Assembly: GCA_949316235.1 (NCBI GenBank) | Contig: OX438754.1 | Location: 5,937,501-6,001,500 of the forward strand | Source of the DNA: Oegoconia quadripuncta | Lineage: Eukaryota; Arthropoda; Insecta; Lepidoptera; Autostichidae | Direction of reading: 5' to 3' | Length of the DNA stretch: 64,000 nt | In this document: positions 1 through 64,000 of the stretch, piece after piece | How positions within the stretch are numbered: the stretch's first letter is position 1 | Layout of the letters: each line of letters opens with the position of its first letter | Notes under the pieces: generated by a model | Seen by the model: the letters and a program-made list of their open reading frames with translations, nothing else | Told to the model about the DNA's origin: nothing | Database searches by the model: none | Made by a program: the position numbers and the translations under genes

Positions 1-568
1 CTTTTCCCATAAAACGCTTCGAAAATTATTTTTATTTATTTAATCATTTATTTGAAATCACAGCCATAATTACAAATTTAAAATAGAAGTTGTACACTTA
101 GAAGCCAAAATAGATTTCACTAAGTTTATTTTGTTACCTTGTCTTTCGAGACATCAAACTAATTAAAAACGTAATTTTTTAAAAACATTTGAATTTCGCT
201 AAAGCGAAAGTCTTTTTGGTCTAATATAAGTGATAGTGATATAAATAAGCTGTTATAATAATAATTGTCAATAAACACTTATATTTAAGACGCAAAACTC
301 TTAGCTGCTCTAATTTATTGATAGATCTCATGATTATTAGCAACAGTCAACATCTAGGCCGATATACTCGTAATATACTGAATCTATCGCTATCTATCGC
401 TATCGCTGTGTGGTTTATCGCGCAAGCAATGTGTCGATCAATAGAATATCAGAACTACGACCTATTGAACCGCAGTTTTTAGCACGTTTGTATTTCGATG
501 CTCAGTTACGGACTCTTCTACGATCGATAAAATAGGGAGATCATCATCGGCAGCCTATGGAATTGCCT
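1..568. other. AT-rich non-coding left flank
   Basis: No open frame with protein-like content was seen on either strand. The stretch is AT-rich. It lies 3' of the leftmost coding exon on the minus strand, so part of it may be 3' untranslated sequence of that isoform. No convincing polyadenylation signal was singled out. Confidence 0.4.
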
Positions 569-841
569 TTAATCGGAATTGCTAGCAGACAATTTCAAAC
601 GTATCGCCTTACTTCTTGCGTCATACAAAGCATGGCTTACACTTGAAAAATTCGGAAAATTTATAACATGGTCCAATTTTCGCTCTTTAATTTCGCATAC
701 TTTCTCTGCATATAACTGACAGACAGATTTATCAGACGCCATGACAGTTTCCTTGAGCTCAGCAACTAATTTGTCAACAATATTCTGCGTGAGATTTGCT
801 TTACATTTATTGTGTTTACGTCTTTTCAGTACCTTGTCATT
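569..841 (-). CDS. mod(mdg4): 3' coding exon completing a split FLYWCH finger
   Basis: This exon continues the finger that starts in the exon at 1963-2126. A minus-strand acceptor (TTTCAG, ending at 842) is followed by 91 codons in phase 0 that end in TAA at 569-571. The first residues, NDKVLKRRKHNKCKANL, supply the histidine end of the finger; the second histidine of H-x-H is a lysine. The remaining roughly 70 residues are polar and probably helical, with a run KETVMASDKSVCQLYAEKV, and end in KLSASNSD. FLYWCH proteins often carry such a helical stretch after the finger. Joining it to 1963-2126 gives an unbroken frame with a GTGAGT donor. It is the only isoform seen here that needs two private exons. 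Whether it is really spliced this way is inferred. Confidence 0.6.
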   Translation of the reverse strand, partial: NDKVLKRRKHNKCKANLTQNIVDKLVAELKETVMASDKSVCQLYAEKVCEIKERKLDHVINFPNFSSVSHALYDARSKAIRLKLSASNSD

Positions 842-1962
842 CTGAAACGAAAGTTACAATTGTTATTATTGGTTATACCAGTCTCACATTAACAACTATA
901 TCAATATGGTAGGCAGATGGTTAAATTAGCCATTCAGTCGAATTCCTAGACGGATTGGTGGTATAAAAGGATAACACAACCAACCAATCCGCTCTGAGCA
1001 GCACAATTTCTGTAAAAGCAGAAATGTCGTATTAATATTGACGGAAATGTTAATAGTGACTTGCCACCGAATTATTTTATAAGAATTAAGAAAGAAAATG
1101 CTAATCTGTAATTGTTGATTCTATATTATTCAAAAATAAATTTAAAATAAAATACATAGATATGCGGTACAATACAATACAATACAATACAATGCTTTTT
1201 TCAAGGTAGGGTTGTACAGTCGGCGACATATGAAATGAAATGAAATGAAATGAAATATTTATTTGCTTGCATATTTATTCATGCAGGGCTGTTCTAACAA
1301 TGGTAACGTGATGCTTATTTAAGCTATAAGGTAAGTTCTCTATAATGACCATTTAATTTAGGTTTAGACTACCATTTTAAAGAACTGCGTATGCGTATAG
1401 CTTAAACAAAGAGCATGCTACCATTAATCATTTAAAATAGCCGTGTGTGACTTGAATCATGGGGCCGACTGGACTATTGGCCATCGCAAGTTTTTACGTA
1501 CGTAAAAATTTTTGCATTCGATGGCAAATAAATCGCCAGTTTTGCGTATCACATACGCGCCTTAGAAGTAAATTATAGTAGCGATAGTAGTACATCTATC
1601 CATTAGAAGTTTATGCCCTTATACTTACTTATATTAATGGCGATCGACGATTAATCCATCTACTAAGCATAAAAAATACACACACGCAGAACACACATGA
1701 AAATACACGCAATACACAAATGCACACACGCAATCACAAATTCACACAGGCAATACACAAATGCACTCACACAACATACAACAATTATTTCCATTGTCTC
1801 TATTTTCTTTATCAGTGCTGACGTTTCTTCTTTTTTTTTAATATGCTAGTTTAATTGCAGTAAACCGTGGGGTGGAGACCTGGTTACTTAAGTTCGGGCA
1901 CCAGTCTCCACATAGTAGTAGCCCCTGACTATATAAAAAAAATATGTTACAAAAGCACTCAC
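842..1962 (-). other. Private intron of the split-finger isoform
   Basis: The intron runs from a GTGAGT donor (1962 downward) to a TTTCAG acceptor at 842. It holds two microsatellites: an AATAC repeat near 1170-1194 and a GAAAT repeat near 1230-1257. It also holds a dispersed repeat (about 1214-1455) that recurs at 24316-24440, with a shared CAGTCGGCG start and a shared ACCATTTTAAAGAAC block. Around 1490-1510 is a short palindrome centred on TTTACGTACGTAAA. No further coding sequence was seen. Confidence 0.5.
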
Positions 1963-2126
1963 TCGAACTGTGATGTATCCGCAGCATTGAGTTTTCTTAT
2001 ACGTCGAGCATCGTAAAATATTCGTGCCGTTTTTGTATGTTCTTTTTTTATGGTACTGATAATGACCATGGAGGTACACTTTGCCACCTTTTCTCTTAAT
2101 GATCGACACCTGTTCAGATTCTCTCA
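1963..2126 (-). CDS. mod(mdg4): FLYWCH exon, first half of a split finger
   Basis: A minus-strand acceptor TTTGCAG precedes 2127/2126, and the exon opens with TG completing a codon, as in all other exons of the array. About 54 codons follow: a GGKVYLHGHYQYHKK core, then RCSTYKKTQCCGYITVR. The two cysteines sit at the FLYWCH positions (C-x7-C), but the usual tryptophan before the first cysteine is replaced (ILRC). The open frame runs on for a further 25 codons without any H-x-H. A strong donor (CGA|GTGAGT) at 1963 lies exactly where the finger breaks off, and the exon at 569-841 supplies the rest. An unspliced terminal exon would encode a finger without its histidines. Confidence 0.7.
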
Positions 2127-2440
2127 CTGCAAATAATACAATATGTATTCAATAAACAGAAAACTATGCAGCAATTCTAGTAACAACGATAATAAATCTA
2201 GTAACAAATAACTTACTCGTACTATACAAACTGTGTTAAAAAAAATTATCTAAGAAACAGCTGAACCGATTTTCTGGAAAACGAATCGATTCCGCCGTTT
2301 TGGCACTACAATACGACAAACAGGCAGACGACGTAGGTTTCAAACTTAGAATAATATTGATACAGAAAGTTGTTTTAAAAATCCTACCGTATAGATGCAA
2401 AGCGGATAAGAAAGCATGGATATGATCCGCTTGGCGATAT

Positions 2441-2852
2441 TTACGTCCGTATTTCAGAATGTCGCTCAAGCGCGCTTGAGCATAGTTAGACAGAGATGCT
2501 GATATACAAGTTACATAATAATAATTAATAAATATCCTTAGACATACACACAGCGTCATTCAGTTCCACACTAAGCAACTATAGGCTTGTGTTGTGGATA
2601 CCAGATGGTTGATATACTACATAAATACATTTTTTCTTTTGTAAATAAATACTTATTATAAATGAAAAAAACATTCATAACTCGGGTACACATGTCTGCA
2701 TTCATCACACAAACATAATATGCCCCTAGCGGGATTCGAACCCGCAACCGTTTTTGGTGTAGTGGTCAGAGTTGCTAACCACTACACCAAACAGGTCGTC
2801 AACATAAAACTGTCCCTTTTAAACTGTCCTCGAGCGGAGATCTCTGCTTAGT
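2441..2852. mobile_element. Palindromic MITE split by a SINE
   Basis: The left part (2441-2530, TTACGTCCGTATTTCAGAAT...) and the right part (2801-2852, ...GCGGAGATCTCTGCTTAG) together match the intact element at 49656-49810. That copy has no insertion at the corresponding place. The SINE between them (2531-2800) was therefore inserted into an already present MITE. The ends of the intact copy are inverted repeats of each other. Confidence 0.6.
2531..2800 (-). mobile_element. tRNA-headed SINE, family 1
   Basis: Read on the minus strand, it starts with a tRNA-like head (GACGACCTGTTTGGTGTAG, then a GGTTCGAATCC-like B box). It continues through a body ending in CTGTGTGTATGTCTAAGGAT and an AT-rich tail. 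The same unit recurs at 10951 (+), 34595 (+), 39662 (-), 53395 (-) and 59901 (-). The head is not a functional tRNA gene because it cannot fold into a complete cloverleaf with matching arms. Confidence 0.75.
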
Positions 2853-2990
2853 CAAATTATTATTATTTTTTCTTTGATTTTTTTTATTCTAATGTCGACT
2901 TCTACGTCAGTGATCGTAGTATACGTGACGCAGGCAGATCGTTGAATCAGCCATTTCATGAAATGTCTAGGCAGATCATTATGTATGATT

Positions 2991-3320
2991 GACCGCCTCC
3001 GTGGCTCAATGTAAACAACATAGGGTTTACGATTCGGAGGTCGCGGGTTCGATCCCCAGCGGGGTACATGTTTTGTACTCGGTTTGGTTGGTGGAAGGGA
3101 ATTTTAAATGTCCGCCTGGCTAGCTACCACCATCTTATCTAAATCTGCCGCCAAGCAGCAATGTTAAGCATTGCTGTGTTCCGGTTGACAGACATAAGAT
3201 AGCCAGTTCCCCAAATGTGTTGGGATTTCCGGGTCAGTACACTTCCACCTTCGACCTCATCTTCACTTAACATCAGGTGTGATTAAGGTCAAGTACCAAC
3301 CCGTTGTGTATAAAAAAAAA
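2991..3320 (+). mobile_element. tRNA-headed SINE, family 2, nearly full length
   Basis: The element starts GACCGCCTCCGTGGCTCAAT and has a GGGTTCGATCCC B box at 3049-3060. Its body contains ATCTGCCGCCAAGCAGCAAT and CTTCACTTAACATCAGGTGTG, and it ends in an A-rich tail. Other copies lie at 3684-3843 (body only), 22493-22700 (-), 33364-34146 (-, interrupted), 35606-36003 (interrupted) and 59350-59682 (-). Confidence 0.75.
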
Positions 3321-3683
3321 TATAGATACAAGTATTTATTTAGAGGGGAGTTCCTACGTAGTATTCAAAGAACCTAACACGACACTCCAACCCGCTCTGA
3401 GCAGCGCAGTTTCCAATAAACTATTTACTTTCTTTCTTGCCATAGGTATATAACGATCCGTCTATATAGACATTTCATGAAATAGCTAACCCAGTAGTCT
3501 GCCTGCTACATAAACATGAGTTATTCAAAAGTCATCTCATAAGTCCTTCCTCAGTATTCGACTTTTCATCTAAGATTTATAATAAAACCAAAAAGAGATA
3601 TTAAATTTCTTTGTAAATAATACCGCAGCAGTAATTATTTATCTATGTCCATAGACTAGAAATTATGAGTGTGTTACAAAATG

Positions 3684-3843
3684 TTAATAGCATTGTTGTG
3701 TTCCGGTTGTCAGAGATAAGATAGCCAGTCCTCCAAATGTGTTGGGGTTTCCGGGTCAGTACGCTTCCACCTTCGACCTTATCTTCACTTAACATCACGT
3801 GTGATTAAGGTCAAGTACAAACCCGCCGACCATAAAAAAAAAA
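3684..3843 (+). mobile_element. SINE family 2, 3' part
   Basis: A 5'-truncated copy that shares the body with 2991-3320 (GTTCCGGTTGTCAGAGATAA through the CTTCACTTAACATCACGTG segment to the A-rich end). Confidence 0.7.
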
Positions 3844-5282
3844 CAAAATGTAATCACTGTCTCGCATTACGTTGTAAAATCACTCTGTATAAAAAACGGT
3901 GCACACTAGAAATAGTAGTTTTATACTAAAAATTATAAATATAAATGTAAGTAAGCAAACAATTTTCTTACTATAAATATTTATTTGCTTTATTTCCGTA
4001 CGCCAATATCGACAACCCACAAAACTTGAACGGCATACACTTTTAATTGCTGCAGCGGTATTTTCGTCGAAAGGTTCAGCATTTTTTTATAGACAAAATT
4101 CTTCTTTTAATACTTCGGACCTACACAATCACGTGATCAATAGAGTAATAATTTGTAAATTGTATTATTATTATTAATTAGATACATATGTGTGGGACTT
4201 GGCGGGTCACGTGGGCCGCATGCCGTGCGAGTTGTGGGCAAATGCGTCCACTATTTGGACTCGTACAACCGCCAGACGCAAACGTGACGGACCGCGAAAA
4301 TAATAATAACATGTGTGTATAGTTTTAAATTTGGGTAACCACAAATTATAACGAAAAGCCTTCAAGTTTGTTGTGTTTGTTTATTATACCAAAATAAGGA
4401 AATACATTTTCAATTAATTACGGTCAAGTGCGAGTCCATACCATCAGTTGTCTTACTGTAGTTCTAAATTTAATTATCTATAACTTTGACAATGACATTA
4501 AATTATTACTAGATAGCACTAAAATAAAATAATAGAGTTGTAAATGTAGATTATCGTTGTCCAACTTTGGTTTAAAGTAGTTATACTAACTTAAACAGCA
4601 ATACAAAGTTGATCAAAGGACTTTCTACTTACGTAGATGCCTACTAGTTTACAAGACAAATACTCTGTATTGCACAAAATAATTTACTATAATTTTTGAT
4701 GATAACAACAACAACACGGTAACAACAACAACAACCCGCAGCTATGGGAAATTAGTTTTAATATAAGCTCAATGTAATGCAAATCTTATATTTCTCCTGT
4801 AATCTATATTTCCAATGGTCATAATTTTTTTAAGAAATTTCTGATTATTTTAGAGATAGGCTGGAGAACCAGCAATTATGAAGCTTTTTGTCGAAAAAAA
4901 ATTTAAAAAAAATTACACAAAGTACTACTTATATATTTTTGAATTCGTGACTCAAAAAGCTTTCCACACAATGACATTAAATTTTTTTATACTAACCGAC
5001 TTCAATACTGAGGAGGTTCTCAAATTTGTATTGTTACGTTATTTGTCGGTCGATACGTGTGATTCTTTTTTTGATGGGGATAATTTTAATTTGGTCCCAC
5101 TGAACTTTCTTTAAAATCTGATTAGAAGTTTTTTTTGATTATGGTAAACAGCAGAATCAGATTACCTCATTTAGATGATTTAATTGTTATAGTTTGTTGT
5201 TGTTTTTAAGCTTACTGAAGTCAGTCGTTTTGCCACTGGTAGGTAACATTAAAAATTACTCGCACTGACTGTACTAAATAAG
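3844..5282. other. AT-rich gap without recognised genes
   Basis: An open frame at 4878-5114 (+, 78 codons) has low-complexity, lysine/phenylalanine-rich content and resembles no family I know. It is probably chance. The remainder is AT-rich and includes a short AACAAC run near 4706-4735. No FLYWCH signature was found on either strand. Confidence 0.4.
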
Positions 5283-5476
5283 TCAATGGTTGTGTTCAGT
5301 AGGGTATCTAAGGAGAGAATTGTCATATGTGGTCACTGACGCTTTGCACCCAAAAACAGACTTCTTGTTGCATACCCACCGGGCACGTAGTCCCTTACTG
5401 CCGGACCACTTGTTGTATCTGTACTGACCAATCTCTAGCACCGGCTTACCTTTACTTGACAAACTAAGTTTCAGCA
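5283..5476 (-). CDS. mod(mdg4): FLYWCH finger exon, RGNP-like group
   Basis: A TTTCAG acceptor ends at 5477. The exon opens with TG plus 63 full codons and stops with TGA directly after the finger. From the N side: SSKGKPVLEIGQYRYNKWSG, then RARWVCNKKSVFGCKASVTT and EHNH. The tryptophan is residue 33, the zinc-binding cysteines are residues 35 and 43 (C-x7-C), and the histidines are 61 and 63. In mod(mdg4) proteins such fingers are isoform-specific C-termini that choose protein partners and chromatin sites while the BTB part dimerises. Confidence 0.9.
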
Positions 5477-6767
5477 CTGAAACATAGATTCACTGTTAAA
5501 TAAATGCTAGACCGACGAGACGAGTAAGGCTGATGAAGGAATGACTGGAACATTTGCGTATATCCGTGAATGAACATGTGTAAAGGTTTTTGATTTTGAA
5601 TTATGGTGACGCCATTCTTGATTACGAACAACTTTCCCCAAGGACCCATAGTCGACTGCGATAAAAAAAATTCGATTACCTATACAAATTAAACAATTCT
5701 GAAACCACCTTTAGTATGGAAGTCCAACAATTTTCGGCTGAATTCGGCTATGGTTCCTTGTGGAAAGTTTTCGTAATCAGGATTGGAGTCACGAGAACAC
5801 AGGAGTTACACGAATTAAATTTCACCCTCACAGAGTATATATAGCTGACTGATGTACTTTCAGAAGGAATGGTTGTTATTCATTACCAACTAGAGAATTA
5901 TGTACTTTGATTACCGCCACAAAATTCATCTGACAGTGTAGTCAAATATTAGCAGGGTAATGAGACTGTGTTGTGCATATGTTAAATGGATTTTGAGTGC
6001 GAACAAATAATAGTGACAATCGATTAGTAAATATTTTATTGCATGGCAATATAAAATAGGTACTAGCAGGAACTTTAAAAATAAAAGTTGGACAGGTTCC
6101 AAACAACCCAAGGCCTGGTAGTTTGAATGTGCGTTTATATTTATTACTTTATTCCAATAAAATGAAATAAAGTAGTACTTCATTTACTACTTTATTTTAC
6201 TAAATAAGTTCAAATAATGAATTAAAATCAAATAAAGCAGTACAATGTACTTTATTAATATAAAGTAGTAAATATCCTACGCCATTCATATTTCAAATAA
6301 AGCTAATATTATAGTTGTCAAAAATTACAGCTTTTCTCTAAAGCAACACGAATGCTGTGATACTAAGTAATACCCCTCTTAATTTAATTAAAGCATAACC
6401 TAAAGATATGGTATCTCATGCAGAGGTGTGAACCATTCTTTTTATTTTAGTTTTTTATACCTATTTTATATTTTTATCATTATGATTAATACTGATTAAG
6501 TCAAGGCTTTTTATTTAAGACACACTATTTAACCTTCTTGGGCTTACACTCAACGGCAGATCACGGGGGTCATGATGACACCCCTCCTGAGTCTTCATGA
6601 TAACACCCTCAATTTGTATTTGTATTGGAATAACCCTTGCAAATTTTTATTTTGGAGCCTGTCGAAGCTGGACGTCGTGTATGTGCTTCCTTCCTAATCC
6701 AAAGGCTGGACCGCCCTTCCTTTCACTAACCCTTGAATTTGTACAAGAGTTTACGGGTCCTTGGAGT
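5477..6767. other. Gap with imperfect inverted repeat and possible exon relic
   Basis: A roughly 47-base segment near 5604-5650 (minus reading GGGTCCTTGGGGAAAGTTGT) recurs inverted near 5753-5800 (plus reading GGTTCCTTGTGGAAAGTTTT). At about 5870-5925 the minus strand reads VAVIKVHNSLVGNE and is then broken by a stop before N-N-H, which looks like the tail of a decayed FLYWCH exon. The stretch 6130-6300 is very AT-rich, with repeated AAATAAAGTAGTA words in both orientations, probably a MITE. Confidence 0.35.
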
Positions 6768-6967
6768 TCAGTGATTGTGGCTATGACAAAACTGTATAAT
6801 TTCATCATTCATAGTGATGACGGTGGCTCTACAGCCATAACAGGCCTTTACGCAGACCCAACGAGCTCGTGGTCCTCTGCAACCAGACCATTTGTTATAT
6901 CTGTACTTCCCCATTTGGATTGCTGGGTTCCCGAATCGCGACTTCGTAAATACTGGTTGCAGTAGTC
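6768..6967 (-). CDS. mod(mdg4): FLYWCH finger exon, RFGNP group
   Basis: The acceptor TTCACAG ends at 6968. The exon opens with GA and runs 65 codons to TGA. Residues 10-25 read RFGNPAIQMGKYRYNK, followed by RARWVCVKACYGCRAT. W36, C38 and C45 are conserved, with an additional cysteine at 42. The end is CHSHNH (H63, H65). The long plus-strand frame over the same bases (6597-6965) is its antisense shadow. Next to 5283-5476 it is one of the closest relatives in the array, in keeping with local duplication. Confidence 0.9.
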
Positions 6968-8170
6968 CTGTGAATAGGAAAGATTCATTTTACATATTTG
7001 AATAAAAAGTGATTTCTTTCGTTGATAACAAGATAGATAAATTGTTTATTTATCTCTAAGCTCATGGCACAATAATAACAATTATAACAAATTACAGAAA
7101 ATCCTAAAAAGAGGGACTATGGGGAAATGGTTCCAACTCAGCATGGTGCTCCACCCGGGGACGGATGGAGTGCTTATACAGTTGGGACTAGTTTGAATCT
7201 AGCAAGCGGTATGAAAACGCTAGTGGATATAAAATATATGTATAAAGTTATTATACTGGATTTTTTCAGACCATCAAACTGAATAATTTTCTTTATGGAA
7301 CCAACTCTGAAATCGACAAAATAAATCAGCCGTTTCATATTTTCAGTTGAGTCGGTATTGAACTTTTATATGAAACAGCTGTATTTTTTACTGTACTTGT
7401 ACTGTAGTAATTGAATAAGTTAGTCAAAGTAAAAAATGCTTTATTTTGTAGGTACACAGGGTACACTTAAAACAGATTTTACCGCTACCGCTTGTTCAAT
7501 AGGCAATTTTCTCCTGAGAAGAACAAGCAAGAAACTCGAGGGGTTGCTCTTTTTAAAAACAATTTAGAATTTGTAACAACTCACCTGTACACAGATACCT
7601 TAAAATTGAGTTCATACTGCAACTTAAACATTCAGGTAACTTTTGTAGATTTATACATTAAATTAAAAAAATATTAAACTCACCTCAAAACGGTCCAATC
7701 GCACGACAGCGAGGAACAAACAACTACATCTATTTTTTATTGCACTATATCATTGCCTGATACACCAGCACGGCTCATTAGCCTGTGATGGGCAGTAGCG
7801 TCATTGGTCTGCTCTCAAAATTCTGCAATCACCAAACCGCCTGCCCAAAATGGGAAAAACCACCCATGGAAACGATGCCAATCGCGCCACGGGAGAGGCT
7901 TCACGTCCAGTAGTGGGCTTATCTAACCTGTTGAAAGGATTATAACAAATAACAAGACATGCATGAACAAACTGACCAGTATCTTTTATCAGATTTTTAT
8001 TATACCTTTTAGAAAGCAATATAAAGTACAAAAGACATATTTCAAGTTTTATTGATAATAATATTTAATATTAACTTACCTAAGTAATACTGAACTAAAT
8101 TAGTTCTTAATAATAATCTAAAGTCTAGACATAAAGCCTTAGGCTGCCATATTTTGATGTTTGGCGTAGT
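6968..8170. other. Gap without recognised genes
   Basis: AT-rich sequence with no finger signature on either strand. Frames at 7492-7677 (+) and 7801-8031 (-) have no recognisable content. The segment 7720-7930 (GCCTGTGATGGGCAGTAGCG, GAGAGGCTTCACGTCCAGTA) resembles LINE 3' material found in insect genomes, but I cannot assign it. Confidence 0.35.
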
Positions 8171-8174
8171 TTAA

Positions 8175-8852
8175 ATTTACCTACATCACATACATAAAGT
8201 CACGCTTGTTTCCAGTACGGGATTGGCTTAAACTTGCTAACACCTTTCCTGTTCTGACACACCTTTTTTGCTTCATTCACTCTCATAAGAATGTTCATAC
8301 ATGGTCGTCGGTTTAAGGTACTCTTAACTTGGCCTTTCTTTAAGACGTCCCCGATTTGAAGTACGTTCGCCGTGGTTTTCCTCTACCCAAGATACGAATG
8401 TGGATGGTAGTCATCCACATGCGCATCTTATATTTCTTTAATTAGTCTTCTTTCATTCATCCTCTCCGCATGTCCAAATACTTTCACATATCTTTTTCTC
8501 TCTTTGTCACTACGTCTTCTTTCACATTGCTTAACTCCCGAATTACACTATTCCTGATTCTATATTTCAAAGTCACTCCATTCATACTTCTCAGTGATCT
8601 CATTTCCACTGCATTAATTCTACTTTCATTCTTTTTCTGCCATACCCAGCGTTCACTTCCGTAAATTAGTGTTGGAAGCAGCACCCCGACAGGAACAGCC
8701 AGACGAGTTATTTTGGACACATTCTGGCTCCTCATAAAGGCATGTAGAGCTCCATTCACCTGATTTCCGGCATTCACTCTTCTTTCGATGTCCTCGTCAC
8801 ACTTTCCATCCTTTGTAAACAGTGAACCCAAATATACAAACGGAGTAAACAC
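8175..8852 (-). pseudogene. 5'-truncated RTE-like LINE, reverse transcriptase C-terminus
   Basis: The minus-strand frame at 8484-8852 reads FVYLGSLFTKDGKCDEDIER, then RVNAGNQVNGALHAFMRSQN and SERWVWQKKNESRINAVEMR. This is the well-known C-terminal part of RTE-type non-LTR reverse transcriptases. The frame ends after KEDVVTKREK, and the rest down to about 8175 matches the 3' end of the same element type. Further 3' fragments lie at 11211-11275 (-) and 22795-22945 (+). The catalytic YADD region is missing, so it is dead. Confidence 0.8.
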
Positions 8853-9609
8853 AATTAAAAAAATAGACTAAAGTGACTAAGTAAAGGCGGATACGACTGT
8901 CTGCTCTTTAGTCTAGTCATTGTCATATACATATAGGTAAAATAAATAATATATATCACAGTTAACACTAGCTGAAATTTGAAGAGAACATTTTTCATTG
9001 AATTGAAATAAACACACTGAATTGAATTCAGGCTACAAAACTAAACAAACAAAATAAAACGGCTGAAATGGTATTGTAACGTTTAACAAAATGGCGGCGA
9101 ATGTTCCTTGCTCATGGTCGACCTATAATCGACAGACTAGTTGATCGATCAGTCTATTCATCACAGCTCATATACAACCAATAAATAAAACATACTTATG
9201 TAAGTTACAGCTAGAAACTAGGTATGTACTTGTGCATGTCAAGCGTAATACTGATAGTTCTCATTAAAAACCGATTGTAATAAAGCTTTAAACTCAAAAA
9301 AGCACGTACTTAGATCTAAAAAATTAGTAGAGAATATTTTCGAAAAAGAGTAGAACTACTAAATTAAAGCGATTTTAAGTTTCCCATAGTAACAGAAAAA
9401 CTAGAATATGTTCTTTTAACTTTGATATTTTGAAAATATGTTCCAGAAACCCTTTAAATCTATGTATCCAGCTTATATGTATGAAGTTTTATCAGAATCG
9501 GTCTACTTATTTCGAAAAAAATTTACTGAAAGATGTATGGAATATCGTCAGGGATACACCCTTTTAAGAGGAATACATAAATTAATACATGTGTTACCAT
9601 AAAAAAATG
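8853..9609. other. Gap with a conserved GCCGCCATTTTG-bearing arm
   Basis: At 9082-9116 lies a 35-base segment (TTTAACAAAATGGCGGCGAA...) whose exact inverted copy is at 9859-9893, beyond the next exon. Bases 9245-9530 resemble 21225-21460 in inverted orientation and form a dispersed AT-rich repeat. No coding sequence was seen. Confidence 0.5.
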
Positions 9610-9803
9610 TTAGTGATTATGAGAGTTCTTCGACTTAACTATAACGTTCTCGATAGTGGTAACAATGGCTCGACAGCCTTTCTTGTTCTTGTCGCAGATC
9701 CATCGGAAGTTAGGGCCTTTACTGTAACTCCATCTATAGAATTTATACGGGCCCACCTTGAGCACAGGATTCCCGAAGCGTGTGGTCGTAAAACGAATTT
9801 GGC
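9610..9803 (-). CDS. mod(mdg4): FLYWCH finger exon, RFGNP group
   Basis: The acceptor CTTTTTCTAG is followed by GC and 63 codons to TAA at 9610. The finger reads RFTTTRFGNPVLKVGPYKFY, then NFRWICDKNKKGCRAIVTTI (C-x6-C) and NSHNH. It is nearly the same as the exon at 11610-11806, and the similarity extends into the intron just upstream (AGAAAAAGCACTCGAATA), so the pair arose by a fairly recent segmental duplication. Confidence 0.9.
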
Positions 9804-9858
9804 CTAGAAAAAGCACTCGAATATTTAATAGTCTCTGTTACCGACAAGTGAAATGGAA

Positions 9859-9893
9859 CATGAGCAAGGAACATTCGCCGCCATTTTGTTAAA
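9859..9893. promoter_or_regulatory. Inverted copy of a Pho/YY1-like site segment
   Basis: CATGAGCAAGGAACATTCGC followed by CGCCATTTTGTTAAA is the exact reverse complement of 9082-9116. It contains GCCGCCATTTTG, which fits the known core of YY1/Pho binding sites. It lies about 56 bases upstream of the acceptor of the exon at 9610-9803. A binding or promoter role is inferred only. Confidence 0.35.
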
Positions 9894-10950
9894 TAAAATC
9901 GTTGTTCCTTCCTCATTGTCGACTCATGACCGAGAGATCGGCCGTTCGACCGAAGTCAGCTAAATATTATTACGTCTTATATAGCACCTAGATGGGTCGA
10001 CTGATGAGTCAATAATTTTATTGTTTATTAATGGTACGAGTAAAGCCTACCATTATCAAAATACTTAAATAAATATAAGGTAGAAATGGCCATATAATTT
10101 TCTGGATTTCCTTTTGCTATAATTTTCTATTTTTTTATTATAATTATGATAGTAGTACCTACCTACTACATTTTATTAATTTGGAACCACTCAATGTTTA
10201 TTAGGTATACATATGAGCAAACGTAGATAAGTATGCACTGCTTCCTTGTAGAGATGAGAAACATGTAAATCTTTGCGACACCGGATTGCAAGCCACTTGA
10301 CCTGAGTCCTGTATTCAGAAACATGGTCATTGCGTAATCCAAATACGATCTGATAGCAAAATCTAACGGAAAGCAGGCGATTCAACAACTGGCTACGAAC
10401 GACCCAAATATTATTATTATTATTACATTCTTTATTGCACACAAAAATAAAATAAAACAAATATTGTGTATGAAAACCATATAACTATTCCATCTTTATG
10501 GAAATAAACAAATGAAGCTATATATTCAGTATATATGAAGTTATATATTCAGTACAGATCGCACGCTAGTGGAACTTGGTAAAATTAGCCACATACTGTC
10601 GTTTACCCAGTCGCAATGTAGCTTTCGTATTAAGGTTCCGTACGTGGAAAACTTTGTTGGTCCGTCTGTCAAGATCCTGTTTCTCAGAGACAGCCGGAGA
10701 TATCAAGTTGAAATTGATATCGAATACAGAAGTCTTACGTCTCATACTGCTGCAACAAATTTAAATTTCTATTGTAACGCAATAAGATGTTACGGCTTTT
10801 CAAAGAGTATTTTTAAGAAGGCAGATCTTGGGGCACATATCGCCGCAAATGTAAATTTGTCGCTGAGTCACGAGAGATTCGATAAAAATGTCCTTTAGTG
10901 CCAAATTTCAGGATTGTATATCATACATACATACATAATACATAAATCTA
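9894..10950. other. Gap with dispersed repeats
   Basis: Bases 10620-10770 (GGTTCCGTACGTGGAAAACT...) recur inverted around 11395-11480, so they belong to a dispersed element. Bases 10420-10460 resemble the 3' end of a retroelement (reverse of TGTGTGCAATAAAGAA, also at 18480-18500). The frames 10569-10898 and 10576-10764 (+) lie in this repeat and do not look like host genes. Confidence 0.4.
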
Positions 10951-11210
10951 ACGACTGTTTGGTGTAGTGATTAGAAACTCTGACCACTATACCAAAACGT
11001 CACGGGTTCGAATTCCGCTAGGGCATATGTTTGTATGATGAATACAGATATGTGTTCCCGAGTTCTGTATGTTTTTCATTTATATATTTATTTATTTACA
11101 AAAAAAATGTATTTGTGTAGTTTATGAACCATCTTCCATAGCACAAACCTAGATGCTTACTGCGGACCTAGATGGCGCTGTGTGTATGTGCAAAGATATT
11201 TATTTATTTA
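10951..11210 (+). mobile_element. SINE family 1 copy
   Basis: It has the head ACGACTGTTTGGTGTAGTGA, a GGGTTCGAATTCC B box near 11003-11015, and a body ending TGGCGCTGTGTGTATGTGCA with an AT-rich tail. It belongs to the family described at 2531-2800. A truncated RTE 3' end (11211-11275, minus) follows directly. Confidence 0.7.
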
Positions 11211-11609
11211 TAATGTCACGCCTGTTTGCCGTACGGGTAGGCTTCTACTTGCTACGATCTTGACACACCTCGGAAATATTTAAAAGTTTTGATGGTCTGT
11301 CAGTGAGTGGGATTGTTTATATGAAAATACGCTTTAAAATGCCGTATCTGTTTATCGGTTTACTCCAGAAACTTGACTTTTAGTATTCGATATGAATTTC
11401 AAATTGATAGCTCCAATCGTTTCTGAGAAAAGGGGCCTTCAAAAGTTTGTCAATGTTGATGTTATGTACGGAATCCTCAGGGCTCGTACTCTCACATGAC
11501 GGCTTTTTACCGTCGTCTCGTGTATACTTCACACTACTTTACCGTGTCAAATTACGTGCGAAGTCTGGTACCCGCAAATCACATCAAATGGCCTTCATTT
11601 TCCACAAAA

Positions 11610-11806
11610 TCACCAGTGGGTATGAGAGTTCCTCCACTTAACTATGACGTTGTCGATGGTGATAATAGTGGCTCGACAGCCCTGCTGGTTCTTAATGCAT
11701 GTCCAACGGACTTGAGGACCTTTACTGCCGCTCCACCTATTGAATCTATACCGGCCCACCATGAGAACTGGATTTCCGTAGCGTGTGGTCGTAAAACGAA
11801 TTTCGT
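11610..11806 (-). CDS. mod(mdg4): FLYWCH finger exon, RFGNP group, H-T-H ending
   Basis: The acceptor CTTTTTCTAG is followed by AC and 64 codons to TGA at 11610. It reads RFTTTRYGNPVLMVGRYRFN, VRWTCIKNQQGCRATIITID (C-x6-C) and ends NSHTHW. It is the duplicate partner of 9610-9803. Here the last pair is H-T-H and one tryptophan has been added before the stop. A longer minus-strand frame extends upstream to 12014, but the shared acceptor makes 11806 the likely boundary. Confidence 0.9.
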
Positions 11807-11908
11807 CTAGAAAAAGCACTCGAATAGTTAAGAAAATATTCTCTGACATGTGAAATAGAACAAATGAATACATAAAATAGATATGAAATAAATAGGTTGG
11901 TGACTCTA

Positions 11909-12002
11909 CAATATTAAGCCTTTGAGCGCCACGCCGGTCACCGGTGACCGGAAAACAATTGATTTTCAATTGTGTCTGCGTCGCGGCAGTTAACGTGTTA
12001 AA
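11909..12002. mobile_element. Short TTAA-flanked MITE-like element
   Basis: GCCTTTGAGCGCCACGCCGG starts after TTAA, and GCGGCAGTTAACGTG is followed by TTAA. The middle carries CCGGTCACCGGTGACCGG and CAATTGATTTTCAATTGTGT. The TTAA borders suggest a piggyBac-type non-autonomous element. A diverged relative without clear borders lies near 53893-53990. Confidence 0.4.
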
Positions 12003-12561
12003 TATGCAGCTCATTGATCGTTTAAAGCTTGCAATACGCCGTGTCTGAAACTAACAGGAAAACTACCAAATAATTATACATTTATAGCATTTGTTTTGCT
12101 AGTTTGTTAATAAAATACACCACAAGCAACGTCAGACTGTAAATTTAAATAAAAAAGATTTCCATGTACTGAAAAGTCGAATTTATTACATGAACAATTT
12201 AATTATCAAAGTCCACAGGACGGTATGGCCCAAGTACAGTTTAGGACTGTCACCGCCATGACAAGCAGTTAACATTTGTCACTTTCATGAGTCTTGTTAA
12301 TCCACTAATACTAAACTTAGTCTACTGCGGTTCCATAGGAGAAGCTTTCTGACGAGGAAAGCGGAGGACTGAATGTCATGGTGCGTATTAGAAAGACCAA
12401 TGTCGAGCAGTGGGCGGGTTCGAAGTGATGATGATCACTCTATGCAGATCGACTAGTACGTATCGTCAATCTGTAGTCCATTAAAAACTTTATCACATCG
12501 AGTCAGTTAGGTCAGCATCTAACTAACATAGCCATTAGCGTCTGAGATTGGTTGATTACAA

Positions 12562-12782
12562 CTAATGATTATGACTTCCCACTTTATATACGTCACCGAA
12601 GAATGTGATAAGCCTGGCTTGGCAGCCGCGCGTCGGTTTCTTTATACACACCCAGGAACCTTTACTCCCCTTCATATCCTTCCGTTTGTTGAATCGATAC
12701 TGGCCGATTTGGATAGCTGGGTTGCCGAATCGAGTTTTACCAAAGGTCACTTGGGATTTAGGAAGAGGCTGCAAGCCAGCAA
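12562..12782 (-). CDS. mod(mdg4): FLYWCH finger exon with longer N-side
   Basis: The acceptor ACTTTCAG is followed by TT and 72 codons to TAG. The exon has about 15 residues before the finger (AGLQPLPKSQVTFGK), then TRFGNPAIQIGQYRFNK, a GSWVCIKKPTRGCQAR core (C-x7-C) and GSHNH. The usual arginine before the tryptophan is a serine. A second AG inside the exon (TTGCAG) would not keep the common frame offset, so 12782 is preferred. Confidence 0.88.
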
Positions 12783-13025
12783 CTGAAAGTTCATATTTGA
12801 TTACGGCAGATATTACACATAGGTTAGGTATAAGTTCGCAGTCTTGCACTAGAAAGAGCATTCGATTTTGCTGCGTAGAGGCAAAGGGACGAAAATGACC
12901 TATATATGAACCGATCATAGCGTCGCTGGAAACTTGAGAGACAAGGGGAAGGATTACAAGAGGATAGTACCTACTGCAGTAGATGATGATGAGTACATTG
13001 AAAATGTTAAACCATTTATTTCCTC

Positions 13026-13075
13026 ACGCAGAAAAAAACACACAATACAGGAGTATTGTGTGTTTTTTTCTGCGT
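13026..13075. repeat. Perfect hairpin 1: 23-base arms, AGGA loop
   Basis: Arm 13026-13048 (ACGCAGAAAAAAACACACAA...) pairs without mismatch with 13053-13075. The four-base loop is AGGA. It lies 7 bases from a second perfect hairpin with the same loop. Open frames over this place on both strands are palindrome artefacts. Confidence 0.9.
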
Positions 13076-13082
13076 ACAGTTT

Positions 13083-13146
13083 TACAGTAATAGGTTTATA
13101 TCGTACATTAATAGGAATTAATGTACGATATAAACCTATTACTGTA
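13083..13146. repeat. Perfect hairpin 2: 30-base arms, AGGA loop
   Basis: Arm 13083-13112 (TACAGTAATAGGTTTATATC...) pairs without mismatch with 13117-13146, again with loop AGGA. The absence of any mismatch indicates recent origin or an assembly or polymerase artefact. Confidence 0.9.
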
Positions 13147-13858
13147 CGGAGATAACTGAAACGTGAAATTGCCAAGTAATTAAACTACGTGACTCTAAGT
13201 GTCATCATAGGATAGCTTATATTTCACAATGTCATTGGATATTAATGAATAAATTAACTCTAGGGAGCGGTCCATGGTGCAATTGGCTCACCGACCCGAT
13301 GCTGTTCATGCATGAGCAGCATCGGGTCGTTTATACATTCAAAGCTCAGAGAGTAGGTTGTCACAATATAGCGAAGTCTTTTAAAGTCTTTTAGTTCTGC
13401 CGCTTCTCATATACCAAGAAAACATAACTTTGAGGACACAAACTAACATGTACCAGTCAGAATTCATTATTCTTTGGTCACCCATGGGTTTGTTTCTTTT
13501 TGTTTCTCGTATGGCTGACCTTCGACGGTTGATTATATAATATTATACAGGCGTGTTTTTCCCCTGCATCAAACTTTTTAGCATAAATTTTCACCGTTCC
13601 AACCGGCCCTCATTCTCGCTGTTTATCAGTGGTAGAATACCTTGAACATGCGCTTTTATAGAGAGAGTGGAGATCATGAATTATGGTTTGTACTGCTGCT
13701 GACCTGATCCCAAATTATATCTCTGAATTTGAAATTCGCTTGTCTTTACGTACGAGATTTTTCACTGTAGCAACGTGTGCTTGGGTAACCGCGGTGCGAG
13801 GGCGGCCGGACCTCGGCTAACCTTCAAAGATTACTCTTTTTGATCTACAACTCAGCAG

Positions 13859-14052
13859 CTAGGGATGATTATGATCGTTCTTCACTTGAATTATGACATC
13901 GTCCACAGTGATCAGCGATGATTTACATCCGTAGGAGACTTTCACACAGTTCCAACTACCACGAGAGCCTTTGCTATCGCTGCGTCTGTTAAAGCGATGG
14001 TGTCCAATTTGGATAACAGGTCTGCCACATCGCGACACTGTGAACACGGCAT
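13859..14052 (-). CDS. mod(mdg4): FLYWCH finger exon
   Basis: The acceptor CAACTTTTCAG is followed by AT and 63 codons to TAG. It reads VSRCGRPVIQIGHHRFNRRS, then GSWNCVKVSYGCKSSLITVD (C-x6-C) and DHNHP. As at 12562, serine replaces arginine before the tryptophan, which links these two neighbouring exons. One proline follows H-N-H. Confidence 0.9.
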
Positions 14053-15069
14053 CTGAAAAGTTGTACAAAATTATTTGACGGAGTATAAAATGCGATAAAA
14101 AAATCTTTCATCACAGCAACAATATTTAGAGAAGCTCTTGTTCACTGCTCAGAAAGAAGTGTTAGAAGAAATGAGTGTTTATCAACAAGCGTGTTTCTTT
14201 TGCTCCACTTGTACTGCTACTAGTTCAGCCCATCGTTATCATTGCATTCATATTGTCAAGCATCATAAATAAATACAAATGTTTCAGATGATTACACCAA
14301 TTATCTAGTTCCCAACTATAGGTTTGTACTATCAGGTAAACGAACATAAATATTTATATAGACATCCATGACTCGGGAATAAATATTCATATTCATCACA
14401 CATAACCCGTATCCGTAAACCGTAGGTTTTAAATGCACGGGAACTAACCCTACATCAATGGAGCTAAACAGCTATTAAACAAACAAATATTAAAGCAATA
14501 TTTCACATCTTAAGTATATTATAATCTTAAATTCCAATTTTACTTAGGCATTTAAAAATACTACTAAACTTAATAAATACTGTAAGACTTCATAGCTTCA
14601 TAATTAAATAAATTTGAAAAAAAAAAACAATTTAATATATAACGTTTATGGACCTCGACACAGACAATACAATTCAACAACTCTATAACTACAGAAGCCT
14701 TCGGCTTGGCCCGGCCGCTAAAGGGCATTTATTCTCTACATAACAATATTCAAAGGTTATAAATTTGATGAAAGGGTGGACGGGACTCAGCACAAATGTT
14801 GGTCTGAGGGGTCATGAGCTGTCACGGATATATGGTTATCTAATTTCACTTTCGTAAAATATTGTACGAATAGCTATTGTAGTAGCTTACGAATAGGTTC
14901 GAGGTACACCTTGATTGAGGGATGAGCTGCAATATGGTAGAACAGCCCGTGACGCCCTCACTATGATATCCCTCTCAGTACCCCCGGCATGGGTAACTCC
15001 TTTCGACCCGAAATGGCTAACTATAAAGAGAAAGGAGCCTTGCTTGTTCTTGTTAAGGTCAACAATACA
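14053..15069. other. Gap with SINE-like fragment
   Basis: Bases 14283-14408 (GATTACACCAATTATCTAGT...CATCACACATAACCC) match the body of the tRNA-like repeat at 30079-30290 in the same (minus) orientation. The rest is AT-rich, with no finger on either strand. A plus frame at 14915-15208 overlaps the next exon as a shadow. Confidence 0.45.
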
Positions 15070-15260
15070 TCAATGGTTATGCACAGGCATTGTCTTCATT
15101 ATGGTGTTATCGAGCATAATGATAGTCGCCTTACAGCCGTGTTTGGCTTGGTTGCAGCTCCACCTGGTCTTCGGTTCCCTGCTGCAGCTATGTTTGTTGA
15201 AACGGTAACCATCAAGGCACAAAATCTGTGCCCCTTTACGCGTCATCTCAAAATAAGGCC
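15070..15260 (-). CDS. mod(mdg4): FLYWCH exon, tandem subarray copy 1
   Basis: The acceptor TTTATTTGAAG is followed by GG and 62 codons to TGA. The exon is exactly 191 bases. It reads PYFEMTRKGAQILCLDGYRF, NKHSCSREPKTRWSCNQAKH with GCKATIIM, and ends VHNH. It lies in the tandem group 15070-24842, whose members share YFE, RKG, the KHS block and the TRW-x-C core. The plus-strand frame across it is an antisense shadow. Confidence 0.9.
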
Positions 15261-16649
15261 CTTCAAATAAACGATTTAAAAATCAATATCGTAAATTTAA
15301 AACTATTTTTTTTTAACTACAAAACTTCACTTGATTTATGTGCTATGAGTAGAAATAGACTACTCACGTAGTTATTAGATATATATTACAAAATTTCTGA
15401 CTACTTAGAGGATAAGCAAGCATGGACATAGGTCGCTCGACAATATTCGGTCTAATTATACAATTAATGTATATTTTTCCTTGTTTTGTCGAATTACGAA
15501 TTGTAACCCAAAACCTACTTAAAAAGAGCAACCGTTGAGTTTTTGCCCGTTTTTCTTTGGGAAATCAGCGGTGTGAATGACCAGTAATTTTAATATGATG
15601 TAACGTTTTCAAGTGATATTTTTATCCTATATATGAAGTAAATGACTACTATTGATAAGAGGGCAACGAACCTACCGACCTAAGTCTGGAAGCATTGATT
15701 TAACACTTCAATTGTTTAAACTTAATCTGTTTAAACAACTGCACATATTACTTTTCTTTAAAGAAAGTTGCTGTTACAGATAGTAAGTTTTTTTCAATAA
15801 TACACCTAAAACAAACGCGTTCGGGTACGAACTCGGGTCACATCACAGGCCAAACCACAGCGCGCTGCCGGCATACCACTGAGTATTTCAAGATTTTAGG
15901 ATCACAAACGATTTCTTCCTTAAAATTCCATACAATAAGTGCCTAGTTTGGTAGTTCAGAAAGTCACTATTTCAGAAAAAAAATAATGTAGAAAAATATT
16001 TTAATAATAAATTTTACATTGAATATCACAAAATGCAAATGCGAGATAACCGATACTAAATCTAATAAAATGTATTTGGTCATACAATATTGAATTCTAT
16101 TAACCTTAAACTATTACCATGAACCATGAGATGTAACCTACTTTAACGATCTACCTAATCCTTGACGATATTCGAAATGTTAAAACCGTAGAAAACCCTC
16201 AAACAACAGTGATTACATCATTCAGATTTACAACAAAACTATGTTAAAAGTTAAATATCTTAAAACGGTTCAACCGATCTACATTAAACAAACTGAATCT
16301 CGCACCTATCAGCTTTCGAAAATAAGAAAGTTTTTCCAAATCGGTGCAGCCGTTTTGTCGCTACAATGTCACATACACTAGGTGTGTGCATACACAGCCG
16401 GACCCATAGACTTCGCGTAGGAAGACCAAAAATAAAATATAAGAGAGAAATGAAAAATCCGCTTATAATTTTTGGTTACTTAGCACCCCAATGATTCTTA
16501 TAAATCTCTCACTTTCAAAACGGTAGTATTGGTCCTTTTGTGTGCAATAAATGTACCTAGATTTCATAGTCGTACGATGGAATGGTATAGAAAGTTTCGA
16601 TTCTGGATAGTATAGTTTGCTTGGGTTTGGATTAGGAAACATGAAGGAA
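15261..16649. other. Gap in the tandem subarray
   Basis: AT-rich, with no coding sequence recognised. The spacer differs in length from the neighbouring spacers, so the repeat unit has been reshaped by insertions and deletions since duplication. Confidence 0.35.
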
Positions 16650-16840
16650 TTAATGATTATGGCTATGCATAGTCTTAATTATAATGTATTCAAACATAAC
16701 GATAGTCGCTTTGCAGCCGTGCTTGGTCTGATTGCAGTTCCACCTGGTCCTCGGTCCCTTACTGCAGCTATGTTTGTTGAATCGGTAACCACCATGGCAC
16801 AAAACCTGAGTCCCATTACGTGTCACCTCAAAATAATAAC
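16650..16840 (-). CDS. mod(mdg4): FLYWCH exon, tandem subarray copy 2
   Basis: The acceptor TTTGGTTTAAG is followed by GT and 62 codons to TAA. It reads YYFEVTRNGTQVLCHGGYRF, NKHSCSKGPRTRWNCNQTKH with GCKATIVM, and ends HSHNH. Its length equals that of copy 1. An asparagine replaces the lysine of the RKG motif. Confidence 0.9.
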
Positions 16841-18192
16841 CTTAAACCAAATGTGTCAAAATTATTATAATCAATCAACGCATGACAAATAACGTAAATT
16901 AATTTCAATTTAGAATTGTAGGATCGCAATGAAAAAAACTTATTTTGTTCTCAATTGAAGTGTCGGCTTCTGCGGCGTCTTAACACTTACTGAGATAAAT
17001 CTGACATAAATACAGCAATCCGCACTAGGCCCGCATTATGGATTATCTCTCATACCCTTTCCCAGAGAATAGGCTGTGTTCCATTAATGGAGACATGTAA
17101 GGTTAGGTTGATGACGAATGAAAAAACTTAACTTGGACACCAGTCTTAGTGCCGGGCATTTTTTACGTCCCGCAGAACTGAACGACGTCATCAGGCCGGT
17201 CTTTACTACAGCAGGTTTTCTGGACTGGAGAGGGATATCGGCATGATGCTTGTACCCTGACGCGTGGTGCTTGGTATAGGACGCTACGTGCGTCATCTCC
17301 CAGATACAAAGACAAAAGCTGGATCCGCTGCTGTGCCGACGAAAACGTCAAGCGGTGAAAAAATTCCAGTTTAAGCCGTATTTAATTTCGTCGTTTGACA
17401 TTGAAGTTCTCGGGCTGTGGGGGCCAGCTGCTAACTTCGCGATTTTTAAGCGCCTAGTCGATTCAGCGATGATCGGTGATGAGGTCGACCTGTTTGCTGT
17501 AGTGGTTAGAAATCGCGCAGGTTCGACTTAGTATGTGGTCTTTGACTTACCCTAATTGATGATGTATGCCTAAAAAAACTAATATAAAATATAAGACACG
17601 AAAAAAAATCAAATCTATTTAATCAAATCTACAATTTATCAATATATTATTTGGTTTATAATATTTTGGTAGATTTTTTACATCCGTTATTTCTTAATGG
17701 ACCAAAATAATAGTGCAAATCTTTATACTGTGATCTTCGTAGAACAACAACATTTGGAATTGCCTTTACCATTTAGTAAGAGCTTTCCCATATCAATGTA
17801 AATAACTTGTTCCACCGTCAGTAGATTAGTTGTTTAAACCTTCACCAAATAGAGGGCGGCGCGCTGCACGGGCGCGCGGCCTATTCTGTAGGACGATAGA
17901 TAGGTATTATGACGTACATCGAAATGCGCCCACGCCGCCGTGCCCCTCACACCGCGCTGTGTTTGGAGAAGGCCTGGATGGTCTGGCATGTTTGGAAGAT
18001 CACCAAGGGTAGAAATCTTGTAGATGCAGATAAAATACATTTTCGAGCCTTAATAATTATTTTGGCACATAGATTTGTACTTTTATAGTACGATTGGTTC
18101 CCATACAGTAATTAATATCCAAGTGAGATGTGCGTTGGATAATTTGTGACAAACGACTCAGAATTAATCACTTAAACCGAATGTTAAATAAA
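16841..18192. other. Gap with LINE-like debris
   Basis: Plus-strand bases 17370-17510 read KPYLISSFDIEVLGLWGPAA, reminiscent of a retroelement-encoded segment, and run into a fragment of the SINE family 1 head (GACCTGTTTGCTGTAGTGGT). Frames at 17084-17351 (-) and 17830-18040 (both strands) are not recognised. A GC-rich patch lies at 17850-17960. Confidence 0.35.
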
Positions 18193-18383
18193 TTAATGGT
18201 TATGTGTATGCATTGTCTTAATTATGGTGTTATCGAACATAATTATCGTTGCCTTACAGCCGTTTTCGGCGTGGTTGCAGTTCCATCTGGTCTTCGGTTC
18301 CTTGCTGGAGCTATGTTTGTAGAAACGGTGACCATCAACGCACAAAATTTGTGTCCCTTTACGACTCTCTTCAAAATAAGTAC
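18193..18383 (-). CDS. mod(mdg4): FLYWCH exon, tandem subarray copy 3
   Basis: The acceptor TTTATTTAAAG is followed by GT and 62 codons to TAA; the length is 191 bases. It reads TYFEESRKGTQILCVDGHRF, YKHSSSKEPKTRWNCNHAEN with GCKATIIM, and ends HTHNH. A histidine replaces the tyrosine of GYRF. Confidence 0.9.
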
Positions 18384-20142
18384 CTTTAAATAAACGATTT
18401 TAAATCATTACCATATAACCTTTGTACCATATAGCCTTTGTACACTTCATCATCTATGTTAAATGTTCTTTGTATTTTATTTTTGTGTGCAATAAAGAAT
18501 TTAATAATAATAATAATAACCTTCAAACTATATTGGTCACAATTTTTTGAGTTACAAAATCAACAATGTCGCACGTAATTAGTTAAATCGGGGTGGAAAT
18601 GTCTTTACCACATCGCTTTTAGAGCTTATTTTCTTAAATCCATAACTTTAAAAGAGATTATTGTACATTTGAACCAACATCGTCAAGTACCTTGCAAGGA
18701 CCTGTCCATTGTCAACCAATTTTTCTGTCAACATCAACACAGGGCTGAAAGCTTGGCAACACATTCTCTGTTCCTCTGGTGTTGCAGACGTTCACGTTAC
18801 CGTACTACTTCACTAGCAATTCCTGAATAAAGAAGGTCCCCCTGCTAAATTCTCGAACTCATATTAACACTTGGGAGCAAAGGAATATCTGGTTGCGATC
18901 ACGTGATGTCGTGGACTGACCTCATACCAATACTCGGGAGCAAAGAAATTATATTTCTGGTAGCCGATCACATGATGTTGTAGTATGACCTCATACCGAC
19001 ACTCGGGAGCAAATATTATATTTCTGATAGCCGATCACATGATGTTGTAGTATGACCTCATAGCGACACTCGGGAGCAAATAAATTATATATCTGGTTGC
19101 GGATCACACGATGTCGTAGTATGACCTCACACCAACACTCGGGAGCAAAGAAATTCTATTTTGGTTGCTGATCACACGATGTCGTGTTATGAACTCATAC
19201 TAACATTCGGGAGCAAATAAATTATATTTGTGATTTTAAAAACTAAGTAGTTAATAACTCGAAAAGCTCATATATATTATAACGATTTTAATAAAGTGTT
19301 TTTGCAACACAATAAAACACAACACAACACACACATACACACACCACATCCAATACGGTAGGACACGATACAATGAATAAATACATATAGAAATAGGTAA
19401 TCCAATATTTCTAACGGCAGAATTATGATTAAGTAACTGCTGCAATTAATTTATTTTACACTCCTATTACATTAACAAACATTCAATATTGAATTATTTA
19501 TTTTAAGATATTTTATTACCATTTTAAATTTTTTACTCAATTTGTATTTACACATTGCCCGAAACTGTAATATATATTACAGTCCTCTTAAATCATAGCC
19601 AATAAATATTATTAAGTACCGGCCGCGGTACGACTAGTCAGTCCAAGACCCTAAAATCGTACAGTGTGCCACGGAAAGAGTTAATTAGAATTTTCATACT
19701 GCCACCGCAGTATCATTATTTCAAGAGTCTAAAATGGCTCAGTAAGCAACGGAAAGAATTACGCTCAGTTACTCAGAGATACGGGGCGATCCTCTACAGA
19801 ACCATTCGTGAAAATTGCTCTGAAGGTTCAGTATGAAGTGGTGATATCTTTCGCAGAAACGACAAAAGATGAAACAAGCGGGTTTCGGACTTGAATTGCC
19901 CGTGGACAGAACTTACGCATCTGATAAACTACGGGGGTATTCTCTAAATAGTGGAAAGGATACATAGCAACCGAAGTGTGTAAACGAAGAGGATGGAAAT
20001 GTCGGTTTTTCCAAGTCAGCGTTTGTTGGATCGAGGTGGGTGGCACGTCTTGGGAGAGAGGTTGTGTGAATTGAATTAGAAAATTGCCGTTGAATTCCTA
20101 TCCGTCAATAATGGCTTTCGATATGTACCGAATGTGAAAATA
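18384..20142. other. Gap with minisatellite and retroelement tail
   Basis: Bases 18455-18520 resemble a retroelement 3' end (GTGTGCAATAAAGAATTTAA plus an AAT run). The minisatellite at 18865-19230 is described separately. Around 19305-19345 is an AC-rich run. The minus frame 19828-20046 is not recognised. Confidence 0.4.
18865..19230. repeat. About 70-base minisatellite, five to six units
   Basis: Units begin ACTCGGGAGCAAA, carry an A/T-rich ATTATATTTCTGGT stretch, then GATCACATGATGT, and end TATGACCTCATACC. Units differ by a few changes and by 5-10 base indels. Each contains the near-palindrome ATCACRTGAT. Spacers are not unique and unit lengths vary, so it is not a CRISPR array. Confidence 0.8.
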
Positions 20143-20333
20143 CTAATGGTTATGTTCATGCATTGTCTTAATTATGGTATTATAGTACATAACGATAGTC
20201 GCCTTGCAACCTTGTCTGCTGACCTGATTGCAATTCCACCTGGTCTTCGGTTCCCTACTGGAGCTATGTTTCTTGAAGCGGTAACCTCCAACGCACAAAA
20301 TCGCTCCTTTACGTGTCTCTTCGAAATAAAAAC
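20143..20333 (-). CDS. mod(mdg4): FLYWCH exon, tandem subarray copy 4
   Basis: The acceptor TTTATTTTAAG is followed by GT and 62 codons to TAG; the length is 191 bases. It reads FYFEETRKGAILCVGGYRF, KKHSSSREPKTRWNCNQVSR with QGCKATIVM, and ends HEHNH. It lacks one residue before ILC but has one more between the cysteines (C-x7-C), so the total length is unchanged. Confidence 0.9.
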
Positions 20334-21515
20334 CTTAAAATAAATGTTTGTCATTATCATTGTGGAATGTATTATACAATAACTTATTTTAAATTTTGGA
20401 GTTAAAGGTGCATTGAAACCTGAGTTACATTTATCGATAATCGAAAACTAGTTCATCGCAAAAAATAAATTTTCAATCTGACAGACTTATAAGTAAGACA
20501 TTTATCAAAATTATAGTGAAAGGTTCGTATATTCTGAGTGAGAATTCTGTATGTGAGGGAGAGGAAGAGGGTAGCCAAAAATTTGCTACATGCATGAACC
20601 AAAGTAAGTAAGTAAAGTAAAGAAAAAATCACAGTCATTTAAAACTATTCTATTCATTGTTTGAGAACATTCTTAATTAATGCAGACTAATTCACAATTG
20701 AAAGGCTCCACTTTTCAACAAACTTCAGACAAAGATATCAAACGCATAACGGTTCAAAATGAATGATGAGAATTTGAAAATTTTAACCTTTCCAACCAGC
20801 ACAACACATCAACGGCCTATAATCTATCTATAACTGGAACCATTTCATGGGAGGATTGGCCCTAATCACCACGCTGGGCACGCGGATTAGCAATTGCAGA
20901 TTTCTTTGGAGCTCCGCACCAATGTCTTCAACCCGCCGTAAGACCGTCGCCTGTCGGTTCGTATTTTATGGGATGCACTTTGAAGAGTGTGCTGGAATTG
21001 CATCTGTGGATTCGACCAACCAACCCAACATTCGCCGAAGCAGTTGGTTCTTCATTCATAATGCGAACAGTCAAGGCATGGAATCGCCTTCCGACATAAT
21101 TTTTTCCTAAGTTCAATACCCAATCTTCAAGTGCAATAGACATGTCACTTACATAAAAAGTTTATTGTTAAGAGGGCTTATCCCACACGGCATTAAATAC
21201 AAACTTTCAAGCCCAAATGTTTCGAAATTAACAGACCGCTTCTAATGAAACTTTATATGTATAAGCAGGTTACATAGATCTAAAAAGTTACTAGAAAACA
21301 TTTTCAAAATGTCGAATTTAAAAGAATACTTTGATTTATTTTTCTGTTACTATTGAAAACTTAAATCGCGCTAATTTAGTACTTCTACTCTTTATCGAAA
21401 ATATTGTCTCCTAACTTTTCAGATTTATGCTTATAAAGTTTCATTAGAATCATTTTTAACGAACTCTTTAAGAATTGATCTCGTGATTTCACAATAAAAC
21501 TGAATTACAAATACA
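20334..21515. other. Gap with a degraded LINE fragment
   Basis: See the LINE fragment at 20850-21130. Bases 21225-21460 are a dispersed repeat also present, inverted, at 9245-9530. No other coding content was found. Confidence 0.4.
20850..21130 (+). pseudogene. Degraded LINE reverse-transcriptase C-terminus
   Basis: One plus frame reads SFIMRTVKAWNRLPT and then stops. This matches the SFIMRTADKVWNSLPASVFP motif of the minus-strand fragment at 21863-22147. Upstream parts are spread over other frames, so it is frameshifted and dead. Confidence 0.6.
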
Positions 21516-21706
21516 TTAATGATTATGCACATGCATTGTCCTAACTATGCTATTATCGTACATAACGATAGTCGCCTTGCAGCCGCGTTTGTTCTGGTTG
21601 CAGACCCACCTGGTCTTCGGATTCCTACTGGAGCTATGTTTGTTGAAGCGATAACCATCCATGCACAAAACCTGTGTCCCTTTGTTCAACTCCTCGAAAT
21701 AAGCAC
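21516..21706 (-). CDS. mod(mdg4): FLYWCH exon, tandem subarray copy 5
   Basis: The acceptor TTTCTTTGAAG is followed by GT and 62 codons to TAA; the length is 191 bases. It reads AYFEELNKGTQVLCMDGYRF, NKHSSSRNPKTRWVCNQNKR with GCKATIVM, and ends HVHNH. The arginine of RKG is an asparagine, the clearest change within the group. Confidence 0.9.
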
Positions 21707-21862
21707 CTTCAAAGAAACGTTTTTAAATTATATTATTCTTTCGAATTCATATAAGGGAAACTCGAAAATCATACAGCATGTAACCCACTCGCACTTATAC
21801 GTTTTCTTTAATAAATTGTTTTTTTTTTAAATTAAAAACTGGTTTCGCGTTTGACTTCAATC

Positions 21863-22147
21863 TCACCTGATGGAAAGTGACGATGTAGCCGAAGATGTAT
21901 CACGCGCACCCAGTAAATGCCTATTCACTCTAGACTTGAAGATCCCAAGGTTGTAAGTGTCGGGAAAAACCGACGCGGGCAGTGAGTTCCATACCTTATC
22001 CGCAGTCCGCATTATAAATGATGAAGCAAAGCGCTTAGTGCGGATGTTCGGTATGTTGACAACATATGGATGGAAACCCTCCCCGCGCCTGGTTGTCCGA
22101 AGATGGAAAAGGGACGGTGGATAAGATCGTGCAATTCCATCGCACAC
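21863..22147 (-). pseudogene. LINE reverse-transcriptase C-terminal fragment
   Basis: The frame reads GEGFHPYVVNIPNIRTKRFA, then SSFIMRTADKVWNSLPASVF and KSRVNRHLLG. This is a standard end of the reverse transcriptase of Jockey/CR1-type non-LTR elements. The YADD core is absent, so it is 5'-truncated. Related 3' pieces are seen near 55690-55800. Confidence 0.75.
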
Positions 22148-22492
22148 TCACCGAAATGTATCCTGTAAAACACTGAAAGGCATGCGACCCTACGGCGGTG
22201 TTCAAGGCTTTATATATTCTTATATATTATACGGCGTTATAGCTTACTTATCAACTTTTTTCACGATAAAGTAACATTTTGGTTAAAGCAAATAATAGTT
22301 TCCTTTTCGAAAGCTACACACGGTGGATATTAGTCATAAATAGGTAAAATAAAATTATAATTGGCGGTGCGTTGATTGACTTGCACGTGCAATTTCGAGG
22401 AAGACCATGCATAAATCTAGAAAATAACATTGAAACATTACCGTACTTAATTATTTCCCTATGTAAATCACCGGTTTTTTGGGATGATACAG

Positions 22493-22700
22493 TTTTTTTT
22501 TATGCACAACGGGTTGGTACTTGACCTCAATCACACCTGATGTTAAGTGAAGATGAGGTCGAAGGTGGAAGCGTACTGACCAGGAAACCCCAACACATTT
22601 GAAGGACTGGCTATCTTATCTCTGACAACCGGAACACAACAATGCTATTAACATTTCTGCTTGGCGGCAGATTTAGATAAGGTGGTGGTAGCTAGCCAGT
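22493..22700 (-). mobile_element. SINE family 2, 3' part
   Basis: In minus orientation it shares the body from GCTAGCTACCACC and the CGCCAAGCAG block to the TTCACTTAACATCAGGTGTG block and an A-rich tail. The tRNA-like head is missing. Confidence 0.7.
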
Positions 22701-23664
22701 TCATACTTAATTCACATTTATATCGCTTTTAACTTACTGGTCTTTTATTTATATCATTAGGATTCAATAAGTCATTGGACAGCAGATATTGCTGTTAAAG
22801 TCATTACCCTAAACCGACGAGCATGTGTGTATGAACTACCTTATGAGAGTGAATGAAGCTAAAGAGGTGTCAGGAGCGTAGCAAGTGGAAGTCTATGGTA
22901 TATGCCTATACCTACGGGAAAGAGGCGTGACTTTATGTATGTATGTAAAGTCATTAAAATATATAAATAGCCGTGCTATATATAATCGGGGCATTTTCTT
23001 ATATAGCTGCTATTCTACCAAGAGGTTTAAAAGAAGTGTACGTTGAATCTAGTTTCTGTCCCTGTCCCGCTGCAGGTTTAAAGATTCTTAATTTAAAGTT
23101 CTGGATTGGGTATACAAAATACTGTCACCGGATAAACAAGATCTAAATTCAATGACATCACTCCATCATTGCGAGAGAGGGGAGGAATCATTGTAGTAGG
23201 ATATTTGTATCCTGATAATAATAACTTAATATATAAAAATATCTTTTAGACAGACTGATATATTACTGCGTATGGACCGGTCGTTGAAACAATCAAATGC
23301 CACCACTTCATTGGTGTTAAAACGGGAGTTTGGAACCAATGGATACTCGTTGGGACTTCTTTCGCGAACTGTGGTATCAAATGCTGATTTAAGTTTGTAT
23401 CACTTACCACAGAAAAGTGAGCAAAACACATGAGAGTATCTTTTAAGGATAACAAATATAACATATTAGTCGTAAAAAGATGCTTTTAATCAATATTCAA
23501 TTTTTTTCCAGCTCTTTTATAGGTTATGAGCACAGATAAAAAAAAATTTTGGTTGTGCGCGAAATAAATATTCTCGGTATTCCTGTTAGTTCTCGAGAAT
23601 TTTTTGTCAACCAAGAAAAGCGCGAAAAAGATTGGTTCACGCAACCATATTTATAGCACATACA

Positions 23665-23870
23665 TCAATGCTTTTGGAAATGATTATGCGAATGCAGTGT
23701 CTTAATTATGACGTTGTCGTACATAATGACAGTTACTTTGCAACGGTTTTTGGTTTGATTGCAGTACCATCTGGTCTTTAGGTCTTTGCTGCTGGCTGTA
23801 TGTTTGTAGAAGCGGTAGCCACCCACACACAAGACCTGTGCTCCTTTACGCGACATCTCGAAATGATGAC
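23665..23870 (-). CDS. mod(mdg4): FLYWCH exon, tandem subarray copy 6, with tail
   Basis: The acceptor TTTATTTTAAG is followed by GT and 67 codons to TGA. It reads HHFEMSRKGAQVLCVGGYRF, YKHTASSKDLKTRWYCNQTK with NRCKVTVIM, and ends HSHNHFQKH. The stop is displaced, so five codons (FQKHx pattern) extend the exon to 206 bases. It is the only subarray member not exactly 191 bases long. Confidence 0.9.
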
Positions 23871-24651
23871 CTTAAAATAAATGTCGGCGTTAATATGTAT
23901 ATTTATAATGCATTGTATAAAGTTATAAACATCAATACTTACAGCAGGCTTTTCATATTACAGACAGAGTACTGGCATTAGAAAATCAGTGTCGTGTTTG
24001 CAGGCATTGTTTTTAATCGAGATCAATCAAATTCCAACAGATTTTACTATGTTACATTATTGACAATTTCAAAAACAAATGAAATTAATGTTACCGTCAG
24101 TTCAAGTCATAGTTTATAATTAAAGTGCATGTCAGATTTAATAAAGAGTTTTATCAAATTAGGTATACTTCAAAATCGAGTGGGTCCTCTTTAGATTGCT
24201 ACCTACCTAGGTATTTGCTAGGTACGTAGGATAATACCACAGAACAAGAAAAATCTTATTTATGATGTGGGTGATAATGCGGGACCGTCCTGACATTTTG
24301 GCTGCAATTCCGAATTGTACAGTCGGCGTCATAGTTACAGAGCTCTCTTATTTAGACTATCATTTTAAAGAACCCGCAGTTTACAGCTTAAATAGCATGC
24401 TGCCATTAATCAAGTAAAATAGATTAATTGTGGGACTGTACCTTCCCTTTCATGTAGGCTTCTTCCTTCTGAGGCTTCTGAGGCTAAGTAAACAGATGGC
24501 AGGTAAAGATTGATTACGGTTATGGAAACAATCATATATTGTGTAAATACCCTGTAATATTACAACAGTATATATTACCTAAGTTATAAAACTAAGTGTG
24601 ATGAAATGTTTAAAAAATGAGTCTGTTATTAGAACAGATCTGTGAAGAAAA
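23871..24651. other. Gap with a dispersed repeat
   Basis: Bases 24316-24440 match 1214-1455 (CAGTCGGCG, then CATTTTAAAGAAC...GCATGCT.CCATTAATCA). Nothing else was recognised. Confidence 0.4.
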
Positions 24652-24842
24652 TCAGTGATTATGTTCGAGCATTGTCCTAACTATAGCGTTATGGAACATG
24701 ACTACTTTAGCTCTGCAGCCTCGTTGGGCCTGGTTGCAATTCCACCTGGTCTTCGGCTCCCGGCTGGAGCTATGTTTGTTGAAGCGGTAACCCCCGAGGC
24801 ACAGAGCCGGTTTCCCTTTACGCGTCTCCTCGAAATAAGGAC
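24652..24842 (-). CDS. mod(mdg4): FLYWCH exon, tandem subarray copy 7
   Basis: The acceptor TTTGTTTAG is followed by GT and 62 codons to TGA; the length is 191 bases. It reads PYFEETRKGKPALCLGGYRF, NKHSSSREPKTRWNCNQAQR with GCRAKVVM, and ends LEHNH. It is the most upstream member of the subarray in the direction of transcription. Confidence 0.9.
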
Positions 24843-26950
24843 CTAAACAAACATTTTCAAATCTTTATAATGTTCGTAGATTTAAAATTATATTAAAAAA
24901 AAAACAAAATACATGATAACATATACCTTTTTTTTTTTTGACGCGGAGAAACGCATGGCGCGTAGCGCTCGTCTGGGGGACGGCGAGACGGTTATGTGGG
25001 ACTCCCCTCCCTGAAGGGAGTGATACCCACTAAAACCGGCGGCGACCTTCTTCGGCAGTAGGGAGGACCTGGGAACGCATAAGCGGCTCCAGACCCCCCC
25101 CCCCCCCCGCCCTGCCCCCCTCACAAGGGGAGGTCCGTTATGTCCAAGTAAAGTAGGCTATTACAATAAAACGTGCAAATCTCTTGATGTTTTTTAGAGG
25201 AATGTCGCCTTTTACGGCACCCACAGGAAGAGAAGCGTTGGTTCTATTCTGTTTACATGCCGAAACCACACAGCACACAGGCTAGTATTCCAAATTAAAA
25301 TGTTCTTATTTATTGCAGTTAAGTAAATTTTGAGACATTGGTGTCGATTCGGTTGTACACCAACTAAACTAAAACCAGTTTTGGAGTGGTACCGTGCCGC
25401 ATTTTTATTACTGTGAAATAAGGCTACATTTCGTAAGAATAACACCAAGCAGAATGATTGTTGCGGTCGAATATTTTTGTACGTGTTTCTGTAATATGCA
25501 AATAAACGCTTTATCTATCTATCTTTTAAAAAAGACAAAAATCTTTGAAATGGGAAAACAAACTATTTATTCAAGTAAAACAAACATAAACTTTTAGGAA
25601 CGTGAGGCGCAATGCAAGCGTAAGAACCAATCGCGCTATTTTATAACGATTTTGCCGTTCAAACGGAACGTTTATGGTTTTGCTTTAGCTTTAGTTTAGC
25701 TGAAGTAAAAAATGGTATCGCGTCATTTTTTTGGGAGCGATTATATCGTCCACGCTATCAAAGTAAAACCAAACCCAAAATGTTTAGAGCTAACCACGAG
25801 TATTAAAAAAAAACTAGTTTAAATGATGAATAGTTCAAATGATTAGCGCGATACGAAATGCGCTTAACGTAACGTTTTTGGTTATGGTTTAGCTTTGGTA
25901 TTATCGTTCAAACTTAGCGCGATCGGCCCCCAGGCCATTGGAACATTAGCTGTAATTTAAGGCAGTCTTGAAAAAAATATCACTTGTATATCTTACTCAA
26001 TTGAAATGAAGCAATTTTATAGCTAATTTATTTTATTAAAATAATATTTAAAATCGACAGGACGTGCGATATTCTTGGCAAAATGTATTGTAATTTTTTT
26101 AATAAAAAGCTTATATCAGTTGCCTAACTTGACAGATTTCTTTCAAGACGGTTTAAAATTACAACTGTTATGTTTTGCGCCTAATATTTAAATTAAACTA
26201 AGTGAGACTAACTCTAATAAAATATTGTCATTAATAACTGAATACTTATGACAATGTATCATACTAAGTATTTTTGTAACGAAAACAACAAAAAAAATCT
26301 CATCAACTCTAAAATATTACAAACTAACAGACAAGAGTATGAAACTGACATCCACTGCTTTAGTATCCAAATAAAAAAAGTACCTAGATCATTAAAGCTC
26401 TTTTTTTTATATATGAGAGGGCGGCAAACGAGCATGCGGGTCACCTGATGGAAAGCAATCACCGCCGCCCGTGGACACCCGCAACACCAAAAGCTCCTAT
26501 CTATTCCATTATCCTATGTACTTATTTTGATAAATGACTACTTAATTCTGCGTATACCTGCTAAATATTGTACCTACGAAAATATCACAACTTCTAATTC
26601 TCTCGATTTAACTGACGTTACGTACGTAATTACGTAATTATAAAAATCTGAATGCTATTTCTTTACTTAAACGTCATGGTGAGTGAATATGAGGAGGCAA
26701 CAAAATCTCATCATCCCTTTAAGTTATTTATGTGATTTATTCACTATGCGCCGTATTTTAAATATCTTTTTTTAATAATTAAGTGTAAGTAGGTAACAAT
26801 TAGTCAAATTAGGAAATTTACTTTGGAAGTCTAAACCTAAATTAAAAACTTTATCACATTTTAATACCCTGTGGTAATCTAATTCCAGTAGAGTGTTCCT
26901 ACATTTGTAAAAATATATAATGCCAGCAAGCCCTGTAAATACTCTTACCG

Positions 26951-27112
26951 TCTTATTCATAAAAAATTACGAACGCTTTATAAGCCTGTTTTAGTTAAAG
27001 TGTGTTTTGTCTCTGTCGTTCATAAGAAAATGTTGTAATGAAAGAAAGTGACAAAACATACTTTAACTAAAAACAGGCTTATAAAGCGTTTGTAAATTTT
27101 TATGAATAAGAG
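26951..27112. mobile_element. Palindromic MITE, about 160 bases
   Basis: The left arm CTTATTCATAAAAAATTACG... and the right arm ...ATTTTTATGAATAAG are inverted copies across most of the length, sharing AAGCCTGTTTTAGTTAAAGT. The spacer is about 40 bases. Confidence 0.8.
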
Positions 27113-27762
27113 GGTTATTATATAATCGCTAACGCAATCACGATGACATATAAAATATTTGCTAGTAAACGAAGGCATGCTATTGTCTCTACTCGTTTGT
27201 TAGAGATTAAAATAAAAACGAAAACATTTATAGAACTCAGTCAATTTTTAAAATGACTATTATATGACAATCGAATTCCAGAGTTAAAAGTATGTCGATC
27301 GCCGTTCGCGGTCACATTATTGCTTCTAGCTATTTACCCCATAGATGGATGGAGTAGTTGGATGTACAGTACAATACAAGCTACTATGTAAGTAAAGTAG
27401 CCCGTTCTACTCATAGGTACAATAATTTTTTTTAAATAATATTAATTATTAAGCTTTGGTAATCAATTTGCAATACAATTACAATTCGATCATAAGTACG
27501 AACTAGAATGAGAGCAATCGCTACCTGTTCACTTATTCATTATAAGCGGTCTACGTGATTAAGTATTCCGCTCGTGCATAGTTTTCGACGAATTTCGTCG
27601 CTTTTCTCAAAATAATAGGTATCACAATTACAGTATTGGAAAAGCTTTTAGTTATTACGTTTCTGTCTTGACTAAGCCCTTAACATTATATATATAAAAA
27701 CTCAGTGAAATAGTTGTTTTGGAATCAACAGTAACTTTAAGTTACATACTGCCTCGTTCACA

Positions 27763-28015
27763 CCAGGGGGTCTACTCTCTAACCAAAATAGCTTCTGACG
27801 GCCGGAACTTCGGACTTTTTCTTTTGCAGTTTGCTGTATCAACTATAAACCAATCGTCATTATTTCACTTTTGTTATATATAGTTGGACATCACAAGTTA
27901 GTACGGGGCGTAGGGAACATCTGAAGTTATGCAAATAAAGGATTCTTAGCAGAAGAAAAAGTCCGAAGTTAGAGCCGTACGAAGTTGTTTTCGTTAGAGA
28001 GTATAGACCCCCAGG
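27763..28015. mobile_element. MITE with about 65-base inverted ends
   Basis: The left end is CCAGGGGGTCTACTCTCTAA...GGACTTTTTCTTTTGC. The right end, read inverted, is CCTGGGGGTCTATACTCTCT...GGACTTTTTCTTCTGC. The interior is unrelated. The minus-strand frame 27860-28045 within it is not a gene. Confidence 0.8.
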
Positions 28016-28326
28016 AAGTTTTGTATCAGCCCAATCTGTCAACATAAGTCTACAAGTTGCTAAGTTTATAATTTTAAATACATATGATACCCTGTTACAT
28101 ACATTGATATTGTCATTGAATGACGTTATAATTTTAGCAATTTATTATCCTCAGAATTTCAGAATCATAATTGATTAGCAATAAGTTTCTATTGTGCTGT
28201 ATTGCAATTTTTATTGCAACTTGTTCCTTTAGTATGAAAGTGTAATGCAATACAATGTTCCGAATGGAAACGAAGCTAACAAACAATCATTTCGCTTAAG
28301 TTACTAAAAGTTTCACTCAAGTCTTA

Positions 28327-28526
28327 TTACTCATGGTTATGTTCTCGAACAATTTTCACGATAATGTCGTTCTCTGTACAGAAACATGCACGACACCCTT
28401 TCAGATTGCAAAGCCATCGCTTGACTTTCGCACGTTTGCTTTTTGAATTCGAACATTGTAGCCGAAATACATGCTTCCCCACTATAACAGTTGGTTTTCC
28501 ACCATGAGTTTTACCGAATACCGGTA
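28327..28526 (-). CDS. mod(mdg4): Isolated divergent FLYWCH finger exon
   Basis: The acceptor TCTTTCAG is followed by TA and 65 codons to TAA. It reads PVFGKTHGGKPTVIVGKHVF, then KVKRWLCNLKGCRACFCTEN and REHNHE. The cysteines are only C-x4-C apart, two residues fewer than usual, and two further cysteines follow. The N side contains an additional cysteine (RLQCSNSK). It stands 3.5 kb from the next exon on one side and 1.9 kb on the other and has no close paralogue in the window. There is no long ATG-started frame here; it was found through the minus-strand splice site. Confidence 0.85.
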
Positions 28527-30426
28527 CTGAAAGAAATGAATGAAGAGATAACTGAATATGAATTAGCTACTAATAAGGACTGAAAGAAAAAACTACATTT
28601 TCATATAATTTTACTGCTATTACTCCTAATAAATAGGTAATTTTGTTATACGTAGAAATAATGTGTTTAATGAAGAGAAGGAGGCAGAAGAATATTCTGA
28701 AACGATCAATCTCGAATCGGAATTAGTAAGTTCGGATCACAGTGGAAACATTAACTTACCTACAACAGTTATAATTCAACATAAAATATTTCTATTCTGG
28801 TCTACTCAAACTAATTATACTTCTAACTAAAGTATGGATAACTAACAACAAATAAGGCAGGAACGGATGGACGCTCCATACACTCCAGGGTAAATTCCAG
28901 AGTATTATCGATACATAAAAATACATGTGGGGTATTTTTTGGAGATACGCGACATTCATGACGTGCTGTACCCGGGAGATTGGCAGCGTGAGCAAGATTT
29001 TGTTGGAGTTGAAATGAGAAGTCTGTTGTAGAAGAAAGTAACCAATATTTTATCTTAAATACCGACTTGTTTATTACAACATTTGTATATCTACATACCC
29101 ATTAATAAATTTTTAATAGTATACTAGTAAGTTCAAGATAAACTCATCGTAGTTTTATAAACTACGAGTAGTTGTAAATTCTCGTTGTGAAATCTCCGTT
29201 TTTGGAAACGATTAACGTCGTCACTTAATCTTATATATCTATAATCTTAATATAGCTATAATAACAAGATGCAAATTCAAACAAGTCAAAATCAAAGGTT
29301 TTATTGACAAATGTTTCTTTAAAAAATCATAAAATTAACACAAACCAAAATCAAAAACCCAAAACATCAACACAAACGAGCAAAAAAATCTATAAGTTGC
29401 TTATCATACCATCACCAAGGCAAACTGAAATCGAAAATTAAAAATAGTATAAACCTAGACAGTTACTTAACAAAATCAAAAAAATATATAATTAGAAATT
29501 ATACGAATAATCTAAATAAACAATTCCTCAAACATTAGCAAATATAGCATTTCATTACAGGAACTTAAGTCATTACATGCTAAGTATTAAGTCAGGAATT
29601 GATTATTACAAGATAATATTTCGGTTTATGGAATAAGTTCACAGCCTCCATGGAATTATTTCATAATGGAAAAGGGCCACACAGAAGTGAAAACGATGCA
29701 ACGAATAATATTGCGCGAATAAAACTCTACTGTGTTATCATAAATACCAAAAGTAATCACCATTCGTTAGGTTAAACCTTCGACCTGCCTCATTTTCACT
29801 TAAACTAAACTGAAGCTAACCCGTTATATGTACATTAAAAAATAATTGTATTTTTACAATAAAATACCTGAAAAGCCACATGTTTATCACATTCTGGAAC
29901 ATAACACGACACACAATTAAAAGTCCTCCACAACTTGTGGAATACCTTTAGAGCTCCGAAGGGATATTCCTAATTACACTTCTCTGAAGAACGTTTCCCC
30001 GAAGCACTGTTCGCAAAATATCGAACACATATTGCGGAAAAAATTTTTAATAAATAAAAATAAAATAAATATTTCGGACACTTACACCAATCATCTAGTC
30101 CCAAACTAAGAAAAGCTTGTGCTATGGATACTAGATAACGGATAAACATACATAAATATTTATATAAATATCCAAGATTCGGGAATAAATGTTCGTATTC
30201 ATCACACAAACATTTACCCCTCGCGGGATTCGAACTCGCAACCGTTGGTTTCGCTGACAGGGTCACTATCCACTACATCAACCGGTCATCTGCTATAATA
30301 ATAAAAGCTAATTCCGCAATGTACGTCGCATTCGGCGAACCTTGCTTATGAGAAGTGTAATTCGGTATATTTTCCACGTTAAGTACTTATTGTGAAAGTT
30401 ATTGAAATACTATCTTGTATAACCTA
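28527..30426. other. Gap with SINE-like element
   Basis: AT-rich. A tRNA-like repeat lies at 30079-30290. Bases 29283-29330 resemble a retroelement tail. Frames at 28792-28995 and 29970-30266 (-) show no protein family; the latter runs through the repeat. Confidence 0.4.
30079..30290 (-). mobile_element. tRNA-like SINE, variant related to family 1
   Basis: In minus orientation it has the head GACCGGTTGATGTAGTGGAT, the B box GGTTGCGAGTTCGAATCCCG, and a body ending in ACTAGATGATTGGTGTAAGT. A partial second copy is at 14283-14408. Confidence 0.65.
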
Positions 30427-30620
30427 TCAGTGGTTATGTTCATTGTGGGTCTGAATGATGACGTCATCGAGGGTTATTATGGCAGCGCGACACCCGGTGC
30501 TGTACTTGACACATGTCCACCGTACATTCGGACCTTTGCCTTTCACCTGGTTAAACCTGTAAGGACCCACTTTGATAGCAGGCTTGCCCCTTCTGGTCAC
30601 GCCGAACACCGCCGATACAC
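30427..30620 (-). CDS. mod(mdg4): FLYWCH finger exon
   Basis: The acceptor TACTTTCAG is followed by GT and 63 codons to TGA. It reads FGVTRRGKPAIKVGPYRFNQ, then GPNVRWTCVKYSTGCRAAII (C-x6-C) and NEHNH. It lies 171 bases downstream, in the sense of transcription, of the Psq exon, the shortest distance between two exons in the array. Confidence 0.9.
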
Positions 30621-30791
30621 CTGAAAGTATATTACCAAAAATATAATGTTAGGCTAATGAACCTGAGTTACTATCAGTTTTATACATCTAAATATTTAAC
30701 TTAAAGTTGAGTTTGAGTTGATTACTATAATTATCCTGTACCGCAGTCTATTTTCTACATCTTAAAAATAATAAATAAAAATGTATAAAAA

Positions 30792-31015
30792 TTAAAACAA
30801 TTTAATCTGTTGCGTTTTAGCAAGACTTAACAATTCAACTTTTTGCAATTTCCCCTTCTTGAGGTGCCTTCTAAGGGTTCTGGAAGGTATATTGAAGATT
30901 CTCGAAGCTTGGTTAACACCCATTTCTCTAGATTCCACCATTTTCATCGCTTCCATAAGATCATCAGTCGACCATGTCACCTTCAATAACTTCATAAGGT
31001 TTCGTTGGTTTCTAA
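30792..31015 (-). CDS. Alternative 3' exon with Psq-type helix-turn-helix
   Basis: A minus-strand acceptor TTGTTTTTAG ends at 31016. The exon opens with TT and 73 codons follow to TAA, the same frame offset as all FLYWCH exons. The residues LKVTWSTDDLMEAMKMVESR, EMGVNQASRIFNIPSRTLRR and HLKKG fit a Psq (pipsqueak / CENP-B-like) DNA-binding domain: W, then acidic helix 1, G-x-x-x-A in helix 2, and IPSRTLRR in the recognition helix. A tail of about 20 residues follows. If joined to the shared 5' exons it would give a BTB-Psq protein rather than a BTB-FLYWCH one. Alternatively it is a remnant of a pogo-type transposase N-terminus, which carries the same fold; the open frame, splice site and offset argue for use as an exon. 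No catalytic DDE part was seen nearby. Confidence 0.7.
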
Positions 31016-31625
31016 CTAAAAACAATATTTTGTACATAATAACATCAATTTGAAGTCGTAGATATATAAGGCTATTCCGACCAGATTAGAGTCAAACAAA
31101 AAGTCGAATTCGGTAGAATAGAGTGAAATACTTAGGGCATTAATTAGGTTCAGGTAATTACTACACACCAAGTTAATACATTAAATATTTATTTACGCGA
31201 TAAAAGTAATACATAACAGGATTTAGGAAATTTGTAAGCTTCCATTGACTCCTTTATATAAGCGATTTTTTAACAATTATTCATAAGATTTGTTCTAAAT
31301 ACTACATATTTATTATTTCATGTATAGTGCCGCTACTGGCCCAGATTTTCATTATCCTTCCACACTCCTAAATCAATTCTACTCTTTCTCTATAAAACCG
31401 ATCCACTGTCTTCTTGATTTTGACTAAATTGTTCAATTATTTCACGAACATACGGAATCGACGTTCAGAGCGGTTGATCGGTCTGGAATAGTTATGCAAA
31501 CCGATATGGGAGGATTTAAAAATATCATCATTTAGCTGTTTATTTAATTGTCAAAACCAACATCAAATGGATCCTATAACTTAAATCTATGCCAACATTA
31601 TTTTCTTTCTTATGATTCATAATGT

Positions 31626-31755
31626 CTCGCTAGCGCGACAGCAAGACGACTGACACTAGTTCCATTATAAGCAGGTCTCCAAACGTTCACATTTCCAATA
31701 GCGTCCCGCGTCCAGCTACACTGGTAGTTTTACGGTCGTCGTGCTATCGTCTGTA
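31626..31755. mobile_element. Small inverted-ended element
   Basis: The end GCGACAGCAAGACGACTGAC and the opposite end read inverted, CAGACGATAGCACGACGACC, resemble each other. The middle (TATAAGCAGGTCTCC...GCGTCCCGCG) recurs at 52600-52890 (other orientation, split by an insertion) and 55250-55352. Confidence 0.55.
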
Positions 31756-31864
31756 CCTGGGCTACCTTAATTAACCACATCCATCATCCATGTGGATGAT
31801 TTCATACTTTCTATGGTGTATAAGCGTTGCAATTATTGCAGTGCTTCGGATAGCAAGTTAAATA

Positions 31865-32286
31865 TTGGGTTTTTATCTATGAATTTGGAGTTTTTTTTCT
31901 TCGTTAATCATATGTAACAATTTCTGCGATTTTCAAAGCTATATCCAAATTTCTTTTTTATTTGGAAAATTGAATATTATTTGAAGGTTTCACATGAAAT
32001 ATTTTTTAATTTCTGGGCTAAATCACATAATAAAAAAAAATTGAACAGAGCTCTTTTCATGTGCTTCCCATAATAATTTCTTAGATTCGCTGAAACTTTT
32101 ATAAAGCGGTTACTTTTAAAAATTAACGCTGCCTATACTTAACTTAATGTTATCCAATAATACACACAAAGTTTAGCTAAATTTGGATTTGCCGTTCCCA
32201 AAAAAAAATCAAAAATGTTTGTATGAAGAAAACAGTCTTAATGAAATTCTTCATACAAAACGCCAATTTCATAGGTAAGGACCTAA
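31865..32286 (+). mobile_element. TA-flanked MITE, copy 1
   Basis: It starts TTGGGTTTTTATCTATGAAT and ends ACGCCAATTTCATAGGTAAGGACCTAA. The ends are inverted repeats of about 27 bases, and both sides are flanked by TA, as expected for Tc1/mariner-type transposition. Further copies are at 37763, 42686, 45956 and (minus) 56429. It carries no transposase; short open frames inside are meaningless. Confidence 0.85.
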
Positions 32287-32395
32287 TAGTAGGTCCCGGT
32301 TGATTTTAATTACCTGGCAATCATTAAGCCAAGTCGAAGGCCTACGAGTAGCTTAAAAATACTTAGTCACTAGTTTGAAAAGGCCAGTATTGTGA

Positions 32396-32682
32396 TTATG
32401 GCACAAATCCTTTCCTAATCGGGATAGGTGGCCCTGCAGTGTTGTCGTAAGACTGTTGATGGTTAATATAATCTAGATAGTTATATTGCGGCGAATGATT
32501 GTGCACTAGAAACGATTTCATTATGGAGCCATCCGGTCCTGTGTAGAGGTTGGCGGTGCATTTGGTTTTGTACCTCGTGGTACACTGCCACCTGGTGCTT
32601 GCTCCGCGGTCAAAGTTTTTCGTAAATCTATGTCCATTGACCAGCAACATCTTGTGTCCTCTCCGACTACATATCGTATAAA
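32396..32682 (-). CDS. mod(mdg4): FLYWCH finger exon with long C-terminal tail
   Basis: The acceptor CCATTTTCAG is followed by TT and 94 codons to TAA. It reads SRRGHKMLLVNGHRFTKNFD, then STRWQCTTRYKTKCTANLYT (C-x7-C) and LVHNH. After the finger about 30 residues follow, SPQYNYLDYINHQQSYDN and a proline-rich AGPPIPIRKGFVP, the longest tail in the array. It belongs to the RWQC group that fills 32396-42379. Confidence 0.9.
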
Positions 32683-33363
32683 CTGAAAATGGAAACATAG
32701 TCGTTAATATACCGTTTGATAGAGAAAATAACTAGACGTGTATAGCTGGTTACTTAAGTATATAATATATATTTTTTATTAATAATGACCATGTTCTTAA
32801 AGCACCTGCTATCTCCTCTTTTCCTGTGGAACAAAATTTGTTGTGCCTAATTAAAAGCTTTTGTTAATGCGTATTCGACACGCACTTGGCCCGTTCTATT
32901 TAACTTTCCTGCTGTCTGTTTTAGAAATGAGATAACTCAAATAAAATACAATAAGTTGGCAGTTCGATACTAATTATTAAAATAATGCAAGGGTCAAATT
33001 CAACATTTTACTCGTACATTATAATTAGTGAAATCACATCTCTTGGTCCCCGTACATTTTGCGGTGAACAAATTTTAAGCTCAGGGTTCACTATCGAATA
33101 TAGTGATAGATTTTTAAGTTTCATCATACATACACTCACTGAATCTTAGATTTGAACATTATAAAAATACTCTTTAAGCAGTTCTAAGTTTACATTAGAT
33201 TAGAATAATATTACAATGTTTTTTTTTTTGTTTTAAAGTTACACCTAAAGTTTAAGTAACATTGTTTTAATTTTAAGCCGGCTTAATCATATGATGTACG
33301 GCTTATAAAATAAATAAGATTAAAAAAAAAGGTAGAGAAAACCGTAACACTTGAGACATGCAT

Positions 33364-34146
33364 TTTTTTCATGCACAGCGGGTTCTTGACCTCAATCGCA
33401 CCTGATGTTAAGTGAAGATAAGATAAGATAAAATAAGATAATATATTTATTTACCAAAATACATAATTATGTATTTGCTGTAACATCCACATTAGGCTAG
33501 GCCTGTGTTGTGGATGCCAAAACTTCCATAATAGAGAAACAATTTCAGTGGTCATTACATTTTATGATTATTTTACAGATGAGGCCGAAGGTGGAAGCGT
33601 AACTGACCGGGAAACCAATCTTATTTGGGGGACTGGCTATCTTATCTATGACAACCGGATCACAACATTGCTATTAACATTGCTGTTTGGCGGCAGACTT
33701 AGATAAGATGGTGGTAGCTAGGCAGGCGGACATTTAAAATGCCCTATATCATCATTAGCCTGTAAACATCCCACTGCAGGGATATAGGCCTTCCCTCATT
33801 TAATGAGGGAGTAAGGGCCATAGTCCGCCACGCTGGCCCAGTGCGGGTTGGGGACTTCAGATGCCTTTGAATTTTTATTTCTCAGGTATGCAGGTTTCCT
33901 CACAATTTTTTTTTCTTCACCGTTTAAGAGCAGTCGGATAAATGTGCATAGGTAATTAAATTTAAAAACTCATTGGTACACGGCCTGCTTGGGAATCGAA
34001 CCCGGACCTCCCAAATTGGGAGACCGCGTCTTAACCGCTGAACCACAGACGCTCTTCATACCACCCTATACCACCAGCTAAACTGAGTACTAAACATGTA
34101 CCTCGCTGGGGACCGAACCCGCGACCTCCGATTCGTAAACCCTATA
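33364..34146 (-). mobile_element. SINE family 2 interrupted by other repeats
   Basis: Pieces of one family 2 copy lie at 33364-33420, 33579-33743 and 34068-34146 (head with CGAACCCGCGACCTCCGATT). Between them are a 160-base insert (33421-33578, with AGATA repeats) and a complete SINE family 3 copy (33745-34055). The order shows that the family 2 copy is older than both inserts. Confidence 0.7.
33745..34055 (-). mobile_element. tRNA-headed SINE, family 3
   Basis: In minus orientation it has the head GAGCGTCTGTGGTTCAGCGG, TTAAGACGCGGTCTCCCAAT and a GGGTTCGATTCCC B box. Its body contains GACTGCTCTTAAACGGTGAA and a TGGCGGACTATGGCCCTTAC block, and it ends GGCTAATGATGATA. Other copies lie at about 35691-35940 (+), 39361-39497 (body only, -) and 50457-50690 (-). 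Confidence 0.75.
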
Positions 34147-34594
34147 TTGTTCACATTACATTATTAAATCAAACAATATCATTGGAATTTAATCAGTACA
34201 TATCTAATTAGGATGCTTAACTATGTTAACTTTAAGTTACAGCTACATACAGCTTACAGACTCGTAATTTATAATACATGATATACATTCAATAAAAAAC
34301 AGAACGAACATTTTTCGGAGTATTTTAGAAGAAAAAGAAAAATGAATTATGTTTAACATTTATTACAATGTTATCCACCTCGTCACTAGTTTTGCTATTA
34401 TTTTACACATAGTTGTTTTTGAGTTTGGGTAAGACAACTAGGCTTGTATTATGGATACCAGATAGTTGATTTTTATACATATAATTGTTTCTTATACATA
34501 TAATTGATTCTTATACATATTATCAATTAAAACATCCATATAAATAGATTTAATAGTGGGGTAGAAGATAAGTTAAATTAAGGTACTGAATTAT

Positions 34595-34880
34595 GACGAC
34601 CTGTTTGGTGTAGTGGTTAGCAACTGACCACTATACCAAAAGGTTGCGGGTTCGATTCCCTATAGGGGCATACGTTTGTGTGAGGAATACGGACATGTGT
34701 ACCTGAGTTATGGATGTTTTCATTTATAATAAGGATTTATTTAGAAAAAAAAAATGTATTTATGTAGTATATGAACCATCTGGTATTCACAACACAAGCC
34801 TATAGTTGCTTACTGTGGAACTAGATGGCGCTGTGTGTATGTCTTAAGGATATTTATTATTTTATTATTATTATTATTAA
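34595..34880 (+). mobile_element. SINE family 1 copy
   Basis: A complete copy, with the head GACGACCTGTTTGGTGTAGT, the B box GGGTTCGATTCC, a body ending GGCGCTGTGTGTATGTCTTA and a TTATT tail. Confidence 0.75.
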
Positions 34881-35175
34881 TTATGATGGACATTTCATAC
34901 TTATCGCAAGTCTCAAAATATGTCAATACCATCACTTATCCCCTTATAGAACTAATAATATTGCTTATTCCTATCCATCAAATATAAATTTATAATTTTA
35001 TATATTAATATCACAATAATCTAGATATTTATTTAATTTTATCTTGAAAAATCTAGATTGTTTTGTATAGTTTGTTATTTTGTTAACAACAGGTTAAGGC
35101 CTACCTTGAAATAGCACCATAGTCACAGACTTTAAAAATACAGTCAAAATGTCATTTACCAGAAATAAAAGGCAC

Positions 35176-35363
35176 TTAATGGTTATGATCAAAGAAACAT
35201 TTAACCACTTCCCCGTGGATCGTAGTAATGAAAGATTTGCACTTGGTGCGTTTTCTAGTAGAACACTGCCATCGCATCTTCCAACCATGCTTCCTCTCCC
35301 TAGAAAAGCGGTATCCACCAGCGATTAACATCTGAGTACCTCTTGATGTCCAAATATAGCGGG
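35176..35363 (-). CDS. mod(mdg4): FLYWCH exon, IWTSRGTQ group, copy 1
   Basis: The acceptor TTTACGTTGCAG is followed by CC and 61 codons to TAA. It reads RYIWTSRGTQMLIAGGYRFS, then KMRWQCSTRKRTKCKSFITT (C-x7-C) and FDHNH. It shares the opening and the core with 36086, 36567 and 37449, a second local tandem group. Confidence 0.92.
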
Positions 35364-36085
35364 CTGCAACGTAAACAAGACTTAACAATAACCCTCAAAT
35401 TATTGTGTCGTCATCCATGGTAGCGGTTTCGCTATCATCTGGTGAACTCATACTAATAAAAAAATACGGTTCGCTTAGTGTTGATCTACTTTAGTTACAA
35501 AGGTTTCAAACAAATTATACATTACAATTGTAAAAAACTTTTATTTTTCTAAATCATTTCATATAATTCGAACTTAATATTCTAGTAATAATTATAAAAA
35601 TATATTAAACGTCCGTCTGGCTTGTTACACCTTTCTTATTGTAAGGTTGTCGCCAAGCAACAATTTGATAGAATTATTATGTTCCCGCGTATATGAGCGT
35701 CGCTGGTCTCTCAATTTAGGAGGTCGGGGATCGATTCCCAGGCAGCACATGTACCAATGAGTTTTTATATTTAATTTAATTACTTGTGTGCATTTATCAG
35801 ACTGCTCTTAAACGGTGAAGGAAGACATCGTGAGGAAATCTGCATGCCTGAGAAATAAAAATTCAAAGGCATGTGAAGTCCTCAACCCGCATTGGGACAG
35901 CGTTTCAGCTATTAAGAGACACAGTCCCTCATATAAATTGGAGATTCCGGGTGAGCGCGCTTCCACCTTCGGCTTCATCAGGAATCGTCATAAAGTACAA
36001 AAATAGTGTTCTATAATGTTCAAACCAACTGATTAACATTTACCCTGAACTTTATGATCATCACAGATTTCAAAATAATGCAAAG
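35364..36085. other. Gap holding a SINE inside a SINE
   Basis: Family 2 body pieces at 35606-35690 and 35941-36003 flank a family 3 copy (35691-35940, plus; head AGCGTCGCTGGTCTCTCAAT). The frame 35815-36006 (+) runs through it and is not a gene. Confidence 0.6.
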
Positions 36086-36285
36086 CTACTTAACAATTGC
36101 ATGGTTATGTTCAAAAGAATATTTCACAACTTGCTCTTCGACAGTGGTAATGAAAGATCTGCACTTGGTACGATATCTGGAACAACACTGCCATCTCACC
36201 TTCAAACCTTGCTTTTTCTCCCTAGAGAAGCGAAACCCGCCTGCTATTAACATTTGTGTACCTCTTGATGTCCAAATGAAGCGAA
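36086..36285 (-). CDS. mod(mdg4): FLYWCH exon, IWTSRGTQ group, copy 2
   Basis: The acceptor TTTACATTGCAG is followed by TT and 65 codons to TAG. It reads RFIWTSRGTQMLIAGGFRFS, then KVRWQCCSRYRTKCRSFITT and FEHNHAIVK. A four-residue tail follows the finger, and an extra cysteine lies next to the first zinc ligand. Confidence 0.92.
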
Positions 36286-36566
36286 CTGCAATGTAAATAC
36301 ATCGTAGCAATCAATTTTATTATTCCTATCGCGATTGTTGTTTTACTTGGGTCATCATCGTCATTTCTTCCTGTATAATCCATTGCTGAACAAAGCTCCC
36401 CCCTCCCCCCTACAAATTACTACAATGCTGTTGTGGTTCATAAGAATTTAGATAAGGAGACGTTTCAGAATTTATTAATATCAGATATTTAAACCAAAAC
36501 CAAATTATCTGTCCTATAGGCTTTAAAGTCAACATTCCTACTGCTTAACATTTGCACAATTAAAAA

Positions 36567-36754
36567 TTAATGGTTATGGTTAAAAAAACATTTCACAACA
36601 TGTCCGTCTACAGTGGTAATGAAAGACTTGCACTTGGTGCGATTTCTAGTAGAACACTGCCATCTTATCTTCATACCGTGCTTCTTCTCCCTAGAGAAGC
36701 GGAACCCGTCTGCGATTAACATCTGGGTACCTCTTGTTGTCCAAATGTAGTGGA
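36567..36754 (-). CDS. mod(mdg4): FLYWCH exon, IWTSRGTQ group, copy 3
   Basis: The acceptor TTTACATTGCAG is followed by TC and 61 codons to TAA. It reads HYIWTTRGTQMLIADGFRFS, then KIRWQCSTRNRTKCKSFITT and FNHNH. The intron upstream carries the same TTTACATTGCAG as copy 2, so the duplication included the splice site. It lies only 281 bases from copy 2. Confidence 0.92.
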
Positions 36755-37448
36755 CTGCAATGTAAAGACACCATAGCAATCAAATGTTATTAAACCAACG
36801 AATATTTCAATTCTAACGTCCTCCGTGGCATGACAGATATTTCTATGGCAAGGTATAAACAAACAAGCAATTAGCTGATCTGGTAGTACATTACTATTGA
36901 AATGGCGGAACTTTAATACTATTTACATCAAGTACCTAACTTCTACTGCACCTTTTGCTGACAATAAAAAGTTTTAAAAAGTACGACGAACGTATGTAAT
37001 AGGATAACAAGAACTTTATGTAAATGTTGACAAGAAAATGAAAATGATGAAAGAGCTAAATTGATTAAATGTAAATGAACAGGTATGATATAAAAAAAAT
37101 CAGTATACATACCAGATGGGAAACATATATTTAGAAATTACATGATTCTTACCAGTGAACATTCTAGATGGAGTTTGAATAGTAAATAGTATATTATCCA
37201 GCAATTAACTACAACAAAACACCTTATGCAGTGACAGATGCATCGTTTTCACCTACTAGATGAAAATATACCCTTACATTATCCCATACTTTCACCCAAA
37301 AACGGGACCCGCTTTGGATTTACAGAAGTAGTTCACACTTCAAGAAGAAACGACGACCCTTTTCATGAAAAGCTACAAGGCAACTGACATTGCAAAAGAA
37401 TTCAAAGTGGAAACCCACAATATGAAGACGATGTCGCAGAATCAGCAG
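36755..37448. other. Gap, A/T-rich, nothing recognised
   Basis: No repeat or coding sequence was identified. It is the spacer between two members of the IWTSRG group. Confidence 0.35.
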
Positions 37449-37642
37449 TTAATGACCGTGGTTATGTTCCAGGAAACTTTTAACTACATCCCCGTGTACA
37501 GTGGTAATAAAAGCCCTGCACTTGGTGCGACTTCTAGTTGAACACTGCCATCGTATCTTCACACCTTCCTTTCCCTCTCTGGAAAAGCGGAAAGCACCAG
37601 CGGCTAACATATCGCTACCTCTTGACGTCCAAATATGTCGGA
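37449..37642 (-). CDS. mod(mdg4): FLYWCH exon, IWTSRG group, copy 4
   Basis: The acceptor TTTCGTTACAG is followed by TC and 63 codons to TAA. It reads RHIWTSRGSDMLAAGAFRFS, then KIRWQCSTRSRTKCRAFITT (C-x7-C) and LEHNHGH. Two residues follow H-N-H. Found from the minus-strand splice site; no long ATG-started frame exists. Confidence 0.9.
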
Positions 37643-37762
37643 CTGTAACGAAACCATAGCTACATTAAAAAACTTCTAACCTACAATTTGATGATGATGA
37701 TTTGAACAAACAATGACATCAAAACAAAAAAATCGAGTGATAACTATGTTGACCATGATATA

Positions 37763-38115
37763 TTGGGTCTTTACTTATGAAATTGGAGTTTTTTTTTCTT
37801 CGTTAATCATATGTACCAATTCCTGCGATTTTCAAAGCTATTTCCAAATTTGTGTTTTATTTGGAAAGTGGAATATTATTTCAAGATTTCACATGAAATA
37901 TTTTTTCATTTCCGGGCTAAATCTCATAATAAAAAAAATTTGAACAGATCTCTATTCATATGCTTCCCATAATCATTTCTTAGCTTCGCTGAAATTTTTA
38001 TAAAGCGGTTACTTTTAAAAATTAACGCTGCCTATACTTAACTTAATGTTATCCGATAATACACACAAAGTTTAGCTAAATTGGATTTGCCGTTCCCAAA
38101 AAAAAATCAAAAATC
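37763..38115 (+). mobile_element. TA-flanked MITE, copy 2, right end lost
   Basis: It starts TTGGGTCTTTACTTATGAAA after TA and matches the other copies as far as the AAAAAAATC stretch near 38105. The right inverted end is missing. The frame at 37713-37943 is part of it. Confidence 0.8.
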
Positions 38116-38996
38116 AAAGAGGCAGTTCACAATAGTCGTGCAATGGGCGAAATAGAGAAAAAGAAGTTGTGTTAAACACGTACTTGCAGTTTCATCCAAA
38201 ATGACGTTGCATCGATTTCATAATATCTAATTGATGTAGGCTTATTGAATGAAAGTTTAAAGTTGTGTGGCACAAATATGCAGGTTGCAGGAACAACTTG
38301 AAAATAAGTGTAAAAACTTGTGGGCCCGCAAGGTATGGTATAAAATGCTCTGGCAGCACTTCCTCGCTTAAAGCAAATGCTTAGACTCAAGATAGTACCT
38401 ATAACAGTTTGACATTCCATATTATTAATTGAAAGAGTAAAATTGACATTCACTGTAATTTGACATTTCATCATTGACATTTCTATATTCCTTTGTATTA
38501 TTTTGATAATTATTGTTATTAGTTTTACCACTAGCTAAATTATGTATTGGTATGTTTTCTAACTTAATTTCTTACTTTCAAAAGGGATGTACTCGTTCTA
38601 TTCCAATAAAATTTCGTTTAGCATAAAAGCGATTAATTGTCTCCACGCCGATTTTATTTGTATGAAACTTTAATATTGTCCAATATTTGTACGTCACTGT
38701 AATGAATGAATTAGGAGGATCTTATTGTAAAAACACCTAATGTAATGTACCCTATTCAAGAGCAAATAAATCATATTCTATTCGTAAGCGTAACGAGGAA
38801 ACTGAAAGAAGTCGAATTCCCAGTGATGTTTATCTGCTAAGATTTAACAAATTAAACAACTTTTAACTATATATTAAATATGGAGATATGTCGATCCGCT
38901 CACTTTCTTATATATTTTTTCGTGTTAATAAAATGTTCATTATCAATTGGACAAACCCACATAAATGGTGGAAACAGTTCATTATGTAATTCTATT
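38116..38996. other. Gap with an unassigned minus-strand frame
   Basis: The minus frame 38172-38531 (119 codons) reads CFKRGSAARAFYTIPCGPTS and FNKPTSIRYYEIDATSFW in its second half. This is not low complexity, but I recognise no family; a repeat-derived frame is possible. The rest is AT-rich. Confidence 0.3.
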
Positions 38997-39229
38997 TTAA
39001 AGCAGTTCTACAAGTCTTCCCTTCGTTTTCTTACATGTGTTGGTATGGTTGTGCTGTAGCTTTCCTGATAGAAATTTACCCTCTATGGTGTAGATACTAG
39101 CCGTACATTTAGTCGTTGTTCTGGTGCAGCACCGCCACCTTGTTTTCAATCCTATTTCCCGGTCTCTGGTGAACCGGTAACCATCTATGACTAGCATGAG
39201 GGTACCCCTGGTAGTCAACAGCTTATAAA
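38997..39229 (-). CDS. mod(mdg4): FLYWCH finger exon with basic tail
   Basis: The acceptor GCGTTTCAG is followed by TT and 76 codons to TAA. It reads LLTTRGTLMLVIDGYRFTRD, then KTRWRCCTRTTTKCTASIYT (C-x7-C) and LQHNH. A tail of about 14 residues, TNTCKKTKGRLVELL, is rich in lysine and arginine. Confidence 0.92.
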
Positions 39230-40458
39230 CTGAAACGCACAAATCTTCACTTATTTATTAGGTGGAAAACTGCACGGCATGTTGCTGTGGTTATTAATCC
39301 ATATGACTATTAAGTCATAGTACGTAAAAAATAACATATTAGCAGACAGTGCTAAATCGTTATCATCATCAACATCATCAGCCCGTGAACATCCCACTGC
39401 AGGGATATTGGCCTTCCCTCGTATAATGAAGGAGTATGGGCCATAGTCCGCCACGCTGGCCCAATGCGGGTTGAGGACTTCACATGCCTTTGAATTTTTA
39501 AGTTTATTGTTATAAATAGAGTTAAGTATTTAAATAAAGTTGGATAGCTCTGTCATTACAAAAGTCGTGGGAGCCGTAGTCCACATATGGGCCCAATACG
39601 ATTTGACAGAATATGCAGATCTCCTCATAATGCTTTAACTAAAAATTCAACGAGGCCATAGATAAATAAATATAAATATCCTTACACAAACACACAGCGC
39701 CATCTAGTTCCACAGTAAGCAACTATAGGTTTCTGTTGTGGATATCAGATGGTTGATATCTACAAACATAATTTTTTTTAATATAAATATTTATATTTAT
39801 TAATTTTAAATAAATTTATAAATAAATACTTATTATAAATGAAAACATCCGTATTCATCACACAAACATATGCCCCTAGCGGGATTCGAACCCGCAACCT
39901 TTTGGTATAGTGGTCAGAGTTGCTAACCACTATACCAAACAGGTCGTCGTAGCTGTAACTCCTGTAACTAGATATAATAATATTTATAATTGATCCAGGT
40001 GGCGACGTAGCGTTAAAAAACAATGATTCCAGGTTAATTTTTAATAAGGTTTATTTGGAATATGAGATTGAGATACATATAAAATTCCTTAATTTTGAGG
40101 CTCTGTTGTCGATTCTAACAATTTACAGAACCCTGAAAGTAAAGGGTTATTGCAAACGTTATACATGTAGCACAGGATAAAAAAACATTTTAATCAGAAA
40201 TAACAACAACATACAATTTAGAATCGTGGCTCACTTGATCTGTCATATAATTTTAGGTAATAGCATACTATGGATACGAGGAGATTCTAAAATATTCCAT
40301 CAACGGCCTGTACAAGCCTGCTTTTAAGAGAATTTGTCCAAAGCGCCACGAGACGGTGTGCACTAATAACGCCGTCCCAAAGACGTGCGCCTTTTACAAC
40401 ACAACACATTGTTTTTATCTTTGCTGGGAGCCCCACGACTATTCAATTTGTCCGCTGA
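39230..40458. other. Gap with SINE copies
   Basis: Holds a SINE family 3 body fragment (39361-39497, minus) and a SINE family 1 copy (39662-39950, minus). Frames 39251-39454 and 39778-40023 (-) run through these. Confidence 0.5.
39662..39950 (-). mobile_element. SINE family 1 copy
   Basis: A complete copy in minus orientation, with the head CGACGACCTGTTTGGTATAG, the B box GGGTTCGAATCCCGC and a body ending TGTGTTTGTGTAAGGATATT. Confidence 0.75.
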
Positions 40459-40661
40459 TTATTCGTCAAATTTATGATTATGGACAAGTTTAGTCATCAC
40501 AACTTGGTCCTGTATGGTGTAAATGCACGCGCCACATTTCGTTCGATGTCTGCTACAACACTGCCATCTCACTTTGCCCTCAGTCATTTTCTTGTTTTTG
40601 GTGAATCGGTATCCATCTGACATTAGCATAGATGTGCCTCTGGTCGTTTTTATTTTCACAA
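40459..40661 (-). CDS. mod(mdg4): FLYWCH finger exon, RWQC group
   Basis: The acceptor AAATTTACAG is followed by TT and 66 codons to TAA. It reads IKTTRGTSMLMSDGYRFTKN, then KVRWQCCSRHRTKCGACIYT (C-x7-C, with additional cysteines) and LVHNHKFDE. Four residues follow the finger. Confidence 0.92.
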
Positions 40662-41606
40662 CTGTAAATTTATTAACAAATTCATTACTAATACATATTG
40701 CTCGCGAGTTCTCGATAGTCGCTCCCTGATTTACATCAAGGAAGAGAGGTACCCAATTTGAAAATCCGTAGAAAAACGAACGTACTGTGATGTCAATAAA
40801 ATATATATATAATTACTCTTTGATACATTACAGTGCATCTCGTTACCCTGTCTCTCACAAATCGGACCCAATTCGACGCTCATTATCGTTAGACCAGTTG
40901 AGCCCAACTTAAAGTATAATATCTTACCCAACAACACGTTAAAAACGTTTTCCAACCAACCAGACCGACTTGCATGTCGCAGGTGTCGTTAGACGAAATG
41001 GCCAATAAAAATTCAACACTAGGAAACAAAATAATTCCTTTACTCTCCACATTATAAATAAAAAATTGCGATATAATGAACCAAAAATCACCCTGTAAAA
41101 TATAAATAATTAAAACATTAATTAATGAGTAGGTACAACTATAGATTCAATAAACAGTAAACTTAAGGAAACGCTATTTAAAAATCCATCACGTACTTTA
41201 GCATTTTATTGTTATGACTGCTATAGCAGTCTCGTGTCCGTAACGTGATAAGTTACTTTAAAAAATATTATAAAATTTATAAATTACGTCACGTAATTTA
41301 ACACTTTTACGGATAAAGGTCCAAACACAATATATTTATTGTTATGACTGCTATAGCAGTCCTGTATGTCCGTACATGATAAGTCACTTAAAAATATTAT
41401 AAAACTTACTAAATTTCAAGTTGATAAAGCTTTCCGAGTACTCCATAAACGTGTTGCATTCAGTCGTATTCATCGGGAATCTGATTTACTCACATTGTAC
41501 AAGACATCACATAGAATATCTCAATTCTGTATGAACAGTGAGAGAACCTACGAAACCCTAGATAAGTAGTATCTGTGTCTAAAGCCATCTTTTCCCAACA
41601 GTCCCC
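40662..41606. other. Gap with a tandem duplication
   Basis: Bases about 41200-41300 and 41330-41425 are two copies of one unit beginning TTTATTGTTATGACTGCTAT, each with the palindrome GACTGCTATAGCAGTC. Frames at 40731-40955 (-) and 41366-41569 (+) are not recognised. Confidence 0.45.
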
Positions 41607-41878
41607 TCACTGTATTATCACATCTGGTATCCACGAGTATTTGAATATCCTAAGCAGTTTTCCTTTTGACCTCGACACGGTGTCATTTGCGTGGTTGTGG
41701 TGGAAGTTGCAGTTCATGATGACGTCATCGATAGTTGTTATGGAAGCTTTGCACCTCGTACTGGTTTTGGTGGAGCACTGCCACCTCGTTCTGCCAATGC
41801 CGAAGTCTTTTGCCCTGGTGAACCGGTAACCATCAGCCAGCAACATCACAGTTCCTCGACTGGTACAAAACTCCGTTA
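41607..41878 (-). CDS. mod(mdg4): FLYWCH finger exon, RWQC group, long tail
   Basis: The acceptor TTTATTTGCAG is followed by TA and 89 codons to TGA. It reads EFCTSRGTVMLLADGYRFTR, then RTRWQCSTKTSTRCKASITT (C-x7-C) and FHHNH. A tail of about 30 residues, ANDTVSRSKGKLLRIFKYSW and IPDVIIQ, follows. The reading frame begins upstream of the first ATG, so an ATG-only gene call would cut off the start. Confidence 0.92.
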
Positions 41879-42122
41879 CTGCAAATAAACTTAAAAATTA
41901 AATCTTCAATGTTTAAAAGAATAGTCGATTCATTATGGAAGCTATCGTCTTAGGAAGTATGCTAGGTAAGAGTAGGTAAGAGTAAATACTCTTATTTTTT
42001 AATAAGGTGTACACTTTAAATAGAACAATTATAAAAAAAACACACACGTCAAATAAAAATCAATATTTAAATGGAAATAATAGATAAATTAAAAATACAC
42101 ATTACTAGTAATGAGTACTTGC

Positions 42123-42379
42123 CTAAGTATTATTATATTTTAAAACAGTTGTTACTTCGTAAGGTTCCCGCTGAATAGGTGGTTTAAGGTGATAGTGATT
42201 GTGTTTGAGGTTAGACTTGACGATGACATCACCGAGGGTAATGATGGAGGCGTTGCACTTGGTCCTGGTCTTGGTGTTGCATTGCCACCTGATCTTCGAC
42301 CCCGTCTGTATGCACTTGGTGAACCGATAATTGTTCGCTAGCAACAACACCCGTCCTTTTGACGTGAAGATTTCTAGAA
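42123..42379 (-). CDS. mod(mdg4): FLYWCH finger exon, RWQC group, long tail
   Basis: The acceptor ATTTCTTCAG is followed by TT and 84 codons to TAG. It reads IFTSKGRVLLLANNYRFTKC, then KIRWQCNTKTRTKCNASIIT (C-x7-C) and LKHNH. The tail, YHLKPPIQREPYEVTTVLKY and NNT, has 23 residues. The GC-rich island 42505-42630 lies 126 bases upstream. Confidence 0.92.
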
Positions 42380-42504
42380 CTGAAGAAATTCATTTGTACC
42401 AACTTTCTTATATTATAGTGAAGAGAAGTATAAACTGTGGGATAAAGTATCATCGGGCAAACTTTATGTGATTTGTTGTCGTTGTTCTTTAGTGAACAGA
42501 ACGA

Positions 42505-42630
42505 ACCGCGCTAAATCTCTCTTCGCGACTCGCGATCGGGAGCTCGCGCCGGCCGGGCCGGGCCCGCCCCGCCCCGCCCCGCCCCGCTCCGCCCCGCCCC
42601 CGCCACATGGCGCGCGCTCCGCTCGGCCTA
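42505..42630. promoter_or_regulatory. GC-box-rich island, candidate internal promoter
   Basis: In otherwise AT-rich DNA this stretch is almost pure G+C. It has several CCGCCCCGCCCCGCC-type repeats (GC-box/Sp1-like), GCCGGGCCGGGCC, and many CpG (CGCGACTCGCGATCG, GCGCGCGCTC). It sits between a MITE and the exon at 42123-42379. Strand and activity are not evident, and no TATA or initiator was pinned down. A tandem-repeat origin of the CCCCG run is the alternative. Confidence 0.45.
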
Positions 42631-42685
42631 ATACTACCAACTGACTAAAACTTTAAATTATATTAAGTAAGCATATCTTTAAGTA

Positions 42686-43107
42686 TTGGGTCTTTACCTA
42701 GGAAATTGGAATTTTTTTTCTTCGTTAATCATATGTACCAATTCCTGCGATTTTCAAAGCTATATCCATATTTGTTTTTTATTTGGAAAATGGAATATTA
42801 TTTCAAGGTTTCACACGAAATATTTTTTAATTTCTGGACTAAATCACATAATAAAAAAAAATTGGACAGAGCTCTTTTCATGTGCTTCCCACGATCATTT
42901 CTTAGATTCACTGAAACTTTTATAAAGCAGTTACTTTTAAAAATTAACGCTGCCTATACTCAACTTAATGTTATCTGATAATACACACAAAGTTTAGCTA
43001 AATTTGAAATTGCCGTTACCAAAAAAAAATCAAAATTGTTTGTATGGAGAAAACAGTCTTAATGAAATTCTTCATACAACACGCCAATTTCATAGGTAAG
43101 GACCTAA
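42686..43107 (+). mobile_element. TA-flanked MITE, copy 3
   Basis: Both ends are intact: TTGGGTCTTTACCTAGGAAA after TA, and AATTTCATAGGTAAGGACCTAA before TA. It includes an internal TGTATGGAGAAAACAGTCTT block, present also in copy 4. The two overlapping frames at 42686-42978 are non-coding. Confidence 0.88.
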
Positions 43108-43184
43108 TACTATAATTTGTGGTACAGATACGCATACAACTCCATTATAAGTTGTAACTGTTGTACTTAATTTATATTTTTTAA

Positions 43185-43303
43185 TTACTGTGAAATAAGG
43201 CTACATTTCGACAACCATAACACCAAGCAGAATAATTGAGCTGTCGAATATTTTTGTATGTGTTTCTGTAATATGTAAATCAACATTTTATGTATCTATC
43301 TAC
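43185..43303 (+). mobile_element. Retroelement 3' tail ending in ATCT repeats
   Basis: ACTGTGAAATAAGGCTACAT through AACACCAAGCAGAAT and TTTTTGTATGTGTTTCTGTA to a short ATCT run. The same tail occurs at 25408-25526 (+). Microsatellite-ended tails are typical of certain non-LTR elements. Confidence 0.55.
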
Positions 43304-44016
43304 CAATGAAACATGTAATAAAAAGTCATAAATAGTCGTATAATTATGTATAAATAGTAAAATATTGAGTCAAGATAAACATTACTCATGATTAAATACT
43401 GAATAAAAGCGTTGAACCATTTATCCACCACCGAAACCTAAGTAATATTTAAGTTAATAACTTTATTAGCGCTAGATTGCTACGATAAATCGTATTACGA
43501 TATTCTGAAATTAGTAGACGTACCTACGATTATTTCATCTTAGTATTACATTGTAACACTTACTCTCTACCCCTCCCTCTAAATATATCTTAATTAAGTA
43601 TTGCTTATTCTAATAAATCGCATTACAATTTATTTAATTCCCATTTCTCAATATTAGAAAGCCTCATTTGTAATAAATTTGCAAAAAGCGATGTCAAATG
43701 GAAAAGCACCTTTTTGTCATGATTCTAGGAGATTCAGAACAATTCATTAACTCTTCTGTTTATGTACGTAGTTTAATTATAAATCTATCGATGACTCAGA
43801 ACTATAATTTCATAACAATAAATTTAAGATTTTATTTTTGCGAGACTATACCGCTGAATTATGCATTCAATTTCATACATCATACCTTCAAGCTGTGAAA
43901 TACAATTATTCCAATAATTGACAGCACACTTGTGGATAAATTATTATTGCTTTTTCATATCATCAAATAGGAACTATATCCGTGGTTGCCTCGCAAAAAA
44001 AAACCTAATTATTTTA
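43304..44016. other. Gap, AT-rich
   Basis: The frame 43698-43898 (+) is not recognised, and no repeats were identified. Confidence 0.3.
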
Positions 44017-44237
44017 CTAAAACCTATTTGCACTAGTATGCGCCAAGGGGTCATGGAAGCCCCAGACTCGAACGATAGCATTGTCCATAGTGTGAAGTGA
44101 CGCTCTGCATCCCGCTTTAGCTTTGACGCATATCCATCTTGTTCTACCACCGTATTTGTTTACTCTATTAAACCGGTACTGACCGATCATAATCACTGGG
44201 TTACCGCGCTGAGACTGAGCGAATACAGGGTTTAGAT
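44017..44237 (-). CDS. mod(mdg4): FLYWCH finger exon with altered histidine end
   Basis: The acceptor AATTTTCAG is followed by AT and 72 codons to TAG. It reads NPVFAQSQRGNPVIMIGQYR, then RTRWICVKAKAGCRASLHTM (C-x6-C). Where H-N-H is expected it has FHDPLAHTSANRF: the first histidine is present, but the second is four residues further or lost. The exon is otherwise intact. It may still bind zinc in a modified way or may be decaying. Confidence 0.8.
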
Positions 44238-47200
44238 CTGAAAATTAATATATCGTTAGTAAACTCGTTATCCAACAATTAATTTCTAAGAAACTTTACA
44301 CCAAAAATATTTATAGACTGACGCGATTTCACGGAAATGGACCCGCTGCGACGATACACTGCGACGGGTACATTTCTGTAAATTTCTAACAACTGTAAAC
44401 CGTGGGTATTCTTCAAGCATTAAACTTTTAATGTTGGAACATTTATATTGTAGTATTGACCTCGTCATTGGGGATATAAGTTTTCACGGTAGGTATAGTA
44501 GTTCCAACAAATTTCACAGCGAATCCCATATAAAGTTCCTGGCGCACTGTTCGTAGGTATTAATAATAATATGAACCGTCAAAAATTGGTTAAACAACCG
44601 ATGTCACTAAGGTTCCGTTCTCTATGTCCATCATCAGATCTTCACTAAACGGGATGGAATAAATGGGACCATCCTAACCTTTCAAACAAAAAAAATAATC
44701 ATCAAAATTGACGAGGATATTGCTTAACAAAACATACAAAAACATTAAAAAACAACTTTTGTTAGGACAAAAAAGCTATGATCACCTACCTGTTGTGCTT
44801 GGGTCTCAAAACAAATGGAGATTTCCAGGATGTGAGTATATTAAAGCCAGACATCAATACCCAAAAGTAAGTTCATCATCATATCATCCGAAAGACGTCC
44901 ACTGCTCGATAAAGGCCTCTCCCAAGGATCTCCACAACAAAAGTAAGTTATTGCAAAGTAATTATATGCATACTGCCCAGAGCAGTTAAAGTAAATCCTC
45001 CAATGCAATATACTATGCAAACGTCCAACAGTGGGCTGTTATACAGGCTACTAATGTGATGTGTGTGAAGTCACTACTTTCTATGCCTCAACTTGTATAT
45101 GAAACAGTCTGTATAAAATAGACGAGGTGATTTCGAAAGAGATGCGCTGTGAACAAGGATAGCTTAAAAAAATGTAAAATCTGACTATAGTTAATGAATC
45201 AACTGTTTAATGATAAAGGATATTTATTCAAAGAACAAATTTTAAATTTTAACCTTTACAATTAAAATAAGTAAGACACTACAATCACTAGCTATTCAAA
45301 AATTTAAATTAATTGGACTCTAATACAAAATAGAGATAAAAAAAACGTACCTACATAACATCACGACCTTTATCCCAAATGGGGTGGTCAGAGATATCCC
45401 ATAGATAGATATAGAGATTTACCCCGTCGCTTAATAGATAAATCATATTGCTATTATGTAATCACTTCTGCTGTTACATTACCGCGAACATAATTAAATT
45501 CTCTCAAGTCGCTAATTATATTAAGATAAAAAGATTAAATTCTAAAACCGCAATAACCTAATGCATACGGTACGCATTGTGATAGCAACTAATACCGAAA
45601 ACTAATACTAGTTAAAAATAATTCATTGCATTGGATTTCAAAATGGCATCTTGAAAAATAAAACATTAATGTGTGAAATATGATACAAACATAATTAGTT
45701 ACAATTTAACAATATCGTAACATTGGAAATATTGGGGCATGCGTGTTATGGCATACCCGTTACGTATATTAAATTATACTATGTAATGAAGAAATTATAG
45801 CAGATAAACACTAATCTAATAAACCCTACTTATAATGTGTATAAAAAACAGTTAATATACCTTAGTACTAAATCGCATAACTACTATAAGATTTAAACTT
45901 TGAACATTACAATATGGTACTAATACTCGTACAAGTTTGTAAATATTGGGTCTTTACCTATGAAATTGGAGATTTTTTTCTTCGTTAATCATATGTACCA
46001 ATTCCTATGATTTTCAAAGTTATATCCAAATTTCTTTTTTATTTGGAAAATGGAATATTATTTCAAGGTTTCACATGAAATGTTTTTTTAATTTCTGGGC
46101 TAAATCACATAATAAAAAAAATTTGAACAGAGCTCTTTTCATGTGCTTCCCGTAAATTTCTTAGATTCGCTGAAACTTTTATAAAGCGGTTGCTTTTAAA
46201 AATTAACGCTGCCTATACTTAACTTAATGTTATCCGATAATACACACAAAGTTTAGCTAAATTTGGATTTGCCGTTCCCAAAAAAAAATCTAAAATGTTT
46301 GTATGGAGAAAACAGTCTTAATTAAATTCTTCATACAACACGCCAATTTTATAGGTAAGGACCTAATGCAAAAACGTCTAACACAAAATGTAAGAACTTA
46401 TTAACATTTAGATCTACAGGTACTTACATTATACATAGGAACTGACGTAATTATGTCGTAGGCAGAATGTTAAATTGGCCATTCAATTATTCAAAGTCAA
46501 ATTCAATTATTCATGCTCTCGGTGAAATTTTTCATAAATAGAAGGTAGTGATCGATTTTTTGAAAATCGTTTTTCTTTTTTTGTATGATTGACTGGATTC
46601 GTGTTGGACCACATATAGTTATATACCACACCAGTTATAACAGTATATACATATTACCTAATACAACCTTAGGATCTTCAAAAGCAGAGAGAATAGGCAT
46701 TTACTGGGATCGCGTGCTTCATCTCGTCAGGTGCGATTGTGGTCAAACGCGTATCCAGACAATCATAAAAAATCAATCAATCAAATCAAATACGCTTTAT
46801 TGTTTGAATAAGGAAGGTACATTTAAATATCTTATAGAAACTACAAATTAGGCGGCCTTATCGCTAACAGCGATCTCTTCCAGGCAAACCTATCATCACG
46901 GAATTCAATACAAGTATTTAAGTGGGTTAGCACAAATAATTTCTTAATTCCCCTTAATTAATAATTAATAATTAAAAAAATATTCCCCGATGCAATGAAA
47001 TTCACGTAATTTTAATCTAATAGTTTATTATAAGTAAATACCTACACTATATCTAAAGCAAGCTACCGATTTGTTAGAAAACATTTTTATTCTATCACTG
47101 ATAGGTACTGTATGTATGTGCAAAAAAAAATAACTTTAACATTATAGGAAGTGAATTCGCTTACTGGACTACAAAGTTTTCCTAAATGGTGAAAATATCC

Positions 47201-48399
47201 GCCATACGTAACGATCCGTCTAGGCATTCAATTGAACGGCTAATTTGACAATACTACGACATGTGCATTGGATTTTTTTCAAGTAGGCAATAATTCTTGG
47301 CCAAATGAAATAGAAATGAATTTTGTTACGCGATATTGTTTATATTCAAGAACTTGTCACACCAATCTTATCCAAGTCTACGATGAATTATTTACTGGGA
47401 TTGCGTGTCTCATCATCGACTACATCGTCGCTTTCCACCAGGTGAGATAGTAGTCGAACGTGCCTCCAGCCCATCAAAAATAACCCTTCACGTAGTCGGG
47501 TAAAAAAAGTAAAATCGAAGCAGTTCGACTCCGATTTACATTGTCATGGCTTCATATTTGTATAAATTAAGAAAAGGAATAACGATACGCACAGCATATC
47601 CATTTCGTGAGCTGAGTGAGTTTTGCAACTTTTGAATTTTAGTTACTATGGTCATTTTACAACTTTGGACATTACTCCCTGGAAGGGTAACATGGAACAT
47701 GTAACGTATCAGCATGGGTAGCATGACCACACGCGGTATAGTTTATCACAGGTTATATCGCGCGCATCTGTCAAAATGCTGCTGTACGACTGTTATGTTG
47801 CTTATTTTGACAGATGACCGCAATAAAATGTGTGATAAAGTATATCATGCTGCTGGTAACTAATGTAATACAGACGAAATAAATGGGAACACGAAACGTA
47901 ATACAAATTTCGACGCGATCCACAGTGACGAGTATTGCGAATGTTAATACATAATTATCACTTTACGCAAATTGTGCTCAGTAGAGAAACCTATCGGTCT
48001 ATACTGAAAGCAGTGGCGGTACCTTGATATAAGCCTAAAAGCCCGGCATGCCTTTGCCGTAATAAAATACACAATCAGGAATATCAACTTCAAACTTATT
48101 GATCTTGACATACTAATTACATGTGATCCTCCAGATTGAACAGAAAACAGGCAACAAGATATATTTAACTTCATTAACTGCGTAAAACCACAAATCGTTC
48201 ATCCATCATGTTTCGGGGTTGCCCTGAAAGCGGCCCGGACAAGCTTGACGACCGGAGCCGCATTAGTGTGACGTCACAAAGCATCGCACCGCGTCCGCTT
48301 ACCGCGCCAGATGTCCATGTAGATTATTAGTATGACAAAAAGAAAAACGTTAAATACAAAAATATGTAGATCGAAGATCTTGACACTTGACTTTGCTAA
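44238..48399. other. Long gap, repeats only
   Basis: Contains SINE-like debris at 44860-45060 (CGAAAGACGTCCACTGCTCG, CCAACAGTGGGCTGTTATAC), MITE copy 4 at 45956-46366, and retroelement tails near 46570-46770. Frames at 44708-44989 (+) and 46585-46851 (+) run through such debris; frames 47268-47450 (+), 47536-47730 (-) and 47944-48174 (-) are not recognised. No finger was found on either strand, so this is the longest exon-free stretch in the window (4.2 kb). Confidence 0.4.
45956..46366 (+). mobile_element. TA-flanked MITE, copy 4
   Basis: TTGGGTCTTTACCTATGAAA follows TA, and ATAGGTAAGGACCTAA ends it before TG (one flank mutated). About 411 bases, closely similar to copies 1 and 3. Confidence 0.85.
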
Positions 48400-48587
48400 T
48401 CAATGGTTGTGTTTCCCAAGAGTCTTCACTATGACGTTATCCACAGTGGTGATGGCCGCAGTACACCCTGCCTTCTTTTTGATGCAGGTCCAGCGCACCT
48501 TCGCACCCCAGCAGGCATGTTTGTTGAACCGCCATTCACCGATCTGTACCACCAGGTTCCCACGTTGAGATAAACCGAATTTGGGTT
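48400..48587 (-). CDS. mod(mdg4): FLYWCH finger exon, RGN group
   Basis: The acceptor ATTTTTCCAG is followed by AA and 61 codons to TGA. It reads PKFGLSQRGNLVVQIGEWRF, NKHACWGAKVRWTCIKKKAG with CTAAITT (C-x6-C), and ends GKHNH. A tryptophan replaces the tyrosine of the GYRF motif. No long ATG-started minus frame covers it. Confidence 0.9.
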
Positions 48588-49655
48588 CTGGAAAAATTTA
48601 CTATGGTCAATAACTATTGATGACTGTCTTCATCTATTATCATTGCGATAGCACGTTTTTCCTGGTCTGCGGTATTGCAAAAGAAAATATCGATAACTAG
48701 CTTTCCGGCCGCGGCTTCGCCCACACGGATTTACTTTTTCGCCGACTCTTGTCAAATCTTATCTTAAGGATTAGCCTGTGTACCTCTCCAGGTTACCTCT
48801 ACTAAATTTCAGTACGGTTGAAAGGTTTAGTCGTGAAAAGGTAACAAACAGACAAACACACTTGCATTTCTTTTTGAATACCTATTGCTGAGCGGTTCAT
48901 CAATTAAGTCTATTCTTGTTTGCATGTCCCCACTGTTGGGGCTCAGCCACTTCTCACAGAGAGAGGGCATCCGTAATCCACCACGCGGGACCAGTGCGGA
49001 TTGGTAAATTTGTGTCAGACTATACTATATATTATACTATAATAGTAGCCACCTGACCGTCGTGTTTTTAAGCCGCTGTAGGCCTCCGACTTGTCTTAAC
49101 AATTTAACGTGCCCTCCGAAGCACGGAAGCACTCGTATTAAAATATCACTACCGCGCCATATATTGCTTAACTTCACTAATCGAAAAGGATTAGCAAATG
49201 CGACTGCTTCTTGCTGCTTTCTCGCTTGGTACCTAAATCAAATTGAACCATGCGTGGGGATGGGAGAGTCTTAATTGTATATGTATAGGTTGTTGATGTA
49301 GTGATGTTAGTAAAGGACACTGGTAGAATGAAACATAAAATATATGATCGTAGTTTATTGAATTCATAGTTAAAATACTTAAAATAGTTTAGTTAAATCT
49401 AAAAAGTGTCAAAAACACTTAAACTTAAGCACATTTCATTTATTTAATAGAAACTTCATTCAGGGGAATTATCGCACTCTTAAATGTAGGTAGGTATACC
49501 TACACCAACAATGAAATCATGACTATGACTAATTATAACTACTACAATATCCACATACCGATTGACATCAGCTCTAAGCTAGTTCTAAGCTCAACTTGAC
49601 AAAAACAGATTGTGACTCTCAAGCTACGAGCACTGAAAATTGTTTCTTGTAACGC

Positions 49656-49810
49656 TTAGGCCCGTCTTTCAGAATATTGCTCAAGCGTAGATCGGCCTTT
49701 GAGCATTGTTAGAAAGAGATTCCGCTATGCAAGTTACATAGAGCTGTCCCTTTTTAACTGTCCTCAAGCGGAGATCTCTGCTTGAGTAACCTTCCGTAAT
49801 ACGGGCCTTA
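49656..49810. mobile_element. Palindromic MITE, uninterrupted copy
   Basis: TTAGGCCCGTCTTTCAGAAT at one end and, inverted, TAAGGCCCGTATTACGGAAG at the other. The interior AAGCGGAGATCTCTGCTTGA matches the right part of the split copy at 2441-2852. Confidence 0.7.
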
Positions 49811-50456
49811 GAGGAACAGTAGAGCTTCTGTAAATCCGATAATCAACTAACGACATTTCTTTACAATGCTAGAACTGATGTAAGACGTCGCTACAAAGCC
49901 TTGAAGTATATTTTCGCGAACAAAAAAATCGGTCACCTATTGTTTAGCCCACAAACGACGGTTATTCAAATAACGAAAGAACACTCTTAAACAAAACGAA
50001 ATTTCCTCTTGAACAAAAATTTTCCAGAGAAAATCTAAATTGCTCCAAGTGTGATGCTTAATTCATTAACCGTATTCAAAAAACGACGTTCTCAATTCAG
50101 CCGTTTGTATGTTTTTTGAAATAATATCATATTACGGCTAGAAACGTGTAATCACAATTTTTTTTTTATTCATTAATTTTGCTCTTATTTCTAAATGACG
50201 AATACTACTACCTATTACCTACACATGGGTTATGTGTATGACAAATAGGATTAAATAGGAACATTAGGATAACACCTAATCAAATCTAGCTTACACATCT
50301 AAAGTACATCTATGAAACTATTCTCAACTCCGCATCACATGAAACAAGGAACTTAAAACTTACACCTAGGCAAGACTTACATGATATTTTTAACCAGAAG
50401 CGAACTTCTTAAGACAAGTACAAGCGTATAGCGATCCCGCTCTCGTACGCCAAAGT

Positions 50457-50690
50457 ATCATCATCATCAGTCCGTAAACATTCGTATATGAGGGAGAGCA
50501 TTGGGGACTTCACCTGCCTTAGAATTTTTATTTCTCAGGCATACAGGTTTCACGATGTTTTCCTTCACCGTTTAAGAACAGTCGGATAAATGCACATAAG
50601 TAATTATATTAAATTAATGACCCGCCTGGGAATCGAACTCGGATCTCCCAAATTGGGAGACCGCGTCTTAACCACTGAGCCACCGACGCC
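50457..50690 (-). mobile_element. SINE family 3 copy
   Basis: In minus orientation it has the head GGCGTCGGTGGCTCAGTGGT, TTAAGACGCGGTCTCCCAAT and the B box GAGTTCGATTCCC. The body is shortened: the block naming the ACTATGGCCC sequence is missing. Confidence 0.7.
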
Positions 50691-50818
50691 AAGTATGAAA
50701 AGTTCAGGGTGCGATAACATATCTATGTTATCGAACCTCTGACAATCATCATCTGAGAAGTACCGCGATCGAGAAAGGAAAGCCAAGCTTTTCTTCCCGG
50801 ACCATCACGAAAATTGGC

Positions 50819-51022
50819 ATGACCGACTGGTTTAGCCAAGGGTGGAACAGAAATGACGGGAACGCGTTTCACCTGGACAATGGTTTCCAGCACTGCGACG
50901 ATCCCAAGTGCAAATGCTCTCCAGATGCCGACCTGACCATACAGCAGGTCCTGAATAATTACCCGATTCACGGTAAGAGAAGGTTGCAGCTCGAAGTCGG
51001 TGAACAAGTAACTTCAAACTGA
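50819..51022 (+). other. Unidentified plus-strand frame with coding character
   Basis: The 67-codon frame reads MTDWFSQGWNRNDGNAFHLD, then NGFQHCDDPKCKCSPDADLT and IQQVLNNYPIHG. It has balanced amino-acid use and higher GC than its flanks. A second frame just before it (50755-50838: EKYRDRERKAKLFFPDHHEN) also looks coding and ends at a stop where the first begins, as if one base had been lost or gained. I cannot name the family; a frameshifted remnant of a mobile or captured gene is the likeliest reading. A GGTAAGAG near 50972 could be a donor site. Confidence 0.35.
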
Positions 51023-51967
51023 AGAATAACCAGACAGTTACAAGTCCAGGATACATATTTGCTAAGTATAGTATCGGCATCATGAAGGCAGAAAGCAATG
51101 AAAGGATAAATATATATAAATATAAGTACACAATTTACATAAATAAAATTGTAAGTAAGATAGTAATAGTACACAATTAAACTTAGATAATTGGTGTATA
51201 AGTGTCGGAAATATTAATTTATTTAAACAAATTTAAATTAAATAAATGAAACAAAAATTGCACAAAAACTGACTAAGAAACAGTAAAATGCCGGGATAAT
51301 AATAAATACAAACACGGAGAGAAAAGAAAACACACAAATAATAATAAAGAAATGAGGCCCCCAAAAATTAATACAACAGAAAATAAAGTTAGGTATAAAA
51401 AAAATAACAGAGGTCGCGTAAATCCAAAAGTCACTTGGTGTGCTGTCGACAAAAAAACCTAATTTAAACGCGTAGGCATAATATTACTTTAAACTTAATA
51501 ACTAAGGTACCGTAGATTTTATTTAGAAGACATTGATTAATATTTGTCTAAACTACCTACAGGCATACGTATAAAGATGAGCACAACAAAACTACAGACT
51601 AAAATACAGGATTATTATATAAATTGTTCAATAAAATAATATGAAATAAGTTCATTGCCATAAACACGATATTAGTATATATATATAGTATATAGCAAGA
51701 GTCGTAGTGTCTCCACTTATAAAACCGTGCTTAATACATCCCTATTCCGTACACTCCAACTAAAGATCTGCCTGGCAGTTCGCACTCGTACAAGCGCAAC
51801 CAACCTATATGAAAACATCGCGCGTTTATGAGGCTACGTGCCTACGAATGATGTCAGCCAACTCCACATATCTCCCTTATTTTTTATCTATCTCCATCTA
51901 TTTCACCTTTAATTTCGAAAGACTATTTGATAAATTTGTCCGCTGTCGCCCCAGTAGTCGTGCATTT

Positions 51968-52206
51968 CTAGTGGTTGTGCCAGCCAATGAGCTTCATAAG
52001 CCGGTTATCCACAGTGACAGCCAGGCAACGGCAGCCAGCCGACTTCTTTGACGCACACTCCCACCAAGTCTTCGCTCGCCGAGTCAGCTTCTTTACGAAC
52101 CGATAATTGCCCCACGATATGAACGGATTGCCGAATCTGGTCATTTCAAATTTTAGTTGAGATGAATTCGCTGATGCAGGAACTGGAGTAGTTGATTCAG
52201 TTTTCA
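51968..52206 (-). CDS. mod(mdg4): FLYWCH finger exon, WWEC group, copy 1
   Basis: The acceptor TTTATTTGCAG is followed by TG and 78 codons to TAG. About 15 serine/threonine/proline-rich residues (KTESTTPVPASANSS) precede QLKFEMTRFGNPFISWGNYR. Then come RAKTWWECASKKSAGCRCLA (C-x7-C-x-C) and GWHNH. The WWEC core and the LMKLIGWHNH end are shared with 54723 and 58449. Confidence 0.92.
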
Positions 52207-52599
52207 CTGCAAATAAAACACAATTAATTAATACTCTATTAGATAACTTCACTTATCATAATATTTATTCCTTATTATTTTATTAAGATTAAATATTTCT
52301 ATACCACGATGTAAATTTGAGAAATAAAACTCAAAAGATTTATTATAACATTTATTCGTTATTAAAGCAATATTGTTAAAATAGATTAATAGAAAAGATG
52401 ATTATCATAAGACAGTAAACTAATTATTTATAAAAGAATGACGCCCAAATTTCGCACTAAGAACTACCATTAAAATTTTTGTTTTTTTCCTATTCCATAC
52501 ATATAATAAATTTATACCTACTTAATAGATTCATTTTATAAGATAGCTAAAATTAAAATACTTGATTACATTCACAAATTAGATAAACAATATTACAAT

Positions 52600-52890
52600 C
52601 GACAGCACGACGACCGTAAGACTGCCCGCCCACGTCCGACAATCGGTGACCGATTTTTTGTACGAGAAAATTGGAACGTATTTATTAACAATATTCCAAC
52701 GTTCACGTCCTATATAAAGTCGGTTCTAATATCAGTGATAAAAGTATTGACGAAAAAATCGGCCCGATTATCGATCCTACATAATGTCTGTCGTGGGCGG
52801 GCACCCTAGCACTACCAATGTAAGCTGACCGCGCGACGCTATCAGAGATATGAACACCGCGAGATCCGCTTATAGATACTAGAAGTGACA
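52600..52890. mobile_element. Small element split by a palindromic MITE
   Basis: Outer parts (CGACAGCACGACGACCGTAA and CACTACCAATGTAAGCTGAC...CGCGAGATCCGCTTATA) match the elements at 31626-31755 and 55250-55352. The inner part, about 52623-52802, has inverted ends GCCCGCCCACG / CGTGGGCGGGC and a shared CCGATTTTTT block, so it is a MITE inserted later. Confidence 0.5.
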
Positions 52891-53394
52891 TTCGCCGTGC
52901 AGCCGCGTGTACTTAATACTAAAATTTTCTAAATTGGGTAAATCAATAAATTACACCACAAAATCCAATAATTTTTAAATAAAGTTTACTGATTTTATAT
53001 CAAAAACGAATTTCATTACGGATTTCTAGAAATCTACATCTATAGTTATAAATTTAATATCTAAAACAATAACTAAGTTCATGGTCCGACGTTAGCCTGA
53101 GTCTCCATACAAACGTCCATACAAGAACAATCATAATAAATTGACCCGGCAAAAATTGCCAAAACAACCGACTTCGGAGCCCAGTAACAATCATTTTGTC
53201 ATAATTACATAGTTGCATATTTGGGTCTATTTCTTGAGTGTAACATCAGAAAACAATCCCCACAATCGGTTAACAATTGACGAAAATGTAATAAATAAAT
53301 TAATAATGACGTCCTCTAACGATGACGGTTAAAAAAAAATGTATGGATTATCCAAATATCTAAGTTTAGGCTTGGATTTTTATAAAAAGAGTAA

Positions 53395-53626
53395 TAATAA
53401 TAATAAATGTCCTTGGACATACACACAGCGCCACCTAGTTCCACTTTAAGCAACTATAAGGCTTGTGTTGTGGATACCAGATGGTTGATATAACATATAA
53501 ATACATTTTTTTTGTAAATAAATACTTATTATAAATGAAAACATCCATAACTAGGATACACGTGTTCGTATTCATCATACAAACATATGCCCCTTGCGGG
53601 ATTCGAACCCGCGACCTTTTGGTATT
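53395..53626 (-). mobile_element. SINE family 1, head truncated
   Basis: In minus orientation the B box GGGTTCGAATCCCGC and body are present; the A-box side of the head (GGTGTAGTGG) is missing. Confidence 0.7.
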
Positions 53627-54029
53627 AATATTTTTAAGAGTTTATTATTATTTTTGAAACCACTTACAAACTTTAAAGGTCCAGAGACAAAAATATTTCG
53701 ATTGTTTATCATATACGAATGCGAACAGACTAACGTTTGTATGGAGATTTGAGCTTACGTCGAAACCCCTTAAGTCTTACAACACATACTCATAATTTAT
53801 TATTTAAAAATTATCAAAGAAATTTTGCTCCTCGTCTCCAAAACTATTCTATAAAAGGGACTGTATTGTTTGTCCGTTGGTCATAATTAACCCATTCAAT
53901 GCCATTTAGACAGACACAATTGAAAATTCACTGTTCACCAAGTACACCTATACTCGAAGTTGGTGGTCAAGTGTGGTTAACCCAAATCATTAATCATAAA
54001 GAAATTGGTGCAACAACCCAATTTACACA

Positions 54030-54411
54030 TTATTTTGTACTTCTTCTTCTTCTTTTCGTGTCGAGGCAAGTTTCAAATTTTACTGGACCACAACTTAGCC
54101 ACTCTAACAGCACTGTCTGTGGCGTTAAGGAGGTCGTCAAAGGTGCAGCTGTCAGGACACGCGGGGCAAGACAGTACGTGATCCATTGTCTGTGGGGAGA
54201 CTCCATACCCGCATCGATCACTCCCGCCATCGGAGAAGCCCCACTTGCACAGATTATCTTTGCTACGGCCAACCTGAGTTCGAAGCCGATTTAAGGATTT
54301 CCATGTTGGCCATGGCAAATCGTGTCCAGGAGGAAGAGACTCCTTGAGCGGGAGGAACGACGCAAGAGAGTATCTTTGCCGCCACAGGCTGCAGCCAGCA
54401 TCCGAAGCCAC
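54030..54411 (-). pseudogene. LINE C-terminal zinc-knuckle fragment
   Basis: The minus frame 54073-54411 reads SLNRLRTQVGRSKDNLCKWG, then DRCGYGVSPQTMDHVLSCPA and CPDSCTF. This is the cysteine/histidine-rich C-terminus of R1/Jockey-type retroelement proteins (N-R-L-R-T-x-x-G-R, C-x-C-G, Q-T-M-x-H-x-L-x-C-P). The rest of the polyprotein is absent. Confidence 0.75.
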
Positions 54412-54722
54412 ACCTTGTACGGGAGCAACGCACTTTAAAAAGTTATTACGACTCTGGAGTGGAGATATTTTGTACTAGTATAGCATCCATGACTTCATCC
54501 GCGTGGATTTCGTATATGATAGTAATACTTCTATTTATCCGGTATAGATATAAAAGTATACTAAGTCCTATTTCAGAGCCTATTCCAAACTACCTATCCA
54601 ATTCCGATAATGTTCGCCGTGATTGAGCAACAAACTTTCATTTGTAATAGTAGTCCAACTACGTTTGACTTGTGCTGCTCTTTGTCAGCTGTCTTTGTTA
54701 TAACGATCACCCTGTTGTAGCT

Positions 54723-54925
54723 TTAATGGTTGTGCCAACCAATAAGTTTCATGAGCCGGCTATCGACAGTGACGGCCATACAGCGACAGCCGGCAGTTTT
54801 CTTCGCCGCGCACTCCCACCAAGTTTTCGCGCGACGCGTTAGTTTCTTCACGAATTTGTATTTGCCCCACACAATGGCCGGGTTTCCGAACCTCGTTGTC
54901 ACAAACTTTAGCTGTTGCGAGATTC
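54723..54925 (-). CDS. mod(mdg4): FLYWCH finger exon, WWEC group, copy 2
   Basis: The acceptor TTAATTTTCAG is followed by GA and 66 codons to TAA. It reads QLKFVTTRFGNPAIVWGKYK, then RAKTWWECAAKKTAGCRCMA (C-x7-C-x-C) and GWHNH. It lacks the S/T/P-rich lead of 51968-52206. The plus frame 54730-54936 is its antisense shadow. Confidence 0.92.
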
Positions 54926-56428
54926 CTGAAAATTAACGTTTAAATAGAAACTTACCTGATAATGAATTACCTGGTCTTTCTTAACATAATTCTTATACCA
55001 CTAATATATAATAGATGCCGTGTAGTTTCACAGAAAGGAAGATGATTAACCGATTTTTTCCTGTATGTGCATAAACATCTGGGGCAAAACCTCATTTGAA
55101 ATGCAATATACATCGTACCTTTGTCCAGCAGTGATCTTATCTGGGCTGTTGACGATCATAATGACTTCAATGTAGGTAGGAAGCACTAAAGAGGCAACAA
55201 AGTAGAGAACTTTTCTACTAACAAGTAATCAGTACTGTGTATATATGCGGCCGCGTCCTCCAGTATAAGCAGGCCTCGCTGGGCTCAAATTCCAGGTAGC
55301 GTCACGCGGCCAACTTACACTAGTACTGTTACGTTCGTCTTGCCGTCGACTGTACATACATAATGATCTTGTTGATGGACATAATAAAGTTTATAATAAA
55401 ATTTAATTGGAAGTGAAATGTTTATTCATAATTAAAATAACTAATACAGTTTCAACACTATAGGTAGCAAACAGTAATTAAAATATTACAAATACGTTAC
55501 AAAACACGCACCAACACATACTAACACACATTATAAAAAGATTTGTTAAAGTAGACAGCTAGGTCCTTGGTTACAATATATAAAATTCATCTCCTGCCTA
55601 CCATGAGTGTAAATGTCATAACATAGTCTATATTAAGAATCAAAATTGACAGAGTATCGACTTTGAAAATTCTTCGAAATCAAACTTTTTTTATGATTAA
55701 CTGGATACGCGTTTGACCACAATCTCACCTGATGGGAAGTGACGATGTGGCCGAAGATGAAGCACGCGATCTCAGTAGATGCGTATTCACCCACATTGCT
55801 ATTGATGTAAAGATAAACATTGGAAATCGAATTTCAGAAACTATTGTTCTCATTTACATTTTTTAAACTAATAACACATAATTTTAAAAACTTGGCGAAT
55901 TTTACGGTGAAGGCGCGAAATTCAAATATATTCTTATTAGCGCAAATCTTGAACTATTGTTTGTGTTCTGTGCGATGTTTAATATACTATAGAAAATCCT
56001 AGGTCATATTTACGCTTAGCGCGAAATTATATTTCAGGTAGCTTTTGTGTTAAAATAAGCTGAAAATGCGAAAAATATAAAGAAAAATCGCACCACAATC
56101 ACCGAAACGAATCACTTTACCTATGACTAATAGTTTCACAGGCTATGACTAAATTAGTGAATTAGCAATATTAATTATGGCACGCCATATATAGGAGTAG
56201 ATAAAATCTATCTTACCTTTTTATTAATCTTTTTTTTTATTTTTCTTTTTATATAAGAAACGGTACATCCGTTTCTTATATTACTATAAAACACTCTACA
56301 ACCTCAATATATAATTTTAAATATTAATAATGACTCCCTAATATATGCTCATATGTATATTTATTTGCCTTGTTGGTAATGGTGTAAATCAGAGCTTCCC
56401 ATAAGATGTTTTTATAACTTTGGAAATA

Positions 56429-56841
56429 TTAGGTCCTTACCTATGAAATTGGCGTTTTGTATGAAGAAGATGTTTTCTCCATACAAACATTTTGGATTTT
56501 TTTTTTTGGGAACGGCAAATCCAATTTTTGCTAAACTTTGTGTGTATTATTGGATAACATTAAGTTAAGTATAGGCAGCGCTAATTTTTAAAAGTAACCG
56601 CTTTATAAAAGTTTCAGCGAATCTAAGAAATGATTATGGGAAGCACATGAAAAGAGCTCTGTTCATATTTTTTTTATTATGTGATTTAGCCCAGAAATTA
56701 AAAAATGTGTAATGTAAAACCTTGAAATAATATTCTATTTTCCAAATAAAAAACAAATTTGGATATAGCTTGGAAAATCGCAGGAATTGGTACTTATGAT
56801 TAACGAAGAAAAAAACTCCAATTTCATAGGTAAAGACCCAA
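56429..56841 (-). mobile_element. TA-flanked MITE, copy 5
   Basis: The only copy in minus orientation. The plus strand starts TTAGGTCCTTACCTATGAAA after TA and ends CATAGGTAAAGACCCAA before TA. The frame 56634-56861 lies inside. Confidence 0.88.
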
Positions 56842-57479
56842 TATTTATTTTTTGATTTCATTCAATTTGAATCCCTTACAATCCGTACTATAAATTTTGG
56901 TAATGTCTGCCTTGCCTTCTCACAGTTGCAGCAAGGATTGTAATGCCTTCACACATTACAATCCTTGCTGCAACTTATACCTGCGTACAGCTTCAGTGAA
57001 TACGAGGAGAGATTGAACCACATTCAAATAGAACCCGCAGTTTGTTGAAAGAACTGGCTATCTTATGTAAAGATTTTTTTATTATTATTACAGCAATTCC
57101 TTATTTACTACAACAATTCCTTGTTTAAGCAATAAAACGTATGTGATTTATTGATGTAGCTGGTTTGGCGGATACTCAATCTTCCACCAAAACGAGCACA
57201 TACGAGGATCAAACCCGTTTCTATTACCTGACATTATTTATATTAGAAGTCGCACGTGTGCAATACTTTCTATGCTTTACTATGAATGTATTATACACAT
57301 AAACCTTCCGGAAGAAATTATCTAAATAATAATGATAACCGTATCAAAATCCAATGCGTGATTTAGAACACCTAAGCGCACAGACAGACGCGGAGAGGGG
57401 CATAGTTATATACTATTTAGAGATTAGAGAAAAGACGCCAAGAATTATAGGAGGCGTAGCTAATCAAACAGATGCTTAC

Positions 57480-57780
57480 TTCAAATGTTCAACCTCGTAC
57501 CCCAAGGCTCAGTGCTGGGACCGGTATTATATACAATATACACAGCGGACCTATCACAACCCCCGACTGTAATGACTGCTACATATGCTGACCACACGAC
57601 CATTTTAGCGAGACACAGTGATCCTAAAATGGCATCCAACACACTTCAACTAATAGTGGTTCCAAATCTCTCCAGGTGATGTTTACGCTACGGAAAGGCA
57701 ATTGTCCACGTGTTAAACTTGACAAACAACTTCCTCATAGAGACTCAGTAAAATATCTGCGAATTCACCTTGACCGAAGA
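57480..57780 (+). pseudogene. Jockey-type reverse-transcriptase fragment
   Basis: The frame reads VPQGSVLGPVLYTIYTADLS, then TVMTATYADHTTILARHSDP and KMASNTLQL. A shifted frame continues with FTLRKGNCPRVKLDKQLPHR and DSVKYLRIHLDRRLT. The catalytic YADD is YADH, and at least one frameshift is present, so it is inactive. The match to Jockey-class reverse transcriptase (GxPQGS and YADD motifs) is clear. Confidence 0.8.
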
Positions 57781-58448
57781 CTCACCTGAAAACGCCACTC
57801 CTCCCACCACATATCTGCTTATAGTTCGGCAACTGATCACAGATTGCAAAAGAGAAAAAAAAATGTTCAACCTGGGGCCATTCACTTCACTGTGCAAAAT
57901 GAGGTTTCATATTTATATAGGTTATAAGGCGTCACAAGACGATGTGCATAGGCATGCAGTCACCAAATCATTTCTAGGTTATCATAATTATTCGTGTTCC
58001 AAAACTGTATAGTAAAAGATACCAATGGAGACAAATTCTTAGTGCCAAAGACACATAAAAATAAACGATAAAATTACCTAAGTAAAAATTGGATATATAG
58101 ACTACGGCATTGATGTGCCCTACTATTAAACCTATCAAGCAAATGCGCCCCAATCAATTAGGGCACATTTAAACTAGATTTTAACAAGCTATAAAAATTA
58201 CATTTATTTTATTCTAAGTACCCACAAATGTAGGTGAATTTCAATAGAAAATTATATTTATTCCTATTTCAAAAATTATTTCTTTGCCTATTATCGCAAT
58301 TTGGTTAAAAATATAAAAAATTTACTCTATTTTTATTTTAAGATAGTATCTTGGAGGTTAGTCGTAAGCGACCATTAATTTAAAAAATTTAAGGAATCAT
58401 TACAAAAACTTGGTCTGCTCCGGGATGTGGCAGCGACCATTTGTAGCT

Positions 58449-58651
58449 CTAATGATTGTGCCAACCAAGGAGCTTCATGAGCCGATTATCGACGGTAACT
58501 GCCATGCAGCGGCAACCTGCAGACTTCTTAGCGGTGCACTCCCACCAAGTCTTGGCGCGGCGAGTCAACTTCTTCACAAAACGATATTTGCCCCATGATA
58601 TGAACGGATTTCCGAATCGCGTCATCTCGAATTTTAACTGTTGCGAAGCCT
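58449..58651 (-). CDS. mod(mdg4): FLYWCH finger exon, WWEC group, copy 3
   Basis: The acceptor CTGTTTTCAG is followed by AG and 66 codons to TAG. It reads QLKFEMTRFGNPFISWGKYR, then RAKTWWECTAKKSAGCRCMA (C-x7-C-x-C) and GWHNH. The first two bases are AG, which shows that the last base of the shared upstream exon cannot be T (that would create TAG). Confidence 0.92.
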
Positions 58652-59349
58652 CTGAAAACAGAAATTATGTTGAATTCAACTTTGTAGCTACCTCACATAA
58701 TAAGCACATATGCGAAGCGTTTCTTATATATAAGTTAAGTAATATATAAATACGAAGCTTAGGTAAATAATGGAGACAACATTCAGAATACTTAACAATG
58801 AAAACAAAGATCTTTCAGCTTGGTTGTGTGTAGCTGTATTGTATAAACAGTGCAATAGAATTAACGGAAAAGAAGATACGTAACATTGACTATTCTAACC
58901 GATTAAAGGTGAACACGCACAACGAACTAGAGTGCGCTGCAAGAGCCGTAGTCAAGTCAACGGATTTTATAATTCTATGTATCAAATCCTCTGTCACATC
59001 ACTCACTTGTCAGCACATTGCATTTCGGTAAATTCCGTTAGGTGACTACCCACAAGGATGACGTCATCAGATACAGCGCGTGCGATGAGCGCGGTCTTTG
59101 ATTATCTTTTGTACGAGGAAGCCCAGCCAATCGCACGCTCTAGTGTGCGAGGTCTTCTGGAAGCTCGAATTTCCATATTAACATCTCTTGACTCCCCGAG
59201 ATGGTCACCATGAGTTTTCGTCAACTGCCAAATAAGGCGAGATGTATTTCTACAATAAAAAGAGAATGCGATATCTGGGGGGCTAGAATCACCAGAATCT
59301 CCAATCTCCACAATAATGCGAAACATAAACTGCCTTTCTTTTTTTTTTC

Positions 59350-59682
59350 TTTTTTTTTTATGCCCAGCGGGTTGATAATTGACCTCATTCACACCTAATG
59401 TTAAGTGAAGATGAGGTCGAAGGTGGAAGCGTACTGACCCGGAAACCCCAACACATTTGGAGGACTGGCTATCTTATCTCTGACAATCAGAACACAACAA
59501 TGCTAATAACATTGCTGCTTGGCGGCAGATTTAGATAAGATGATGGTATCTAGCCAGGCGGACATTTAAAATGCCCTACCACCAACCAAACCGAGTACTT
59601 AAACATGTACCCCGCTGGGGATCGAACCTGCGACCTCCGAATCGTAAACCAAATGTTGTTTACATTGAGCCACGGAGGCGGC
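59350..59682 (-). mobile_element. SINE family 2, nearly full length
   Basis: In minus orientation it has the head GCCTCCGTGGCTCAATGTAA, the B box GGTTCGATCCCC and the complete body to a T-rich (A-tail) end. An alternating GGCGGC run abuts the head at 59677-59690. Confidence 0.75.
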
Positions 59683-59900
59683 GGCGGTTGTCTTTTATTC
59701 GCAGAAAGCATGCAGGAGACAGCAAGCTCCATTGCAGGACGCTACGGATGAGGCTAGCCAGGTAGGTGGTAGACCTATTTTCCTTTGCCAGAGGACCGAA
59801 TGCACGAATTGTTGTGTTCCAGTGTAAACTATAAGAGAGATAGTGAGATAACAGGTTGACGTAAGAGACATTATTTCTTAATCCTCGTGGTGGCTGTAAA

Positions 59901-60142
59901 ATAATAAACATCCTCAGACATTAACACAGCGTCATCTAGTTCCACACTAAGCAACTATAGGCTTGTGTTGTGGATACCAGATGGTTAATATACTACATAA
60001 ATACATTTTTAATTGTAACTAAATACTTATTATAAATGAAAACATCTATAACTCGGGTACACATGTCCGTATTCATCACACAAACATATGCTCGAACCCG
60101 CATCCTTTTGGTATAGTGGTCAGAGTTGCTAACCACTACACC
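59901..60142 (-). mobile_element. SINE family 1 copy, damaged head
   Basis: In minus orientation it has the body and tail as in family 1. The CCCCTAGCGGG part next to the B box is shortened (ATATGCTCGAACCCGCATCC). Confidence 0.65.
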
Positions 60143-60813
60143 TCAAATGTTTACGAGTTTACGAGAGTTTTCCATTGTTTACGAGAGCTCGAAATGAGAG
60201 GTGTCCGGCAAAATGTTATTAATGAATCACTCGTCAATCTTTAGTAATGCTTTGGGCACAGATTACTAATAAGTCTTTGGGGCCTCGAAGGGGTGAAGGC
60301 CACTGCGTCGCGAAAAATTATTTCCATGCCATTTCCTTATAAATTTCGTCGTAAGTTATTGGGGAAATCTCACGCGAGGATCCAAACTTTCAATATATGA
60401 AACTTTATATGCCCCCTATTCTCGAATGAAGTCGATAATGTCAACCTTATGTCTGGGCGGTTACAGATGTGCTGTTTACAATTTGTCATATCATGATATA
60501 AAAAAAATAGTACCCAAGAGCTTCTAGGAATTAAATATTTCGTATTTTGTCGAATAAGTATAGGCATAGATAATATTTGACTATGAATTGGATAGACAAT
60601 CAAAGTTGTTTCCGAAGTTGAAGTATTAAAATTATCTTTAATAAATTTTATTTAGTTCGAGTAATAATAAATAACAAATACTTTAATACCATGTCTTTCA
60701 ATAATTTACAGGTAAACACATCAATTATAAAGTAAATTAGGTAATGTTAAAGTACTCGTAATAGTTAGAACATTTACCCTTTTTCTGGGCGCCCTGTCTC
60801 AAAGCAGTGTATT

Positions 60814-61340
60814 GGAATATGTGTTGCATCGTTCCGAGGCTTTTTTATAGTATATTTTCGGTAAATATTTACGGAGTAGTTGTAGATTTTTTGTTTTCAA
60901 TACTGAAGTTAATTGCAAAAAATAGAGTATAATACAAACTTTACATTTTTAAGGCCAAAGTCACATTTACCTAATTTAATTTATTAATTAATTTTATTAT
61001 GTTTTAATTATTTTTTATGTTCCAACATTTTTCAGAATTTAGTGATAGTTTCCATTTCTAGTTTAATTAGCAATTTACATTTTTATGTAGAAATGAGAAA
61101 TAAAATAAAAATATATTTATTCATCACAAAATTATGAAAAATAGTGGAACATAAAAAATAATTAAAACAGAATAAAATTAATTAATAAATTAGGTAAATG
61201 TGACATGGGCCTTAAAATAAATGAAAATGTATTTTTTGCAATCAACTTCAGTGTTGTAAACAAAAAATCTACAACTACTCCGTAAATATTTACCGAAAAT
61301 ATACTATAAAAAAGCCTTGGAACGATACAAAACATGTTCC
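60814..61340. repeat. Long fold-back, arms about 230 bases
   Basis: The left arm 60814 to about 61048 (GGAATATGTGTTGCATCGTT...) and the right arm about 61115 to 61340 are inverted copies. They share TTTTTTATAGTATATTTTCG, GTAAATATTTACGGAGTAGT and TCACATTTACCTAATTTA. Arms differ by scattered changes and small indels. It is probably a fold-back transposable element. Confidence 0.85.
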
Positions 61341-62060
61341 ACTTAATGCGACATTTATACATTTTATATGTACGAGTTACACACGAGTACAAACATAAAA
61401 ATAAGTTTTATTCATTACTAAGATGACATACAACTTTACCTATAACAGAATTTTACCTTATTTACAATTTATTTCCAAACCAAGTAAAACTATTAAATTA
61501 TACCTACTTACATTACTAAATAAATTAGATTGTTTGATGTTTTACATGTTTCGACAAAGAGAAAATTCAAGGCAATAGACAAGGAAAAAACGTAATTCGA
61601 AACTACGTCGGAAAATATGCCTCAGATGGCTCGTTTAGTTTTCAACCAACGGGGATGATGCTCATCAGTTCTATCCGTCTCTCGAAGTTCGTCTCCAAGC
61701 ATTGTTCTTAACCAAAACATTATAGATTCTTTTAAACTCAAATCATTGGATTACTCGGGGCTACAACGGGTTCTATTAGCGCCCCTATCAAATCTTAAGT
61801 CAGGCTGTATATTTTTAGTTTTTGGTAAATATTTCTCTCAAACTTGACCTATCTGCGTTTTCCCTTGTAGACGCCATGTAGATAGCAGCTCATTAACGCG
61901 AATTTAACGATTTTGTAAACGATATATATCCACATGAAACAAAAATAAAAAAATTACACTAAATAGTCCAATCACATGAATTTGTATTGTAAACCTGGTA
62001 ACGACAAAGTATTTAATTACCAAACGTTCCTGTCTATTTAGTCACTTTTTTAGTTTTTTT

Positions 62061-62308
62061 TTAGTCACAAAATTCTTTTTTTGGTTTCTTGTGCTGTTTA
62101 ATAACTGTGTCGTGCGTGTGGCTCTCACTCATGCGGATCAGAACGTTGTCGAGGGTGACTGCGAAGGCGCTGCAATGTTCTCCAGTTTTGATGCATAGCC
62201 ACCGCTCCAAGGCACCACTCCTTTTCATCAGTTTATACCTGTGTCCGCCCACTACCAGCACTTTGTTCCCGAACTTACTCTTACTGAAGTAATATTCGAT
62301 GTCTTCTT
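62061..62308 (-). CDS. mod(mdg4): Divergent FLYWCH finger exon with basic tail
   Basis: The acceptor, a run of T then CAG, is followed by AA and 81 codons to TAA. It reads EDIEYYFSKSKFGNKVLVVG, then LERWLCIKTGEHCSAFAVTL (C-x6-C), DNVLIRMSESHTHD and a tail VIKQHKKPKKEFCD. The histidine pair is H-T-H, as at 63636 and 11610. The core CSAF and DNVL link it to the next exon rather than to the other groups. Confidence 0.9.
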
Positions 62309-63635
62309 CTGAAAAAAAAATTATTATTATAGCTTCAACAGGTTGGAGTCAGAAAACTTTGTGTTTATTTTGCTGGTTAGAGTTTCCCTTTTCATTATTT
62401 GGGGTCAGTGCAATAATTATTCTCTTATTTTCATCTCTTTTAACCGTGATATCAGTGTTCCCTTCATTCTTATCCATATCATCTTTCACACAATCCGTTC
62501 TTCGTTTCTTTGGATGTTCAATTCGGTTTATCAGACATTCATACATAACACTTTTTTACTGACATGACACTCATAAGGTAACCTCAAATCAGTCAAAAAG
62601 TTTATAATAAAATACTCAAGAGTAAAAATTATCTTCTTTTTATGGGCTGAAAACATGGCTTTAGAATAAATAATAACACACGATAGATAGATATCCCAAA
62701 TGTCGATTCTAGAAATACAACATGAAGATAGTCCTATGCCAATCGTTTATTCTCAGTGATTTGTTCATTCAACTATTGGACCGGGGGTTCTATTACACAA
62801 ATTCATCGTTATCGTCATCGGTTACGTTCTGACATGTGATTGGTTGGCTCATCGCTCGCTCGGAAATTTGACGGTTTCTCATTGGTCAACGTAATCGATA
62901 ACGATACCGATGAAGTTACGTAATCTAAAGGCTGGTCAGAATCCGGGTCATTTCGATCATTCGTTCATTTGGTTCGATCATTCATGTGATGGTTGGGCTC
63001 ACTTCCCTGTGACTGTGGCTTCTAACGTGACCGTACAATCGTTAAGTATGATCATTTCGTTAAATTTTATTTGCGATACGTATTCGCACAACCAATCAAA
63101 AGTTCCATCAAATTGTAAGCCATGTTTGAGCTGGATCATTGAAGGCGAATTATGCAATCATCAATACTTCTACACAGGACGGGTCAAATGATCAATTCAT
63201 TCATAATTGGAGTAGGATTACACGAAGATCTACTAGAACTAAGTTGGAATGTATGTAGGTTTTTATTTTTACAGTGATGTTTTCCAAATATTGGCTATAT
63301 TATTATGGTCTTATTTGTATTGCGTAAGTATTTCGGATAAGAACAATTTATTATGAACGCCACAACACGATACAAAAACAAAAAAAGTAGTAAATTATAG
63401 CTAAAAAAGGAAGTACAAATTATAAATAAAATGCGCACAATGCTGTCACGTGTTGCGGCGTGCACAAATGGCTAGAACTTAATTTATGCTGTGACGGATC
63501 ACAGCGCTGGATTTCAGTGCTCCCGGTGTTTTTTACTTATCTACGTGGTTCATGACATAAGCTACATGGTACGAGTAGTTAGGTAATTTAAATCAGGGAG
63601 TTCATTGAAGTTGTACAATAAAATACCTATTATAT
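62309..63635. other. Gap without recognised genes
   Basis: Overlapping frames at 62299-62567 on both strands and 62910-63191 (+) show no family resemblance. Sequence around 62800-63060 contains repeated TTCGATCATTCG / CGATCATTCATG words and CGTTATCG words. No finger was found. Confidence 0.35.
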
Positions 63636-63832
63636 TTAATTCAAACGACCATGGGTGTGTGTTCCACTCTCCTTAACTAAAACATTATCCACGGTAATTA
63701 CGAAAGCACTACAAACGTTGCAGATCCACCGACTCTTCAAGCCGATCGATCGGTTGAACCTGTATCGATAACCATCCAAAACTAGCACTGGATTTCCATG
63801 TTTGCCCGTACAGAAATAAGGACTGGAACTAC
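63636..63832 (-). CDS. mod(mdg4): FLYWCH finger exon with compact C-x2-C
   Basis: The acceptor TTTATTGTAG is followed by GT and 64 codons to TAA. It reads PYFCTGKHGNPVLVLDGYRY, then LKSRWICNVCSAFVITVDNV and ESGTHTHGRLN. The two cysteines are only two residues apart because about four residues of the usual loop are missing. The rest of the finger is intact. It is the exon nearest to the presumed shared 5' exons. Confidence 0.85.
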
Positions 63833-64000
63833 CTACAATAAACATATTTTTTTATACCTTTTAGTTAAAAAGGCTTTAAAAACATTGGGTGTGTAGGTGT
63901 GTCTTTATTACTCCAACATACCACACTAAATTCTTCTGCATCGTAATGTCGACGGCTTTGTCTAAGGTTAACGATTTTACTATCGAACCGAGGACCTATG
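63833..64000. other. Right edge, intron
   Basis: AT-rich, with no coding sequence recognised. The shared BTB-coding exons of the locus would be expected further to the right, outside the window. Confidence 0.35.

What the first reader, a model, noticed from the sequence alone, without database searches (positions are those of the whole stretch)
569..63832. 33 alternative 3' exons in one orientation, all entered in the same phase
Seen in the sequence: each finger exon and the Psq exon follows a minus-strand AG and opens with exactly two bases before the reading frame; none has its own start. Family knowledge: mod(mdg4) is a BTB locus whose isoforms differ by FLYWCH-coding 3' exons, joined in part by trans-splicing (shown in Drosophila, reported in Bombyx). 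Inference: this is the mod(mdg4) variable region, here with about as many or more variants in 63 kb, all on one strand, unlike the mixed strands in Drosophila.
Basis: partly seen in the sequence, partly recalled or inferred. Interest (0 to 1): 0.9.

Follow-up and report, generated by a model that had tools for sequence, protein, structure and literature searches.

The report
Giant array of alternative gene endings
This stretch of a moth or butterfly genome holds part of a very long row of interchangeable last exons of the chromatin gene mod(mdg4), each giving the same protein front end a different DNA-binding tail; the gene type is known, but the row looks several times longer than published counts.

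Summary
The window has 31 clear FLYWCH exons, one Psq exon and one doubtful two-piece exon, all minus strand. The best acceptor, chosen without regard to phase, leaves two bases before the frame in 27 of 32 window exons and 79 of 94 over 314 kb. The predicted BTB donor exists 132 kb right of the window on the same strand, ending in phase 1. Its 281 residues equal annotated Pectinophora isoforms; in 222 of 222 annotated isoforms the first tail residue has a GNN codon. The window is only a slice: one genome search found 146 FLYWCH matches, all on this contig, 143 minus and 3 plus; about 183 in all, up to 1.54 Mb from the donor. Published counts seen are 9-41 combinations per species. Distal places keep the phase (55 of 60 sampled), including three opposite-strand ones that cis-splicing could not reach. 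Expression and trans-splicing are not shown. A known kind, extreme in size.

The parts
63636..63832 (-). FLYWCH 3' exon (acceptor TAG at 63832)
   Evidence: own HMM E 5.1e-16; Pfam FLYWCH 36.3 bits; phase-2 acceptor best scoring; exon ends
62061..62308 (-). FLYWCH 3' exon
58449..58651 (-). FLYWCH 3' exon, subfamily of three (51.9-58.7 kb)
54723..54925 (-). FLYWCH 3' exon, same subfamily
51968..52206 (-). FLYWCH 3' exon, same subfamily (acceptor 52206, or 52170 at the distance seen in its paralogues; both phase 2)
   Evidence: Pfam 37.8 bits
48400..48587 (-). FLYWCH 3' exon
44017..44237 (-). FLYWCH 3' exon; paralogue of an exon at window coordinate 90,570 (core identity 0.94, dN/dS 0.09)
   Evidence: the two best AGs were phase 0, phase-2 CAG third
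42123..42373 (-). FLYWCH 3' exon (acceptor 42373 or 42379, both phase 2)
41607..41878 (-). FLYWCH 3' exon
40459..40661 (-). FLYWCH 3' exon (acceptor 40661 at the distance seen in neighbours; best-scoring AG 40784 is also phase 2)
38997..39229 (-). FLYWCH 3' exon
   Evidence: best AG was phase 1, phase-2 CAG second
37449..37642 (-). FLYWCH 3' exon, subfamily 35-38 kb
36567..36754 (-). FLYWCH 3' exon, subfamily 35-38 kb
36086..36285 (-). FLYWCH 3' exon, subfamily 35-38 kb
   Evidence: Pfam 53.3 bits
35176..35363 (-). FLYWCH 3' exon, subfamily 35-38 kb
32396..32682 (-). FLYWCH 3' exon
30792..31015 (-). Psq (helix-turn-helix) 3' exon; phase-2 acceptor TAG at 31015 chosen by me
   Evidence: Pfam HTH_psq E 2.9e-9; acceptor; annotated BTB+Psq isoforms in other Lepidoptera
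30427..30620 (-). FLYWCH 3' exon
28327..28526 (-). FLYWCH 3' exon
   Evidence: Pfam 25.4 bits
24652..24842 (-). FLYWCH 3' exon, subfamily 15-25 kb (TAG acceptor)
   Evidence: the two best AGs were phase 0, phase-2 TAG third
23665..23870 (-). FLYWCH 3' exon, subfamily 15-25 kb, AAG acceptor
21516..21706 (-). FLYWCH 3' exon, subfamily 15-25 kb, AAG acceptor
20143..20333 (-). FLYWCH 3' exon, subfamily 15-25 kb, AAG acceptor (20333 as in paralogues; best-scoring AG 20318 is also phase 2)
18193..18383 (-). FLYWCH 3' exon, subfamily 15-25 kb, AAG acceptor
16650..16840 (-). FLYWCH 3' exon, subfamily 15-25 kb, AAG acceptor
   Evidence: best AG was phase 0, phase-2 AAG second
15070..15260 (-). FLYWCH 3' exon, subfamily 15-25 kb, AAG acceptor
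   Evidence: Pfam 49.7 bits
13859..14052 (-). FLYWCH 3' exon
12562..12782 (-). FLYWCH 3' exon; acceptor uncertain (12782 CAG or 12749 AAG, both phase 2; best-scoring AG was phase 0)
11610..11842 (-). FLYWCH 3' exon
9610..9803 (-). FLYWCH 3' exon
6768..6967 (-). FLYWCH 3' exon
   Evidence: FLYWCH in the protein joined to the common exons 29.9 bits
5283..5476 (-). FLYWCH 3' exon
1963..2126 (-). doubtful split FLYWCH-like exon, first piece, phase-2 acceptor, GTGAGT donor
   Evidence: Pfam below cut-off, no FLYWCH hit when joined
569..841 (-). second piece of the same isoform, phase-0 join, stop ending at 569

Best explanation
The window carries about a sixth of the terminal exons of a lepidopteran mod(mdg4) gene. 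Three common exons 132 kb to the right (C13:6133638-6132626, minus strand) code a BTB domain and linker and end in phase 1 with a G. Each transcript joins that end to one terminal exon, which supplies two bases to finish the codon, a short tail with a FLYWCH zinc finger (or a Psq helix-turn-helix) and a stop, so the same BTB module gets one of many chromatin-targeting tails. Shown by sequence: donor, acceptors, shared phase, orientation, orthology, tandem duplication and purifying selection. Inferred: that each exon is used. Inferred, about 0.6: that joining is at least partly by trans-splicing as in Drosophila, because the array spans 1.1-1.5 Mb and three phase-matched FLYWCH matches lie on the other strand. 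Cis-splicing remains possible for the rest.
For: BTB exons on the same strand, the only BTB matches between 2.6 and 10.1 Mb of C13; phase-1 end of the common exons; two-base acceptors as the best AG in 67 of 78, 79 of 94 and 55 of 60 sampled from 88 further places; common 281 aa identical in the five Pectinophora isoforms checked; the first tail residue has a GNN codon in 222 of 222 annotated isoforms with this common part, out of 226 fetched proteins; BTB+FLYWCH and BTB+Psq isoforms numbered up to X50 in one species; all 146 FLYWCH matches of one genome search lie on this contig; nearest paralogue adjacent for 36 of 82 against 2.0 expected; dN/dS 0.03-0.52 in the 32 computable of 37 close pairs; Pfam BTB, FLYWCH, Psq.
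Against: No transcript was available, so no exon is shown to be used. Poly(A) signals are not more frequent downstream of the stops than at random places (AATAAA or ATTAAA within 400 nt: 55 of 82 against 54.1; AATAAA within 300 nt: 26 against 32.0), so they give no support to the alternative-last-exon reading. Twelve of 82 exons have an early Met. Fifteen of 94 best acceptors are out of phase, one of them (-76129) perhaps a frame-shifted exon, and one copy is degenerate (-73894). The doubtful exon 2126/841 fails Pfam when joined. A cluster of 49 minus-strand matches at 4.97-5.28 Mb is separated by a 375 kb gap and could serve another, unseen donor. Identity of window exons to the nearest fetched tail is low (median 44.6%).
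Confidence: 0.92

Rival explanations
1. One very long minus-strand primary transcript from the BTB exons is cis-spliced to one of the terminal exons, with no trans-splicing in this species.
For: All 95 FLYWCH frames in C13:5837501-6151500, and 143 of 146 in the genome search, share the donor's strand; the nearest exons are 18-73 kb from the donor.
Against: Three plus-strand FLYWCH matches, 3 of 3 with phase-2 acceptors, cannot be reached in cis, if they are used. In Drosophila all mod(mdg4) mRNAs are reported to be trans-spliced, with a terminator in the last common intron (PMC12692577, PMC11727487).
Confidence: 0.35
2. The array is a family of small independent FLYWCH genes that merely duplicated beside mod(mdg4).
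For: 12 of 82 exons have an early Met; some database proteins are FLYWCH-only (P0199, P0200, P0201, P0211).
Against: Shared phase complementing the donor; 222 of 226 fetched annotated proteins carry this BTB common part followed by a tail.
Confidence: 0.05
3. The distal cluster (C13:4.97-5.28 Mb and beyond) belongs to another gene with its own, unseen donor; the mod(mdg4) array ends near 5.74 Mb.
For: No FLYWCH match listed between 5,268,672 and 5,645,669.
Against: Same strand, same phase (32 of 35 sampled), no BTB match nearby.
Confidence: 0.25

Closest known systems
mod(mdg4) of Lepidoptera (Danaus plexippus, Plutella xylostella, Bombyx mori; PMC4667647)
   Same: BTB common exons joined to one of many 3' exons, most coding FLYWCH; tandem clusters; 550 kb locus in Danaus.
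   Different: 9-41 exon combinations and at most 37 with FLYWCH are published per species, with acceptors on both strands in Danaus (7 isoforms same, 33 opposite) and Bombyx; here about 183 FLYWCH matches, 180 on the donor's strand.
mod(mdg4) of Drosophila melanogaster
   Same: BTB donor, FLYWCH tails (26 of 31 in PMC4667647, 27 of 31 in PMC9723646; passages seen).
   Different: 31 variants, mixed strands, all reported to be trans-spliced from separate promoters (PMC12692577). Here orientation is nearly uniform and trans-splicing is untested.
mod(mdg4) of Anopheles gambiae / Aedes aegypti
   Same: Donor and acceptors on one strand in Anopheles; acceptors 0.95-1.28 Mb away, apparently in Aedes (PMC4667647).
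   Different: 34-35 combinations; not compared here by sequence.
lola and tramtrack (BTB loci with C2H2 tails; recalled)
   Same: BTB front, alternative 3' ends.
   Different: Tails here are FLYWCH or Psq; 'tramtrack, beta isoform' is the name most sources give these lepidopteran proteins.
Dscam exon arrays (recalled)
   Same: Large tandem arrays of interchangeable exons.
   Different: Dscam arrays are internal, mutually exclusive exons; here they are terminal, and no shared selector-like motif was found.

Membership tests
mod(mdg4) | N-terminal BTB domain in common 5' exons | tested here: met
   (Pfam BTB E 2.5e-25)
mod(mdg4) | Common exons orthologous to annotated lepidopteran mod(mdg4) | tested here: met
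   281 of 281 residues identical in the five Pectinophora isoforms checked; names include 'modifier of mdg4' and 'mod(mdg4)-heS00531'. The Drosophila sequence itself was not aligned.
mod(mdg4) | Many alternative 3' exons, mostly coding FLYWCH | tested here: met
mod(mdg4) | Donor and acceptors share one splice phase | tested here: met
   (exceptions: 15 of 94 and 5 of 60 best AGs)
mod(mdg4) | Exons spliced to the BTB exons in RNA | not testable with these tools
   no reads; only annotated relatives
mod(mdg4) | Joining by trans-splicing | not testable with these tools
   indirect: 3 plus-strand matches in phase
mod(mdg4) | Acceptor exons on both strands (flies, Danaus) | tested here: inconclusive
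   window: not met; genome: 3 of 146 on plus, use unknown
lola / tramtrack | C2H2 zinc-finger 3' exons | tested here: not met
   no C2H2 family in the 8 window frames and one joined protein sent to Pfam; FLYWCH or Psq instead. The other window exons were not sent.
FLYWCH transposon (Mutator-like) | Transposase next to the FLYWCH domain | tested here: inconclusive
   569-853 has no Pfam family above cut-off; the reverse-transcriptase frames inside the locus are retroelements

The most novel reading that the evidence does not exclude
One moth mod(mdg4) gene shares a single BTB donor among roughly 180 terminal exons spread over 1.1-1.5 Mb, including three on the opposite strand. That would be far more than the 9-41 combinations published for this gene, and trans-splicing would have to be routine. 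A single-copy GGTA cluster about 265-505 nt into the last common intron (16 GGTA in the first 600 nt against 4.0 in shuffles; densest of 12544 windows) would be its donor-side element, in the place where Drosophila intron sequences suffice for some trans-splicing. Donor-proximal exons are old and conserved, while the rest of the array turns over quickly, like a growing repertoire of DNA-binding tails.
Probability: 0.4. Interest if true: 0.78.

Novelty: new member of a known kind. Interest (0 to 1): 0.55.

Why it matters
The mod(mdg4) locus is one of the best-documented animal cases where exons of separate transcripts are joined (PMC4667647), and how the donor finds its acceptors is open. A locus with about 180 largely phase-matched acceptors, nearly all on one strand, with three on the other, separates the two mechanisms: reads from this species could show whether same-strand exons are joined in cis, and how choice scales with distance. 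The strong conservation of donor-proximal exons next to faster change in the others also makes it a test case for how a chromatin protein gains new DNA-binding tails.

Tried and rejected
Poly(A) signal enrichment as a mark of terminal exons: none. Shared k-mers within 300 nt upstream or downstream of exons, as Dscam-like selectors: the highest-scoring upstream 8-mer is in 10 of 82 (1.7 expected), the list is AT-rich, rejected. RNA folds of the last common intron: not significant (z -1.51 and -0.75). U1-like 10-mers there: 4 beyond the donor in 1 kb against 2.1 per kb background, so the GGTA cluster is not an array of full 5' splice sites. FLYWCH matches interrupted by stops: none outside the exons at E < 1e-3 in 284 kb; one degenerate copy further left. 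A third class of 165-170-residue Cys/His tails at -56069 and -40662: phase-2 acceptors, but no Pfam family (one of the two sent), no counterpart among 226 fetched proteins and a poor model (pLDDT 53.5), so left open. FLYWCH reading of the joined 2126/841 exon: no Pfam support.
Full report
Setting. The window is C13:5937501-6001500 of a 622.6 Mb, 45-contig genome. Coordinates below are window coordinates unless marked C13. The gene reads on the minus strand, so upstream is to the right. Protein relatives place it in the Lepidoptera: the 281 residues coded by the common exons are identical in the five Pectinophora gossypiella isoforms I checked. The species itself was not identified.

The observation. 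A profile built from ten obvious exons and iterated on all six frames gives 31 minus-strand FLYWCH frames at E <= 4.5e-13 and a weak one at 1891-2148 (E 0.15); the seven plus-strand hits below E 0.05 are antisense to minus-strand exons. Pfam agrees for the 5 strong window exons sent and for the Psq exon; 1888-2148 is below the cut-off. The weak exon has a donor after 1963 and joins in frame to 841-569, but the joined peptide gets no FLYWCH hit at E <= 0.1.

Phase. For each exon I scored every AG that leaves the frame open up to the domain with a hand-set acceptor model (weights recalled, not trained here) and took the best one without regard to phase. It leaves two bases before the frame in 67 of 78 exons over 264 kb (27 of 32 in the window, the weak one included), against 177 of 383 among all AGs scanned (p 3e-13). 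After further sequence was added: 79 of 94, one frame having no AG. In most exceptions a phase-2 AG lies at the 29-44-base distance seen in other exons; one (-76129) may be a frame-shifted exon.

The donor. BTB matches lie at C13:6133441-6133572 and 6133205-6133345, minus strand. Reading the DNA gives E1 (coding part C13:6133638-6133428, 211 bases), E2 (6133344-6132787, 558) and E3 (6132700-6132626, 75), followed by GTAAGT, GTAAGC and GTAGGT; the sum, 844, leaves one base, G. A two-base acceptor completes it. A check on other species: among 226 fetched relatives, 222 have this common part plus a tail, and the first tail residue is G, V, D, E or A in 222 of 222, the five residues with GNN codons; the sequences are related, so this is not 222 independent cases. 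The relatives are annotated mostly as 'protein tramtrack, beta isoform', some as 'modifier of mdg4' or 'mod(mdg4)-heS00531', with isoform numbers up to X50. Only 120 rows per search are listed, out of 3446, 3303 and 429, and most names look like automatic annotation.

Extent. FLYWCH frames continue on both sides of the window: 95 minus-strand frames at E < 1e-3 in 314 kb (C13:5837501-6151500), the one plus-strand hit being antisense to an exon; one of the 95 is degenerate. A genome search with one window exon gave 146 matches at E <= 0.01, all on C13, 143 minus and 3 plus (150 of 200 candidates scored, so a lower bound); another exon gave 66, also all on C13, 65 minus. Left of C13:5837501 the two lists hold 88 places, 85 minus and 3 plus, one of them a 33-residue fragment: 49 minus in 4.97-5.28 Mb, 33 in 5.74-5.84 Mb, one at 5.65, two at 4.60-4.67 Mb. 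Together about 183. I fetched short stretches at 60 of these 88, taken mainly from the top of the list: the best acceptor is phase 2 in 32 of 35 distal, 19 of 21 middle, 1 of 1 at 4.67 Mb and 3 of 3 plus-strand places. No BTB match lies between C13:2.6 and 6.13 Mb. The Pfam family search for FLYWCH in this genome did not complete.

Evolution. The nearest paralogue is the next exon in 36 of 82 cases (2.0 expected, maximum 10 in 2000 shuffles), which points to tandem duplication; dN/dS is 0.03-0.52 in the 32 computable of 37 close pairs, so the copies are constrained. Donor-proximal exons (120-177 kb) have close annotated counterparts (median best identity 80%, 10 of 17 at 70% or more); window exons do not (median 44.6%, 31 of 32 with a hit, none at 70%), nor do those left of it (52.0%, 22 of 22, none at 70%); proximal against these two groups p 3e-7. 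Caveat: the tails compared are a listed sample chosen by similarity to a few queries.

How it probably works. In Drosophila all mod(mdg4) mRNAs are reported to be trans-spliced, with a transcription terminator in the last common intron and with the proximal part of that intron sufficient for some trans-splicing (PMC12692577: abstract and sections 3, 8, 10; PMC11727487: first of four parts and passages). In Lepidoptera trans-splicing of this gene was reported for Bombyx, Danaus and Plutella (PMC4667647: passages and sections 8 and 9). Here orientation alone would allow cis-splicing for 180 of 183 places, but three phase-matched ones on the other strand could only be joined in trans, if they are used. 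In the last common intron, about 265-505 nt after the donor, lies a cluster of GGTA: 16 in the first 600 nt against a mean of 4.0 and a maximum of 9 in 1000 dinucleotide shuffles, the densest 400-nt window of 12544 on both strands of 314 kb, single copy in the genome search. Folding there is not significant and full U1-like sites are few. I offer it as a candidate donor-side element, nothing more.

Comparison and novelty. Published numbers of 3' combinations are 31, 9, 40, 41, 35 and 34 for D. melanogaster, B. mori, D. plexippus, P. xylostella, A. gambiae and A. aegypti, with FLYWCH in at most 37 (PMC4667647). I saw no paper describing a longer array in the listings of searches of an open-licence library, which misses most subscription papers (for example Krauss and Dorn 2004 and Shao et al. 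2012, recalled, not seen). Database annotation already numbers up to 50 isoforms per species, so large numbers may be common in moths. The kind is known; size and near-uniform orientation are what is new here.

Not shown: expression of any exon, promoters, termination, and whether the cluster at 4.97-5.28 Mb uses this donor.

Noticed in passing
window 15260-23870 and window coordinates -95523 to -91866 (L036): Six exons of the 15-25 kb subfamily and three distal exons use AAG acceptors instead of CAG/TAG, a weak kind of acceptor (recalled) kept through duplications; possibly a regulated class.
   Followed up: partly
L022:560-900 (window coordinates 194560-194900): Single-copy cluster of 15 GGTA in the last common intron, just after a 10-bp inverted repeat.
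   Followed up: partly
window coordinates -56580 to -56020 (L029) and -41158 to -40625 (L028): Two Cys/His-rich minus-strand frames with phase-2 acceptors, 40% identical, no Pfam family for the one sent: a possible third class of tail.
   Followed up: partly
proteins P0132, P0145, P0134, P0146 and relatives: In other Lepidoptera the same BTB common part is annotated with homeobox (PF00046), BED (PF02892), PF16064 or PF13842 tails, some of them domains also known from transposases (recalled), as if the locus captures DNA-binding domains (tails printed).
   Followed up: no
C13:5012379-5019885: Two pairs of FLYWCH matches with identical scores about 4.8 kb apart: a very recent duplication, or an assembly duplicate.
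   Followed up: no
window coordinates 108552-114139 (L013) and -63025 to -60707 (L030): Long open retroelement frames on the plus strand inside the locus, two with reverse transcriptase and one with a zinc knuckle.
   Followed up: partly
window coordinates 117325-117435: A weak match (40.5% over 37 residues) to a Psq tail outside the window.
   Followed up: no
window coordinates -73894 to -73724 (L034): A degenerate FLYWCH copy that has lost a zinc-binding Cys, the clearest dead exon seen.
   Followed up: no
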